The notes under the pieces were generated by a model that made no database searches, was not told where the DNA came from, and saw only the letters and a program-made list of their open reading frames with translations. From NCBI GenBank assembly GCA_021018995.1, contig CM037592.1, forward strand, positions 74,837,301-74,901,300: 64,000 bases of DNA, in the 5' to 3' direction. Numbering within the stretch: position 1 is the stretch's first letter; each line of letters begins with the position of its first letter. Shown here in pieces: positions 1 through 64,000 of this stretch. A program made the translations under genes and the position numbers. This DNA is from Chloranthus sessilifolius. Lineage: Eukaryota; Streptophyta; Magnoliopsida; Chloranthales; Chloranthaceae.

Positions 1-24
1 GCGCGAGTGTCGGGCCTTATAAGG
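1..24 (+). promoter_or_regulatory. E1 internal promoter-like tip (motif copy plus TATA)
   Basis: The window opens with gcgcgagtgtcgg, which resembles the CTCGC/GCGAG words in the E1 LTR. It is followed by cttataagg (16-24), a TATA-like box about 210 bases before the additional ORF. W and E5 have the same order, motif cluster then TATA box then ORF, so this is probably the end of a cluster that begins before the window. Confidence 0.4.
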
Positions 25-231
25 GTTTTAACCTTTTTGCTTGCCATTTATGTGAGAACAAAGGGGTGATCTTAGGGTTTTCATCCATCTTCTTACCGTG
101 AACTATCGGACTTTGTTCCAAATCGCTCAAGCGGTCAATCCCCAACAAGATTCCTTAGATATTGTTTGTGAAAAAGGTAAGCTTTACCTTTTTAGAAGTC
201 AATCTCTTTCTTTTGCATAGAAATCCCTAGA

Positions 232-1496
232 ATGGCACCTAAACCACAAATCCTAAGAAGAAATCGACCATCAAACCATAGAGATCTAAGTGAGCTAAGG
301 CAGTTCCTCCACCGAGCCCACAAGTACAACCTGTCGGATGGTGGGATTCTAAGACATTCGAGGTGGAATGGTTGTTTCATAATGATATTTGTAAGGGCCA
401 ACCGGCCACGGAATGGATGATTGATTATCTCAACGCGACCGGATTAAAATCACTCTTGCGGCCATTCCATAGTTTCTACTACCCGTGTTTAGTCAAGTTG
501 TTTTATCAGACCTTACGAACGGACTTGACTAACACTAAATTGATCACCACAATCGAAGAGAGGACCCTTGTGTTTGACAAAAGGGACATTTCCAAGGCAA
601 TGGATTGCTCTTGGGAATTCTTGGTTGATGAAGGTGCAGGGTCCCCGATTTGGGAAATTGTAAATTCTCACCATATAGTGGCCCAAATGACCAATGGGGA
701 GACCAAAACTGGAAAATCTGTTATGAGGGCCCAATTGCCGAAGGAACTATGGCCTTTGGATATCATTTTTATAAAAAATATTTTTCCTTTGGGCCATGAA
801 CAAGAACGACGGGATCCATTTATTCAAGCCTTGTTTGTGGCTCACAAAAATAGGTGGTTTAACACACCTACCTTGGTGAGAGAGGGGATAAATTACACAC
901 ACAACCGTATGAAACCCGGGGCAGTTCCAACCGCGTTGACCCATTTACCGTATGCTCAATTAATTTCTCGAATGATTAAGCAATACGAGGCCCCATCGGA
1001 CACCAACGGCTATGAGATTCACCCGAATGAACCCCAGTATACTGATAATATAAAAAGCTATCGCATTATAGATCTGAACCTTAGCTACACCAGCCTACAA
1101 GGAAGTGTTAGAAGGAGAAGAGAAAGGGAAATAGCGCAACGTGCGCAACAGCAGCACGTACAACGACAACCCCTTCACCCCGGACCTGAGTAGGCCGCTC
1201 ATTCCCCAATACCATCACAACAAGTTCCAGTCCCTTCGCCGATTCCTCCATATGGTGGTGTGGTCTTCGTGGCAAAACTATTTGGAAGGATGGATTTACA
1301 GGACTTGGCACTCCAAAGAGTCGGGCAGCAAAACCGGTAGATCACACTCCAGCTCCATTACCACAAGGCATTACTGACCGACTCGATGTGCTACATGTAC
1401 CCTTCTGACTACTTACAACGCATGGCAGCAGCACGAGCCTATGTACTAGAGGCTTCTAGTTCTGGAGCGAGAGGACCTGAGGACTTTGATGAGTAG
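232..1496 (+). pseudogene. E1 additional ORF, plant-transposon-protein family (aORF)
   Basis: About 420 codons. The start MAPKPQ matches the E5 start, which begins MAP. One frameshift lies near 285-300. The frame from about 310 to 1496 is then continuous apart from stops at 1191-1193 and near 1338. Visible family marks are VEWLFHND, a leucine-rich stretch ending YYPCLVKLFYQTLR, AQLPKELWPLD, GHEQERRDPFIQALF and a C-terminal DYLQRMAAARAY segment shared with E5. The family resembles the plant domain called 'putative plant transposon protein' (recalled as Pfam PF20167, not checked). It has no recognised catalytic motif and its function is unknown. It sits between pol and the 3' LTR, as in Z, W and E5. 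Confidence 0.75.
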
Positions 1497-2350
1497 CCTG
1501 GTGGTGTTGAGGACTGATAGGCGAGTTCGGCTGATAGAGTTTATTTTGGGGGAGTTTGTTTTAAGAATGTAATATGTTAATCATTTTATAGTTTGATGGA
1601 GTTTGGAGTTCTTAAACAATGGTGGCATGGTTTCCATGTGTGGATAGTTTCAAATTTTGGATATGAATGATTTTGATTTAGCATGCTTAAATGATATTAT
1701 ACTTTGATCATTGAATTCATGGTGTCTGTTAGAGTCGTCAATTCTATTATGTGGAAAAGTGTGATAAGAATGTGTGTTTAACTGGATATGTGTGTGGATG
1801 GTTTTGTGTAGCATGCATGGTTGAAATAGTGAATGATTGATGTCCTTGCTAGTGCAGTTCCATAGCTAATTGTGATCAATTATATTGGTGATGAATGATA
1901 CTCCCCAACTTCGGATGATTATAATGGTTATAATTGGGACCAATTATATTAGTTGTAGTTCTCTTAATGGATGAGTGTGGATATTCAATTTTTACTTTTG
2001 TGTAGGTACAACGGTTATATTAGCTTTGACTAATTCCATTATATATAGGGTTATGCTCTCTTGTCGGATGTGAACATTTTGTTACATTGGCTTCATTAAT
2101 GGTTAATTTTGTGGTGGGTGTGTCTTTCAAATTTTGAATGTGTGTTTTCTGTGGTTTTGAAATTTTGAATCAAGCAGGTCATCGTATCCCTAGAAATTGA
2201 CATTTAGTGGAATGTGGGTGATGAAAGTACCTCCTTGTAGATTGTCATTAATTGTCTCATGTAGACAAATCTTGTTGATTAGTGATATGCAAATGTTAGC
2301 CTATTCGCAATAAGGTCACTTAGGTCAATTTTTGAGGACGAAAATTCTAT
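1497..2350 (+). other. E1 3' noncoding segment
   Basis: There is no ORF of note between the additional ORF and the polypurine tract. The end contains tttttgaggacgaaaattct, the block that normally precedes the Tekay polypurine tract. I see nothing else here. Confidence 0.55.
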
Positions 2351-2363
2351 AAGGACGGGAGGA
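2351..2363 (+). other. E1 polypurine tract
   Basis: The purine run aaggacgggagga lies directly before the LTR start TGTAATTTCCCC. It would prime plus-strand DNA synthesis during reverse transcription. W has the closely related aagggcgggagga in the same place. Confidence 0.75.
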
Positions 2364-4653
2364 TGTAATTTCCCCAAACATAGGAAACCGTGTAAGTCAA
2401 ATAGGTACATCTATAGGTGTGGTGCACTGTACCGTTTTGGATTTAGCGAGATCAATATGTGTGTGTGATGACCACTGAGCACGTGAAATTGAGCGAGTAC
2501 CAAGTTCAGTGTGTGGGGTTCGCAAGGGAACCAAAGCAATTTAATAAACACACACCTAGGTGGGTATGTCCTTCACACCAAGCAATTCAAGTGGATAGGA
2601 ACAAGCATACATGGAGTGTATGTGTGCCTCACATTGAAGAAATCACTCTTTGGATAGGTGAGGATGACCTCACGTGAAACCACTTCTCTCTATTATGCCT
2701 TGGTTGATGTGTGTGAGAGCTTAGAGGGAGATAGAGAGAGGGTTCTGAAAGAGGAGAAGAGTTCCTCCAGATTCGTGTGCTCCGAAGCTCCTAGCCTTTG
2801 TGAAATTCTGTGATCTTGTCTGAAAAAGTAGTTGTTGTCAATTGCGATGTTGGGAAGGTTGTGGGGCATGGAGTGTGGCCGAATGGGTTTTTGAAATCCA
2901 TTGTGTGTGAAGAGGGGCAAGCAAAAATCGCTCCGATCCTTGGTTGCAATTCACGTGGATTTTGCTAGCTTAGAAGGTGAGAACCCACAACTCAAAGATG
3001 TTAAAATTGTAGAATTAAATGTCTAGAAATTTATGTGAAGACTGTGAGTAAGATTGATGGAAAATCGCGACAAGAACGAGTCCAGAAACTTAGAAATCTG
3101 ATGAGTTTCTTAATCTCGCTAGTGCGAGCTTTGCTTCTCGCACGTGCAAGATACCTTCAGATAGGCCCCAAAGAGCCTTGCGTACATGAGAAACAGAGAG
3201 AAACAGGGACTCCATTGAGCATATGTTCCTCGGCCGCGTGACCTGGTAGGTGTCATATGAGCGACCCTGCATCTCGAGCACACAAGATACAGAGTTAAGG
3301 CAATTTCGGTTGTTTTCTCTTGAAATTTTTGGAAACTTTGACCATTAGGCTTCCTTAGACTTTTCTAAAGGGTCTTTGAATGATTTGGGATGTAGGTTAA
3401 AGTAGTGACCATCCACATGAAGTCTCAAACAACTTTGTGTGATTCTACTTGCGTCGTGACTGAGGTAGGGGAAACTTAATAACATTAAATCTGATGTGCT
3501 TTGTATAGATTGAATGATATGATAAGATAAGGTATGATAAGTTGATGTGCATTTAAGCCTTTGATTTATGAATCTTTTAAAACAAGCTTTGTAAATGCAA
3601 TTCAAAATGTGACGTGATAAGTGTGTTTCTGTAAACTCCCAACTCGTGTCTGGATTATAGATTTCAAAACTAATTATAGTTTAATCACTTTACACGGTGT
3701 TAAACTATAAGTTAGAATTCGCACATTTATTAAAGGTTCATGTGTAACGAATCCCAAATTTTTCTCCGGTATGGTGGAATATTCGTACATTCCTATCAGC
3801 CAATGGTAAACTTCGTTCGACGCAAGTGTCCCTCACAACGCTGGGACTTGGGCAATTTGTGAAAATGGTTCATTGAACAACGATGATTAGGGATTCCCAT
3901 CAGTATAAGTGTGGCTTTCGATGCTATATTTGTTTCGAATAGTATTTAAGTTACTGTTTTAAGTTATGTTTCAAGATTTGAACCAAGAATTCAAATTGTG
4001 TGGGTGTCATTAAAGTTCAGCATTTTGAAATCCTCGTCAAATGTGGAATGTGCCTATGAAATCAGCTATAGAAATTTTTGCTTTGAAATATAAGATTAAA
4101 TGCTAATAATGTTGACCCTATTGAGCTTAGACTGTTAGCTCACCCTCCGATTATAATTCAGAGGTGCTGAGTTAGAGAAGGAGTTCCATCCGGAAAGTGA
4201 TCCGAAGTACATTCCTGAGGAGGAGATTGAGCCCCTTCCAAAAGTGCTCTTCCCATAGATTGGGATCTGTGTTAGATTTGTTAGTGGTTTTTGTGATTTA
4301 GGCTTGGTACGTCCAGCCATCTTTGGTTAGAGATTAGAATCACGTAATTAATATATATATATATATATTATTTTGTGAACCATTGTTTAGGTGATGGTCT
4401 ACCATCACTGGTAGTTCGTTTCAGTTCTTTTGTCCATGTATCTTTGCATGTAAATAGAATCGTCATTTTGATATGTTTTAAATATAGAAATGGAGATTTA
4501 TTTGCCATATATGATGGCTCTATCTGCTTAGAAGAGATATCTGCTTTGAGTTATGCTTAGTGTGGATGTACCAATTTTTTGATTACTCATGGATTGCCTC
4601 AAGCGGTGGTCCGATAGCTCGAATTTTGGGTTAGTGAAAGTCAGACTGTCACA
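2364..4653 (+). repeat. E1 3' LTR
   Basis: It is 2290 bases, TG to CA, ending ctgtcaca (compare ttatcaca in Z). A block at about 3770-3915 (cggtatggtggaatattcg through gggattcccatcag) is homologous to the E5 LTR read in reverse at about 57420-57600. The segment near 4200 with aggaggagattgagcccc matches the Tekay-type LTR segment in E5 near 57040. A short (AT)n run lies at about 4349-4369. Confidence 0.8.
3064..3290. promoter_or_regulatory. E1 LTR motif cluster (CTCGC...GCGAG words)
   Basis: Short CpG-rich words recur here: atcgcgacaag, ctcgctagtgcgag (3115-3128, nearly palindromic), tctcgcacgtgcaag, ctcggccgcgtg and tctcgagcac. They sit about 700-930 bases into the LTR, like the clusters in the Z and E5 LTRs. 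The role is unknown. Confidence 0.45.
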
Positions 4654-5375
4654 TGTATGGGGAAGAGTGAGCATGGCTTGGGTGAATGTGTGGGGAAAAT
4701 TGGGCATTGGAGGGGATGTGGATGGGGGAGGAAAATTGGGCATGACCTGGGCAGATGGGTGAGGAAAATTAGGGATGGCCTGGGTAGATGGGGGAGGATT
4801 GTGGTGGATTTGGATTGGATGTGGATGAGGAAAAATGGGGCGTATGTGGAGTGGATTGGGGGAAATTGGGCATGGCTTGGGTTGATGGAAAGTGGGTGTG
4901 TGCTGGATAAATGGAAAAGTGGGTGGGTGTTGGGTGAATGTGGGGAATGGGGTTGGATTTTGGATGGATGTGGGAGGAAAATGGGATGAATTTAGATTTG
5001 AAGTGGAGGGAAAATAATGCATGTTTTGGGTAAAGGGGGGGTGAAAATTGGGCATGACCAAGAGGGATGTAGAAAAATGGGGGGTATCTGGATTAGTTGT
5101 CAGAGAGTGGGGTGTAAGTGGGGTTGATGTGGAAGGGAAAATCGGTGCACCGAAGGGTCCGGTGATGTTGAATCGGGATTGGGTGGAATCGGAGATGGGT
5201 ATCTCCTCCATGTGCGAATGTGATGTGGAAGGTGGTGTGGATGAATCGGGTTCGGCGTAAGCTGGATCGACCGCCCAAGACATCGTTTGGGAGTGGTTGT
5301 GCTATGGATTTTTTTAGGTGAGGACCGAATATTTTCTCTCCTCCTGTGGGATGACGGCGGGCTTTGCGATGTCAT
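4654..5375 (-). pseudogene. O Pro-rich ORF, probable gag N-terminus, truncated
   Basis: Two overlapping minus frames start at 5375 (MTSQSPPSS) and 5283 (MSWAVDPAYA). The second runs about 210 codons before it reaches the E1 LTR. It is rich in Pro, Ser, Thr, Phe and His, with a loose repeat of the type STQAMPNFPHP. Such Pro-rich segments occur at the N-terminus of Tat/Ogre gag proteins, which is my best guess. The capsid core and zinc knuckle would lie beyond the E1 insertion. An unrelated low-complexity ORF cannot be excluded. Confidence 0.45.
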
Positions 5376-5820
5376 GGTTATGGCACCGCAAGTTCACTCT
5401 GCTTTTTTGGATTTTTGAGACTTTCTTTATTTTTTTGAATTTTTTTATTTTTTAGATGATTTTAAACTTCTTGAAGTAAAAAATTGAACCTCTTTCCCTC
5501 AATTTTTACGGTGCTTCTTCGGGGCAATGGGAACTCCCTTTTCGGGTGGCGTTCACACCCCCAATGCCTCCCACAGCGGGATCCCGATACGCTTTGGAAG
5601 AATCAAAGGAAACCCTTTCATCTATGTGAAGGCACAGAAATCTACGCGATGACCCGATCCCTCGAAAGAGTCAACAAGAGGGTGACCTCCCTCAACTAGT
5701 GGGGTCATTTTGGCTTTCCTTAACGTGTGGGAGTTATTGGTAATATTAAAACCACTAAGAGAGGGGGCGGGAATGGTGAAAAAGGCATTAGATTCAAGCT
5801 GCTTGAGCTAGAACAGGCTA
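5376..5820. other. Noncoding or unrecognised part of O
   Basis: Short open stretches exist on both strands, for example a 71-codon plus-strand ORF at 5484-5699, but none shows a family motif. I treat it as decayed O leader or ORF sequence. Confidence 0.35.
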
Positions 5821-6337
5821 GCGTATATGTTATATACTAGAGCTGTTAATGGGCCGGGCAAGGTCGGGTTCTTGCCTAGTTTTCCACCCGGCCTGTTTTT
5901 TTTTAAAGAAAATTTTTAGGCCCGGGCCCACCTCAATAGCTAACCGGGCCGGGCCTAGCCTGATTTTGAAATATTGCGGCCCAAACTCGGCCCGGTTAGC
6001 TATCCGGGCCGGGTTTCTAAAATTTTTTAAGTGTTTTTCTAGGAATTTTTTTTTTTAAAGTCCTAATTTTTTCGGGCTGGGCTGACCCTTACACTTTACA
6101 GCCCTAACCCAGCTCAGTTTCTTATCCGGTCTTGGCTCGGCTCGGCCGATTTATTAAATACATAAAAAATGCGCCCAAACCCGGCCCATCCGGGCTTGCC
6201 CTAGGCTGAAACCCGGCCCATTGACAGCCCTATTATATATGCTGGGCTAAAATGATGGAGATTTGACCTAGCGTGTATATTATACACGCAAAGTAAAAAA
6301 CTCTAGAATTTTTGCTTGGCGTGTATATTATACACGC
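5821..6337. repeat. O internal palindromic motif copies
   Basis: The 19-base palindrome GCGTGTATATTATACACGC occurs at 6271-6289 and 6319-6337. A third variant (gcgtatatgttata..., 5821-5836, continued at 6233-6242) is split by the hAT MITE. Three more copies lie in the O LTR at 8213-8378. In O's orientation this internal set is upstream of the Pro-rich ORF. Confidence 0.75.
5838..6232. mobile_element. hAT-like MITE
   Basis: A 395-base nonautonomous element with terminal inverted repeats. The left end reads TAGAGCTGTTAATGGGCC and the right end, reversed, reads TAGGGCTGTCAATGGGCC. Flanks ttatatac (5830-5837) and ttatatat (6233-6240) are an 8-base TSD with one mismatch, as expected for hAT insertions. 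The interior repeats gggccgggc-type blocks and has no ORF, so it would need a transposase from elsewhere. Confidence 0.85.
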
Positions 6338-6348
6338 TAAGCTAAAAA

Positions 6349-6350
<2 letters not shown>

Positions 6351-6385
<35 letters not shown>
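6351..6385. repeat. (AT)n microsatellite
   Basis: An uninterrupted AT dinucleotide run of about 35 bases beside the last internal palindrome of O. Confidence 0.95.
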
Positions 6386-6386
<1 letters not shown>

Positions 6387-6868
6387 TTTGAACAACAGCT
6401 GTAGACCCGAGTTGGTCTATTTTTTTTGGGTTTTCTAGAAGCAGTGCTTCCGGGGACAATTTTTTCTTGTTATTTAGGGTCCCTCCTCACTGTACTTAGG
6501 GGTACATGGCCAGTTTGATTCAAGTAACGTGCTCTCCCACAGGTTTGAAGGCTTATTAATAGCTCGGTCACCCACCCGATATACCTCCGGTGCAAGCGCC
6601 TTATCAAATACTGGATGAGATAGTTCCTTTAAAGATCATCACCACTAGGGTTGTCGCTCTACCGGGAACCGGGACAGGTATACCGTAACCTATTTCCCCC
6701 TCTTTTAAAATCTACCTACGTACAAATGAATTAAGTCCCCTTGGTTTAATTTTTAATGTTCAATTTAAAAGGGGTTTACTTAAGTTCAAAAAAGAGTAGT
6801 GAGAAATATTTTGCGCTTCTACGGGCCAGTGTCCACTGTTGAAATATGATGACGAGAAATGTAAGCGC

Positions 6869-7036
6869 CCAAGTAGGCCCGCCAAACCGCTAAGGCGTTT
6901 AAATGAAAAAAATGAAACTAAACTATCAAGTAACCCGCCAATCGGCTAAGGAGGTAAAGAGCTCAGGTAGGCCCACCAATCGTCTAAGGAGGTAAAGAGC
7001 TCAAGTAGGCCCATCAATCGGCTAAGGCATGTAAAT
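6869..7036. repeat. O leader tandem repeat
   Basis: Four imperfect copies of a unit containing gtaggcccaccaatcg and ctaaggaggtaaagagctc, with starts near 6871, 6931, 6965 and 7004. A second looser repeat with aggggtaag follows to about 7130. Both lie between the PBS and the palindromic motifs, in the untranslated leader of O. Confidence 0.7.
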
Positions 7037-7193
7037 GACAGAAAAGTAGGGGTAAGTAAAAAAAATGCAGAATCGTAGGGATAAGAAAAATTAGCGGAAT
7101 CATAGGGGTAAGCAAAAAAAAATAAAAAAGTTAGTAAAAAGAATAAAAACACATGCAAAGTGGACCGACTTCAAGTAGATGCTCTAAAAGTAT

Positions 7194-7210
7194 CCTGAGC
7201 GGAGTCGCCA
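7194..7210 (-). other. O primer binding site (tRNA-Arg-like)
   Basis: On the minus strand the sequence after the LTR reads TGGCGACTCCGCTCAGG. This is the PBS type used by Tat/Ogre elements. A related decoy, GGTGGCGACTCCA, lies about 65 bases upstream inside the LTR, as often seen in this lineage. Confidence 0.7.
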
Positions 7211-7212
7211 TC

Positions 7213-8743
7213 TGTGCAACCGTGGGCTCTTGCGAGTTCGTCGCGTCGATGCGCACTCTCTAAAAAATGATGGAGTCGCCACCCAGAGCTTTTGATGACC
7301 CATGATACCTCAAAAATTAATACATAAGCACCAAAGTGTAAAAATATGACTTCGATTTACCAGTCTTTGCCAAAGGCTCTTTGGTAGGGGCTTCGATTAT
7401 TGATCGAGAAGGTGTTAGGTACTCGATCAATCTGCTCGTAAGCGGTCTTTACTTATGGCCAAATGATAAAAAAATGAAATAAAATGAACGACACTCCTCC
7501 TTGCTCGAAGGCACTATGATCCTATTTGAGCCCCCCCGCAATCACCAGAATTTCGGTGGCGTGACGGCTCAAATTCTATGATGGGAGGAAAGCAACAAAA
7601 GGTAGAAGAATATAGGGGGGAGTCAGAGCTCTCGACCCCTTGTAGCACCGCTGTGGACCTTCGCGTGTGGATACTTCCGGTGAACTTCTAATAGCAAATG
7701 GGTTGAGAAAATGGTCTTAGCTTCTAAGGTTTGAAGGCTAGATGGTAGAGGAGGTAGACTAGGACCTAATTCTTGCTAAAGCTAGGAGATTAATGAGGGA
7801 AAATAAGGTGTAAAGGGTGAACTAAGGTTCTGGAATTTTTGGAGTTTTAATGTTAAAATGGGAGAAAGAAATCTCTAAACGTTTCTTGCCTTTGGAATTT
7901 TTTTCAAGCCCTTAAGCAAGGAGGGGTGGCTTTCTATTTATAGAAAAGGAGAGGACTAGGGTAGGGTTTATGTCCTAATGGGTTTAACAATTAGGTAATG
8001 GGGATCTAAGGTTTCCTAGGGCTTAGTTAGGTGGGATCTTGGGTTTAATGGTAGATGATAGGGTGGGAGTTTTTGTGGCAAGAGGGTTATATTTAGGCTA
8101 GTAAGGGTACTAGGGTCTGAGAGAAACCAACCGCAAACTTTGGGGTGGTCAAAAAGTCAAACCTCAAAGAAGAATCTCAAACATTTTCTCAAAAATACTA
8201 TTCCTCAGTCTTGCGTGTATATTATACACGCTAGGCTTAGGAGCAGTGCCCCTGAGAAGTCCAGAGCCCGTTCTGTAGCTCAATTCTATAGGAAGAAGCC
8301 AATTTTTCCTTGCGTGTATAATATACATGCAAGGCCAATTTTAGTAAAAAATTGGCCTAGCGAATATAATATACACGCTAGTATAATTTTCAATGTTTCT
8401 GCCCAATTTTCCAACCACCATAACTTTTGATATATAACTCAGATTGAGGTGATTCCTTGCTCGTTGGAAAGCTGGTAACATCCTCTTTCATTGGTATAAG
8501 ACTTAGTTCTAGAAGATCTGTCTATAAACCTTGTCATTCCTGTCTCCATACACTGCTCAAGATGGTTCAAAATGGGTCAAGAAAGGGTTTTATGTGTTAG
8601 GGTTGACTCATAAAAGTCTGGGAAAGGTTCCTAAGGGTATTGCTTAAGTTCTAAGGGTTTATTAAGTGCTTTCAGAAACTCGAGCGTACGCCTTTCTCGA
8701 AGTATGTGTCGATCCAGCCTTGGGCCAAATTTGGGTGTCTACA
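7213..8743 (-). repeat. O 5' LTR
   Basis: It is 1531 bases. On the minus strand it starts TGTAGACACCCAAATTTGGC and ends GGTTGCACA. A TATA box (CTATAAATAG on the minus strand, 7934-7943) lies about 800 bases in, with the palindrome cluster upstream of it. The right flank gtatc would be the TSD. Confidence 0.75.
8213..8378. promoter_or_regulatory. O LTR palindromic motif cluster
   Basis: Three copies of the 19-base palindrome: perfect at 8213-8231, and near-perfect at 8312-8330 and 8360-8378. They lie about 270-440 bases upstream of the LTR TATA box. The perfect symmetry suggests a dimer binding site or an RNA hairpin. Confidence 0.7.
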
Positions 8744-9425
8744 GTATCCCTATTTTCTCTGTCATTTGGGTTATGAGGCGCGCGTGCGACAACAAGTGCC
8801 AGGGTTTCTTCCTCACCTCTAACATATTTATTCCTTTAAACACCATTTCTGGTGTACTAAACCAACGGTCCTCGTGAGTGGCAAACAGAGCCTGCTAAAT
8901 CCCACTCTTTCCTGTTCATTTCTTAGAGGGTATAGATTGCACCTAATGACCAAGTCTAACATCCACCTATCCACAGGTTATTGCGATCTCCTTACTGATC
9001 GACTGGACCCGTGCTCTCCACTGGTCTTCCTTGCCATAATTTTGCTGAAAGGCACTTTCTCATAGTGCAGTTCCAACAAACCTTTATCCTTAACAAAGTA
9101 CAGGGAGCATTCCATCGCTTTGGCTGTGTTTGTCTTCGAATTCAAACACTCTACCATCAATCTTAGTTCAAAGGTTGCCCGTGTTTTTCGTGAGGTAAAA
9201 ATTATGGTAGAAGAGTCTAACCAGCCTCGAGTAGTAGTACTCGTGAAATTGCTCGAGCAAAGGTTTCAACCTGGCCATTGTCATGTAGTTAAATGAGCAA
9301 AGAGTTGTGTCTTGGTCCTCGAAAAGGTCATTGTCGAATGACCATTTGATCTCAAATCCTTTCAAATTCCACCATGATGTCAGTTGTTCTCTTGGTGGTG
9401 GTGGAGGTCAATCTTGGGTGAGGGT
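8744..9425 (-). pseudogene. Z additional ORF fragment (aORF)
   Basis: Minus-strand remnant of the same family as E1, W and E5. It retains GFEIKWSFDNDLFEDQD, a YYYSRLVRLFYHNF segment and KTNTAKAMECSLYF, then frameshifts and stops. It aligns closely with W at 46265-46870. The N-terminus is lost in a deletion that joins it to integrase near 9425. The C-terminus is lost at the O insertion. Confidence 0.75.
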
Positions 9426-11548
9426 GAAACGCTGATCTAAAATCTAATCAAGAACCCATTCCTTCTTTAAATCCTTTCCAGAACTTGGACGTGTACATCG
9501 AGTTTCTGTCTAACACGATTTTTACTGGAATGCCATGTAGTCTGACAATCTCTTTGAGGTATAGCTCTGCGAGTTGACTGGCAGTGTACCTTTTGCTATA
9601 TGGTAGGAAATGAGCTACCTTTGTCAAGCGATCAACTATTACCTAGATCGCATTGTGACCCTTCATAGTTGGAGGCAATCCATGGATATAACCTCCTATT
9701 TCCATTCCGGTATTGGGAGTGGTTGCAGCAGCCCAGAGGGGTTTCGATGAGCGACTTTTACCTGCTGACACAGTAGGCATATCGAAACATACTCAGTGAT
9801 GTCTTTCTTCAAGCCTCTCAACCAGAACCTCTACTTCAAATCCTGGTACATCTTGGTACAACCAGGATGGATGGCATATCACGATTTGTGAGCTTCTTCT
9901 AAGATGGTGTGTCAAAGTTCGACATCAATCGGTACACAAAGTCAGCCTCTAAATACTAACTAACCTTCCTCCCTGATGGAGAAATCAGGTCTAATACCAC
10001 TAGTCAACCCCCGTATAAAGACCATTAGCTCTTCATTGGTCATTTGCAATTCATGAATTTTGTCAAATAATGTTGGTTGTATGGTAATGTTAGCCATTAG
10101 GGCTCCTGATTCTCTCACCTCGAATCTCATGTCATATGCTAATATTTCCTTGAATAACTGCCACCTATGGATCCTCGTGATGAGATGTGATAGTTGGGCA
10201 GATGACTTTCGACTTAGTGCATCTGCCACTACATTCGCCTTTCTAGGGTGATACTAAATGGAGCAATCATAGCCTTTAAGGAACAATCATAGTCTTTAAG
10301 GAACTCCATCCACCTTCTTTATCTCATGTTTAAGTCCTTTTGAGTGAATAAGTACTTGATCGTCAATTTATTCATAACGTCTCCCCATACCAGTAGTGTC
10401 ACCAAATCTTCAGAGCAAAAATGATGGCTGCCAACTCAAGATCCTGTATCGGGTAATTCTTCTCGTGATCTTTGAGTTGTTGGGAATCGTAGGCAATGAC
10501 TCTCTTGCATTGATTAATCATACAACCCAACCCACTGTGTGACGCTTCGTCGTACACCATAAAACCTCCATTGCCTGAAGGCATGGCAGGTGTTGGTGTC
10601 GTGGTTAACTTCTTTTTAAGCTCCTGAAAGTCTTTTCACACGATTCGGTCCACTCAAACTTGGCATTTTTCCTCGTGATCTACATGAGCGATCCTGAAAT
10701 CTTGGATGAGCCTTTGACAAACCTGTGGTAATAACCAGCCAACCCAAGGAAGCTACAAACCTCTGTCATTGTCTTCAGTTGCTCCCATTTCACAATCACT
10801 TCAATCTTGGCTGGGTCGACTGTAATGCCCACTTTAGGGATGACATGTCCCAAGAAGCTGACTTGTTTCAGCCAGAATTCACATTTGTTCAGCTTTGCGT
10901 ACAGTCAGTGATCACAAAGCATTTGAAGGGCTATGCACAAATGTTGTTGATGACCTTCTCTCATCTTCGAATAGATGAGTATGTCAACTACGAAGATGAC
11001 CATGCACTTATCGAGGCATGGTCTCATCAACTTATTCATAAGGTCCATAAAGGATGTTGGTGCATTTGTCAACCCATATTGCATTACTAGGAATTCATAT
11101 TGACCATATCTCATACGGAAGGCAGTTTTCAGAATGTCTTCTACCTTAACCTTCAGCTGGTGATATTCTGACCTCAAATCAATCTTCGAGAAAAACATAG
11201 CACCTTGGAGCTGATCGAAGAGGTCGTCGATTTGAGGAAGTGGGTAATAGTTCTTGTTCGTCAATTTATTCAATTGATGGTAATCAATACACAGTCGCAT
11301 CAAACCATCCTTCTTTTTAACAAACAGAACTGGTGCTCCCCATGGAGAGACATTAGGTCTGATAAATCCTTTCTTTATAAGCTCCACAAGTTCCTTCAAC
11401 TATGTTGGGGCCATGCTATATGGTGCCTTTGATACCGACTTAGTGCCTGGAGCCAGATCAATTGCAAACTCTACTTCTCAATTTGGTGGTAATCCTGGCA
11501 GTTCTTCAGAAAACACATTCGGATACTTGCATGCAATGGGGATGTCGG
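9426..11548 (-). pseudogene. pol: Z pol remnant: RT, RNase H, integrase
   Basis: The order on the minus strand is as follows. A pre-RT linker (FSEELPGLPP) carries two stops. RT spans 11399-10905 with [25 protein letters not shown] and [11 protein letters not shown]. RNase H (about 10584-10250) has [22 protein letters not shown] and, after stops, MADALSRKSS. The integrase zinc region has CLLCQQVK, and the core has VDRLTKVAHFLPY and LDRNSMYTSKFW. The RT catalytic motif reads FVVD where family members, including E5, have FVDD. Integrase ends at AFHPH, so the glutamate normally in DGQTER is missing. This copy cannot be active. Confidence 0.9.
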
Positions 11549-14244
11549 TGTTATGCACTGAAAAGTACCACTTTTCACCTCTTAACCTAGCCTTTGATGG
11601 ACCTTGAAGCCCACTAATAATCATTTGTTATATACGTTTTATAATTAGTAATAAAGTGTGCAGCTTAATACAAACTACTTGCCTTTTGGCACAAAAGAGA
11701 GAGAATGCACTCAAAGATGACAGCTAAGACAAATCTTGATGGAACACCTTGGTAGTGCTCACCATGGTGACTCGCTATTGCTGGTCATCATTGACCCAAA
11801 CTCTTACAGATGACTGAAGTCAGCTGAGAAGGAAGGATGCTATAATAGTAGCAAGTGTTGTGTAGCAGAGTGTCAAGAAACAGACCTCACAGAGTTGAGA
11901 AGCCTCCTCGTGAAGCTAAAGATGCAGTGGAACAAGCTCTCACACAGATAGGCTACGCAGTCAAGAGGAGAGCTGTAAAGACATCACGAAGATCTCGCGG
12001 TGTAAAACCTTCAGAATTTGTGGTCGTGAAGCTCTCGCGGAGATCAATCCTCAAAGTAGCTGTGTGAGGAACACAGCGAGCCCATATGTATAAAGAACAA
12101 AAGTCACCTCACGGAGTTCTCGCGTTGCCCTGGAACAGAGAGATGCCTAGAATTCCCCTTCACACAGATCTCACACACTCTAAAGCCTTACAAGCTACTA
12201 TGCGAGCACAGGAGCCAACCTGCATGAGTACTTAGCGAGAGAGAGAGCTCCTAAAGCTCTACTACGCGAAACACCCTAGCTCTCCAGATCACCTCCGTGA
12301 CAGCATTGTGACATGAAGCAACTGCGCGATTCATTAATGGCTTTCTGTGCGAATGAGCCCTTCCCATCAGCCACAAGCATCTCCGCGAAGGCAAAGCAAC
12401 TGTGTGGGTAAACTAAAACAGCTTCTAGCCCCACGAAGCGTGGGCTCTCCACTTCTCAATTTTAGCGCAGGGACCTTTTAGGAATTTCCCAAGGTTAGGG
12501 CACACTTCTCGAGACATAAATTTTGAAGAACACATCTCGAGGCATTGAAGGGTTATAATAGTCCCACGTCTGCTAGAAAAATTAGGGTTAGTCTCTTTAG
12601 AGCCAAGGCCAATTTGATAATGTATATAAGTCGTACTTAGAGCTTCTTTTTAGTATCTTTCCTTCATCCTCTGTCAGCTGAGATCTCTAGCCGGCTAGGG
12701 TTAGGATTTGATCACCTCTTTTTTCTATTTCTCTTCTCTCTTAGCTCAGCACTTTCGGGCTAATCCCCCCGTAAGCAGCTAGGTTTAGTTTTGTTTCAGT
12801 TTTGTAATAGACCTTTGTATATATTGGGATTGTGGATGAGCAGTTATGTATAGGTTGCAGCCAGGAGATAGTTCATCGTAAGTTTTGTTTTTTTGTAATG
12901 AATTGCTATTTTAATGCTTAATCAAATTTGTAGATCTTATGGTTTCTATAGGTGTCTATAGGATCGATGTATTTGGGACTAGCCCATTCAGTTTCTAGTA
13001 GATCTATTATTTACCATCTGATTTCCCTTGGTTTGATAGACACATGAAAAGTAATGTTGGATCTGTAGTGAGATCCAGGGAGCTGGGAGGCCTATGGACC
13101 ATGGTGGTTGCAACAGTTTTTATGTTCTTCCTCAGACCTCTGTGGGATGGACAGACCAATGGGATACCCTGTGACCATTCAAGTGGATAGAGTATAGCCC
13201 TAAGGTTGTGTGCATCCACATGTTTGAGAAGGATTCTTCTCCCCTGCACATGAGCTTCTAGAGCCTTGTGAGGAGGTTTGTACAGTAACTGGCACCCCTC
13301 TGTTTTACCTAATCGATATCAGATGTTAGATCTGATCTCATGTAGTAATTGAAGCTTGAGGCCGAGTCATTGCAAGCCGTTTGTAGCAATGACCAACTGA
13401 ATCTAAAGCCTTATTCAACCTGTTGCATGGTCCTTTTTGTGGGCACTAGTGAACAGTTAGCAATAGCAAAGCACTTAAGATCTTATGGTTGGAATACCTA
13501 TGAATGTTAGCCAGGCCTGTGCGCAGATCTGGGGAGCTTGTAGCACTGGCATTACATAGTGCTGCAATAGTATTCATAGCTAGAGCTGGTCCAGTGGCTG
13601 TGGAGATGATCGGTCCACTCCTCTAGATTAGACCAGCGAATTCCTAGTTTAACTAATGGGATTTGATAGACTTTATTGGATACCCTGTGACTATTGGAGT
13701 GGACAGAGTATAGCCCTAAGAGCGCCTCAAATGGCATGGGTTAAACTAGGAGCTTATACCTTGTTGAGGCTTTTAATAGCGTCTCAATAAGGAGCACTGC
13801 AGAGACAGACTAAATCTGAGTTACATTACTACATCATTGACTCTAGCTTAAGCTACTTACTTCTCATAATTCTTGTCTTTTATTTAGGCACACACTACCA
13901 CCATCTTCTTCTTAACCCTTTCTTTATGATAGAGCTATATTTTATTTCTCTGCTTTTAGGATTAATTTAGTGTAGTTGTGACACCCAACTCCCTTTCTTT
14001 AGGATTGTCAGATCTGTAGCCAGATCTAAAGGCCAACTATTCTAGCCCATTTTGGATTCTAGATCAATTTCTCTGTGGGACAAACTCTTACTTATCAAAA
14101 TTTGCTACAATAGAACCTGTATCTTACATGACTGTGTTTATTTCAGACTTGCTGTGCTGACCCATCTCCAATTCCCCACTCTTGATTTATTCTCTCTACC
14201 GTTCTTAATAAAATAACAGCAAGAGTCTCGAAATAATGTCAACA
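11549..14244 (+). repeat. Y 5' LTR
   Basis: It is 2696 bases, TGTTATGCACTG to gtcaaca. Next to the start is an inverted pair gaaaagt / actttt. A TATA box TATATAAG lies at 12623-12630. An internal duplication has its two parts near 13160-13215 and 13675-13725 (ggataccctgtgac ... agtatagccctaag). Confidence 0.9.
11849..12440. promoter_or_regulatory. Y LTR motif cluster (CTCGCG words)
   Basis: More than a dozen variants of ctcgcgg, ctcgcgaag, tacgcgaaac and agcgagag, many with CG decayed to TG or CA, upstream of the LTR TATA box at 12623. The words match those in X in element orientation and those upstream of ORF2 at 16494-16816. Confidence 0.65.
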
Positions 14245-14250
14245 AGTTTT

Positions 14251-14270
14251 TGACATCACTACCGGGGACA
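14251..14270 (+). other. Y primer binding site, decayed
   Basis: The sequence tgacatcactaccggggaca sits 6 bases after the LTR. It matches the expected tRNA-Asp site TGGCGCCGTTGCCGGGGATC at 12 of 20 positions; most mismatches are transitions. The next ~310 bases to gag are noncoding leader. Confidence 0.7.
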
Positions 14271-14584
14271 TTATTATTTTTAGTAGACCTGAGTTATACT
14301 ATAACTTAGACTAACAAATTCTTTGTAGTTGTGTTTAATCTAGAATTAAAGTACTACTGATTCTTTGTGGAATTTTATAGAAATGGACAACAGCAGAAGG
14401 GAAAAGCTAGAGCTGCAAGTGGAGTGTAGCTAGCTCTGTTTGCACTTTCTTTCCCCTAAATCTCATGCCACTTATGTTGAATCCCCAGTTATTTTATTTA
14501 GTGTAAATCTGTATAGTTATTATTTTTCTTGTTTAAAATTCCTTCTGTGTGCTTGTAAGCATTTTCATTATTGTTGGTGAGTGT

Positions 14585-16060
14585 ATGCTCCGTAGAAGGT
14601 CCTTAAACCCTAACTTGGAACCCCCAAATCCAGAGGTGGAAATGATACTTAGACCTAGGCCTACCAACCAAGGCCCAGCAATTTAAACTGAACCAGCAAC
14701 CATGGCTGAGAGGCAGAGGACATTGAAGGAATACAATGCACTTGGGTAGTACACTTCTCCCTTCTGCATTCAGTTTCCCTTTGTTGAAGGGAACTATGAA
14801 ATTAAATCCTCCACCATTAGTATGCTACCTTCATTTCATGGGCTGCTTAAAAAAGATCCCTACAAGCATATTGACCAGCTTTTAGCACTTTACACGACCT
14901 TCAACATTGCTGGCTTGGGGCCTGAGGCCACTAAATTGAGGCTTTTTCCTTTCTCATTAAAGGACAAAGCCAACACTTGGCTATCAAAGCTCCCTGCCAA
15001 CAACATACTGTCCATAGAGTGACCTTCAAACCAAAATCCTGGCTAAATTTTTCCCCATGAACAAAACAAGCCAGATGAGGATAAATATTTTGTCATTCAC
15101 TCAGTCCTCAACTAAGAGTTTTGATGAAGCTTGAGAAAGATTCCAGCAGATGTTAAAACAATGCCCCCACTACCAAATCCCAATGTGGCAGCTTGTTGAA
15201 GTGTTTTATCAAGGAATTAATGGCAAGAGCAGGGATATGGTGGATGCTTCCTGTGGTGGTAGCTACCTCTACAAGACAGCTGAGGAAGCATGGGAGATGT
15301 TTGACATAATAGGAGAAAATTTTATGCAGCAGGAGTCTCTGTCACGCAATGACAGTTAGATTCCAGCTAAAATGGTGAAAGAGGCCACCCCTAGAGGTGG
15401 AATATATGAAGTGAAGGTGCAAGGTGATCTGGAGAGGAAGGTGGACACCTGAGCTTGATGTTTGATAAATTGATGAATGTGATGCAACCTCGGATGGTTG
15501 CATAGGTGGAGGAAGCATGTCTGTTACGCCAATCCTCCACACATTTTATTCATGATTGTCCATCTACCAACCAATTTCTGGATTTTATCATGGAGCATGC
15601 GAATGCTGCTCAAACCTTTGGGCAGCAGCCTGCTGGGTATTCTTGGAGGAACCTCCCAAATCTGAGGTGGAGACAAGACTCATATCCTCAACCCCAACAG
15701 CTGCAGATGGTAGCTCCTTACAGACCCCAGCACCAGGTTAATCAAGGTTACCCACCAAGGTAAAATTTCTTGTTACCTACCCCACAATCTAACCAATTAG
15801 CTCTGCCCTCACAACAGCTTAGGTCCTCTTCATTTGAAGAGCAGATGATGGCTTCAATGTAGAATTTAGGGAGCTTGGTGCAAACTATCAATTCTCATGG
15901 ACAGAGCATAAAAAAGATTGAGGACCAGCTTGGTCAGATCTGTAATGCTTTGAATAGGAGGGAGGAAGGAAAATTGCCTAGTCAACCCTTGACAAACCCG
16001 AAAGGTCTGTTTATGATCGGTGATGCATCCTCTACTTAGGAGGAAGCTAGTGTCCAGTGA
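14585..16060 (+). pseudogene. gag: Y gag remnant
   Basis: The start MLRRRSLNPNLEP matches the X gag start. The capsid-type retrotransposon gag domain follows: SMLPSFHGL, DPYKHIDQLLALYTTFNI, ATKLRLFPFSLKDKANTWL and a C-terminal half with ASCGGSYLYKTAEEAWEMF. A Gln-rich tract (about 15590-15760) precedes the conserved tail IEDQLGQICNAL ... GKLPSQPLTNPKG, typical of Athila/Tat gag. Several stops and frameshifts break it. Gag would form the virus-like particle. Confidence 0.85.
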
Positions 16061-16493
16061 GACAAATTTTGGTAATAATTGTATCATATGTATGAAAATT
16101 TTGTGTTGAATTGTGTTCTTTAGAATTCTGTCATTTATGTTTTGTGTGTTATGTTGGTTTAATTGTTTTACTTTGCCTGTGTTTTAATTATTTGTGAATG
16201 AAAACATGTGCCTTTGTATGTCGATGACTGGCTGAGAAACCCTGATCATGATTTGTATGAATTCGAGCTAAAAAACTACTTTTATAATTCTACAATGTTG
16301 ATGAACATCTAATTAAAAATGGGTATAAGCTTTTAATGAGTGAAATGAAGCACCTCTCTGAGTCTTGGTGCTCATGCACAGTGGTTGGGTGCACAACAGC
16401 ATGAGGCACCAACCAATGTGCTGCATTGATACTAAAAGAGGGAAAGTTGTGCAAGAAATAATATTTCGCTGAGTTGGAAGGCTTGGATTTTAT

Positions 16494-16816
16494 GCGCGAG
16501 CCATGTTTTGGCGTCCTCGCGCGCTAGAACTGCTAAGCACTGACTGTGAAAGTTTCTCGCGGAATTGTTTTCTACTCCGCAAGCTTAATTTATGTGAAAA
16601 GAATACCGTTTGGATGTTCTACACCAGTACTGTGTGAGGCAATTTCTGAAAGCATATCAAGGTCTCGCGCACTACAGCCAAGGCCTCAGCCCCGCGAAAG
16701 GCACTATGAGGCAGTTTTCTCTGCTATGCGACAGAACCTTTCGCTGACTTAAAAGCCATCTGCGCGACAATCGTACTCCGCGAGAGCCTTTAGCCAACTC
16801 CACGAACCGCGAGATT
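16494..16816. promoter_or_regulatory. Y motif cluster upstream of ORF2
   Basis: About a dozen CGCG-type words (gcgcgag, cctcgcgcgc, tctcgcgg, actccgcaagc, tctcgcgcac, ccccgcgaaag, tgcgcgac, ctccgcgagag, accgcgag) are concentrated in 320 bases between gag and ORF2. They are the words of the Y and X LTRs. The rest of 16061-17131 has no ORF and contains pyrimidine-rich leader-like sequence (cattttctctctctgccc). Confidence 0.65.
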
Positions 16817-17131
16817 TGCTCTACAAACTCAATGAAATAACTCATTTACTTCATTTTCTCTCTCTGCCCTAGCACTCTCCGCCCAAAAGCGAGCCCCTCT
16901 CTCTCTGCTTTCCTCTCCACAGCTTGAGCCACTTCATCTGAAGCACTTTCCTCTCACCATTTCTAGGTGGAACCCTAGCTCGCATTGGGTAAGCTCCGCA
17001 ACTCTCCCTCTGTGCTTTGATTGGTTTAGTAAATTAGATAGAGCAGATGATTTGTGATATTTTTGGAGCCTACTTAGAGTAATCTACATTCTTTGCAATC
17101 TGTGGGCCCTGTTTTGAGATTTGGAGCACCT

Positions 17132-18792
17132 ATGGCAAAAAGTTTAAAGTTCACTGATACATTGGTGGCTATGTTAGACCCTACTCCTAGTGGCAGCCCT
17201 GTGGCCACTAGGAAATCCATAAGGATTGCAGAGGCCTCAACATTGGAGACCTCAGGTGCCCTCTCCTGGTGCTAAACCCACAATCTCAAAGGAAAAGAAG
17301 AAATCTACCCCAATGAAGAGAGCCAGAGAGCACCCAGCTGCTATGGGCCCAAAATATTCAACGAAGAAGCAGAAAAAGGGCAAGGTTGTGACCCATGTAG
17401 CCCCTGAGGTTGAGGAGGAAGAAAATAATGAATACCTCAGGGTCCCCTCTGGCTTTGTAGAAGCAATCCAGCTGGAGGTTGAAACTATTTTTGACAAAGC
17501 CTACTTTGAGGAGCTACTAGAGACCTCTGCCTGTATTGAGTATCTGAGTAAGGTAACTCTGCTGCCACTATTGAGACCCTCAATGCAGCTGTTGTTCCCA
17601 AGATTAGTTAGGTTGTTTTATCTAAATATGAGGTTGAAGATTGGTGATGATGGGAACCCAACACTGCTAGTATTGATTGATAATTTTGAAATGTTATTTA
17701 ACTAGTTTAACATTACAAGGGTACTAGGGATACCAGCTGGGTATGACCCTAAGTGTGGCTTGGGACCTCCCATGACTGCCACCATTACAGAGATAGTGAG
17801 AGAACTAACTGGAGGAATCATGGCTTCAGGGGACTCAATCAGGAAAAGAGATCTGCACCCCAACCTCAGATTCATGGATGGGGTGCTGCGGAAAAATGTG
17901 TTTTGCTCGGGGCATGAGCAAGAGAGGAGGTAGCCCATAGCTGATGCCCTTCTCTCATTTCACAGAAACCACTAAGTGGATGCAGCCAAGTTAGTTTTTA
18001 AAGGGATTAAGGACTTGTGTGAGAAAGTAAAGGTTAATAAGAAATCACAAGCCCTTCCCTACTACAAGTTAATTACTGCACTGCTGAAAGATGGGAAGTA
18101 CCCCTTCAAAAGAGAGGAGTAGATAGTGGCACTGAACCCCAAAAATAGTGGAAAAAAATAATGGGGTATCAGTGGCACAATGATGAGAAAGAGGGAGAAG
18201 AAGAAGGAATTATTGAGAGAAGCATTACACCATTCAGAAGTGGTCGCGCATCCCGAGGCAAGACCTCTGTTGGGCCAGCCAGGCCACCAACCTCTACACC
18301 CATTGCCCCACGACCTCCATCCACATCCCAGCCCTCACAACCCCCACACAAGTCTAATATCCTTACCTGAGCCACTCCAGCCGACATCACATGGGCACCT
18401 TACCCATTTCCAGACCCTTACCTATTTTTCTAGCCCATACCAAACCACCTGTAAAAGTTGCCTACACTAAGAAAAGAAAACTCACAAAAGGCACAGCCCC
18501 CATAGCACCCCATCCCACCTACATTTCCCAAACCATTCCAATCCCTGATATCACCTTCATTCGAGACCCTATACCCACAACCTATGCAACAAAACCCCAT
18601 ACCTTTGACACCCCCCAGTAGCCTAGTGAGACTTCCCAACCTTTTTTACCTATCCCTAGTGAGCTTGCAGACCAATCCATTCCCTTATCCCATGAGAGTG
18701 AGCCATTTTCAGGAGAAAAATTTTCCACTATGATGTATACTATCCTAGGAGAAATCAACCTTGAGTATACACCTCTCCCCGACTCACCTCCC
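17132..18792 (+). pseudogene. Y ORF2, N-terminal part (aORF family), interrupted by X
   Basis: The start MAKSLKFTDTLVAMLD is followed by a Lys/Arg-rich segment, then the family core: EAIQLEVETIFDKAYFEELLE, FPRLVRLFYLNMRL, LLVLIDNFEMLF, RKNVFCSGHEQERR and DAAKLVFKGIKDL. The core aligns with X ORF2 and more distantly with the E1, W and E5 ORFs. Frameshifts occur near 17270 and 18160. A Pro-rich tail begins at about 18280, and X inserts at 18793. The remaining C-terminal part lies at 32134-33284. The function is unknown. Confidence 0.8.
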
Positions 18793-21235
18793 TGTTGGTA
18801 TCTCTAAGTGTGCTTTCTTTATTGGTTGGTGATAAAAACAATTTAAAATCAAAGAAAGAGTAAAATAGGGGATGAAATCAGCACAACTGAGAAGTCCTAG
18901 ACCTGCAAGATAGAGGGTCCATTGTAGCAAGTTTTGATAAGTAAGAGTTTGTCCCGCAGGGAAAGGTGATCTACAGCACCAAGGGAGCCATCTCTAGTAG
19001 TCCCTCCAGATCTGACTACAGATCTGGCAGTCCTAAAAGGAGGGGAGTTTAAGGTCACTTATTCTAAGTATTCTAAGGTAACCTAATGTTTAAACTATAG
19101 AAAGGGTTGAGAGGATGGATGGAGTGTGGAAAATAAATATAAAAGGGTGAGAAGTATGTTATTGAGCCTAGATCAGAGGAGTTTTATAACTCAGATTCAG
19201 ATCTGATGTTATAGAAATCCTGTCCAATGGCTACATTATCACCACTGAGGAGAAAGGGTCCAACCCATCACTTCTGCCATGATTCAATCCCTTAAGGTTA
19301 TAACCTGTCCACTCAAATGGTCACAGACTATCCCATAGGGGAACCACAATCTAAGGATGGGTCAAAACAAGTTAATCATTGTAGGCACTATTTCATCCAG
19401 GCTAGCAGCTCAAGAATCCATAGGGAACCTCAACCTCTAAAGCTCTATGTGTGGGGCTAAGGCTGTATAGGACCATGATAGCCCAGACAAATAGAACCAA
19501 CAAGAGATTGAGTACGACCTTCGATCTAGCTGTCCATTGCTTGAGTGAGGCTACAATGGTCCAGTCACAAGCCTACAATCTCTATAACCAGATCAAATCT
19601 AACATCTGATAGCGGATCTATACAAATATAGGGGAGTCTGCCTCTGTACAATCTCCCACCAGGCTTCTATAAGCTCAGGTGTAAAGAAGAAGGATCCATC
19701 TTGGATCGATGGATTAGAATCACCCTAAGGCTATAACCTGTCCACTTAAATGGTCACAGACTATCCCAGAGGCTATCCTCCTCACGGAGCCTAAGAAAAA
19801 ACAAGAATATCGCTGCCACCACCATGGTCACAAGGCTACCAGCTCAAGCTCCCATGGGGATTTCAGATCTAGTGGGTCCTGTGGTGGGGCTAAGGCTGTA
19901 TAGGACCATGATAGCTGAGACACACAGGTCACTTGGATCTGAATTTGGCCCTTAGAATCAGTCCTCCATTGCTTTTAATCATAGCCACAGCAATGGCATA
20001 TCACAAGGCAGCAGCCTTGCACAGAGCAGATCAAATTCAAACACAAATCCCATAAAGTACAGATCCTATTACAGAACTTCCATTAATCTAGTTCAAAATG
20101 CATATAAAGACATAGCCAGCAAGTGCTGGACTATGGAGAGAAGGAAAAAGAAAAAGAAAACTACTTACGGCTACAAAAGAAAAAAAAAACTATCTCAGAT
20201 CAAGTCTCCAAGAAATGAGATGTGTTCCCAGCTATTCCAAGATTTTTCTCTCTAAAAATTGGCTCTCTAAACTTAAGCTAAGTATGGGTTTATATAGCAG
20301 TGGTGTGGCGGCACATTAGGGTTAGGAAACCCTAATTTTAACGATGCCATGTGGCCTAATGGTGATTCTTGGATGCCTCAGGGTGCGTGCATAGAGATTT
20401 AAGCATGGGAGTGCGTGCCCTAATCACTGGAAATTTCTAGAAGGTCCTCTACTGAAGAGATGGAAGTTGAAGTTCGGAGCCTCGCTAGGCAGCCATTGTC
20501 TCCCAGACTTGTCGCGTGGCAGATCTTGCTCTTCACGAGGATGGTTTGACATTGAAGCTTCAGCCGTCGCGAGGTTGCCTTGGCTTACTCTTCAGGCAGT
20601 CGCGCGGTAGAGAATTACGCTCTCGCTGGATTGGGCTTCACGAGGTTGAGTAGACATCAAAGCCTCAGATGTCACGGGGTTGGAGTTCACGCAATCGTGA
20701 GGTAGCTGAGCATTCACTGGGTTGATCTTCATGAGGATGGCTCTATCTTCACGAGAATGCTTTTTTCTTGAACGACGTGAGAACTGCGCGAGGAGTTCTC
20801 TTCTGATAATTACATCCCGTGGCCACTGCGTGAGGGGTCTCTTGAAGCTCTCTCTCCTCAGCCGTTCTGAGCAAACTGTGCGAGGTTGAGAGAGGTCTGC
20901 TTTGAACTGCGCGATGTGTTCTACTCTTGAGCTTCACGAGAGCTGCGCGAGTTTGTGCTTCTAAAGCTCTTCAGTCAGTCAACTACGCGAGGAGTTGTTG
21001 TAAAGTCTTGGGAAGCTCAGCTAGACTGCGCGAGGCTCATTTCAGGTCTAGATTCAGAGTCCATCCTTCTGAGGGACTTCTGGTGCCAAAACAGGCTCCT
21101 TAGTAGGATTCCTGGCCTTATTTCACTGCTAATTATTACCTACATAAAACACTTATCAAGAACTTATTAGATGGCTAAGGGTCTAATTAAAGGTTAAGTT
21201 AAGGGGTGAAAAGTGATACTTTTCAGGTCTTAACA
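18793..21235 (-). repeat. X 3' LTR
   Basis: It is 2443 bases and reads TGTTAAGACCTGAAAAGT to accaaca on the minus strand. It contains a duplicated block with parts at about 19294-19500 and 19729-19930 (each with ctgtccact, ggtcacagactatccca and aggctgtataggaccatg). A minus-strand TATA box CTATATAAAC lies at 20288-20297. Confidence 0.95.
20478..21035. promoter_or_regulatory. X LTR motif cluster (CTGCGCGAGG words)
   Basis: About twenty variants of ctgcgcgagg, ttcacgagg and gtcgcgagg in 560 bases, just upstream of the LTR TATA box in X orientation. The other LTR copy (31350-31930) carries the same sites. Several sites differ only by CG versus CA or TG (ttcacgagg near 20637, ttcgcgagg near 31509), showing methylation-type decay after insertion. 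Confidence 0.75.
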
Positions 21236-21248
21236 CACCCCCAAACCT
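21236..21248 (-). other. X polypurine tract
   Basis: On the minus strand aggtttgggggtg directly precedes the 3' LTR. The identical sequence precedes the Y 3' LTR. Confidence 0.85.
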
Positions 21249-23158
21249 AATCTTTTCTAGTCCCTTAGCAAAGCTACATTAAATCTACTACAAAAATTAA
21301 ATGCCACTTTTGTAGGGAGCATGGATACATTTAGCATATGTACCACGCCTTTTAAACCCCTAGGTGATCCCTAGTGGAGGAGTGAAGTCTCCTGAGGGTT
21401 TTCAGTCAAGATACCCACAAACTTCTCAATGAAACAGTTAACAAAAGCTCAATATCATTAAGTGAGCAGTCAAGGAGCAGACTTAGTTTACCCTTGAATC
21501 AGTAAACATAAAAGAAATTTAATTTATTGGTTGCACAGTAATTGAAATAGCATAAACTTCTCCTGAATGCATAGCATTTCTAATTAGTTTACAACCACAG
21601 AAAACTGCACAAGTGTGTGCCAGCACTGAGCTCATCATCAGATTAAAAATTAGGTTGTAGGTCATAGATAATGCATTCACAATGCATTCAAGATCAGACC
21701 CAAAACTTTCCAGGGCATACTCTCATAAGGGTCTTGTTGAGGGGTTCATTTTCTCTCAGGCTCAAGAGTAGTTACATCCCCTAAATGGGTCTGTAAGCAT
21801 GAGCATAGGCAGAGTTCTTAAGTGTTGACATCATTGACACCTCCTCACCATAGATTGGATAACTCTTTATCTCCACATGACAGCTCACTCAACTTTGGAT
21901 CACAAGGGCTTTAACTGGGCTGTAATGTGGCTTATAGAGTGGGGTTGAAAGAATGGAGGGTTGAGAAGGGGTTCAAAATTGAGAAATCAGTAGGTGAAAG
22001 AGGTGATTCATAACTTCTCCTCCTTGATTTTAGCTCCTTTCCTCTTCTTTGAGATTTTTAGATTTGAAGTGATCAGTTTCTCTTCTTGATTTTGATTTTC
22101 CAAAAGAAAGTTCCTCTTGACTCCTCTCATACTCCTCTTCATTATTATTTTTGTTTCTTTTTTGATGGAATTTTCTTCTTTTTATTTTTGTTGTTGCTTT
22201 TCTGAAATGCCACCATGTTCTCAGTTACCATACTGCCAGAATTTTGAGATACTTCTTCTCCATTCACCTCATGTTGACCATAGCTAGTCCATCATCAACT
22301 CTTTCTCCTTTACCTTCTGAATTCTCAGAGTGAGGGTAGACTAAATCAAGATCATAGGTTCAGGTACAGGTACTCAGGTGTATTTTGAAGAAGTTCAGGA
22401 TTTAAAGCTCAAAGGGGGTATGGACAAGGGCAGTTGCTTAAGGGTTGGTCTTATTAGGCTAAAACTGTCCAAGAGAAGGCCTTGATCCTTTCCTAAGTCT
22501 CATGAGTGGTGTCAGTTGTTTCAACTTGGAGTTGCCTAACTTCTAGTGAGCACAGTGACTCAACCAGTCCTTAGAACTAGAAGAAGTTGCCTTAGTCACT
22601 CCTCAAAGAATAGAAAAAATTTTGTAGGCCCAATTCTCACTGGTTATGGTCTTCCTTTGAACTTTTAAGTATGCCCTCACCTTTTTCTCTCTCTAATGAT
22701 TCACTAAGTGTTGATACAAGTGAATTTCCTTGGTGATATCATCATGGAAATGTGAAATATTTAAAAGTTTATAATGTCTAAAGTTTGCAGAAATTTTAAA
22801 TTTCTTATTTGTCATATTTGTCATGATTCTTAAGTGAACAGAGGTCCATTTCCATATTACTCAGATGACTCTGCTGCACTTAGGTTAACCATTCCATGGG
22901 CAGGGTCTGCCTGCCACACCCCCAAACCTATGAGGAGCAGTGTCCTCACTGATTTAAAGGTGTCTGTGCAGCAGATTTATTAAGGGTAAAGAGAGGAGAA
23001 CATAACATGGACCAAAACACACAACAGACAAAGCAAAATAGTAATGACAAAAAGAGGAAAATCTATTAAAAATGAGAAGTGTACAAACTAGAAGACAACA
23101 GAAACAAAAGAGTGTAAAAATAGAAAAAATCCTAGGTACAATCTAATCAGAGTCTGGA
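21249..23158 (-). other. X 3' noncoding segment
   Basis: No coding signal. A second G-rich tract, tcataggtttgggggtgtgg on the minus strand, lies near 22912-22933, just after ORF2. Its counterpart in Y is at about 33525-33546. The rest aligns in order with Y 33285-35240. Confidence 0.7.
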
Positions 23159-26100
23159 TCAAAACTTGTCCCAACCCATCCTCTTAGCATGCTCTTGAAG
23201 GTAAGCCTCTTCCTCTTTTTTCCTCCGTTCCCTCTCTTCCTCTCTCTGGGCCGCAGTTTTGGGTATGGTTGGAGCCCTGACCCTCATTTTTCTGGTGTTT
23301 GGTTCAGGAGGGATCACGGCAGATTTATCTGTGGGTGGCTCAAGGGGTTTGGTGGGAGATTTGCCTTTGGGGCCCTTACCTTTGGAGCTCGTCCCTTTGG
23401 AGGCTTGCCCTTGCTGAGTCGGAGGGGGAATACGAGGGGATTGGGTTTGTGTTGGCTCAGGAGGGGCAACAGGGGGTTTATCTTTTGCTTTCACCTGAGG
23501 CAGGGGAGGACTTTTCCCTTTAGCAAGCTTAGGGGGAGCCACAGAAGATTGTTCTTGTTCTTTGGCTGCAGGAATGGCAGGGCTCTTCCCTTTCACTGGT
23601 TGGCTTATTGGTGGTGCCTCCTCAGACTGGGCAGATTTGTCTTTTCCAATTTTCAAAGAGGCAGTTGGGGGAGTAGTCCTCTTGGCAGCAACCTTCCTTT
23701 GCTGAGGATAAGTTTGTTCAGTAGGGCTTGATGAAGGAGCAGCAGCAAGAATCTTGGCACTGGGATCCAGAGGTGGTGCAGAATCAGAGTCTGAGTCAGG
23801 AGGAAAAAGCTCAGTGGGATCCAATCCAAGGGCAGCAGCAGCCTGTCTGCGTTCCTCTTTCGAAAGTAGGCGACCATGGGGATCATCCTGAGCAGAAGCT
23901 CTGGTGACCTTTGGAGGTGGGGATGGGGGGGCTGGCCTTTTTCCTTTTTGGGCTGCTGTGGCTCTTTGGGAAGTGGGAGGTTTCTTGGAAGGAGTCCGTT
24001 TTCTTTTGGGGGCAAGAGAGGGAACAAGGGGAGGCACTGAGACAGGAGCAGGAGCTGGAGTAGGGACTTGAGTAGGAGCAGGAGGAGGTACTGGAGTTGC
24101 GGCTGCAGGAGGTGGGGGAACAGTTTGTGTAGGTGTAGGGGCAGAGGGAGTGGGAGAAGATGGGGCTGGTTGTGTGGAATAGGATGGGGCCTCAGGGGGT
24201 GCGGTGGCGAGAGGGGTGGACTCAAGTGGTTGGCCAGACAGCGATGCCATCCTCTTTTGTAAAATTTCTATCTGCTTTTAAGCATAAAGGAGGTTGGCAT
24301 CAGAAATCCCCTTAGTGAGCCGGTGGATCTCCTCAGCATTGTGCAGTCTCTTTTCGAACATCCGGGCTCTCTTCTATGCCAGCTCGGCATTGCCCTTCTC
24401 CATTTCCGCACTCAGTTGGTAATAAGTAGCCACAGCCTTCGCTGCAGTGAGGGTCTCCAAAATTGACTCCCACCCGTTGGAAACATCTTGCAGCTTCTGG
24501 TTGTGAGTAAGCTTCAAGTCACTCATTTTCTGTAGCAAGGGATATTCAATGGCTTGGCGAAGTTGGGCCATGCCCCTCAGGACATCCCTTTTGATATAGG
24601 CATTGTCCCTCGTGGCATGGAGGAGGGTGAAGTAGGGAGGGTTGTAATAGGAGTGTCTGAGTAAGATTGGTAGAAATGGAGTGGAAGAAGTAGAAGGTGA
24701 TTGATCTTGGGGGGGAAAAGTGGGAGTTGTAGGGATGAAGTCAAGAGGAGGGGTGGAAAGGGCTGGGGCAGTCTGTGTTGAATGGTCAGTAAATTGAGGA
24801 GGGGGTAGGATAAGGGGTGGAATGGAAGGCATGGGTGGAAAAGTAAATTAAGGATGATCAGTGGAGGTGGATGGTTCTGGGTAAAGAAAAAATGGAATGG
24901 TGAAGGGTTAAAATGGAAGTGGTGGGGTTACAAATGTGTGGGTTTGAATGGGAAAGGTGGATGGGAAAGGAATGGGGTCTGTTTGGGTAGAAGTGTTGGT
25001 AAATTGTGGTGGAGGTAATATTAGTGGGGGAAGGATAGGTAGAGTGGGGAAGGAGTGGTGGGGTATGGTGTCTTGGAGGGTGAAGGGTGTAGGTAAGTCA
25101 ATTGGGGTGAGGTCTGGTTGCTCTGTGGAGTCAGAGGTGGAAAGAAGCTGGATGAGTGGGGTGGTAGGAGGTTGTGTAGAGATGGGTGGGTTTGTCAATG
25201 TTTGAAGTGTGGATTTAATGTTGGTGATGTCAGTTTGCAGCAGGTCTTAGGTTTGTGTTGTGGTGGATAGTTGGGTTTGGATGTCATGTATTAAGGAAAG
25301 GATATGGGTAAGGGTATCTGAGGTTGGTTGGGGTGGAGTATGAGGATAGGAGGGAATAGGTTGGAAAGGGGAAGTGGGGGCATGATGGAAAGTTGTAGGG
25401 GTAGAAGATGAAAGGTCTGGTGAGTGATGTGGAGAAGGGAGTGGGGAATTGGGGAGGGAGATATCATGGGATGGCAGGGTGTCAAGCAAGGTAGTCATGA
25501 AGGCCTGATACCCTGAAGTGGTGGCTAGGTTAATGTCAAGATCGTGGAGTGGAGATGTAGTTGGGAGAGGGTGGACTAAGGGTTGGTCAATATGTGGTGT
25601 GTCTGTGGGAGTGATAGGGGTGGGTGGGGTAGGTAAAGGTATGGTAGCTGTTGTGTGAGAGGTTTTCTTTTTAAGGTATGTGATCAAGGGAGGGCTGTCA
25701 GGGTTTAGGTCAGATGATGTTGGAGATATTGGGGCTGTGTATTGAGGTAAGGTGGGTGAAGGGGGAGTGTTGTCATGGGGTTCAACACTTTCCACCCAGG
25801 AACGAATCACAGTGGGAGGTGGAATGGAAAAGGGAGATAAGAGAGGGAAAGGGAGAGATGGAATAGGCAAAGAAACTAATGGAGAGGCAAGTGTGGTGGA
25901 TGGAGGTATTGTTGCAGATGCAGAGAGGTGTGCTTCTGCACCACCTTCTTTGGAGCAGGGGCTTTAGCCTTCTTTTTGGGGGCAGGGGTGGCCTTTGCCA
26001 CAGCAGTTCCCTCTCCCTGCTCAGAAACAACCTGAGCTTCAGCCTTCTTCTTCTTCTTCTGGGGATCCATCAGACTTCTGCTGATCCCCCATTGTCTTTT

Positions 26101-26958
26101 GGCAAAAGTGGTGGGAGTGAGGTCAGCAGATAATTCTCCCACTGGTATCTTGAACCCTCCCCTCAGAAGTAATTTGGTGATGAGTCTTCCATAGAGGAGA
26201 GTGTGGATCTTCTTTTGCAGCCTGAGCTTCACCATCATATCCTTCATGGCCTCAAAAATCAACCATGCAGCATTAAATCCATGGCCCAGAGAGAAGGAAT
26301 AGAGAGCATTAGCAATTGGTGTCCTCCTCTCTTGCTGATGGCCGGAGCAATAAATATTCTTCCTCAGCACTTGGTCAATGAACAACAATTTGGGATCCAA
26401 ATCTCTTCTTCTGATGGAGTCCCCTGTGGCCTTCAAACCTCTGGTAAGGGCCTGTGCAATGGTGTCAATGGGTGCACTCACAGGGGAACCATAACCACAG
26501 TTGGGATAAAAAATGGCAGGGATGCCCATGACTTCAAAGAATCAACGCTCAATGAGTAGCATCTCAAAATTGTCAACTAACACAAGGAGGCCTGGCTGCC
26601 CATGTGTGTCTGGTCTGACCCTAAGGTGCTGGTAAAAGAGTTGCACTAACCTAGGGTAAGCTAGTGCAGGAATCATTTTCATCAAGGAGATCAAATCTGC
26701 CTTGCGCAAGAACTCAATGGCAGGTGCTGACAGCGGCTCAGTTTCAAAGAAAGCTATATCAAAAATGGCTTCAGGCTCTAAGGGAATGGAAATGAGGAGC
26801 TCGGAGGGTGTAGAGTAATCAGGTGTTTGTTCAGCCACCTCAGGAACCACCTCCTTCCCTTTTTGTTGTGCCGTAGAGGACCTAGCTTTCTTAGGGGCAG
26901 GCTCCACGGTGGCCTGGTCCCTGGCTCTCTTCACAGGTGCACTTTTAGGAGCCATCAA
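23159..26958 (-). pseudogene. X ORF2: aORF domain, Pro-rich linker, coiled coil and basic tail
   Basis: Roughly 1260 codons in two frames with few stops. Order: basic N-terminus (MMAPKSAPVKRARD); family core at 26958-25900 with PLEPEAIFDIAFFETE, LAYPRLVQLFYQHLR, LLVLVDNFEML, GHQQERRTPIANALYSF and GHGFNAAWLIFEAM; a KKKKK-type basic run; a Pro/Ser/Thr linker (25870-24900); a helical segment with ATRDNAYIKRDVLRGMAQL (near 24600) shared with Y; and a long Pro/Lys-rich tail ending in an EEERERRKKEEEAYLQEH helix. A frame change lies near 25900, and stops occur near 26542, 25247, 24908 and 24374. It has no enzyme motif. The basic, coiled-coil layout would suit a nucleic-acid-binding or structural protein, which is inference. 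Confidence 0.75.
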
Positions 26959-27232
26959 GATTCTCCTTAGTGAGTGTGCAGTTGAAATTTTGAAAGAAGA
27001 GATTAAGAGATGAGTCTTACCCTAAAAGTTAGGGTTCTGTTCAATTTGATGCACGGTAGACTGCAAGAGCTCCTAGCAGGGGGCAACTGTTGATGGAAGC
27101 TTTAAGAACAAAAATCTAAAATTTCAAAGTGAGCAATGAACTGTTGACAGGATGTTGCAGGAGAGAGATTGAGAGGAGTGGGAGCTAGGGTTTCACTGGC
27201 AGGAGAGGAAAGAGAAAGCAGTAAAGAAAAGT

Positions 27233-27415
27233 AGCGTGAGGTGGGATTTTAAATATTGCGAGGCTCGGCGCGCTTTAAAAATATCCGCTCGCTGGATAGG
27301 CATGAATGGGTTGTGAGATTCGATGTTCATTTAAACTGCGCGAGGCAGCCCACCCAGCTATATCTGAACATGCGACAGCAAAGCAAAGTAATCCTTTATG
27401 AACTGCGTGAGAGGA
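27233..27415. promoter_or_regulatory. X motif cluster upstream of ORF2
   Basis: Copies include gcgtgagg, attgcgaggc, ggcgcgc, cgctcgctgg, ctgcgcgagg, atgcgacag and ctgcgtgag. They lie 270-460 bases upstream of the ORF2 start in X orientation, with a weak TTTAAA-type TATA candidate inside. This mirrors Y 16494-16816. The remainder of 26959-27770 has no ORF I trust. Confidence 0.6.
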
Positions 27416-27770
27416 AACCAAACCAAATTTTCAGAACCCCGAGATGGCTTAACAAAGTCAGAATTCACACATCCACTAGTCAGCCTTTTGACCTTTATTT
27501 TGTGGGTGGATTCTCTCACAGGCTCTCTTTCAGGGACACCCATAAGCATTATAAAACATTCAAAAATTCCCATACTTTCAAAGAATTAAATTCACACATC
27601 ATGAAAAGCATTCAAACAATACCATCATCATTCAATCACTTGAAATTGTCAAACAAAGGGAACAGGAATAAAAGTAGGCATAAAACACTAAACTCATACT
27701 CCAACAAGATCACTACAAATTCCTCTAAACTGTAAAGTACATATCATACAAAGGTGCACAGTTCTTAACA

Positions 27771-29306
27771 TCAATTCAATGAAAGATCCCCTTCAGGGTT
27801 TGAGGATCCTTCACCAATCAAAAATTGGCCCTTGGGATTAACCACTGGTTGACTAGGCAACCTTCCCTCTTCTCATTTGGCTAAGGTATTCGCTAGTTGG
27901 CCAATCTGTTCTTCCATCTTCTTGATGCTCTGACCATGAGAATTCACAGTCTGAGCCATGGAACTCAGGTTTTGTAGTGAGGTCAAGACCTGGTCCTCGA
28001 AAGAAGTATTTTTGGGTTGAGATGGGGCTACGACCAATTGATTTTGTTGCTGATGGGGCTGCTGATGGTGCTGGAAGTTAGACCTAGGGGCATTCCCTTG
28101 ATTGAACTGCTGCTATGGCCTTTGTGGTAAGGCCAACATCTGCTGGGGCTGCATGTAGTTGTCTTGCCTCCACCTCAGATTTGGGTGGTCTCTCCATTGG
28201 TAACCAGCATTTTGGTGCTGGTATACATATGGCTGTCTATTGTAGCCCCCAGATTGTTGCTGGCCATAAGATTGAGCAGCAGCAGCATGTTCCAAAACCA
28301 ATTCAGGAAATTGCCCTACAGATGGACATTCCTCCACTGTGCCGTGGGACTGCATATCGAGACATGCCTCCGCCACATGAGCAGCCCTTGGGTTACATCA
28401 CAACAAGAATTTGTCAAACTTCATAGAGAGGTTTGCCATCTGCAGCTGTAGGTCATTGTTCCCAGACACCTCATAAACTTTTCCTCTTGATCCAGCAGCA
28501 GGCCCCACCTTCGACTCAGATTCCTGACTAGTTCTTGCCAGGGATGGCTTTTGAAAAGCATTCTCACTGATCACCTCAAATAATTCCCATGCCTCCTCAG
28601 CAGTCTTGTGCATGTAGGATCCACCACAAGAGGCATTGACCATATCTCTATTTTTCTCATCAATCCCATTGTAGAAGCTTTGTACAAGCTGCCACTCTGG
28701 GATCTTGTGGTGGGGGCATTATTTGAGCATTTCTTTAAACCTATCCCAGGCTTGGTTAAAATCTTTAGTTGGGGATTGAGCAAAAGCAAGAATCTCCTTC
28801 CTCATCTGGCTAGTTTTGGTCTCAGGAAAGAACTTGGTCAGGAACTTGGTCTGCAGGTCTTTCCATGAAGCAATGCTATTGTTGGGGAGAGTGGTCAACC
28901 AGGTACTGGCCCTATCCTTCAGAGAGAAGGGAAAGAGTCTGAGCCTAGTAGCCTCAGGTCCCAAACTAGTGATATTAAAAGTGGTGCACAAGGCCAAGAA
29001 CTGGTCAATATGCTTGTACGGGTCCTCCTTGTTGAGCCCATGGAAAGAGGGCAGCATCTGGATGATTGAAGTTTTTATTTCATAATTCCCCTGAGCATTA
29101 GGGAATTGAATGCTAAAAGGGGAGTTATAGTCATCCGGAGCATTCAACTCCTTGAGAGTTCTGGGTTGTTCTTCACCCATAATTGTTGTCACAGATTCAC
29201 TTGGGGGCTCTCCTGTGGTGTGCCTGTCTCTTCTAAGTCTCCTTCCCCTTTCTAACTCAGGGTTAAGAGGCTCTAAAGTAGGGTTGAGAGATCTTCTCCC
29301 TAGCAT
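27771..29306 (-). pseudogene. gag: X gag, nearly intact
   Basis: 512 codons from MLGRRSLNPT to the stop at 27771-27773, in one frame apart from about four stops (near 28719, 28398, 28113 and 27870). Domains: Arg-rich N-terminus; retrotransposon gag core with MLPSFHGLNKEDPYKHIDQ, RLRLFPFSLKDRASTWL and a FFPETKTSQMR helix; ASCGGSYMHKTAEEAWELF; a Gln/Tyr/Pro-rich region; and the tail MEEQIGQLANTLAK ... RLPSQPVVNPKG. No CCHC knuckle is seen. It is the structural protein of an Athila/Tat-like element. Confidence 0.9.
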
Positions 29307-29644
29307 ACAAGCACACCAACAGCAAGGAGAGCTTCTTGCAAGCACATTGCAAAAGAATAACTTTACAATTAACAAATTTATCTAACTAATTTACAGCTAT
29401 TCAAAGAATACATTTACATCTATTCTAGATACTGCTAGAGAATTTTCAAGAAAGATAGACAGAGTTTTAAAAGTTAGAGAGTTTGCAAACAGAGGTAGCT
29501 AAGCTCCAATTGCAATTCAATTGTCCTTCACTGCTGCTGTCTAGATCTGCAAGAAAGGTTCAAAATTATATTAGCAATATCAATTATTCACATTTGAAAA
29601 GAATACTAAGAATACAAAAACTAATGGTCTACTAATAGATCATC

Positions 29645-29664
29645 TATCCCCGGCAGTTGCACCA
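29645..29664 (-). other. X primer binding site (tRNA-Asp-like)
   Basis: The minus strand reads TGGTGCAACTGCCGGGGATA, six bases inside the 5' LTR. It matches the expected tRNA-Asp complement at 15 of 20 positions. The interval 29307-29644 is leader without an ORF. Confidence 0.85.
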
Positions 29665-29670
29665 AAAACT

Positions 29671-32128
29671 TGTTGGTATCTCAGAGTGTGCTTTCTTTAT
29701 TGGTTGGTGATAAAAACAATTTAAAATCAAAGAAAGAGTAAAACAGGGGATGAAATCAGCACAACTGAGAAGTCCTAGACCTGCAAGATATAGGGTCCAT
29801 TGTAGCAAGTTTTGATAAGTAAGAGTTTGTCCCATAGGGAAAGGTGATCTACAACTCCAAGGGAGCCATCTCTAGTAGTCCCTCCAGATGTTACTACAGA
29901 TCTGACAGTCCTAAAAGGAGGGGAGTTTAAGGTCACTTATTCTAAGTATTCTAAGGTGACCTAATGTCTAAACTACAGAAAGGGTTGAGAGGATGGATGG
30001 AGTGTGGAAAATAAATATGAAAGGGTGAGAAGTATGTTATTGAGCCTAGATCAGAGGAGTTTTGTAACTCAGATTCAGATCTGATGTTATAGAAATCCTG
30101 TCCAATGGCTACATTATCACCACTGAGGAGAAAGGGTCCAACCCATCACTTCTGCCATGATTCAATCCCTTAAGGTTATAACCTGTCCACTCAAATGGTC
30201 ATAGACTATCCCATAGGGGAACCACAATCCAGGGACGGGTCAAAACAAGTTAGTCATTGTAGGCACTATTTCATCCAGGCTACCAGCTCAAGAATCCATA
30301 GGGAACCTCAACCTCTAAAGCTCTATGTGTGGGGCTAAGGCTGTATAGGACCATGATAGCCCAGACACAGAACCAACAAGAGATTGAGTACGACCTTCGA
30401 TCTAGCAGTCCATTGCTTGAGTGAGCTACGATGGTCCAGTCACAAGCCTACAATCTCTATAACCAGATTAGATCTAACATCTGATAGCGGATCTATACAA
30501 ATATAGGGGAGTCCGCCTCTGTACAATCTCCCACCAGGCTTCTACAAGCTCAGGTGTAAAGAAGAAGGATTCATCTTGGATCGGTGGATTAGAATCACCC
30601 TAAGGCTATAACCTGTCCACTTGAATGGTCACAGACTATCCAAGAGGCTATCCTCCTCACGGAGCCCAAGACAAAACAAGAATATCGCTGCCACCACCAT
30701 GGTCACAAGGCTACCAGCTCAAACTCCCATGGGGATTTCAGATCTAGTGGGTCCTGTGGTGAGGGTAAGGCTGTATAGGACCATGATAGCCAAGACACAT
30801 AGGTCACTTGGATCTGAGTGGCCCTTAGAATTAGTCCTCCATTGCTTTGAATCACAGCTAAAGTAATGGTGGATGACAAGGCAACAGCCTTGCACAGAGC
30901 AGATCACATTCAAACACAAATCCCATAAAGTGCAGATCCTATTACAGAACTTCCATTAATCTAGTTCAAAATGCATACAAAGACATAGCCAGCAAGTGCT
31001 GGACTATGGAGAGAAGGAAAAAGAAAAAGAAAACTACTGACGGCTACAAAAAAAAGAAAAACTATCTCAGATCAAGTCTCCAAGAAATGAGATGTGTTCC
31101 CAGCTATTCCAGGATTTTTCTCTCTAAAAACCGGCTCTCTAAACCTAAGCTAAGTATGGGTTTATATAGCAATTGTGTGGCGGCGCATTAGGGTTAGGAA
31201 ACCCTAATTTTAATAATGCCACATGGCCTAATGGTGATCCTTGGATGCCTCGAGGCACGTGTACAGAGATTTAAGCATGGGAGTGCGTGCCCTAATCGCT
31301 AGAAATTCCTAGAAGGTCCTCTGCTGAAGAGATGGAAGTTGAAGGTCAGAGCTTTGCTAGGTAGCCATTGTCTCCCAGACTTGTCGCGTGGTAGCTCTTG
31401 CTCTTCGTAAGGATGGTTTGACATTGAAGCTTCAGCCGTCGTGAGGTTGCCTTGGTTTGCTCTTCAGGCAGTCGCGCGGTAGAGAATTGCTCTCTCGCTG
31501 GATTGAACTTCGCGAGGTTGAGTAGACATCAAAGCCTCAGATGTCGCGGGGTTCGAGTTCACACAGTAGTGAGGTAGCTGTGCGTTCGCTAGGTTGATCT
31601 TCGCGCGGATGGCTCCGTCTTCGTGAGGATGCTTTCTTCTTGAACGGCGTGAGAACTGCGCGAGGAGTTCTCTTCTGATAATTGCATCCCACGGCCACTG
31701 CGCGATAGCTGCGCAAGGGGTCTCCTAAAGCTCCCTTTCCTTAGCTATTCTGAGCGAACTGCGCGAGGTTGAGAGAGGTCTGCTTTTAACTGTGAGAGAC
31801 TGTGTAATGTGTTCTACTCTTCAGCTTCACGAGAGCTGCGCGAGTTTGTGCTTTTGAAGTTCTTCAGTCAGTCAACTATGTGAGGAGTTGTAGTAAAGTC
31901 TTGGGAAGCTCATCTAGACTGTGCGAGGCTCATTTCATGTCTGGATTCAGAGTCCATCCTTCTGAAGGACTTCTGGTGCCAAAAGAGGCTCCTTAGCAGG
32001 ATTCCTGGCCTTATTTCACTACTGATTATTACCTACATAAAACACTTATCAAGAACTTATTAGATGGCTAAGGGTCTAATCAAAGGTTAAGTTAAGGGGT
32101 GAAAAGTGGTACTTTTCAGGTCTTAACA
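29671..32128 (-). repeat. X 5' LTR
   Basis: 2458 bases, homologous along its length to 18793-21235. TATA box on the minus strand at 31160-31169, motif cluster at about 31350-31930. The right edge TTAACA is followed by the TSD CTCCC and a C homopolymer belonging to Y. Confidence 0.95.
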
Positions 32129-32133
32129 CTCCC

Positions 32134-33284
32134 CCCCCCCACACTTTACACCACCACAGTCTACTACCTTCACTCATAGACCCACATCTCCCTTCAATCC
32201 TGTTTCACCCAACCAACCCACACCCAACAGCATACCAGACATCTTACCCTAAATCCTACACCTCCTACTGTCCCTCCAATCACAATTGTTAACGAATACC
32301 CAAAACCAATCAACCCTCGAAGCCCACCTTCACAATATTCACTCCACCCTACCAAACCCTACCTCCATTCCCACCATTTTACAATCCATCCACACAACTC
32401 TATCCACTCTAACCAAAACTTCCCAACAGTCACCTATTTTCCCATCAATCTGTCATCCTTCACCTACTCCCACACCCATTGCCCCTATCCTAGAAGCTTC
32501 TCCCATTCCCTCTAGAGATGTTTTCACCCAAACTGACCCTGAACCTCAGTCACATCCTGAACCTACCCTTGCCATATATCCAACTATCTCATCCTCCCCA
32601 CCTAGGCCTACACCCACCCCCTCTACTTCAATGGCTGGGCCTTCAGTTACTGGTCTGACCTTATTTCCTAATTCTTCTACTCCCATGCCACCCTGTTCCA
32701 ACCTACTCCGAGCCATGCAAGAAAATGCCTACATAAAAAGGGATGTAATTCAAGGCATGGCCGACTTGAAAGCAGCAGCGCGACAACCCCTCATGGATAA
32801 AATTAAACTGCTGATGCTTTCCCACAAGATTGAGAAAAAGGAAATCAAGGATGGATGGAGAGAGATTATGGTCCAATACAACCAGGAGAAGAAAATGGTG
32901 GAGAGTCAAGAAGATGTTATCAAAGAACTAAAAGAGAGACTGCGGCTGACTGAGGAGAGAGCTTATGATTACGGGGTGACTATTGCAGCCTTAGAAAAAA
33001 GGACAAATGCCCAAACTAACCGGGAGATGGCAGAAGCTCTTTTTAAAGAACTCAACCTTGATGTACCTCTTCAACAATTCGGCCCGATTGCCACTAGTCC
33101 AAGACCCATCAAACCTGGACTCAAAATCAAGGACCCTACTCTAAAGCTACTCCCCCCTTCTAAGAGAAAAAGTGCAACCAAGCCTAGGAAAATCACTTCA
33201 GAAAGACCATTGTCTAAGTCTGCTGCTTTAAAGATAGCTAAGGGTAAAGAGTTCCAGGAACCACCTACTGAACACAAGGACTAA
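32134..33284 (+). pseudogene. Y ORF2, C-terminal part
   Basis: An open frame of 332 codons begins with a Met at 32286; the Pro-rich sequence upstream continues the part before X. Residues about 1-130 are Pro/Ser/Thr-rich. Then comes NAYIKRDVIQGMADL, matching X NAYIKRDVLRGMAQL, followed by a charged coiled coil (about residues 165-250, with KELKERLRLTEERAYDYG) and a basic tail (KRKSATKPRK). It ends at a TAA-type boundary at 33282-33284. Long preservation of this frame in an old copy is notable. Confidence 0.75.
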
Positions 33285-35240
33285 GATGATTGATAGTGCA
33301 CATGTTTTGAGTTAGGAGTAGTGTGTTGTAAATATATTTTCTAATATAATGAATTTTCTTTTTGATACTTCTGTGAACCTATTACTTTGTTTCATCTTTG
33401 CTTGTGTGTTTGCTAATGTGTTGTGTGTTCATTTCTTGATTTTCTCTGCTTTAGTGTAGTGCTTTATGTATCTCTGTTTGTTCACTGCTGCACATCTATT
33501 GTCCTTTGAATCAGTGAGGACACTGCTCCTCATAGGTTTGGGGGTATGGCAGATTTTGCCAATGAAATAGTTAACCTAAGTGCAGCAGATTCAAGTGAGT
33601 AAGACAAAAACAAGACCATATTCACCTAAGAATCATTAGAAAAATGAGAAATTTAAAATTAAATTTAAAATTTTACAGACCTTTAGGCATTACAAGCTTA
33701 TAAATTATAACTTTTCCATAATGTGAACACGAAGTAAACTCACTTGTATCAATACTGAGTGAATCATTAAAGAGAGCAAAAGGTAAGGACATACTTAAAA
33801 GTTCAATGGAAGACCATAACCAGTGAGAGTTGGGCCTAGAAAATTTTTATTTATTTATTTATTATTATTTTTTTTTTTCTCCCTTTGAGGAGTGACTGAG
33901 GCAATTCTTCTAGCTCTAAGGACTGGCTGAGGCAATGCCCTCACTAGAAGCTAGGCACCTCAAAGTTGAAACAACTGACAACACTCATGAAACATAGGAA
34001 AGGATCAAGGCGTTCTCTTGGACAGTTTGAGCTTAAACAAATCAAATCCTAATCAACTGCCCTTGTGCACACACCTGTTGAGCCTTAATTTCCAATTATC
34101 TTCAAAATACACCTGAGTACTTGCACCTGAACGTATGGACTTGACTCAAGCCTACCCTCACTCTGAGAATTCAGAAGGTAAAGGAGAATGAGCTGAAGCT
34201 AGACAAGATAGGGTCAACATTGGGTGAATGGAGAAGAGATACCTAAAAGTTGAGCAGTGTCGTAGCTGAGGAAAGAGGTGGCAAGTCATAAAAACAAAAA
34301 TAAAAAAATAAAACATAGAAAGAAAAATGCAAGAAAATAAAAAAAAACCATAATGAAGAGGAATGAGAGAGCAGTCAAGAGGAACAGTTCATTGCAAAAA
34401 TCAAAATGATGAGGAGAAGCTAGCCACTTCAAGTCTAAAAAATTTGAAAGAAAATGAAAGGGACTGAACTACAAATGGGAGAAGTCATTAGTCACCTCTT
34501 TCACTTATTGATTTCTCAACTTTGAATCCCTTTTCAACCTTACATTCTTTATAATCGACTTCATAAGCCACATTATAACCCAGTTAAAGACATTGTGATC
34601 CTAAGTTGAATGTGCTGTCAGGAAGAGACAAGGAGTTGTACAACCTATGGTGAGGACCTACCAATGAAGCCAGGACTTAGGTGCTTTGTCTATGCTCATG
34701 CTTACAGACCCATTTGGGGGCTATAACTGTTCTTGAGCTTGAGAGAAAATGAAAACCTCAAGGTCCCTTGTGAGAGTATGCCTTGGTGAAGCATTGGGTC
34801 TGATGTTGAATATATTAGGCATAGCCTATAGCCTAATTTTTGAATTAATGATGAGCTCAGTGCTGACATACATGTGTTGTCCCCCTTGTTGTGAACAAAT
34901 TGGAAATGTTGTGTACTCATGTAGAGGTTGGGAGGATTAAATGTTTGTGCTTTTCATGTCAAAATTCCTCACATTTTTATTGAATCAATGGTGAACTGAC
35001 GCTCTATTTCTTGACAGCTGACTTGATAATATTGCACCTTTGTAAACTATTTTCATTAAGAAGTTTGTGGGTATCTTCACTGAAAACCCTTAGGAGACTT
35101 CACTCCTCCACTAGGGATCATCTAGGGGTTAAAAAGGCTTGGTACACATGCTAAATGTATTCGTGCTCCCTACGAAAGTGGCATTTCAATTCTTAGAGTA
35201 GTTGTTTTAATCTTTCCTTTGCTCAGGGACTAGCAAAGAT
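33285..35240 (+). other. Y 3' noncoding segment
   Basis: No coding signal. A G-rich tract tcataggtttgggggtatgg lies near 33528-33547, just after ORF2. An A/T run (ttta)n(tta)n(t)n is at about 33848-33881. The text parallels X 21249-23158 and, more loosely, the T 3' segment. Confidence 0.65.
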
Positions 35241-35241
35241 T

Positions 35242-35254
35242 AGGTTTGGGGGTG
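35242..35254 (+). other. Y polypurine tract
   Basis: aggtttgggggtg immediately before the 3' LTR TGTTATGCACTG. Identical to the X tract. Confidence 0.85.
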
Positions 35255-37953
35255 TGTTATGCACTGAAAAGTACCACTATTCACCTCTTAACCTAGCCTT
35301 TGATGGACCTTGAAGCCCACTAATAATCATTTGTTAAGTATGTTTTGCACCTAGTAATAAAGTGTGCAGCTTAATACAAACTCCTTGCCTTTTGGCCCAA
35401 AAGAGAGAGAGAATGCACTCAAAGATGACAATTGAGACAAAGCCTGATGGAACACCTTAGTAGTGCTCAGCATGGTAACTCGTTGTTGCTGATCATCATT
35501 GACCTAAAGTTTACCAGATGACTGAAGTTAGCTGAGAAGGAAGGATGCTGCAACAGTAGCAAGTGTTGTGTAGCAGTGTCAAGAAACAGACCTCGCAAAG
35601 TTGAGAAGCCTCCTCGCGAAGCTAAAGATGCAGTGGAAGAAGCTCTCGCACAGATAGGCCGCGCAGTCACAACGACAGCTGTAAAGACATCACGATGATC
35701 TCACGGTGTAAAACCTTTAGAATTCGTGGTAGCAAAGCTGTCGCGGAGATCAAGCCTCAAAGCAGTCGTGTGAGGAACACAACGAGCCAATATGCATAGA
35801 GAACGAAAAGTCACCTCACGGAGTTCTCGCATGGCTGTGGAAAAGAGAGACGCTCAGAATTCCTCTTCTCATAGATCTCGCACACTCTGGAGCCTTACAA
35901 GTTACTATGTGAGCGTAGGAGCCCACCTGCTCAAGTACTTAGCGAGAGAGAGAGCTCCTGAAGCTGTATCGCGTGAAACACCCTGGCTCTCTAGATCATC
36001 TCTATGACAGCACTGCGATGCGAAGCAACTGCGTGATTCACTAATGGCTTACTGCACAAATGTGCCCTTCCCATCAGCTAAATGCATCTCCGCGAAGGCA
36101 AAGCAACTGCACAAGTAAACTAAAACAGCTGCCAGCCCCGCAAAGTGCGGGCTCTCCACTTCTCAGTTTTAACTCAATGACCTTTTGAGAAGTTCTCAAG
36201 GCAAGGGCACACTTCCTGGGGCATAGATTTTAAAGCACACATCTCGAGGCATTCAAGGGTTGTAATAGTGCCATGTCTACTGGAAAAATTAGGGTTAGTC
36301 TCTTTACAGCCAAGGCCATTTTGACAATGTATATAAGCTGTAATTAGAGTTTAGTTTTAGTATCTTTCCTTCATCCTCTATCGGCTAGGAGCTCTAGCAG
36401 GCTAGGGTTAGGATTTAATCACCTCTTTTTCCTATTTCTCTTCTCTCTTAGCTTGGCACTTGCTGGCTAATCCCCCTGTAAGTAGCTAGGATTAGTTTGG
36501 TTTTAGTTTTATAATAGATTTTTTTATACATTGGGATTGTGGATGAGCAGTTATGTATAGGCTGCAGCCAGGAGATAGTTCATTGTAAGTTTTATTTTTT
36601 TTGTAATGAACTGCTATTTTAATGCTTAATCAAATTTATAGATCTTATAGTTGCTTTAGATGTCTATAGGATCCATATATTTGTGACTAACCCATTCAAT
36701 TTCTAGTAGGTCTATTTTTTACCATCTGATTTTCCTTGATTTGATAGACACATGGGAAGCAACACTGGATCTATAGTGAGATTCAGGGACCTGTGAGGCA
36801 TGTGGACCATGGTGGTTGCAATAGTTTTCATGTTCTTCCTCAGGCCTCTGTGGGATGGACAGACCAATGGGATACCCTGTGACCATTCAAGTGGACAGAG
36901 TATAGCCCTAAGGTTGTGTCCATCCACATGTTTGAGAAGGATTCTTCTCCCTTACACATGAGCTTCTAAAGCCTTGTCAGGAGGTTTGTACAATAACTGG
37001 CTCCCCTCTGTTCTACCTAATCAATATTAGATGTTAGATCCGATCTCATGTAGTAATTATAGCTTTAGGTTGAGTCATTGTAGACTGTTTGTAGCAATGA
37101 CTAGCTGAATCTAAAGCCTTATTCAACTTATTGCATGGTCCTTTTTGTGGGCACTTGTGAGCAGGTAGCTTTAGCAAAGCATTTAGAATCTTATGGGCTG
37201 GAATACCGATGGGTGTCAGCCAGGTCTGTGTGCAAATCCGGGGAGCTTTTAGCGCTGGCATTACATAGTGCTGCAATAGTATTCATGGCTAGAGCTGGTC
37301 CAGTAGCTGTGGAGATGATCGATCCACTCCTCTGGATTAGACTAGCAAATTCCTAGTTTAACTAATGGGATTTGACAAACTCTATTGGATACCCTGTGAC
37401 CATTGGAGTGGACAGAGTATAGCCCTAAGAGCGCCCCAAATGGCATGGGTTAAACTGGGAGCTTATACCTTGTTGAGGCTTTTAATAGTGTCTCAACAAG
37501 GAGCACTGCAGAGACAGACTAAATCTGAGTTACATTACTGCATCATTGACTCTAGCTTAACCTGCCTACTTCTCATAATTTTTGTATTTTATTTTGGCAC
37601 ATACTACCACCATTTTCTTCTTAACCCTTTCTTTAGGATAAGGCTACATTTTATTTATCTGCTTTTAGGATTAATTTAGTGTAGTCGTGACACACAACTC
37701 CCTTTCTTTAGGATTGTCAGATCTATAGCCAGATCTGGAGGCCTACTATTATAACCCATATTGGGTTCTAGGTCAATTTCTCTGTGGGACAAATTCTTAC
37801 TTATCAAAACTTGTTACAATAGACCCTGTATCTTACAGGACTGTGTTTATTTCAGACTTGCTATGCTGACCCATCTCCAATTCCCCACTCTTGAATGATT
37901 CTCTCCACTGTTCTTAATAGAATAACAACAAGAGTCTCGAAATTACGTCAATA
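35255..37953 (+). repeat. Y 3' LTR
   Basis: 2699 bases, homologous to 11549-14244. The last dinucleotide is TA instead of CA, a single C-to-T change. TATA box at 36330-36337. It is followed by the TSD GTCGG. Confidence 0.9.
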
Positions 37954-37958
37954 GTCGG

Positions 37959-38439
37959 CAATGTTAATCTTCTCATCATGTTGGCCCGTCACAAAGGCAA
38001 GGTATCCTTGACATCCTTATTGTAATAATCGTGTGGCTTGGTTAGTTGATACGATGGATGCCACATTCTACTTGATGCCATGGAACTGGAAAGACTTCCC
38101 TTTTGGAGGGTAGAACGTGACCACTTTCCGAAGGTCATCAATGCTTGCATGGTAAGCGGATAGCCAATCCATTTTAAGGATTATGCCAAACCCTTCCATA
38201 TCTAAAAGAATTAGATCTACCATTGTCTCACTGTCTTCAATCCGGATAATGACTGACCGACAGATTGTGTCCGTGCTAACTGAGTTCCTTGTAGGAATTG
38301 ACACTACTACGATGTAGTCTAACGGTTCGGGAGTGATGCTCAATTCGGTTGTGAATTGAGAAGTTATAAAAGAATGAGTAGACCCTGAGTCTATCAATAC
38401 TCGTGCTTTGTGTTGACAAATATCACATTGTTGGTGCAT
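37959..38439 (-). pseudogene. pro: Z aspartic protease remnant
   Basis: Minus-strand retropepsin-like domain. ARVLIDSGSTHSFI carries the catalytic Asp in the DSG motif at about 38383-38391, and ILLDMEGFGIILKMDWLSAY matches the conserved 'DVILGMDWL' end of Ty3/gypsy proteases. A stop follows K at 38068. The frame then runs, with stops, toward the RT part beyond Y. It would cleave the gag-pol polyprotein. Confidence 0.85.
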
Positions 38440-38639
38440 ATGTGAGGTACCTAGATTTCATGCATACGATTTTCATTATGAGCAAGTATGAGGTGTCGTG
38501 ATAATCATGAAGTGTCAAAATCAAAACAAACACCAAGGATGTTCATGAACTGAAATCAAGGAGATAATTTGACAATTCAAAAAGAATTTTTTATTATTTT
38601 TTAAACTTGGATCACCTCATTCGTCGATTGAGCGTCTTG

Positions 38640-39809
38640 TGCAGAGACTGCATATGTATGGATCTTGATTGTAGGCCAAGAGGGCCTCTGAACAGTTGTC
38701 GTTGCTATCTGCCTATTCTGCATTTCAAGACAATCCTTTATCTGATGCCCTTATTTACTACACCAAAAACATGCACCCGTTGCCCATCTACACTCTTCTG
38801 TCTTCTGCCGCTTCCTGCATTGCGAGCATGATATCATTGCGGAGGAAGCGCCAGGCGAAGTTAGCTAATCTCTTAACACTCCAACCATAATGGGGTACGA
38901 AGGGCGGGGTGGCCTTGTGGGTGCAGACATAACGCTTTTTGATTAAGGGGTATGGGTAGGTAGACTTTGTGTTGACATCATTAGTCTCGACCTCTTACTC
39001 GCCTGTTCGGAGGCATAGGACTGTGTTCGGCTTGTTCTACTCTGATTTTGTTGTTGTCTCCTCCTATGCATGTTCTCAATATCTTACTCGGTGATTAGAG
39101 CTAAATCTATGACCTCTGTAAAGGTCCTCAGCCTAAACAACGACAGTCTCTCTTTAATATTGGGCCTTAAGCCACGCTTGAACTTCTTTGCCTTCAACAG
39201 TTCCGTGGCAACATGTAGGGGTGAAAATTTAGAAAGCCTCGTAAACTCGGCTTCGTACTCATGGACAGACATTCGTCCTTGCTCCAACGATATGAAATTG
39301 ACTTCCCATTGCTCCCTAATTGAATCAAGGAAGTATTACTCATTAAATACCTCCACAAACTAAGCCCAGGTCCATGGGGAATTCGGTTTCTCCTGTCTTT
39401 CCACCGACTTCCACCACGAGTCTGCTGCTCGTGTTAGATGAAAAGCAACCCAATTCACCTTTTCTTCTTTGGTACTTAGAACCATATGAAGAAGCTTTTC
39501 CATCTTATTTATCCAGTCTTCTGTTTTGAGTGGATCAACCTGACCGTGGAAGCTTGGAAGATTCATCCTCCTGAACTCTTCGAATCAAGAAGGTTGGCAT
39601 CGTCTGGCGAGTTGGGCCATCGTTTCGAGTAGTTGGCCCATCTGCCCATTGCCATTTCCTCCTTTCGACATAATGTTGGTGCCGATTCCATTCCCTCTCC
39701 TTAAAGGAATGATGTTGACACCCGTGGCGATCCCTGCACCACTTGACGTACCCTCACCGCTTGGTGTGCTTCTATTGTGTAGGGTTTGCGATCTTTCGTG
39801 TGGGGTCAT
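38640..39809 (-). pseudogene. gag: Z gag remnant with zinc knuckle
   Basis: Starts with MTPHERSQT and a Gly-rich N-terminus. The gag core has LPSFHGQVDPLKTEDWINKMEK and AFHLTRAADSWWKSVE, then MSVHEYEAEFTRLSKF and RPNIKERLSLFRLRTF. A CCHC zinc knuckle is coded at 38730-38771 (CFWC, x4, H, x4, C) with one stop inside it. This is Tekay/Del-type gag. Several stops make it non-functional. Confidence 0.85.
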
Positions 39810-39969
39810 ACTAATCGGTCATGATCAAACACAATTTCAATCAATATTGATCGTGAAAATATAGCCCACATGTTCTAAATGAATATCATGTCGTCGCTTT
39901 GACAACAACCATGACACAGGGTGCCACAATTGACATGCTCTAATGGTGTCACATGGAACTAAAGCCATT

Positions 39970-40250
39970 CTCTGATCCCACTTGTGACAACCTAATTTTT
40001 CCCTACACAAATTTCAAGGAAAAACTGGATCATCATCGAATATAATGCTCAATGCTCACACTGAATGCTCTGATACCACCTGCCACATCCCGATTTTTCC
40101 CACACTGATTTTAGGGAAAACCAAACCGTCGAATTCAATATTTAAAATCCACACTGACCTTTCTGATACCACTTGTGATAACTCGATTTTCCCCACAAGG
40201 ATTTCGGGGAAAATTAAACCGTCAGATGCAAAATTCAAAGCAGATATCAC
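39970..40250 (-). repeat. Threefold repeat of the LTR end plus primer binding site
   Basis: Three tandem units, period about 92-99 bases, each holding a form of ctgataccacttgtgataa plus ttttccccaca and ggggaaaa. The ctgatacc cores start at 40163, 40071 and, as ctgatccc, 39972. Only the rightmost unit abuts the real LTR. The arrangement puts two extra decayed PBS-like sites in the leader. Confidence 0.75.
40162..40171 (-). other. Z primer binding site (tRNA-Met type)
   Basis: The minus strand reads TGGTATCAGA two bases inside the LTR end. TGGTATCAGAGC is the common plant initiator-tRNA-Met site. Confidence 0.8.
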
Positions 40251-41333
40251 GTGTACAATATGCGGAAATCAAAATGGATATCAAAGGCAGTAACTGAGAT
40301 TCCAATACCTATATAGAACATAAACAAAATGACCATCGGTGACGACCGATTTTCACCTAAACAGTGTTTCACAGTACACTTTGTCCAAAGAGTAAGTTTA
40401 AATGCACCAACAACCCCCATATACCAAGTCAGGGTAATAATGGCTAAGGATAGATATCCTCTGGAACATAATTAGGTCCTCCTCTAGCCCGGGATATTCA
40501 ATAGTCGAAGCTCAGTAGAGAACATTCAATACCAATTTCATCTTATCAAGACAAGGCATTGATTTCAATGACTAAGTTCAAAATAATTTTCGTAAATCAC
40601 ATAAAGCAAATCAAAGTATTGAGTTTAGAATCACAAGATTTAAACATGTCATATTAGAATCTAAAACATGTCATGCAATTTCTTATTTAGTGTTTCGGAG
40701 TTCAACTTCACATTCATGTTATGATCAAAGTTTCGTTGGGGCAAAGCATCCCATGACTCAGGAACAAAGCATTCCATGAAGCGAAAATAAGGTCATAAAC
40801 TTCGGGGCCTCTACCACTCTCCGGAGCCTCCACTCCTCTTATCTACTTGGCATCCGAGATCACCTTCAAAGCTTAATTCATAATTCAGATTCATATTCAT
40901 GCACATATTCAAGAAAAACAAAGTTGAGAGTCTGAGTTCGTATACAACATTCTTATTCAATGTTCTTATTCAAGCCTTAGAGTTCATAGTTTGAAAGATA
41001 TAAATGCAATTCAAAAATTTTGTAAATTAGAATATTTAATGTGGTAAGATTTCACAAAGCCTATTTTTCAAATTATGATGATCATCATGTCAGGTCTATC
41101 ATTAAGAACTATAAATTAATCAAAAGAAACGAAATCGAGCGATGAATTTCCCTACCAAAGGTTTGGTGTTGTTCGAAAGCTAAGCGGAAACCTCTATAGA
41201 CGATCTCCCATTCAAAATCTAGATCACATCAAGTTCATAACATAGTGTCAATGATTGCAGAACCGAATGGCTCAAAGCCTCACAGGTTTCTCCAAGGAGA
41301 AAAAATTAATGTAGCCAGAAAACAAGGAAATTC

Positions 41334-41487
41334 ACTCGAGCAATTCCAAATTGGCTCAAGCGATTTTGACAGATTCCCAGTGGCACACCCAAATTCGCTC
41401 GAGCGAATTTGGCTCGAGAAATTTTGCCTCTTTGTTTCTGAAGGTGATTCGATAGAGCAAATTCTAAACCGCTAAAGCGGATTTGGC
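41334..41487. promoter_or_regulatory. Z LTR motif cluster (CTCGAGCGAATTT words)
   Basis: Words include ctcgagcaattcc, gctcaagcgatttt, ggctcgagaaatttt and ccgctaaagcggattt. A perfect 20-base palindrome AAATTCGCTCGAGCGAATTT is at 41391-41410. The same words recur upstream of the W additional ORF (47211-47402), and one copy (atcgctcaagcgg) is at about 122-135. Confidence 0.75.
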
Positions 41488-42000
41488 AAACTTTGCAGGT
41501 TTTCGGGCTTACTCTTCCCCGATTCGAATTTTCCAAAAACCATTGCATGTACCCTCAAATCACACACAAGTGCAAACTAAACTAAATCGACACATTAAAG
41601 CATAAATCTTACCTTCAAGATGCACGTGCAATGTCTGCGGCGATCGATATCGAAGGATATTGACGTTCACGATTCATGTTCGTCCGATCCTCAAAATCAT
41701 TGCATGCGAGTAAATCAAAATCTTGATTTTGGAAACAAAAATCTATAATCAATGCGATGATGATTCTTATCTTCCTTATCTGTGTGTGTGAAGTCCACAT
41801 CAATCTGTTCGTGTTCGCTCGCACTCATTCAACGCCTCGATCTTCTTTCTCCGATCGCAACGAGGCAATTGATCGAAGCTCTCTTATGACGCCGAATCGA
41901 ACAAAAGTGAAATTTCGGTGAAGATCAACAGTCTTGATTGCAGACACCCCCATTTTGCCCTCTAGAAATATGCATATCTGCTCAGTCAACCTTTGACCTC

Positions 42001-42412
42001 ATGACCCTAATGTGGGAACCATACACTGAAACAATAGTACATAGCTGAACGCTGGCTGAAACAATAGCTCTGTGGCTCAGATCCCGACATAGGGAGACTA
42101 TGTACTGAAATAATAGTATATAGTTGGAATGTAGACTGAAACAATAGTCTTGCATTTCAGATCCCTTTAACCCTAATTGGGACCATATACTAAAACAATA
42201 GTATATGGCTGGACATAGGCTGAAACAATAGCTCTGTGGATCAAGCCCCATGACCCTAACGTGAGAACCATGTACTGAAACAATAGTACATGGCTGAACA
42301 CAGATTGAAACAATGGCTTTGTGGCTCAAATCCTAACGTAGGGGGACTATATACTGAAACAATAGTATAAAGTCGGAATGTAGTCTAAAATAATAGTGTC
42401 GCATTTCAGACC
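42001..42412. repeat. S tandem repeat (TGAAACAATAG words)
   Basis: Five units of about 80 bases, each built of two 40-base halves: 'tactgaaacaatagtayatrg' and 'ggctgaaacaatagctctg' types. There are ten variants of TGAAACAATAG in all. It lies upstream of the S TATA box, where the other Tat-like LTRs here carry their own motif clusters. Confidence 0.85.
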
Positions 42413-43544
42413 CAACCCGAACCCGAACAACCCCGAATTACACGCCTACAACCACGCGTACAATTTGATTGTACGCAAAACCACACACGTGTAATCAGTC
42501 CCCTTTCAGACCAGCCAAACCACCTTGACACTCAATTACACGCGCCAAGTCTTACCGTCCTTGTCCCTTAAGCTTCCTCGATCAAGTGCTTCAAATGAGA
42601 CACTTAATCAGATTGCGCACTCCGCACTAGGCGAGCAATTAGTTCTAACATGATTAGAACTAGGAAACTCACGGAGTAAGTCAGTCAGCCGCTCACTGAG
42701 TCGGTGACCAACTCAAAGCAATTAAGCACCAGGAAACTGGCACGCAATCCAGTTAAACACTTAAAACAAGGCGTTTAATTGGAGAAAAACCTATAAAAGA
42801 TTTTTTTTAATTCGCCCGAGGAGAGGCTGGAATTTTGGGAGAACGGAATTTTTTGGGATTTCGAAACCAGAGAACTCCGAGAATGAATCCATAGAGGAAC
42901 AAAGCCATGATTTCGAGATTCAAGCTTCGAATCATCGAGATTTCTCTCCGCAGCCTCAACCTTAGGAAAGAATTTAATTTCTCATCGTAGTTCCTAGTTC
43001 TTAGACTTAGGATTTTTCTTAGTTTTAATTATTAATATTAATTCAATTTTAGACCGTTGCACCCTTTCTCGGACCATAATTTTAATATCTGGTTCTAGTT
43101 CTTAGTTTCTATAAGAAACCCTTAATCTTACGGCCCAATTCACCGACCATAGACTCAATTCCGTTCTAAAATTTTAATCTCTAGACCTATAATTAATCTC
43201 TAGTTCTAGTTCATAGTTTCTAGAACCAGTCCTTAATCATACAACCTAATTTTCTGATTTCAAACTCGAATTCAATCCTCAATTTTTAGACTTCTAGTCT
43301 TAATTCCTTAATTTAATATTTCTAAAATCACAAATATTAGTTTAGCCGTCTATAATCCTAGTTTCATAATTTAATTCATACTTATAATCTTGAAAACGAC
43401 TCTGAAAATCCAAAATTACTATTTTATAATCCAAAATCTAATTTATTTTTATCTCAACCACCCGATTTGCCCAAGGGAGATTATGGAGGGTACTCAGGAA
43501 CGAAGCCAGTCCTCTTTAGCATAGCAGGCGTAAAACCCCCTTTT

Positions 43545-44235
43545 TATAGGATTATTTTATTGCTTTAATTAGAATTAGAAAATCAAGTCTATAATTTTCT
43601 TTGATTTTTAGTATAATTTATATCCTTTATTTTAATTAAATCCTTAGAATAATTACTTTGATTAGAATTCTAATAAAATTAGTTCCTTTATTTTAATTAG
43701 ATATTCTAGCATAGTTAATTCGTTGCTTTATTAGATTCCAGTATAGTTTATTCCTTTTTTTATTAATTAGAGTTTTAGTATAATTAATTTATTGCTTTGA
43801 TTCTAATTCTAGAAAAAAATCAGTTCCTTTATTTTTAATTGAATTTTAGTAAAATTAATTCACTTGCTTTAATTAGAGCTTTAGTAAAAATCAGTTTTCT
43901 ACTTCAATTAGAATTGCAGTAGAACTAGTATACTTGTTTTACTTAGAATTTCAGTACAATTAGCATGCTTGATTTAATTAGAGTTTCATTAAAATTAACA
44001 TATTTGCATTCCTAATGTAATTAGGAGACTAATATTAATTGGACTTCTAGTAGTATTAGGACACTAAATTAATTAGAATTCTAATAGGATTAGGAAACTA
44101 AATTCATTAGACTCCTAATAGAATTATAATATTAGATCAAATCACTATAATAAACCCACACCTCTAGACTCACAATAGAATTAGGAAATCTAAACCGATT
44201 AGAATTATAATAATAACAGGGAAAGAAAAGGAAAA
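43545..44235. repeat. S AT-rich degenerate repeat tract
   Basis: Loose reiteration of tttaattagaattytagtaaaattaa-like text for about 690 bases, with no ORF. Probably an expanded simple repeat inside the LTR. Confidence 0.6.
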
Positions 44236-44957
44236 CTGAACTATCTAAACCATAAGGAAGAGCCACAATTGCTGACGTTCGCAGGCGGACGATTCAGTAA
44301 AGAAGTAACCCACACCCGCTCTAAAGCATGATTAATGACGTGTTGCAGCGTCGTTGAATATCTGCAGCTAGCGATCGCAACAAACTACAAACCTTCCTTG
44401 AAATCCCCCCTTTTTTTTTTATTTCTAATATTCCAAACGCCCCATCACTAGAGTCCACTTGGACAGAATTGGGTCATTGATTCATCGGGGACCGAGAGGA
44501 ACTTCGAAAAAGCGCGCACCAACAATGATCTCTTGAGGGAAAATGAGAAGGAGAGAAGGAGGTTCTCCCTGCTCTCAATTCTTTCTCAAGCTCTCTTCTC
44601 CCACGAATTTGCAAATGAAGTTTGCACGTGGGTTCTTCTTTATACTTATGGGGGCTAATTTAGTGTGGGGCTGGTACACCCAAGATGGTGTACAGGCCTT
44701 TATTAAAAAGTCCCAAAAATAGTATTTACAACGCACTCCCTATGTTTTGATCCTTGAACCTCATGCATACAACTCAAGTTTCCAACCAGTGGTGTCACAG
44801 AGCTTGTGTAATGATCCACACATTTAATATATACACCTCGGTACAGAGGCACATGTTCTATATTAATTATTTTTAAATTTTGGGGCCCGCATCGAGTACG
44901 GTATCGAACACATACATTTAGTCGGTGTGTTTGGGTTCAAAATTTTCAGGGTGTTAC

Positions 44958-44970
44958 ATCCTCCCGCCCT
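44958..44970 (-). other. W polypurine tract
   Basis: The minus strand reads aagggcgggagga directly before TGTAACACCC, preceded by tcgaggacgaatattctttt. It is a textbook Tekay/Del 3' end. Confidence 0.85.
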
Positions 44971-45783
44971 TAAAAGAATATTCGTCCTCGAAAATTTACT
45001 ACGTGACCTGTGGGTCGGAGGACGTATCCTCATACCCATCGGGTACCGGAAACATAGCTACTGTTAGTGGTAGTAATACTAGGGTAGTTAAGACAAAAGT
45101 CTATCTGCTGAGCTCGACACCCAAAGACGCTCAGTCTCTCGTCAACCCGTGCCCGTTCACAATTTTAAATATGAACTTGTCTATAGCTATCGGATCGATC
45201 CTTTCACAACCAGGCGTATGCATAACACACATATGTTACTAATTGGCAACATGTGTCTACCACTAAGTTGTAGAACATGTCCACAGTTCATCATTACATA
45301 GCTGTTCACAATCTGTCAGAACTCCTGCTATTCATTAAACATCAAAAAATACTAATAACTATCCCAGTATAATGGCAGAAATGTCGATGACCATACACAA
45401 TGCCAATAATTATCATTTAGTCGAATTGACCAAAATGATCCAATGTTTACCATACATGATATAGCGTCACCATAAACATGATTGATCCATTTAAGCGCAC
45501 AAGATAAGCATAACTTAACCACATCATTATCACATCCCATCATTACTATAAAAAAAATCTAACACCTTGTTAACTAACCATTCCTATGAAGGATTCAAAC
45601 TATTCAGTACAACCATAACCATAACCATAACCAACAAAATTAAACCATCAATCAGTAATTAGCACCATCAGAATTTAACCATCACTTTGGAAAAGTTTAC
45701 CCATTAATCAAAGTATCAATTCATCATATCCAAAAAGAAAAACCAAACCTTTTACCCATTTGTCGAATCAATCATCAATCCAC

Positions 45784-46986
45784 TTACTCGTCTGTCCTCT
45801 CCACTCTTTGATCATCACCTCCGGCTCTAGAACTAGATCAACCCGATGTGTACTCCCGCGCTATCGTGATGAGTGGAGCGGCAGTGGTAGGGTACGCATG
45901 CCGCATCAGGTCCACCAGCATGGCTTCATGGAAATCCAATCATCTGTTCAAAGCTTCCATCTGCCGACTGAATTCTGCCATGGTGAGAATATCGTCTGAG
46001 GCGTGTAACAACTGAGTTGAAGCATGCTGGGGTGGAGGTTCCAACTGTTGAGGTGCTTCTTCTTGCTGAGCCAATTCATCCTGACTGTGTTCTGCTACGT
46101 GGTGATAGTGTCGATCTATGACACTTTTCTTGAGCTTCTGGTAGCTTAGATTCTAATCCTCCAATCTATACTGCTTAACATTATCGGTCCACTGCGGCTC
46201 ATTTGGAGATATTTCATAATTGTCATCTGCATCCTCATATTCTTCTATCATTCAGGTTATGAGGCAAGCATACGACAACAAGTGCTAGGGTTTCTTCCTC
46301 ACCTCTAACATTTGCTCAGGTGCATACTTTATTCCTTCGAACAACATTTCTGGTGCACTTAACCAACGGTCCTCGTGAGCGACGAACAGAGCCTGCTGAA
46401 ACACTCCCACTCTTTCAAGGTCATGTCTTATAGGGTATAGATTACACCTCATGACCATGTCTAGCGTCCACATATCCACAGGTAATTGCAATCTCCATAC
46501 TGATCAACCGGTCTTTCTTGCCATAATTTTTTGGAAAGGCACTTTCTCAGAGCACGGTTCCAACAGAACTTTATCCTTAACAACGTATAGGGGGCATTCC
46601 ATTGGATTGTCTATGTGTTTGACGTCGAATTCAAACACTCTACCATCAATCTTAGTTCAAAGGTTGCCTGTGTTTTCCATATGGTAAAAATTCTGGTAGA
46701 AGAGTTTAACCAGCCTCGGGTAGTAGTACTTGTGAAACGACTCGAGCAAAGGTTTCAACCCCGCCGTTGTGATGTAGTTAAATGACCAATGAATCTTGTC
46801 TCAGTCCTCTAAAAGGTCATAATTGAATGACCATTCAATCTCGAATCCTTTTGAATTCCACCATGCCATGGGTTGTTCTCTTGGGGGTGGTGGAGGATTG
46901 ATCTTGGGTCATTTTGACGAAGCAACTTTCGAAGCGGGGTGCTTCAAAGTCGGTATCTTAGTGGCCATCTTCTTTTTGGATGCCAT
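45784..46986 (-). pseudogene. W additional ORF (aORF)
   Basis: The start MASKKKMATKIPT is followed by a Pro run and GFEIEWSFNYDLLED, AGLKPLLESFHKYYYPRLV, KLFYQNFY, the RVFEFDVKHIDNPMEC segment, LQLPVDMWTLDMVMRCNLY and FQQALFVAHEDRWLSAPEM. A C-terminal part has RLED-NLSYQKLKKSV, a Gln/Pro-rich stretch and an acidic end near 45784. About seven stops interrupt it. It aligns with E1, E5 and Z throughout. Function unknown. Confidence 0.75.
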
Positions 46987-47191
46987 TGAGAGAGACATCA
47001 AAATCTAAAAGGCTAAGGTAGGGTCTACCTTTTTGTCGTGAGAACAAGGAACATGGGAATGCATGAGAGAAGGTGGAGTCTTCGACGTTGATCGATGAAG
47101 AATACCGACGAGTTTCTCGCTGGAAGAAGAATCGAAAGTCCTTTTCTTGGATTCAAAAACCGTATGAAATGAGAAAAGGAAACCGTGCAAT

Positions 47192-47402
47192 GCTTATATA
47201 ATGCAAAAATCACTCGCGTGATTTCCAAATTCATTCAAGCAAAAATCAGTTTACACTGAGCCGCTTGAAAATTCGCCAGAGCAATTTCCATGAGAAAGAT
47301 TTGGCCTGGAAAAATCTCTCGAGTGATTTATTTTAATGCTGTCTAGAGGCTTTTTTTGAAGAATTCGCTCAAGCAATTTCCAAAATCCGCTCGAGCAAAT
47401 TG
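47192..47402 (-). promoter_or_regulatory. W internal promoter-like region: motif cluster and TATA box
   Basis: In element orientation, CTCGAG-type words (tttgctcgagcgg, attgcttgagcg, cactcgagag, attgctctgg, atcacgcgag) span 47402-47211 and end at a TATA box TATATAAGC (47200-47192), about 205 bases before the additional ORF start. The words equal those in the Z LTR. The layout suggests separate transcription of the ORF. The remaining noncoding sequence to 47611 shows nothing else. Confidence 0.6.
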
Positions 47403-47611
47403 ACCCATTAGAGAAAAATCAAAATAAACAAAATATATATATGTCAGTTGAAATATAGAAAATAAACAACATAATCGGTTCAAGCAAACTCAATCGTAAG
47501 GCGAACAAAATTTTAATAAACCAAGCAAACTAAAGCAAACTAAAACCTAACAAAGCAAATAGACTAAACCTAAAACAAAACATGAAATAAAAACTAAAAC
47601 CAAAATGAAAT

Positions 47612-48704
47612 TCAACGACCCCGACACGCCCTCTTCGAACTACCGCCAAATGAAACTTTATCAGGAACGATTGTAGCCCACCAAGCCGCAAAATCATGAA
47701 AGGTGGGCACTTCCAACATCCCAAGAGAATAGTAACACTAAGAAATCCATCGACTAATAGCTTCATTAAGCATCCTTGTATCCCTCAATGGAACATTTTC
47801 ACACAAACCATGATTAAGCGGATTATGAGTGACCAGAACAATAATTTGCATTAGCCCAAACTAACGCACACATCTATTAGGTCTGTAAAGTTCAAAGCAC
47901 GAAGCACCTACCAAGATCAAAGGATCATTCCTCACAACTCCAAAATCCCTACCTCTCAACCAAACCGACATCCATGTCCTGAGCCCTGAAAAATCAATGT
48001 CATCGAATATAGCTCAATAGCTCACTAGGCTCGTATCCTTTACAGCACGGAAAGGATATCTATGAGCCACAGGAAAGGCTTCAGGGACATAGAATAAGTT
48101 TGGATCTCGGACCAAGAAGTGTTGACGAAGCCATGTTTGAAGAAAGATCAGACTACCTTCAAAATTCATAACCATATCATGAACCCTACACCACCATCCT
48201 CTATAGAGAAAAGCTAGAATTATCGCAGAAAGAGAAGATCGCTCAAGGTTTCCAAACGCACGAAACAAACCCATATGTGCCATGTCTAGAGTACTCCTAC
48301 CATTTGAAAAGAGGAGCTCACCACACAAACATGCTATGAATGAGTGCCTAAAGCTAGGAAAATTACAGCTCCCTGGCTCTGCACTCGCAAATCCTCTTGT
48401 GTAATGGAAAAGGGTCTCTAGGCTGACCTCGCCACCTTCAGCAACTCCATGAAGCTCCAGGGACTCGTCAGTAAACCAAGTAAGGACATCAATGACATTA
48501 GGAGAACTACTAATGATTAACATACGGAACAACTTAGTAGCTTCTATATTCTCGCAACAAATACCCCTAATCATATCAACCTCAGAAATCGAAGGAGTTA
48601 ATTCCCCACACCTAAAGAAGAAAGTATTTGTTTCAGGGCACCACCATTAACAAGCTACCTCGATGAGTTCCCAATCGATCCACACATTAAGGAGACTAGG
48701 TAAT
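47612..48704 (-). pseudogene. Plant-mobile-domain (PMD) gene fragment
   Basis: About 364 codons on the minus strand in one frame with stops near 48655, 48014, 47860 and 47750. Recognisable blocks: SLLNVWIDWELIEVAC, WWCPETNTFFFRCGELTPS (the 'PETHTF ... GEMTPTL' start of PMD), FPSFRHSFIACLCGELLFSNG, SLSAIILAFLYRG, GSLIFLQTWLRQHF and LNEAISRWIS with YYSLGMLEVPTFHDFAAWW near the end. PMD proteins occur in plant transposons and in MAIN-type silencing factors. Here it lies upstream of the W additional ORF. T is inserted near its N-terminus. Confidence 0.75.
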
Positions 48705-50195
48705 TGATTAGTCACATAATATACCATTTTATCACCCTTAACTTAGTGATGCTAGGACTTAGTTTGCTACTAATAAGTTAACGATGTACAAATATTAAGG
48801 AAAATCAGTTTAAGGGAGCTAAAATGTTAATCTTCATCAAAATGAACTCAAAAAGAGCAATAAAAGATGATTAACCATAAAAAGATGATTTGCTATATAC
48901 TGAGAACTAAAAAATTATGAAAAGATGATTGAGCACTGCTACTAAAGAAGAAAATGAGAAATCGTAATTTACGATTTCCTAAAAGACGTTCAAGAAGCTG
49001 AAGCGATACAGAATGAAAAGCGATGAATCGTAATCCAGAGAATCACCCAGAGAGGAAGTTATGAAAGATAGAAAATTGTGATTTATGATTTGCCAGAAAA
49101 AGAGACAAAAAGAGATAATCGTGATTCACGATTATAATTATGAAGCTTCCTGTTCAGTATCACTGCTGCTGATCATGTGAAGATTCCACCTCCATGAACA
49201 GAATTCGAAGAACTCTTGAATTAGATGTTTGGCTGATCACAGATTTGAGAAGATTGATGAAGATAGACTCCAGAAGATCTCTACTACGAAACAATCCAGA
49301 AGTACATCAACTAAAGGAAGCAAGGAACTATAAAATTAGAATTAGAGTTATATTAGGATAGTTTTATTTTTTTATTAGAATTAGAAGTCTTGTAAACTAA
49401 TTCCTTATGATCTATAAATAAGAGAGCCCGGTATAGGAATAATCATCGAAGAAATTCTCAGCATCAATTGACGACTGAGGTTAGGTTTTCTTTCGATCAA
49501 ATTTAGAGTAGATTTTTATTGCTTTGTAGATTACATATCCACGGTTTCTCAAGAGCAATTGACAATTGCAATTGTGAGCTGAAGATTAGAGTGGATATCT
49601 ATAGTTTCTCAGAAGTAATTGATGACTGCGGCTGAGGAGTGAAGGATATAATTTTTATTGCTTTCTAGTTTAGATTTTATTTTCTTTTATTTCCTGCTTT
49701 GTAAACATCTTCACATTTTAATTTGAATTGATGACTCAGATTGAGGTTTACAGATTAGTGTATGGTTTTTACTTTTCCATCTTCAGTTTTCTAGAATTTG
49801 ATTGATGCCTAAGTTTTAGGAGATTGTTGATTTGATTAAATCTGTATTTACAGGATTTTAGCATTGATTGATGACCGATTCTAGGAGACTCATTATATAG
49901 TGTAACGATACTATTTAAATTTATAAATATCCGATAGCTGAATATTGTGATTGACGACCATAATCTGAAGAAGGAGAATTAGGATTTATTTTCTTCAACT
50001 GAGTTTTAAAACAATTTTTTTATTCATATTTATCCAGTAGTTTAGGAACTTAAAAGATAAGTATAAGTTTTCATTAAAATTTAGTATAATTTAACCTATC
50101 TCTACGGGAACGATCCTTTGTTAGTATTATGATTTCCATTGTGTACTTGCAATAGGTTGAAACTTAATTAGATATACATAAAAGTAGCCCAATCA
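48705..50195 (+). repeat. T 5' LTR
   Basis: 1491 bases, TG to CA (agcccaatca), with a TATA box ctataaata at 49412-49420. Repeated phrases of the type 'caattgaYgactg' appear near 49468, 49557 and 49618. No 3' partner is found in the window. Confidence 0.75.
48960..49133. promoter_or_regulatory. T LTR motif cluster (ATCGTRATTYACGAT)
   Basis: Four near-palindromes: atcgtaatttacgat (48961-48975), gaatcgtaatcc, attgtgatttatgatt and aatcgtgattcacgatt (49117-49133). They lie 280-450 bases upstream of the LTR TATA box. Confidence 0.7.
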
Positions 50196-50201
50196 AGTTT
50201 T

Positions 50202-50221
50202 TGGCACCGTTGCCGGGGATC
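50202..50221 (+). other. T primer binding site (tRNA-Asp)
   Basis: TGGCACCGTTGCCGGGGATC matches the plant tRNA-Asp 3' complement at 19 of 20 positions. It begins six bases after the LTR. The leader 50222-50574 has no ORF. Confidence 0.95.
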
Positions 50222-50574
50222 AGCGTTTGATTATATTAATTTAAGAAAATAAATATTTGTCTTTCTCTTTTTATATTTCTTTATATTTTCAATTTTCTTT
50301 GACCACTTCTAAATCCTTTGTAGGTTTATTCGGAGTGACAAATCAAAGTTTCAACTTCCCCTGATTAGAGAAGTTTGAGGCTTTGATTTGTTTTCTCTCA
50401 CTGCTTTTTAGAATAAAAATTAAATAAAGTCAAAAATATCAAAATAAAGTTTTTCTTTTTTTGCATCACACCCGATCTCGAAGCCTAGATTTCTTCGAGT
50501 GTGATACAGAAATTGAGAGGATTTTCTGACGTAATTTTGTAGCAAACCAAAGTTCTGGAAGAGAATCTTTGACC

Positions 50575-51930
50575 ATGGCTGACGATTTGTCTATCTAGGC
50601 ACATTTCAGCCCTGTAGCTTTGACCGCGCTCTCTTGTATAGTTATACCAGAGGTGCTCGAGGGTCAAAATTATGAAATCAAGCTCCATACACTTCAATCT
50701 GTACCAACCTTTCACAGGCTTGATCTAAAAGATTCCTACTAGCATTTGAGGGACTTCATAGAGCTTTGCGTAGCGCTCCAATTATCGACTGCCAATAAAG
50801 AGGTCGTAAAACTACATTTGTTCCCATTCTCTCTCAAGGATAGGGTGAAGGCATGGTTAATTTCATTACCTGCTAGAAGTATCACCACATGGGAAGAATT
50901 GCTGTCCATGTTTTTGGGCGAGTATTTCCCAATTGGTAAAACTAACCAAATTCGTCAAGCGATTCAAGACTTTAGGCAAAAGCCAAGGGAATTATTTAAT
51001 GGGAGCTCGGCACAGATGAAGGATTTGTTATTAAAGTGTCCTCATCATGAGGCACCAAATAGGTATATAGCGCAAAGCTTTTACCAAGGATTGGCTGATA
51101 CTAACCAATCTACAGTTGATGTCGTAAGTGGAGGAGCCTTTATGTCTCAAAATGGCCAGTAGATTTGGAATTTATTCGAGAAGTTGGCCAATAACTCCAA
51201 ACAGAAGTAGGCTCTGCTCTGATCTGATCCAGAAATCACTCGCCACACCCCGCTCGCGAGGGGTAGACTTTACGATATCAACAGTGATAAAGTGAAGAAG
51301 GAGGAGGACATGAGCGCGAAAGTTTTGGCCCTTGAACGATAAATCGCAACATTAATGGCTGCCAAACTTAGCAGCCCGAATAAATCGTTGGCAAGCTACT
51401 CTAATTGCTAGACTCAGACATATACTGAAAATCCAGCTACGCCAACCCACCAAGAGGTGGTGGAAAGTGAACAAATAATGGGTTTTCAGAGGGGAGACTA
51501 GGGAAATACATAAAATCGAACATGGAGTAACCACCCTAGATTTAATTATGGTTCCACAGGAGGAGCACATCTTGCACCATCAGTTGTGCACCGTCAATTT
51601 CCCCAGACTCACGATTTCCACCAAAGACCTCAAATGCCCACTGCACAAACCCAATTTGGACCATAGAGCAATGCACCTAATGCTACAGTTGTTCAAATCC
51701 TTTGAAATTTAGAGCAATAGTTGCATCAACACTCAAAAGACCTACATTAGCTTGCTCAATTCTCTCAAGTACTTAATTCGCACACGCATTCCATTTCGAA
51801 GCTAAAAACCCAGATAGGCCAACTAGCTTCTCAAGTGGCCAAAAGGGAGAGTGGTCAATTGCCTGCATAGCCACTAAATAATCCTAGAGGACAAGTGTTC
51901 CTGGGGGAGACATTGCCTCCCCAAAATTAA
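50575..51930 (+). pseudogene. gag: T gag remnant
   Basis: Start MADDLSI, then a stop-containing N-terminus. The gag core has EVVKLHLFPFSLKDRVKAWL, SITTWEELLSMFLGEYFP and KTNQIRQAIQDF, with LKCPHHEAPNRYIAQSFYQG and VVSGGAFMSQ. After a decayed linker the tail reads ISKLKTQIGQLASQVAKRES ... NNPRGQ. About ten stops or shifts. Athila/Tat-type gag. Confidence 0.85.
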
Positions 51931-52054
51931 ATATACAAACCTCTTAGATTGTCGAGCTACTGACTCATCCGTAGCACTAATTATAAATTATGTAAACTAT
52001 TTCTTTTTTATTTTTTTAGGTACCATAATACGACCTAAATCATTAGAAAGCGAC

Positions 52055-52386
52055 AGATCGTAATATCATACCTACTGTACATTATAATGAACAATCGTAT
52101 GGATTTACGATTAATCGTAGTCATGTTTCTAGGTAAAAGCGCAGTGATTGCGATTGTTACCTACTGAAAGCTAGAATCAACCGATAATTCTAGGTTAAAA
52201 CTTACATGATGATCAGCTCAGCAAGTCATCACTGAAAGTAGGACCCACATATTTTTCAAAAGGATATGTCGGTCCCATTTTCAAAAACCATCCAAGTTTC
52301 TCCCCCCACATTCCCTTGCCTTTTCAAATCGTCCGTAATCTTAACCGTTCTCCTACCCTACCCAACCATTTTATTTTCTATATATC
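52055..52386 (+). promoter_or_regulatory. T internal motif cluster and TATA box upstream of ORF2
   Basis: Copies atcgtaatat (52056), aatcgtatgg, atttacgatt and aatcgtagtc (52092-52120), and gattgcgattg, followed by a TATA box ctatatatccc near 52378-52388, about 200 bases before the first ORF2 ATG. The words equal those in the T LTR. The rest of 51931-52590 is noncoding. Confidence 0.6.
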
Positions 52387-52590
52387 CCGTACTACCCCTA
52401 TTTTATTTTGGTAACCCTACGTACATTTCATTCTGCATTCACAAATTAGGGTTTCAATCTTCAAGGATGTAAGGTGACAATTTTAATTGTAGAGCAAAAG
52501 GGTTTCTGCAAGAAATTTTATTTAATACATGGAATTTAAGTTTAATTAATGGTGTTGTTCTAAAACTTTTATAGAAAAGAGAGTGGAAGC

Positions 52591-55222
52591 ATGATGAATA
52601 AGACAGGCAAACGACAAAGGGAAGAAGAAAGAAAAAAACAAGGTAATAGTTCTGATAACACCCTAATCATTCATCGTATCACACAGCCTGCTGCCCTTAA
52701 GGCCAAATCAAAAGCAGCAAATCCACCTGAGAAGAACCCAAATCTTTCGGGGTAGTATCAAAGAAAAGCCTCAGAACACAAATGAAACAAAATCTGTGTC
52801 TGCCCCTAAAAAGGGGCTAAAATTAGATAAAGGAAAAAAGCCAGCATCCTCTACCACACTAGCAGATAGACTCCCTACATCAATGAGACACCATATCGTG
52901 GGAACCGAGATTGCAGTGGACGTTGAGTCTTTAGAAAAATTGGAGATGAGTGGAGAAGCTATTAAATATTTCAAGGATGCCGGCCTGAATTATTTATTAG
53001 AGCCAGGAGTCACACCAGTCTATCCTAGATTGGTAAGGCTGTTTTACAAAAATATGATTAAAAGTAGCCAGGGACCATCCCCAATCCTCTCCACCAATAT
53101 CGATGGACTTTCAATCCACATTACAAAGGAAATGGTCGCCAGGGTGATGCATGCACCCTTAAAAATACCACAATTGTCCCAAGATAACCCAGAGGACAAC
53201 CTTTTAAGGATGCTATCGGATACCCTCTCTGACTTTGCCCACATGACAACAGAATTATTAGGAAAACCTCCACGGGATAGGTCCTTTTTCCTATGAAAAG
53301 ACTTGGAAGCAAAGAGTTTATCTCTATAATTCTTCAACGTGCTAATTCATAAGACCATTCACCGCACGGGTCATGGAACACAAAGAAGGGCACTATTTGC
53401 CAAGGCATTGTACTTAATGGCAAATCGCTATTGGTTCAATGTGTCCTCTTATCTTTGTGAAGTAATTACTATTGTGAGGGAAAAACTGAGTCAAGAAAAA
53501 TACTAGATGAAGAAATTGACTCTGCCATTTGTGGGCCTTATCACGAATCTACTGATGAGCATGGGGTATAGTATAGACCCCATGGAAAAAGCGTTACCAA
53601 GAATAGAGGAAGGCTTAACAATCACAGCTTATAGGAGAACTTTAGGTACTGAAAATAAAAGAAAATCCCACTAATTCCTCACACCAAAAGTATCTCCTCT
53701 ATGTCACAAGTACCATAGATTCATGTGGACCGAGAAGTGACTGCCATATAGCAGCCAGCAGAAATTGAAGCCCCAAAAGAAGTAGTCATGGAAGAAGGTG
53801 TGAGTACTTCTACTCAACTTCAGGAGAGAGCAGAGATAAGCTCTCCGGCACAAGAAAGAATAACTGAATCAAGAATCTCAGTTGCAGACCAAGCCAATCT
53901 TTACGACCCTGCTTTGGACTCACTAATAGGACCTGCTATGCCCCCTTCAACAGAGGGAGACAAACTGCCAGTTACTCCTGAGTCAGACCCTGAGAGCCCA
54001 AATGTTGAGATACACCAAGAAATTCTTTCCACAATTGATCCACAGATGACTGACATGGCTACTTTGAGCCAAATCCCTGTATCTGAAGAACCTGTTGCTC
54101 AGCCTACAATTTCAGCCTATACAAAGCAAACCCTCATAGTTCTAACTGTTGAAACAGAACAAAGCTCCGAGTTATCAAGAGAGCGGTTTACAGAATTATT
54201 AAATGGAGAAGAAGCACCCCCTAAAGATCTTCAAGTCACCACCACATCAATTCACAAGTTAGAAAGGAGATTGACGGCAGTGGAGCAATGGCAACTCATA
54301 CCTGACCCAAATCTATTGCCATTATCAGAAGTAGAAAGAAAGGTGAGAAAACTAGAGCAATAGATCTCTACAAATGCCCCACCTTTGATACAACTGCTAG
54401 GTATAGTAAGAAAATGGATAGAGGAATGTCGAGGACTAAAGAAGAGAGTCTTGGATACTACCTTGACAGCTCAAGAGCGAGCAGAAATAATAAAAGCTTG
54501 CAAAGAAAAGTTATACAAGATCAAGGTGCGAGATGGGAGCCGAAACAAAAAAACGAGTCCAAGATGCCACTTCAACCCTTCAAGCATAGATTACCCAACT
54601 ACAAGCAGAGAATAGAAGACTGAGTGAAAATCAGCTAGCTTGGGAACAAGAAAAAAAGGTGTATGAAGATAAAATGGCAGTCATACATGAAAAGTTTGGA
54701 GGGTTAATGGTACCATATGACGATGCAAAAAGTGTAAGAGAAAAAGTCCTTAAAGACTACCAGCAGAAGCTCCATCAATAGCAAAATGAAAAAGATCATC
54801 AATTGACCATAGCTGATGGGAAAATTTTACAACTGCAAGAAGCTCAAACCTCCCTAAACTCAATCAATGCAGAACAATAGTAGATCATTGAGTCCATAAC
54901 GACGAACAACTTAGTCACCGTGGCAAAAGAACAAGATAAAGCAGAAAAGCTGAGAAGTGAGATACGGTTTAAATCTGCTGTGATCAAGAAGCTGACTGAG
55001 GATTTGAAAGAGAAGGCTAATAAGGAGCAGCAGTGTAAAGATGAAACTTCTTGCCAAAGGATTGATGAAAAGGAAAACACGGATGCTGCTGAACTGTCAG
55101 TACATGGGGATTTACCTTCAGATGAAGATCAAGTGGGATATTCTACTGCTGAGGTATCTGACTTGGAAGATGACCCTACTACTTCTATTTCTACACAACA
55201 CCAATCATCAACAAGTGAGTAA
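52591..55222 (+). pseudogene. T ORF2: aORF domain, acidic linker and coiled coil
   Basis: Basic N-terminus (MMNKTGKRQREEERKK). The family core (52796-53670) has AIKYFKDAGLNYLLEPG, YPRLVRLFYKNM, THGTQRR-type and ALYLMANRYWFNVSSYLCE segments. A Ser/Glu/Pro-rich linker (53788-54363, 191 open codons) precedes a long charged helical part (54385-55222) with KLERRLTAVEQW, EERAEII-like and KAEKLRSEIRFKSAVIKKL, and a Ser/Thr-rich acidic end. Stops and shifts lie near 52757, 53296, 54363 and 54780-54880. Same domain order as X and Y ORF2. Confidence 0.7.
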
Positions 55223-56683
55223 AAGTATAACGGAACATCATAAACATCACAGGCATAATCTCAATAGATTTTTCCTAGGATTATTTTCTTTTCTGTAATT
55301 AGTTTCTTTCATTTTAGTTCTTTATATTTTTCTTTTATGTTTGATGTAAATATTCAGCAATATATAAAATTTTCTTTCTTTTAAACTAGCTTTTATTTTT
55401 GCAAACTGTGTAATTGTTACTAACTCCACTAACATCTTTGTTATTGATACTCGGAGAATAAGCCACGGCTATTTTCTCTCAAGTTTGGGGGAAAGTATAT
55501 ATTTGGTAACAAATTTTTTTCGATAAATAATTAGAGTTTTCAATAATTTTTAGGTAAAAAATTTTGTGTCCCCTATTTTTTTGCCAATGAGGGCATTGTC
55601 CAATTTAAGTTGGGGGGATACACAATTTTTGTGTAAAATAATAGTATAGTAGTAAATAGTTTTAGTTTTAGTTAATTTGTTTTGTAAAAAAGAAAAAATT
55701 TTCAAAATTTTCATTTTAGTTGATCATTACATAGGAATTATGGTAGAAAAAAATTACAATTATTGAAAAACTTACGATTGATTATAGCAGAAATTCAACA
55801 ATTCGTAAAAATGAATACTTATAATTCATGCTTAGCTTGTTGAACACTATATTAGAATGGATGTTTGAAACAATAGATTGATCTAAACTGTAAAAATTTT
55901 AGACTACAATTTCAAAATTATAAACTAGTGAGCATTTGAGTCATATTTCCTCTTTTATTCCGAGAGACTGTTTCGTTTATTCAAATCTGAAATTTTCTTC
56001 GAACTTATATAATGATATGAAATCTCATACAGCTGAATTTAGAGTCAAAATATTCTATGATACACTGATTTTTTGTCTAGAACTATCAGTATAAATATCA
56101 AAACAATAAGACATCTTTGCTAGTAAATCAAAAAGATTATCAAATGTCATCTTTTGTTAAACCAGAGCTAAAAAGCCAAAATCCCAGAATAATTTACCCT
56201 TTGAGCCCATATTAGAAGCCTAAAACCGAATTTCTTTGTATCAAAAATCAGATAAACCTTTAACCATATGTACTACCCGAAGCTTTCAACCATTAACCTT
56301 AATCATTTTTGAGATTTTAGAATGCAAAAGAAGGGGAGAACAGGGAGTGGAAGGTGTAACAAGCAAAAATAGATAAGGGGAATGGTCAAAAGGGTACAAC
56401 TGAAGAAATGAAAAAGAAAAAAATATGGGAAAGAATGAAAAATCATGAAGGACGATTTCTGAAAAAAAAATGAACGATTTTTAAGTAAAAAGCTTTCACA
56501 AAGAAGAAAAATCGTAAAATACAATTTTACATTTGAAGAAATGAGATTTATATAAAAACAATAAAAAAATGAGAAGAAGTTATCCAATTTATGGATACTT
56601 ACTGAAGAACAGAAGAAGAAGCTGAAAAGATAGGAGAAAGAAGAGCTTAATTCTTAGAAAAACTTTGAATCATTTTCTACCTT
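55223..56683 (+). other. T 3' noncoding segment
   Basis: No coding signal. Two G-rich tracts, caagtttgggggaaag (about 55479-55494) and ttaagttggggggatac (about 55606-55622), correspond to the post-ORF2 tract of X and Y. Further copies of the T word (cttacgattg near 55780, ggacgattt and aaatcgtaaaa near 56450-56520) are present. The text 'aatttaccctttgagccca' resembles Athila/Tat 3' regions. Confidence 0.6.
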
Positions 56684-58932
56684 TCATTGACACCTTTTAA
56701 AACCTAAACACTTGGCACATTCACACAAATTGCAACAAACCATAAAGTCTAACTAAAAAGTTAGAGCCATCATAAAGAAAATAAATCTTCATTTCTATAT
56801 AATGATGAACTAAACAAAATGATCCCAAAAGACGGTTCTAATCTCATGTCAATCGCATGAGCAAAATAATCGAACCGAACCATTAGTGACATACAATCGT
56901 CACCCAAGGATGATTCGCAAAAAAGAAAACCATAGCGTAATATCACATCAATTCTATCTTAACAATGGCAGGATGTACAAGGCCTTACACACAAAATCTC
57001 AAAATAAGCACAGCTATATTCGCTAAAAGAAATCCTTAGGAGGGGGTTCGGTCTCCTCCAAAGGCACGTATAAAGGATCCTCCAAATCTAGATCCTCTGT
57101 ACCTGCAGCAACCTCTTAACTATAACATATAGTCGAAGGGTGAGCTACATCATATCTCAATAGGAAAAAGTAATAGTATGCATATCTTTCACATCTCACA
57201 TATCTCTCATGACATAATTCAGAGCATATTTTCTTTAATGAAAATCACAACTAGAAAGCATAGACATGGACAAAATGAATAACTGATGCATGTTTCAAAA
57301 CCACACTTAACGTAATTTCAAAAGATTGTTCTTGTTTCACATACATAAACCATTTGCATAGGAAGAAATTAAATTTGATCACTTAAATAGTCCCTCGACC
57401 GTGTATAACATCGAGCCCTGATGGGAATACCCTCCATCGTCGTTCACATGAACCCTTTTTCCACAAAAATGCCCAAGCTCCTTTGAACTAGGAGACTTGT
57501 GCCGGACAAAGTATTTCCACAGATTGGAAACCAAAGAACCAATATTCCGCCATACCAGAATACAAATTGTACGAATATCCTGCCGTACCGATCACAGATA
57601 TCCTACCGTGTCTGTCACGAATATCCCATCATGTCGGTTGGGTATCCATAAAACCTTAAATCAAAGTGCATGATTACTGATAGTTATTCCCATGAGTTTG
57701 TGATAATTATAATAGTTCAAAGTTCTCAAAGAGTTGACACACCTTTTTTATACACATCATTTTGATGTCACATTCACAGAATTAGATCCTTTTAGTGTCA
57801 CGCTCACACTTCTCATGGCACAGAAACACCCACACATATCTTTCTTCTTAGTGTTCATACTTACAAAGTTCTCATATTAAAGCTATGAACGATAAACATG
57901 TTACTAGACAGACCAAGTCCCAAAACACATGCACACTCTTATCATATCATTATTGCCATGCTAGTTGAAATCAAATATACATGTTAAGGAGTTTTCCCTA
58001 CCTCACACGAAGTCCAAACAAACTCTTCCTAATTCGAGCTAGCTTTTTAGCTCAATTATTCTCATACCTAACCTATACAAATTCAAAGTCCCTACATTTG
58101 AACTGACGTAAAATAGAAAGGTATAAAGTCTCCCCAAAGTCCACAAAGAAATTCAAAACAAAATGCTGAATTTGTCCAAACCGATCGAACGGTTTCCCCA
58201 AATCACTTGATCGATATCAAAACAATCGAGCGGTTTACAGAGAAACCAACCTTACTCAAGTGCCACATTCTGATCGATCGATTCCAAGCCGCTTGATCGG
58301 ATTCCCCATTTCGTTCGATCAAAATTAATTCCTATTGAACGGCTTTCTCAGAAACTCACACACTTCATTTCTTTAATAAAACCGATCGAACAGTCACTTA
58401 TTTCAATCGAACGATTTTGTCAAACTTTGCACATTCGCAGGTTTCAACTTCTTTAACTCATTTTCCTTGAAACAAACTCCCAAATTTTCAAATTTCCACA
58501 CCACATACTACTTAAATTCCTAACACATACGAAAAATATAGCTTAATCATAATTCTTACCTTTTTTGTTGATCAATCTTCTCGATCCATGTTCTCATTTC
58601 AAGCTAGGATTGGAGGCTTTGATTCTTCGGAATCCGAATTTCAAAATCTCACACACAGTCTTAACTCCCCGTACGCATTATCATATGCATTCAAAGCTTC
58701 TTCCCTTCTCTCTCTCTTTATAACTCCTCAACAACCTAAGCAAGATAATTTATTTCTCTTACCTCTTCTCAACCATGGTTTATACGCACTTTAATCTTTT
58801 CTTTTTTATCCACTAACTAGGTCAACCAACTCTCATTAATATTTTTAAGGTTTTATCTTATCCGGTGTGTGACCTGTCGGGCACGCACATCGAGACCTAC
58901 TGTTCAAAGTTCTAAATTTTTGGGACATTGCA
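56684..58932 (-). repeat. E5 3' LTR
   Basis: The minus strand starts TGCAATGTCCCAAAAATTTAG at 58932. It is homologous to the E1 LTR in the block around 57420-57600. A TATA box (GTTATAAA, minus) lies at 58718-58725. Three or four 23-base tandem units of the gaatatcctgccgtaccgatcac type lie at about 57541-57650. Confidence 0.75.
58181..58420. promoter_or_regulatory. E5 LTR motif cluster (GATCGAACGGTTT words)
   Basis: About nine variants: gatcgaacggttt, gatcgatatc, atcgagcggttt, gatcgatcgatt, gatcggatt, gttcgatc, ttgaacggcttt, gatcgaacagt and atcgaacgatttt. They lie 510-750 bases into the LTR, downstream of the candidate TATA box. The same words recur before the additional ORF. Confidence 0.75.
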
Positions 58933-59513
58933 TTCTCTCCTCCTTAAGAATTTTTGTCCCTGAAAATTGACTAATGGTCCCCCAGTTTGTCACTTCCTAT
59001 GGAGTCAAGTACTCATAGACACACGACATCTAATAATCGAATGGTTCCTCCTATTAGAGAAACCAATCCTTTAACGAGGATTCATCAAGTCATAATTTAT
59101 ATAAAATGCTAGGCAAGGCTAGACCATCAGCAAATCACCTAATGAACAACAAAACATATTACACAGTAAATGATGGTATTCACCATCACATACAAGACCA
59201 TGTGGGTCAATTTAACCCATCCATCGTACCTGCAGAGAAGCGTATTCACAACTTGCACATCCTATAAAGACAATCCTATGCACATTCGAATATTTCGCCA
59301 AAAGTAAGTTTACCATTCAACCACATCCAAAAAGTTATCTAAACCGTCAGGTGGCAACCATGCCACAATAGTTTTTAAAGACCTCAAGAAGTAGCAACCA
59401 TGCCACAATAGTTCTAATGGACCTATGTCCAATTTCACCAATTTTAATTATAATTTCTCAAAAAGTAATACATTGAACCCCAAAAAGAAAACCATATACT
59501 CCATGACTATCGC
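58933..59513 (-). other. E5 polypurine tract and 3' noncoding segment
   Basis: The minus strand reads aaggaggagagaa directly before the LTR, preceded by cagggacaaaaattctt, the Tekay signature. Upstream is noncoding. A direct repeat gcaaccatgccacaatagtt occurs at about 59346 and 59395. Confidence 0.75.
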
Positions 59514-60787
59514 TCACACCACAGCATCACTAGGCTGGTCCTTGTCTTCATCGCGTCCGCCTGTACCAGAGCCAGACACCTCCGGAATCCATGCTTGAGC
59601 CGCTGCCATGCATTGTAAATAATCTATCTGGTACATGAAGCGCTTGGCCTCGGCATGCAAGGCATCATGATAGTATAACCGGTGATTCATCTGAGTATAA
59701 TTCTCTATCATCTGGCGCGTGCTCTCAGCCAACAAAGCGTAGACATCGACAATGGTAGGCGTAGGGGCACTCAGGTGTGGTGGTGGTGCACGAGTCTAAG
59801 CACGTTGCTGAGGTGGAACTACAGCAGTCGGCTCATCTTGAACTGGTGCATCATGATCTGGTTGTTCATGGTCTTGTGGCTCAGGTGGCATTTGCACTTC
59901 ATCCTGTGGGCGGTTTACCAATCGGTTATAGGTCTTGTTCCATTCCTTTATACTATAGGGCTTCACATTGTCAGTCAATTCAGCTCACTCTTTGAAAGAG
60001 TATAGGTGCCATCACTGGCATAGTCCTCGATCATAATGGAAACAAGACAGGCATAGGGTATGTTGTCAATGGGTTTAGCCGCTCCCTCTAACATTTTCTT
60101 CCTAGCATATTTCATGCCCTAAAAAATGACCTTTGGCGCACAAAACCATCAACCATTAAATGCAGAAAATAGAGCCATCTGAATCTCTCCTACTCTCTCT
60201 GTCTTATGTCGCAACGAGTATAAATTACATTTGAAGATTGTATCGAGCATCCATAGCTCGTGCGGTAAATTCACTCTCTTGACTGTTGAACCAGACCCGA
60301 GCTTGCCCTGGGTCATTTGTTCTGCAACAATCTTATAGTCCACAGGCGCTGGGAAAGGCTCTGTCAATTCAATTTCGCTACAATACTTCTCGTAGCATTC
60401 CATGGCGTCGGAAACATCGGAATAGGTAAACTCGTAATTTCTGTTATCTATTTTGGTGCAAAGGGCCCTTGGTTTATTACTATCATGCATATTTTGGTAA
60501 AATAGCCTCACAAGATGAGGGTAGTAGTACTCGTTAAATGGTTGGAGTATACCCTCCAAACCTGCCCTAGTAATATACCTAAAAGCCCAATGTGTCTCCT
60601 CATGCTTTGCAAACAACTTCTTACCAATAATCCATTCGATTTCAAAATCCTTCACAGCCCACAACTTGTTGGGTTGCTCATGTCATTGGGGTGGTGGCTA
60701 TGGCGCTGTCTATTGTGGTGGTTGTGGTTGCGACGAACCCGATCGTGATGAGGTTTGTTTCGACGTTTGTCAAATTTTGGGTGCCAT
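59514..60787 (-). pseudogene. E5 additional ORF, best preserved copy (aORF)
   Basis: The start MAPKI is followed by a short basic, Thr-rich segment, then one long open stretch (60664-60149): FEIEWIIGKKLFAKHEETHW, GLEGILQPFNEYYYPHLVRL, FYQNMHDSNKPR, NYEFTYSDVSDAMECYEKYC, VNLPHELWMLDTIFKCNLYS and VGEIQMALFSAF. The C-terminal part (59978-59514) has LTDNVKPYSIKEWNKTYNRL, a Pro/Gln-rich linker, and YQIDYLQCMAAAQAW before an acidic end. Breaks are few, and none falls in the core. The family has no known enzyme motif. It is located 680 bases after pol. Confidence 0.8.
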
Positions 60788-61035
60788 TACAACCAGAACA
60801 AATCAAAGGAACTAGGGTTTTCAAACAGCTAACAGAATCTAAGGAAATTACTAATTTCAATCTCAAAAGGTATAGGGTTTACCTTTGGAAGAGCTTGGGT
60901 TTCATCCTTGTGAAGATCTGAGCATCAAAAGTTTCGGATCAGAGTCTGAAGGTCTCCCAAATCAGAATACAAGAAAAACCCCCAATAGGAAAGTCAGTTA
61001 TTAATTTTTTTTTTTTTGAACTAAAATGCATGTCC

Positions 61036-61330
61036 CATATATATAATTATCGAAATCGATCGAACAGTTTAAAATTGTTCGATCGATTTCCACTCATAAA
61101 TGCACTGGTCGATAAATTCGATCGAATGATTTTCATATTTCGATCGAACGGTTTTGATATTTTGATCGAACGATCACTTATTTTGATCAAACGATTTTCA
61201 TAGTTCATTCTATCAGCCCAAATTGGCTCGCTGTCCTTGTGATTTTAATGGAACTTTTTTCACAGATACACTGTGTCTCTCTTTCTGTCAAATCGATCGA
61301 ACGGTTTTAGGTTTCAATCGAACGGTTTGA
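61036..61330 (-). promoter_or_regulatory. E5 internal promoter-like region: motif cluster and TATA box
   Basis: In element orientation about eight words of the aaaccgttcgatcga type span 61330-61055, followed at once by a TATA box AATTATATATATG (61048-61036). The ORF start is 250 bases further. The words equal those in the E5 LTR. The rest of 60788-61467 is noncoding, with a poly-T run at about 61004-61018. Confidence 0.65.
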
Positions 61331-61467
61331 TAGAAAATAACAAACCTTAAGTTTTTCATTCAACTTTACTGCATTCTTCAATTTCTATTCAATCAATCTT
61401 AATATGTTCATCAATTTACAACTTCATAGTAATTCTCATATTCATTATCTCAAAAGTAATTACAAAA

Positions 61468-64000
61468 TTACAACTTGTCTCGACTCTCACTAAACAACTG
61501 AGGGTATTGCTCTTTAACCTCCACTTTGCACTCCCAAGTTGCCCCCTCAGCTGGATGATTTCTCCACTTGACAAGCACTAACGGAATGTTCTTCATACAC
61601 AAGTATTTGCTCATTCCAATCAAGTATTTGCATTAGCTCTTCTATCATCGACATATCTTCATACAACTTAAGCAGTTGATCTTCCAAAATATGAGTCAGA
61701 TCCTTCACATACTTTCTCAGCATAGACACATGAAAGACATTATGTACCTTGTCGAATAGTGGAGGTAATCCAATTTTGTAAGCTACTTCATCAACTCTAC
61801 CCTTCAAAGGATCCAAAGTAGCATGGGCTTAACTTTCCCCATTTTCCAAATCTCATCACACCCTTCATGGGTGAGATCTTAACGAATACATGATTGCCAA
61901 CTTCAAAGTCCACCCTCGTTCTCTTAAAATTGGCATAACTCTTCTGCCTACTCTGAGCTGATTTGATACTTTCTCAAATCACCCGAACGATAGTGGCGTT
62001 GCTCTCAAGCATTTTCAGACCCAATACAAACTTCTCTCTGCTCTCTTCCCAATTTATCGGTGATCTACATCGCCGTCCATATAATGCCTCGTAAGGTGCC
62101 ATACCAATACTCATCTGAAAGTTGTTATAGTATGCAAACTCAATCAATGGTAGGTGTTGATCCCATGATCCCTGAAAATCAAGCATACATTCTCTAAGCA
62201 TATCTTTTATAATCCAATTCACCCTTTCTGTTTGTCCATCCGTTTGTGGGTGGAATGCCAAACTGAAGTCCAATCGTGTACCCATTCCTTCTTAAAACTT
62301 TTGCCAAAACTTTGACGTGTATAACAGGTCACAATCCGAAACAATACTTACTGGAATACCATGTAACCAGACAATTTTCTTCATGTATAGCTCTGCAAGT
62401 CGCCCTGTTGCATACATAGTGTTGTGTGGTAAAAGGTGAGCTGACTTGGTTAATTGGTCAACGACTATCTAAATGGCATTGTGTCGCTTCGCTGTCCATG
62501 GTAATCCCCTTATAAAATCTATAGAGATCAACTCCCATTTCCACTCTGGTATAGGTAGAGGCTGTAATAAACCTGTCGGATGTCTATGATCTACTTTCAC
62601 TTGCTGACATACTAAACACTTTGACACGTACTCAACAAAATCCTATTTTAAACCCCTCCACCATTAGTTCTTCCTCATATCTTGATACATCTTCATGCTA
62701 CCAGGGTGTATAGCATATTTAGAGTTGTGGGCTTTGTCGAAGATGGTTTGCCAAAGGTCGAAATCAATTGGTATACATAGACGTCCCCTGAAAAAAAGTG
62801 ATCCATCCTCCTTGATGGAGAAATCTGGCTGAGTGTCCTCAATCACACCCTGTCTGATCTTTACTAGCTCTGGATCTTTCATCTGTAATTCTTGTATGTG
62901 GTCAAAGATCATCGGTCATACTGTGATGTTAGCCAACAATGCCCCTAAAGCTTGTACTTCGATCTTTGTGTCGTACAAAGAGAGATCCTCTAACAATTTC
63001 CATCTTCGAATCCTCATAACAAGTTTAGATAATAGAGTCAAACACTTCTGGCTCAGCACATTCGCTACAACATTAGCTTTATATGGGTGGTACTGGATGG
63101 AGCAATCGTAGTCCTTGAGAAACTCCATCCATCGGTGTTACCCCATATTGAGCTCTTTTTGTGTAAACAAGTATCTGAGGCTCTTGTGATCTGTGAATAT
63201 CTAAACTATCTCGCCGTATAAGTGATGTCTCCAAATCTTCAGCGAGAAGATCACCGCTATCAGTTCCAAGTCGTATGTTGGAAAATTCTTCTCATGGTCC
63301 TTAAGTTGTCTCAACCCATAAGCAATCACTTTCTTATTCTGGTTGAGCACACAACCTAACCCACTGTGTGAAGCATCGCTATACACACAAACCCTCCACT
63401 ACCTGAAGGAATTTCCAACACTGGAGTTGAAGTTAGTCTCTTCTTGAGTTTCTGAAAACTCTTCTCACACTCTTCAATTCATTCAAATCTCACATTCTTT
63501 CTGGTAAGTTTTGTGAGTGGTTCAGATATCTTTGAAAATCATTCTATGAATTATCTTTAATATCCGGACATACCAAAGAAACTACAAATCTCTGTCATAG
63601 TCTTTAGTTGTTCCCATCTGACTACTACCTCGATTTTGGCTAGATCTACAGTAACACTGTCCTTTGAGACAACATGTCCCAAGAAACTAACCTTCTCCCA
63701 CTAAAACTCACACTTATTGAGTTTTGCATATAATTGGTGTTAATGCATTGTCTGTAGAGCAATCCTCAAGTACTCTTCATGCACTTTCTTGGTTTTCGAG
63801 TAGATGAGGATGTCATCTACGAACACTATCACACAAATATTAAGGTGTGGTTTAAATACCCGATTCATTAGGTTCATGAATGACTCCGGTGCATTTGTTA
63901 ATTTGAAGGGCATCACTAAGAACTCGTAGTGTCAATATCTTATTTTGAACGCTGTCTTCTGTATGTCCTCGGCCTTAACTCGCAACTGATGATATTCAGA
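61468..64000 (-). pseudogene. pol: E5 pol: RT (partial), RNase H, integrase, chromodomain-like end
   Basis: On the minus strand, RT enters at the right edge (SEYHQLRVKAED) and has [10 protein letters not shown] near 63815. RNase H has [22 protein letters not shown] and, after a stop, FTDHKSLRYLFTQKELNM. The integrase zinc region has HPGSMKMYQDMRKN and CLVCQQVK. Its catalytic Asp-Asp-Glu all survive ([29 protein letters not shown]). Then come EFAYYNNFQMSIGMAPYEAL, NVFHVSMLRKYV and a VKWRNHPAEGATWE end typical of Tekay/Del. It stops at 61468-61470. Roughly a dozen stops or shifts make it inactive. Confidence 0.9.

What the first reader, a model, noticed from the sequence alone, without database searches (positions are those of the whole stretch)
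1..61330. Family-specific CpG-rich motif clusters at conserved positions in LTRs and before internal ORFs
Seen: each element carries many copies of its own short word, in the LTR and again upstream of an internal ORF. Pairs are X 20478-21035/31350-31930 and 27233-27415; Y 11849-12440 and 16494-16816; T 48960-49133 and 52055-52120; E5 58181-58420 and 61055-61330; Z LTR 41334-41487 with W 47211-47402; O 8213-8378 and 5821-6337; E1 3064-3290 and the window tip. The words differ between families but placement is alike, and several are perfect palindromes. Known: VANC proteins of Arabidopsis VANDAL transposons bind family-specific short motifs in their own noncoding DNA and counter silencing. Inferred: the element-encoded ORF may recognise its own family's word, giving a self/non-self regulatory system in LTR retrotransposons. 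RNA packaging or host-factor binding are alternatives.
Basis: partly seen in the sequence, partly recalled or inferred. Interest (0 to 1): 0.88.

Follow-up and report, generated by a model that had tools for sequence, protein, structure and literature searches.

The report
Self-tagged palindrome arrays in plant retrotransposons
Several different families of jumping genes in one plant genome carry, in front of related accessory genes and again in their end repeats, regularly spaced copies of a family-specific, mostly palindromic DNA word that looks like the binding site of a protein, most likely the one that accessory gene makes.

Summary
Five of seven pairs hold (Y, E5 strongly; X, T, Z/W moderately). 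E1 is not significant; O's word is real, but both clusters lie 3' of the nearest accessory ORF. Elsewhere in the genome, 37 of 41 regions 5' of ORFs picked only for matching PF20167 (Transposase_32), and 13 of 13 5' of E5-ORF relatives, carry a significant repeated word.

This layout was published in 2010 for Ty1/copia Sireviruses (LTR plus 5' of 'ENV'). New here: the accessory ORFs of this genome's Sirevirus-like elements and of the window's Ty3/gypsy elements link to one family, PF20167; arrays with unrelated words keep a 21-bp (two-turn) register, the X/Y group excepted; 29 of 52 arrays abut a TATA box; words track ORF similarity.

Best reading: the ORF protein binds its own palindromes at an internal promoter and the LTR, as a self-addressed activator or anti-silencer. 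It would work like foamy-virus Tas or VANC and is filed with neither. Binding is inferred; the structure model was uninformative; some Sireviruses break the pattern.

The parts
18793..21242 (-). 3' LTR of element X (element on minus strand, nested in Y)
   Evidence: 92.8% identical to 29671-32135 over 2471 bp
29671..32135 (-). 5' LTR of element X
20478..21035 (-). X LTR word array (ACTGCGCGAGG / CCTCGCG type); second copy 31350-31930
27233..27415 (-). X pre-ORF word cluster (weak, 2 copies in the test)
25879..27021 (-). X accessory ORF, PF20167-like, two frames
   Evidence: PF20167 E 0.0003 (21 bits, below cut-off) for 25876-26541; tblastn to Y and E1
28722..29381 (-). X gag (PF03732)
   Evidence: E 2.9e-17
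11548..14242 (+). 5' LTR of element Y (3' LTR 35254-37951)
   Evidence: 88.6% over 2700 bp
11849..12440 (+). Y LTR word array (TCTCGCGGAG type)
16494..16816 (+). Y pre-ORF word array
17223..18185 (+). Y accessory ORF, two open pieces; no Pfam match of its own, but 69% identical to L047, which passes the PF20167 cut-off
48960..49133 (+). T LTR word array (AATCGTAAWTTACGATT type)
52055..52120 (+). T pre-ORF word cluster; TATATA at 52379-52384
52667..53587 (+). T accessory ORF, PF20167-like (E 0.009, 16 bits, below cut-off)
58181..58420 (-). E5 LTR word array (ACCGTTCGATCGAA type)
61055..61330 (-). E5 pre-ORF word array, 8 sites; spacings 19-22, 43 and one of 110 bp
61038..61045 (-). TATATATA box 10 bp after the last E5 site
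60014..60682 (-). E5 accessory ORF (open 60152-60682); no Pfam match of its own; tblastn to the E1 ORF 4e-41; 150 relatives listed of 41330 first-look candidates
62245..64000 (-). E5 pol: RT, RNase H, then a weak integrase zinc finger (Ty3/gypsy order)
41334..41487 (-). Z LTR word array (AATTCGCTCGAGCGAATT type)
47211..47402 (-). W pre-ORF word array; TATATA at 47195-47200
46120..46881 (-). W accessory ORF, broken; no Pfam match for the piece scanned
8213..8378 (-). O palindrome cluster (GCGTGTATAWTATACACGC), 3' of the ORF at 9407-8754; further copies at 6271 and 6319
294..1190 (+). E1 accessory ORF (299 aa open), weakly PF20167 (E 0.012, 16 bits, below cut-off)
3064..3290 (+). E1 putative LTR word cluster, not significant

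Best explanation
The clusters are binding-site arrays on double-stranded DNA for a dimeric protein, and the protein is most likely the product of the element's own PF20167-type accessory ORF (the so-called env-like gene). One array lies in front of the ORF as part of an internal promoter, one in the LTR. The ORF product would bind both, switch on its own gene and the element's full transcript, and/or shield those promoters from silencing. Each family's word has drifted together with its ORF, so each protein serves its own family. SHOWN by computation: arrays, shared words, 21-bp register, TATA adjacency in 29 of 52 arrays, site conservation in one copia group, ORF links, covariation. INFERRED: protein binding, its identity, activation versus anti-silencing, dimerisation.
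For: (1) Loci chosen only for the ORF carry arrays: 19 of 21 pre-ORF regions beat all 15 of their shuffles; 18 of 20 further loci scored -lg p 6.6 or more, while 39 of 40 pol windows scored 6.0 or less (the 40th, 8.3, contains an LTR array); 13 of 13 E5-ORF relatives beat all 30 shuffles. (2) The accessory ORF is what Ty1/copia elements and the Ty3/gypsy E5 have in common. (3) Adjacent sites lie 20-23 bp apart in 73 of 143 spacings of 12-60 bp, 11.7 expected if even; one representative per word group 25 of 58, 4.7 expected. 10.5-bp periodicity V 0.67, n 68 (best period tried 20.5, V 0.68); longer spacings alone p 0.0001. Genome-wide, 2378 exact CGGACGTCCG pairs with gap 0-30, reversed-pattern control 0; of the 50 plus-strand places listed (the first ones, all on contig C1) 38 at 20-23 bp, 11 at 40, 1 at 33. 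(4) 29 of 52 arrays have TATAWA 5-45 bp after the last site, 4.4% at random points. (5) In 16 copia copies, site columns are 95.3% and spacers 81.4% identical; CpG kept 94% in sites, 60% outside; flanks of neighbouring sites 0.30 identical, near chance. (6) Words covary with the ORF. (7) The L020-type ORF (394 aa) has no strong hydrophobic window (maximum 1.26), a basic N-terminus and a strongly acidic stretch; a coiled-coil-like tail was judged by eye.
Against: No binding data. The AlphaFold model of the E1 ORF is unusable (pLDDT 47) and no solved relative was found for L020, so a DNA-binding fold is not shown. The X/Y clade lacks the 21-bp register (V21 0.00, V10.5 0.32, n 15). The five window LTR arrays tested (X, Y, T, E5, Z) have no TATAWA within 200 bp, only 4 of 18 copia pre-ORF arrays have one at 5-45 bp, and T's pre-ORF TATA is 259 bp away. 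Linked parts covary by descent alone. Copia-gypsy ORF homology is remote (hhalign E 0.0005, probability 31%); of the window ORFs only E1, X and T touch PF20167, below its cut-off, and the pieces of Y, W, E5 and O scanned do not. In Bousios 2010, six ENV-containing Sireviruses lack the boxes and four without ENV still carry LTR boxes.
Confidence: 0.58

Rival explanations
1. The arrays are sites for different host transcription factors; each family recruited its own, and the ORF has another task (envelope-like or unknown).
For: Bousios 2010 mainly recovered stress-factor-like matches for the words. LTR boxes occur without ENV in four Sireviruses, and six ENV-containing Sireviruses lack boxes.
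Against: The same 21-bp register for unrelated words and word-ORF covariation are not expected from assorted host factors. Among box-carrying Sireviruses the linker copies occur only with ENV.
Confidence: 0.21
2. The arrays act in RNA (packaging, dimerisation or hairpins that feed small-RNA silencing).
For: Palindromes can pair between copies; maize Sirevirus palindromes have been linked to small RNAs (recalled, not read).
Against: Two-turn phasing is a double-helix feature. Dyads with no loop make poor hairpins (general knowledge, not computed here). 29 of 52 arrays lie just upstream of a TATA box, outside the transcript it would start.
Confidence: 0.07
3. Neutral origin: CpG-rich short repeats spread by slippage or gene conversion, with no function.
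For: Some arrays (L040, parts of L057) show tandem units.
Against: In the copia group sites are conserved above spacers, CpG is kept and flanks of neighbours are unrelated; repeated words lie 5' of the ORF in 50 of 54 regions.
Confidence: 0.05
4. The ORF protein binds the arrays but represses (copy-number control or immunity against sister copies) rather than activates.
For: The same anatomy would serve a repressor; foamy-virus Bet shows that such circuits can carry a brake.
Against: An acidic protein in front of whose gene the array lies suggests activation, but only weakly.
Confidence: 0.12

Closest known systems
Sirevirus repeated motif (RM) boxes, Bousios et al. 2010, PMC2829016 (passages and section 9 read)
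   Same: Palindromic family-specific words, many copies in the LTR ahead of TATA and again 5' of the ENV gene; CpG islands. Vitis CGGTCGACCG equals the core of the L033 word and Usier GTCGGACGTCCGAC contains the main copia core found here.
   Different: They described them as Sirevirus-specific against other Ty1/copia, found no common binder and could not conclusively identify a promoter before ENV; no 21-bp register was mentioned in what I read. Here also in Ty3/gypsy elements with a related ORF.
VANC of VANDAL transposons (Hosaka 2017, PMC5735166, passages read)
   Same: Element-encoded protein with family-specific short motifs dense in its own noncoding DNA; motif and protein diverge together.
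   Different: VANC21 motifs (YAGTATTAY) are not palindromes and lie in one orientation, often in tandem repeats, in DNA transposons; no sequence comparison of VANC with this ORF was possible here.
Foamy-virus Tas and internal promoter (PMC1224871, passages read)
   Same: [quoted passage not shown] its DNA-binding product activates both LTR and internal promoter.
   Different: No sequence relation was tested; activation here is inferred.
Athila-type 3' accessory ORF (sunflower Athila aORF partly matches PF20167; PMC11728184, passages read)
   Same: Same Pfam family after pol in a gypsy element, predicted nuclear.
   Different: No motif array was reported in the passages seen; the lineage of the window's gypsy elements was not tested.
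Retand TRP28 antisense ORF (PMC11963269, passages read)
   Same: Accessory ORF between pol and 3' LTR with predicted DNA binding.
   Different: Different domain (PF04195), antisense; tandem repeats rather than palindrome arrays in the passages seen.
En/Spm TnpA (recalled, no call)
   Same: Element protein binding repeated short motifs at its own promoter with epigenetic effects.
   Different: DNA transposon, unrelated protein.

Membership tests
Sirevirus RM arrangement | Palindromic repeated word in LTR and 5' of the env-like ORF | tested here: met
   copia loci; window pairs: (5 of 7; X and Y words only imperfectly palindromic)
Sirevirus RM arrangement | CGG-CCG core | tested here: not met
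   present in the main copia group and L033; absent in E5, W/Z, T, X, Y, L041, L042. One Sirevirus of the 2010 table, Tnd-1, lacks it too
Sirevirus (Ty1/copia) membership | copia-type gag/pol domains | tested here: not met
   copia domains in all six loci whose upstream ORFs were scanned (L013, L016, L020, L022, L025, L027; genus not tested by a tree); not met for window E5 and O, which are gypsy
PF20167 Transposase_32 | Score above the Pfam gathering cut-off (45 bits) | tested here: inconclusive
   met by 8 of 8 genome ORFs scanned, which had been picked by this family; window E1, X, T score 16-21 bits, pieces of E5, Y, W, O no match, but they chain by 46-69% identity for X and Y and by tblastn
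VANC/VANDAL | Mutator-like DNA transposon encoding VANC | tested here: not met
   elements have LTRs, gag or pol
VANC/VANDAL | Protein binds own motif and removes DNA methylation | not testable with these tools
   needs DAP-seq and methylomes
Tas-like internal promoter circuit | Promoter in front of the accessory gene sharing sites with the LTR | tested here: inconclusive
   TATAWA 5-45 bp after the last site in 29 of 52 arrays; transcripts not tested
Envelope protein | Signal peptide and transmembrane helix | tested here: inconclusive
   hydropathy only: no 19-residue window above 1.26 in nine L020-type ORFs, nor in L043 and L047; L041, L037, L039 reach 1.75-1.89

The most novel reading that the evidence does not exclude
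The env-like gene of plant Sireviruses and the accessory ORF of Ty3/gypsy elements are one family (PF20167) of sequence-specific DNA-binding regulators. Together with their phased palindrome array they form a portable self-recognition module found in both LTR-retrotransposon superfamilies, with new specificities arising as protein and word change in concert: a retrotransposon counterpart of VANC and of foamy-virus Tas.
Probability: 0.5. Interest if true: 0.88.

Novelty: new variant of a known kind. Interest (0 to 1): 0.74.

Why it matters
What the plant env-like genes do is an open question (PMC2829016 calls their role highly controversial). A phased, family-specific site array in front of the gene and in the LTR gives a direct, testable answer: a self-addressed regulator rather than an envelope. 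It would also provide a natural set of protein-word pairs for working out how DNA recognition evolves, and a way to see how retrotransposons may escape silencing family by family.

Tried and rejected
Protein database search with the E1 ORF: 420 candidates, none at E 0.001 or better. PDB sequence search with the L020 ORF: none up to E 5. AlphaFold of the E1 ORF with a 10-row window alignment: unusable, so no fold search was run. A matching target duplication for O was not found. The top word for L035 was an unrelated upstream repeat; its real array was seen by eye. L037's 'pre-ORF' array is its LTR. L009, L027, L038 and L044a gave no significant pre-ORF word. VANC EMBO J 2022 (PMC9016345) is not held. 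CpG content as such was rejected as the defining feature (L037 word).
Full report
WHAT THE WINDOW IS. It holds nested LTR retrotransposons. X (LTRs 18793-21242 and 29671-32135, 92.8% identical, minus strand) sits inside Y (LTRs 11548-14242 and 35254-37951, 88.6%). E5 carries RT, RNase H and a weak integrase zinc finger in Ty3/gypsy order; O, which aligns with it, an RT and a weak integrase core. X and T have a PF03732 gag and Y a homologous gag; no pol was seen in X, Y or T, but they were not searched exhaustively. The E1 ORF finds a related accessory ORF in all six other elements by tblastn: Y 17223-18185, T 52667-53587 (plus); X 27021-25879, O 9407-8754, W 46881-46120, E5 60682-60014 (minus). 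The Pfam link is PF20167, Transposase_32: E1, X and T score 16-21 bits, below the cut-off of 45; the pieces of E5, Y, W and O scanned gave no match. The 8 genome ORFs scanned, which had been picked by this family, are all above it. One of them, L047, is 69% identical to the Y ORF and 46% to the X ORF.

THE OBSERVATION. Claimed clusters have CpG o/e 1.05 against 0.41 elsewhere. Learning words in one region and testing them in its partner gives strong support for Y and E5, moderate for T, one-way moderate support for X and Z/W, and none for E1. O's palindrome is real, but both clusters lie 3' of the ORF and the pre-ORF region is missing at the 9419 junction. So 5 of 7 pairs stand.

GENOME-WIDE. 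Loci were chosen by the ORF alone (top Pfam hits and a spread of weaker ones, not a random sample). 19 of 21 pre-ORF regions beat all 15 of their shuffles (for L035 the top word was a different repeat, but its array was read by eye; L037's region is its LTR). Of 20 further loci, 18 scored 6.6 or more; 39 of 40 pol windows of the same loci scored 6.0 or less. 13 of 13 E5-ORF relatives have arrays above their 30 shuffles (L068 only just, 4.5 against 3.9). Words include CACGGACGTCCGTG, TGCGGACGTCCGCA, GTCGATTAATCGAC, GCCTCGCGAGGC, GGTYRACC cores (read by eye) and three sister words in the E5 group. In the copia loci a second array sits about 1.5-1.7 kb after the ORF match start: 15 of 20 have two or more sites there, and in L016, L025 and L027, where both LTRs were in view, these sites lie in the LTR. 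One search tested words learnt pre-ORF against the downstream region of the same and of other elements. Own counts clearly above shuffles: L037 5, L041 6, L043 11, L017 4, L020 4, L025 5, Y 6, E5 5. Hits elsewhere were mostly in relatives (the L041 and L043 words in each other; the CGGACG words among copia loci, L035 included; the Y word in X), but not only: the L037 word also occurs 3 times in E5's region. Own counts were weak for L033 (1, fewer than in L025), L040 (2) and L013 (1), zero for L035, X, T and O, and 2 and 1, no better than chance, for W and E1.

TWO SUPERFAMILIES, ONE ORF. All six CGGACGTCC loci whose upstream ORFs were scanned show Ty1/copia domains (L013, L016, L020, L022, L025 pol domains; L027 a copia gag and Pol_BBD). 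I call them Sirevirus-like from layout and words; no tree was made. Bousios et al. 2010 described palindromic repeated motifs in Sirevirus LTRs and 5' of ENV (passages; section 9), including CGGTCGACCG (Vitis) and GTCGGACGTCCGAC (Usier). That part is known. The same paper notes six ENV-containing Sireviruses without the boxes and four without ENV but with LTR boxes. The Ty3/gypsy occurrence, the shared PF20167 ORF and the register were not found in the open-licence library by the searches; subscription journals and preprints are not covered. Copia-gypsy ORF homology is remote: hhalign E 0.0005, probability 31%.

REGISTER. In 22 regions with other words, 73 of 143 adjacent spacings of 12-60 bp are 20-23 bp (11.7 expected if even), with further peaks at 42-43 and 62. 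The 27 copia-type loci show 20-22, 41 and 81, and also 75-77. Periodicity at 10.5 bp: V 0.67, n 68 spacings of 90 bp or less (the best period tried was 20.5, V 0.68); longer spacings alone p 0.0001; the X/Y/L047 clade is not phased at 21 bp (V 0.00; at 10.5 V 0.32; n 15). Genome-wide, 2378 exact pairs exist with a reversed-pattern control of 0; of the 50 plus-strand places listed, the first ones and all on contig C1, 38 are 20-23 bp apart, 11 are 40, 1 is 33. These loci are related copies, so p-values are guides. The repetition of the register across unrelated words is the stronger argument.

PROMOTER CONTEXT. 29 of 52 arrays have TATAWA 5-45 bp after the last site, chance 4.4%. The 29 are 11 of 11 copia LTR arrays, 4 of 18 copia pre-ORF arrays, E5 and W pre-ORF, 10 of 12 E5 relatives, and L042 and L047 of the four loci of that group. 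It fails for the LTR arrays of X, Y, T, E5 and Z (5 of 5). Most copia pre-ORF arrays are followed by TTTTTTTAAAAA-type or TTATAATC-type runs instead. Leaders of E5, W, Y and E1 also hold a donor-like GGTAAG, GGTAAA or GGTAGA; X and T do not in the stretches scanned.

CONSTRAINT AND COVARIATION. In 16 copia copies, site columns are 95.3% and spacers 81.4% identical, CpG is kept at 94% against 60%, and flanks of neighbouring sites are unrelated (0.30) (L009, L016, L023 and L027 of the 20 were left out). Sites were labelled on the commonest letters, which favours conserved columns somewhat. Word similarity follows ORF identity (15 loci rho 0.54; 9 families rho 0.52; 7 gypsy-side rho 0.59; 2000 permutations each; E1 and O were not included, and pairs with under 30 aligned residues were dropped). 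Within the E5 group, the share of E5-type cores falls with ORF identity (rho 0.78, 14 loci). Co-descent of linked parts can produce this; only recombinants could separate the two.

THE PROTEIN. The L020-type ORF (394 aa) has a basic N-terminus, the PF20167 core, a stretch of net charge -14 in 40 residues and, judged by eye, a coiled-coil-like tail, with no hydropathy window above 1.26. L047 has a lysine-rich stretch (net +13 in 40). For a sunflower Athila ORF of the same Pfam family nuclear location was predicted (PMC11728184, passages). My AlphaFold model is unusable.

MECHANISM. Most likely the protein binds its dyads on one face of the helix at two promoters, its own and the LTR, giving a self-addressed switch. 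The closest working analogues are foamy-virus Tas, which activates LTR and internal promoter by direct binding (PMC1224871, passages), and VANC (PMC5735166, passages). It is not filed as a member of either. Whether it activates, de-silences or represses is open.

Noticed in passing
L055:435-812 (0.4-0.8 kb upstream of the window start): An integrase tail with a chromodomain (PF00385, PF24626) lies just upstream of the E1 ORF, so E1 may be a chromovirus with a PF20167-type ORF, or a nested junction.
   Followed up: partly
9419: O joins a W-like accessory ORF (80% to 46231-46909) directly to E5-like pol (65% to 62245-64000): a deletion or recombination junction.
   Followed up: partly
5860-6235: GC-rich stretch of repeated GGCCCGGG-type words unrelated to the O palindrome.
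   Followed up: no
42000-42413 and 43542-44126: Tandem repeats of about 85 and 35/71 bp between Z and W.
   Followed up: no
32253-33281: 343-aa open frame in Y with a partner in X (24458-24640), no Pfam match: possibly a second accessory ORF.
   Followed up: no
leaders of E5, W, Y, E1: Donor-like GGTAAG/GGTAAA/GGTAGA between array and ORF, suggesting a 5' UTR intron in an internal transcript.
   Followed up: partly
L027: Short copia element in which a pol-type domain (Pol_BBD) is in one open frame (772 aa) with the PF20167 ORF and the pre-ORF array is gone.
   Followed up: no
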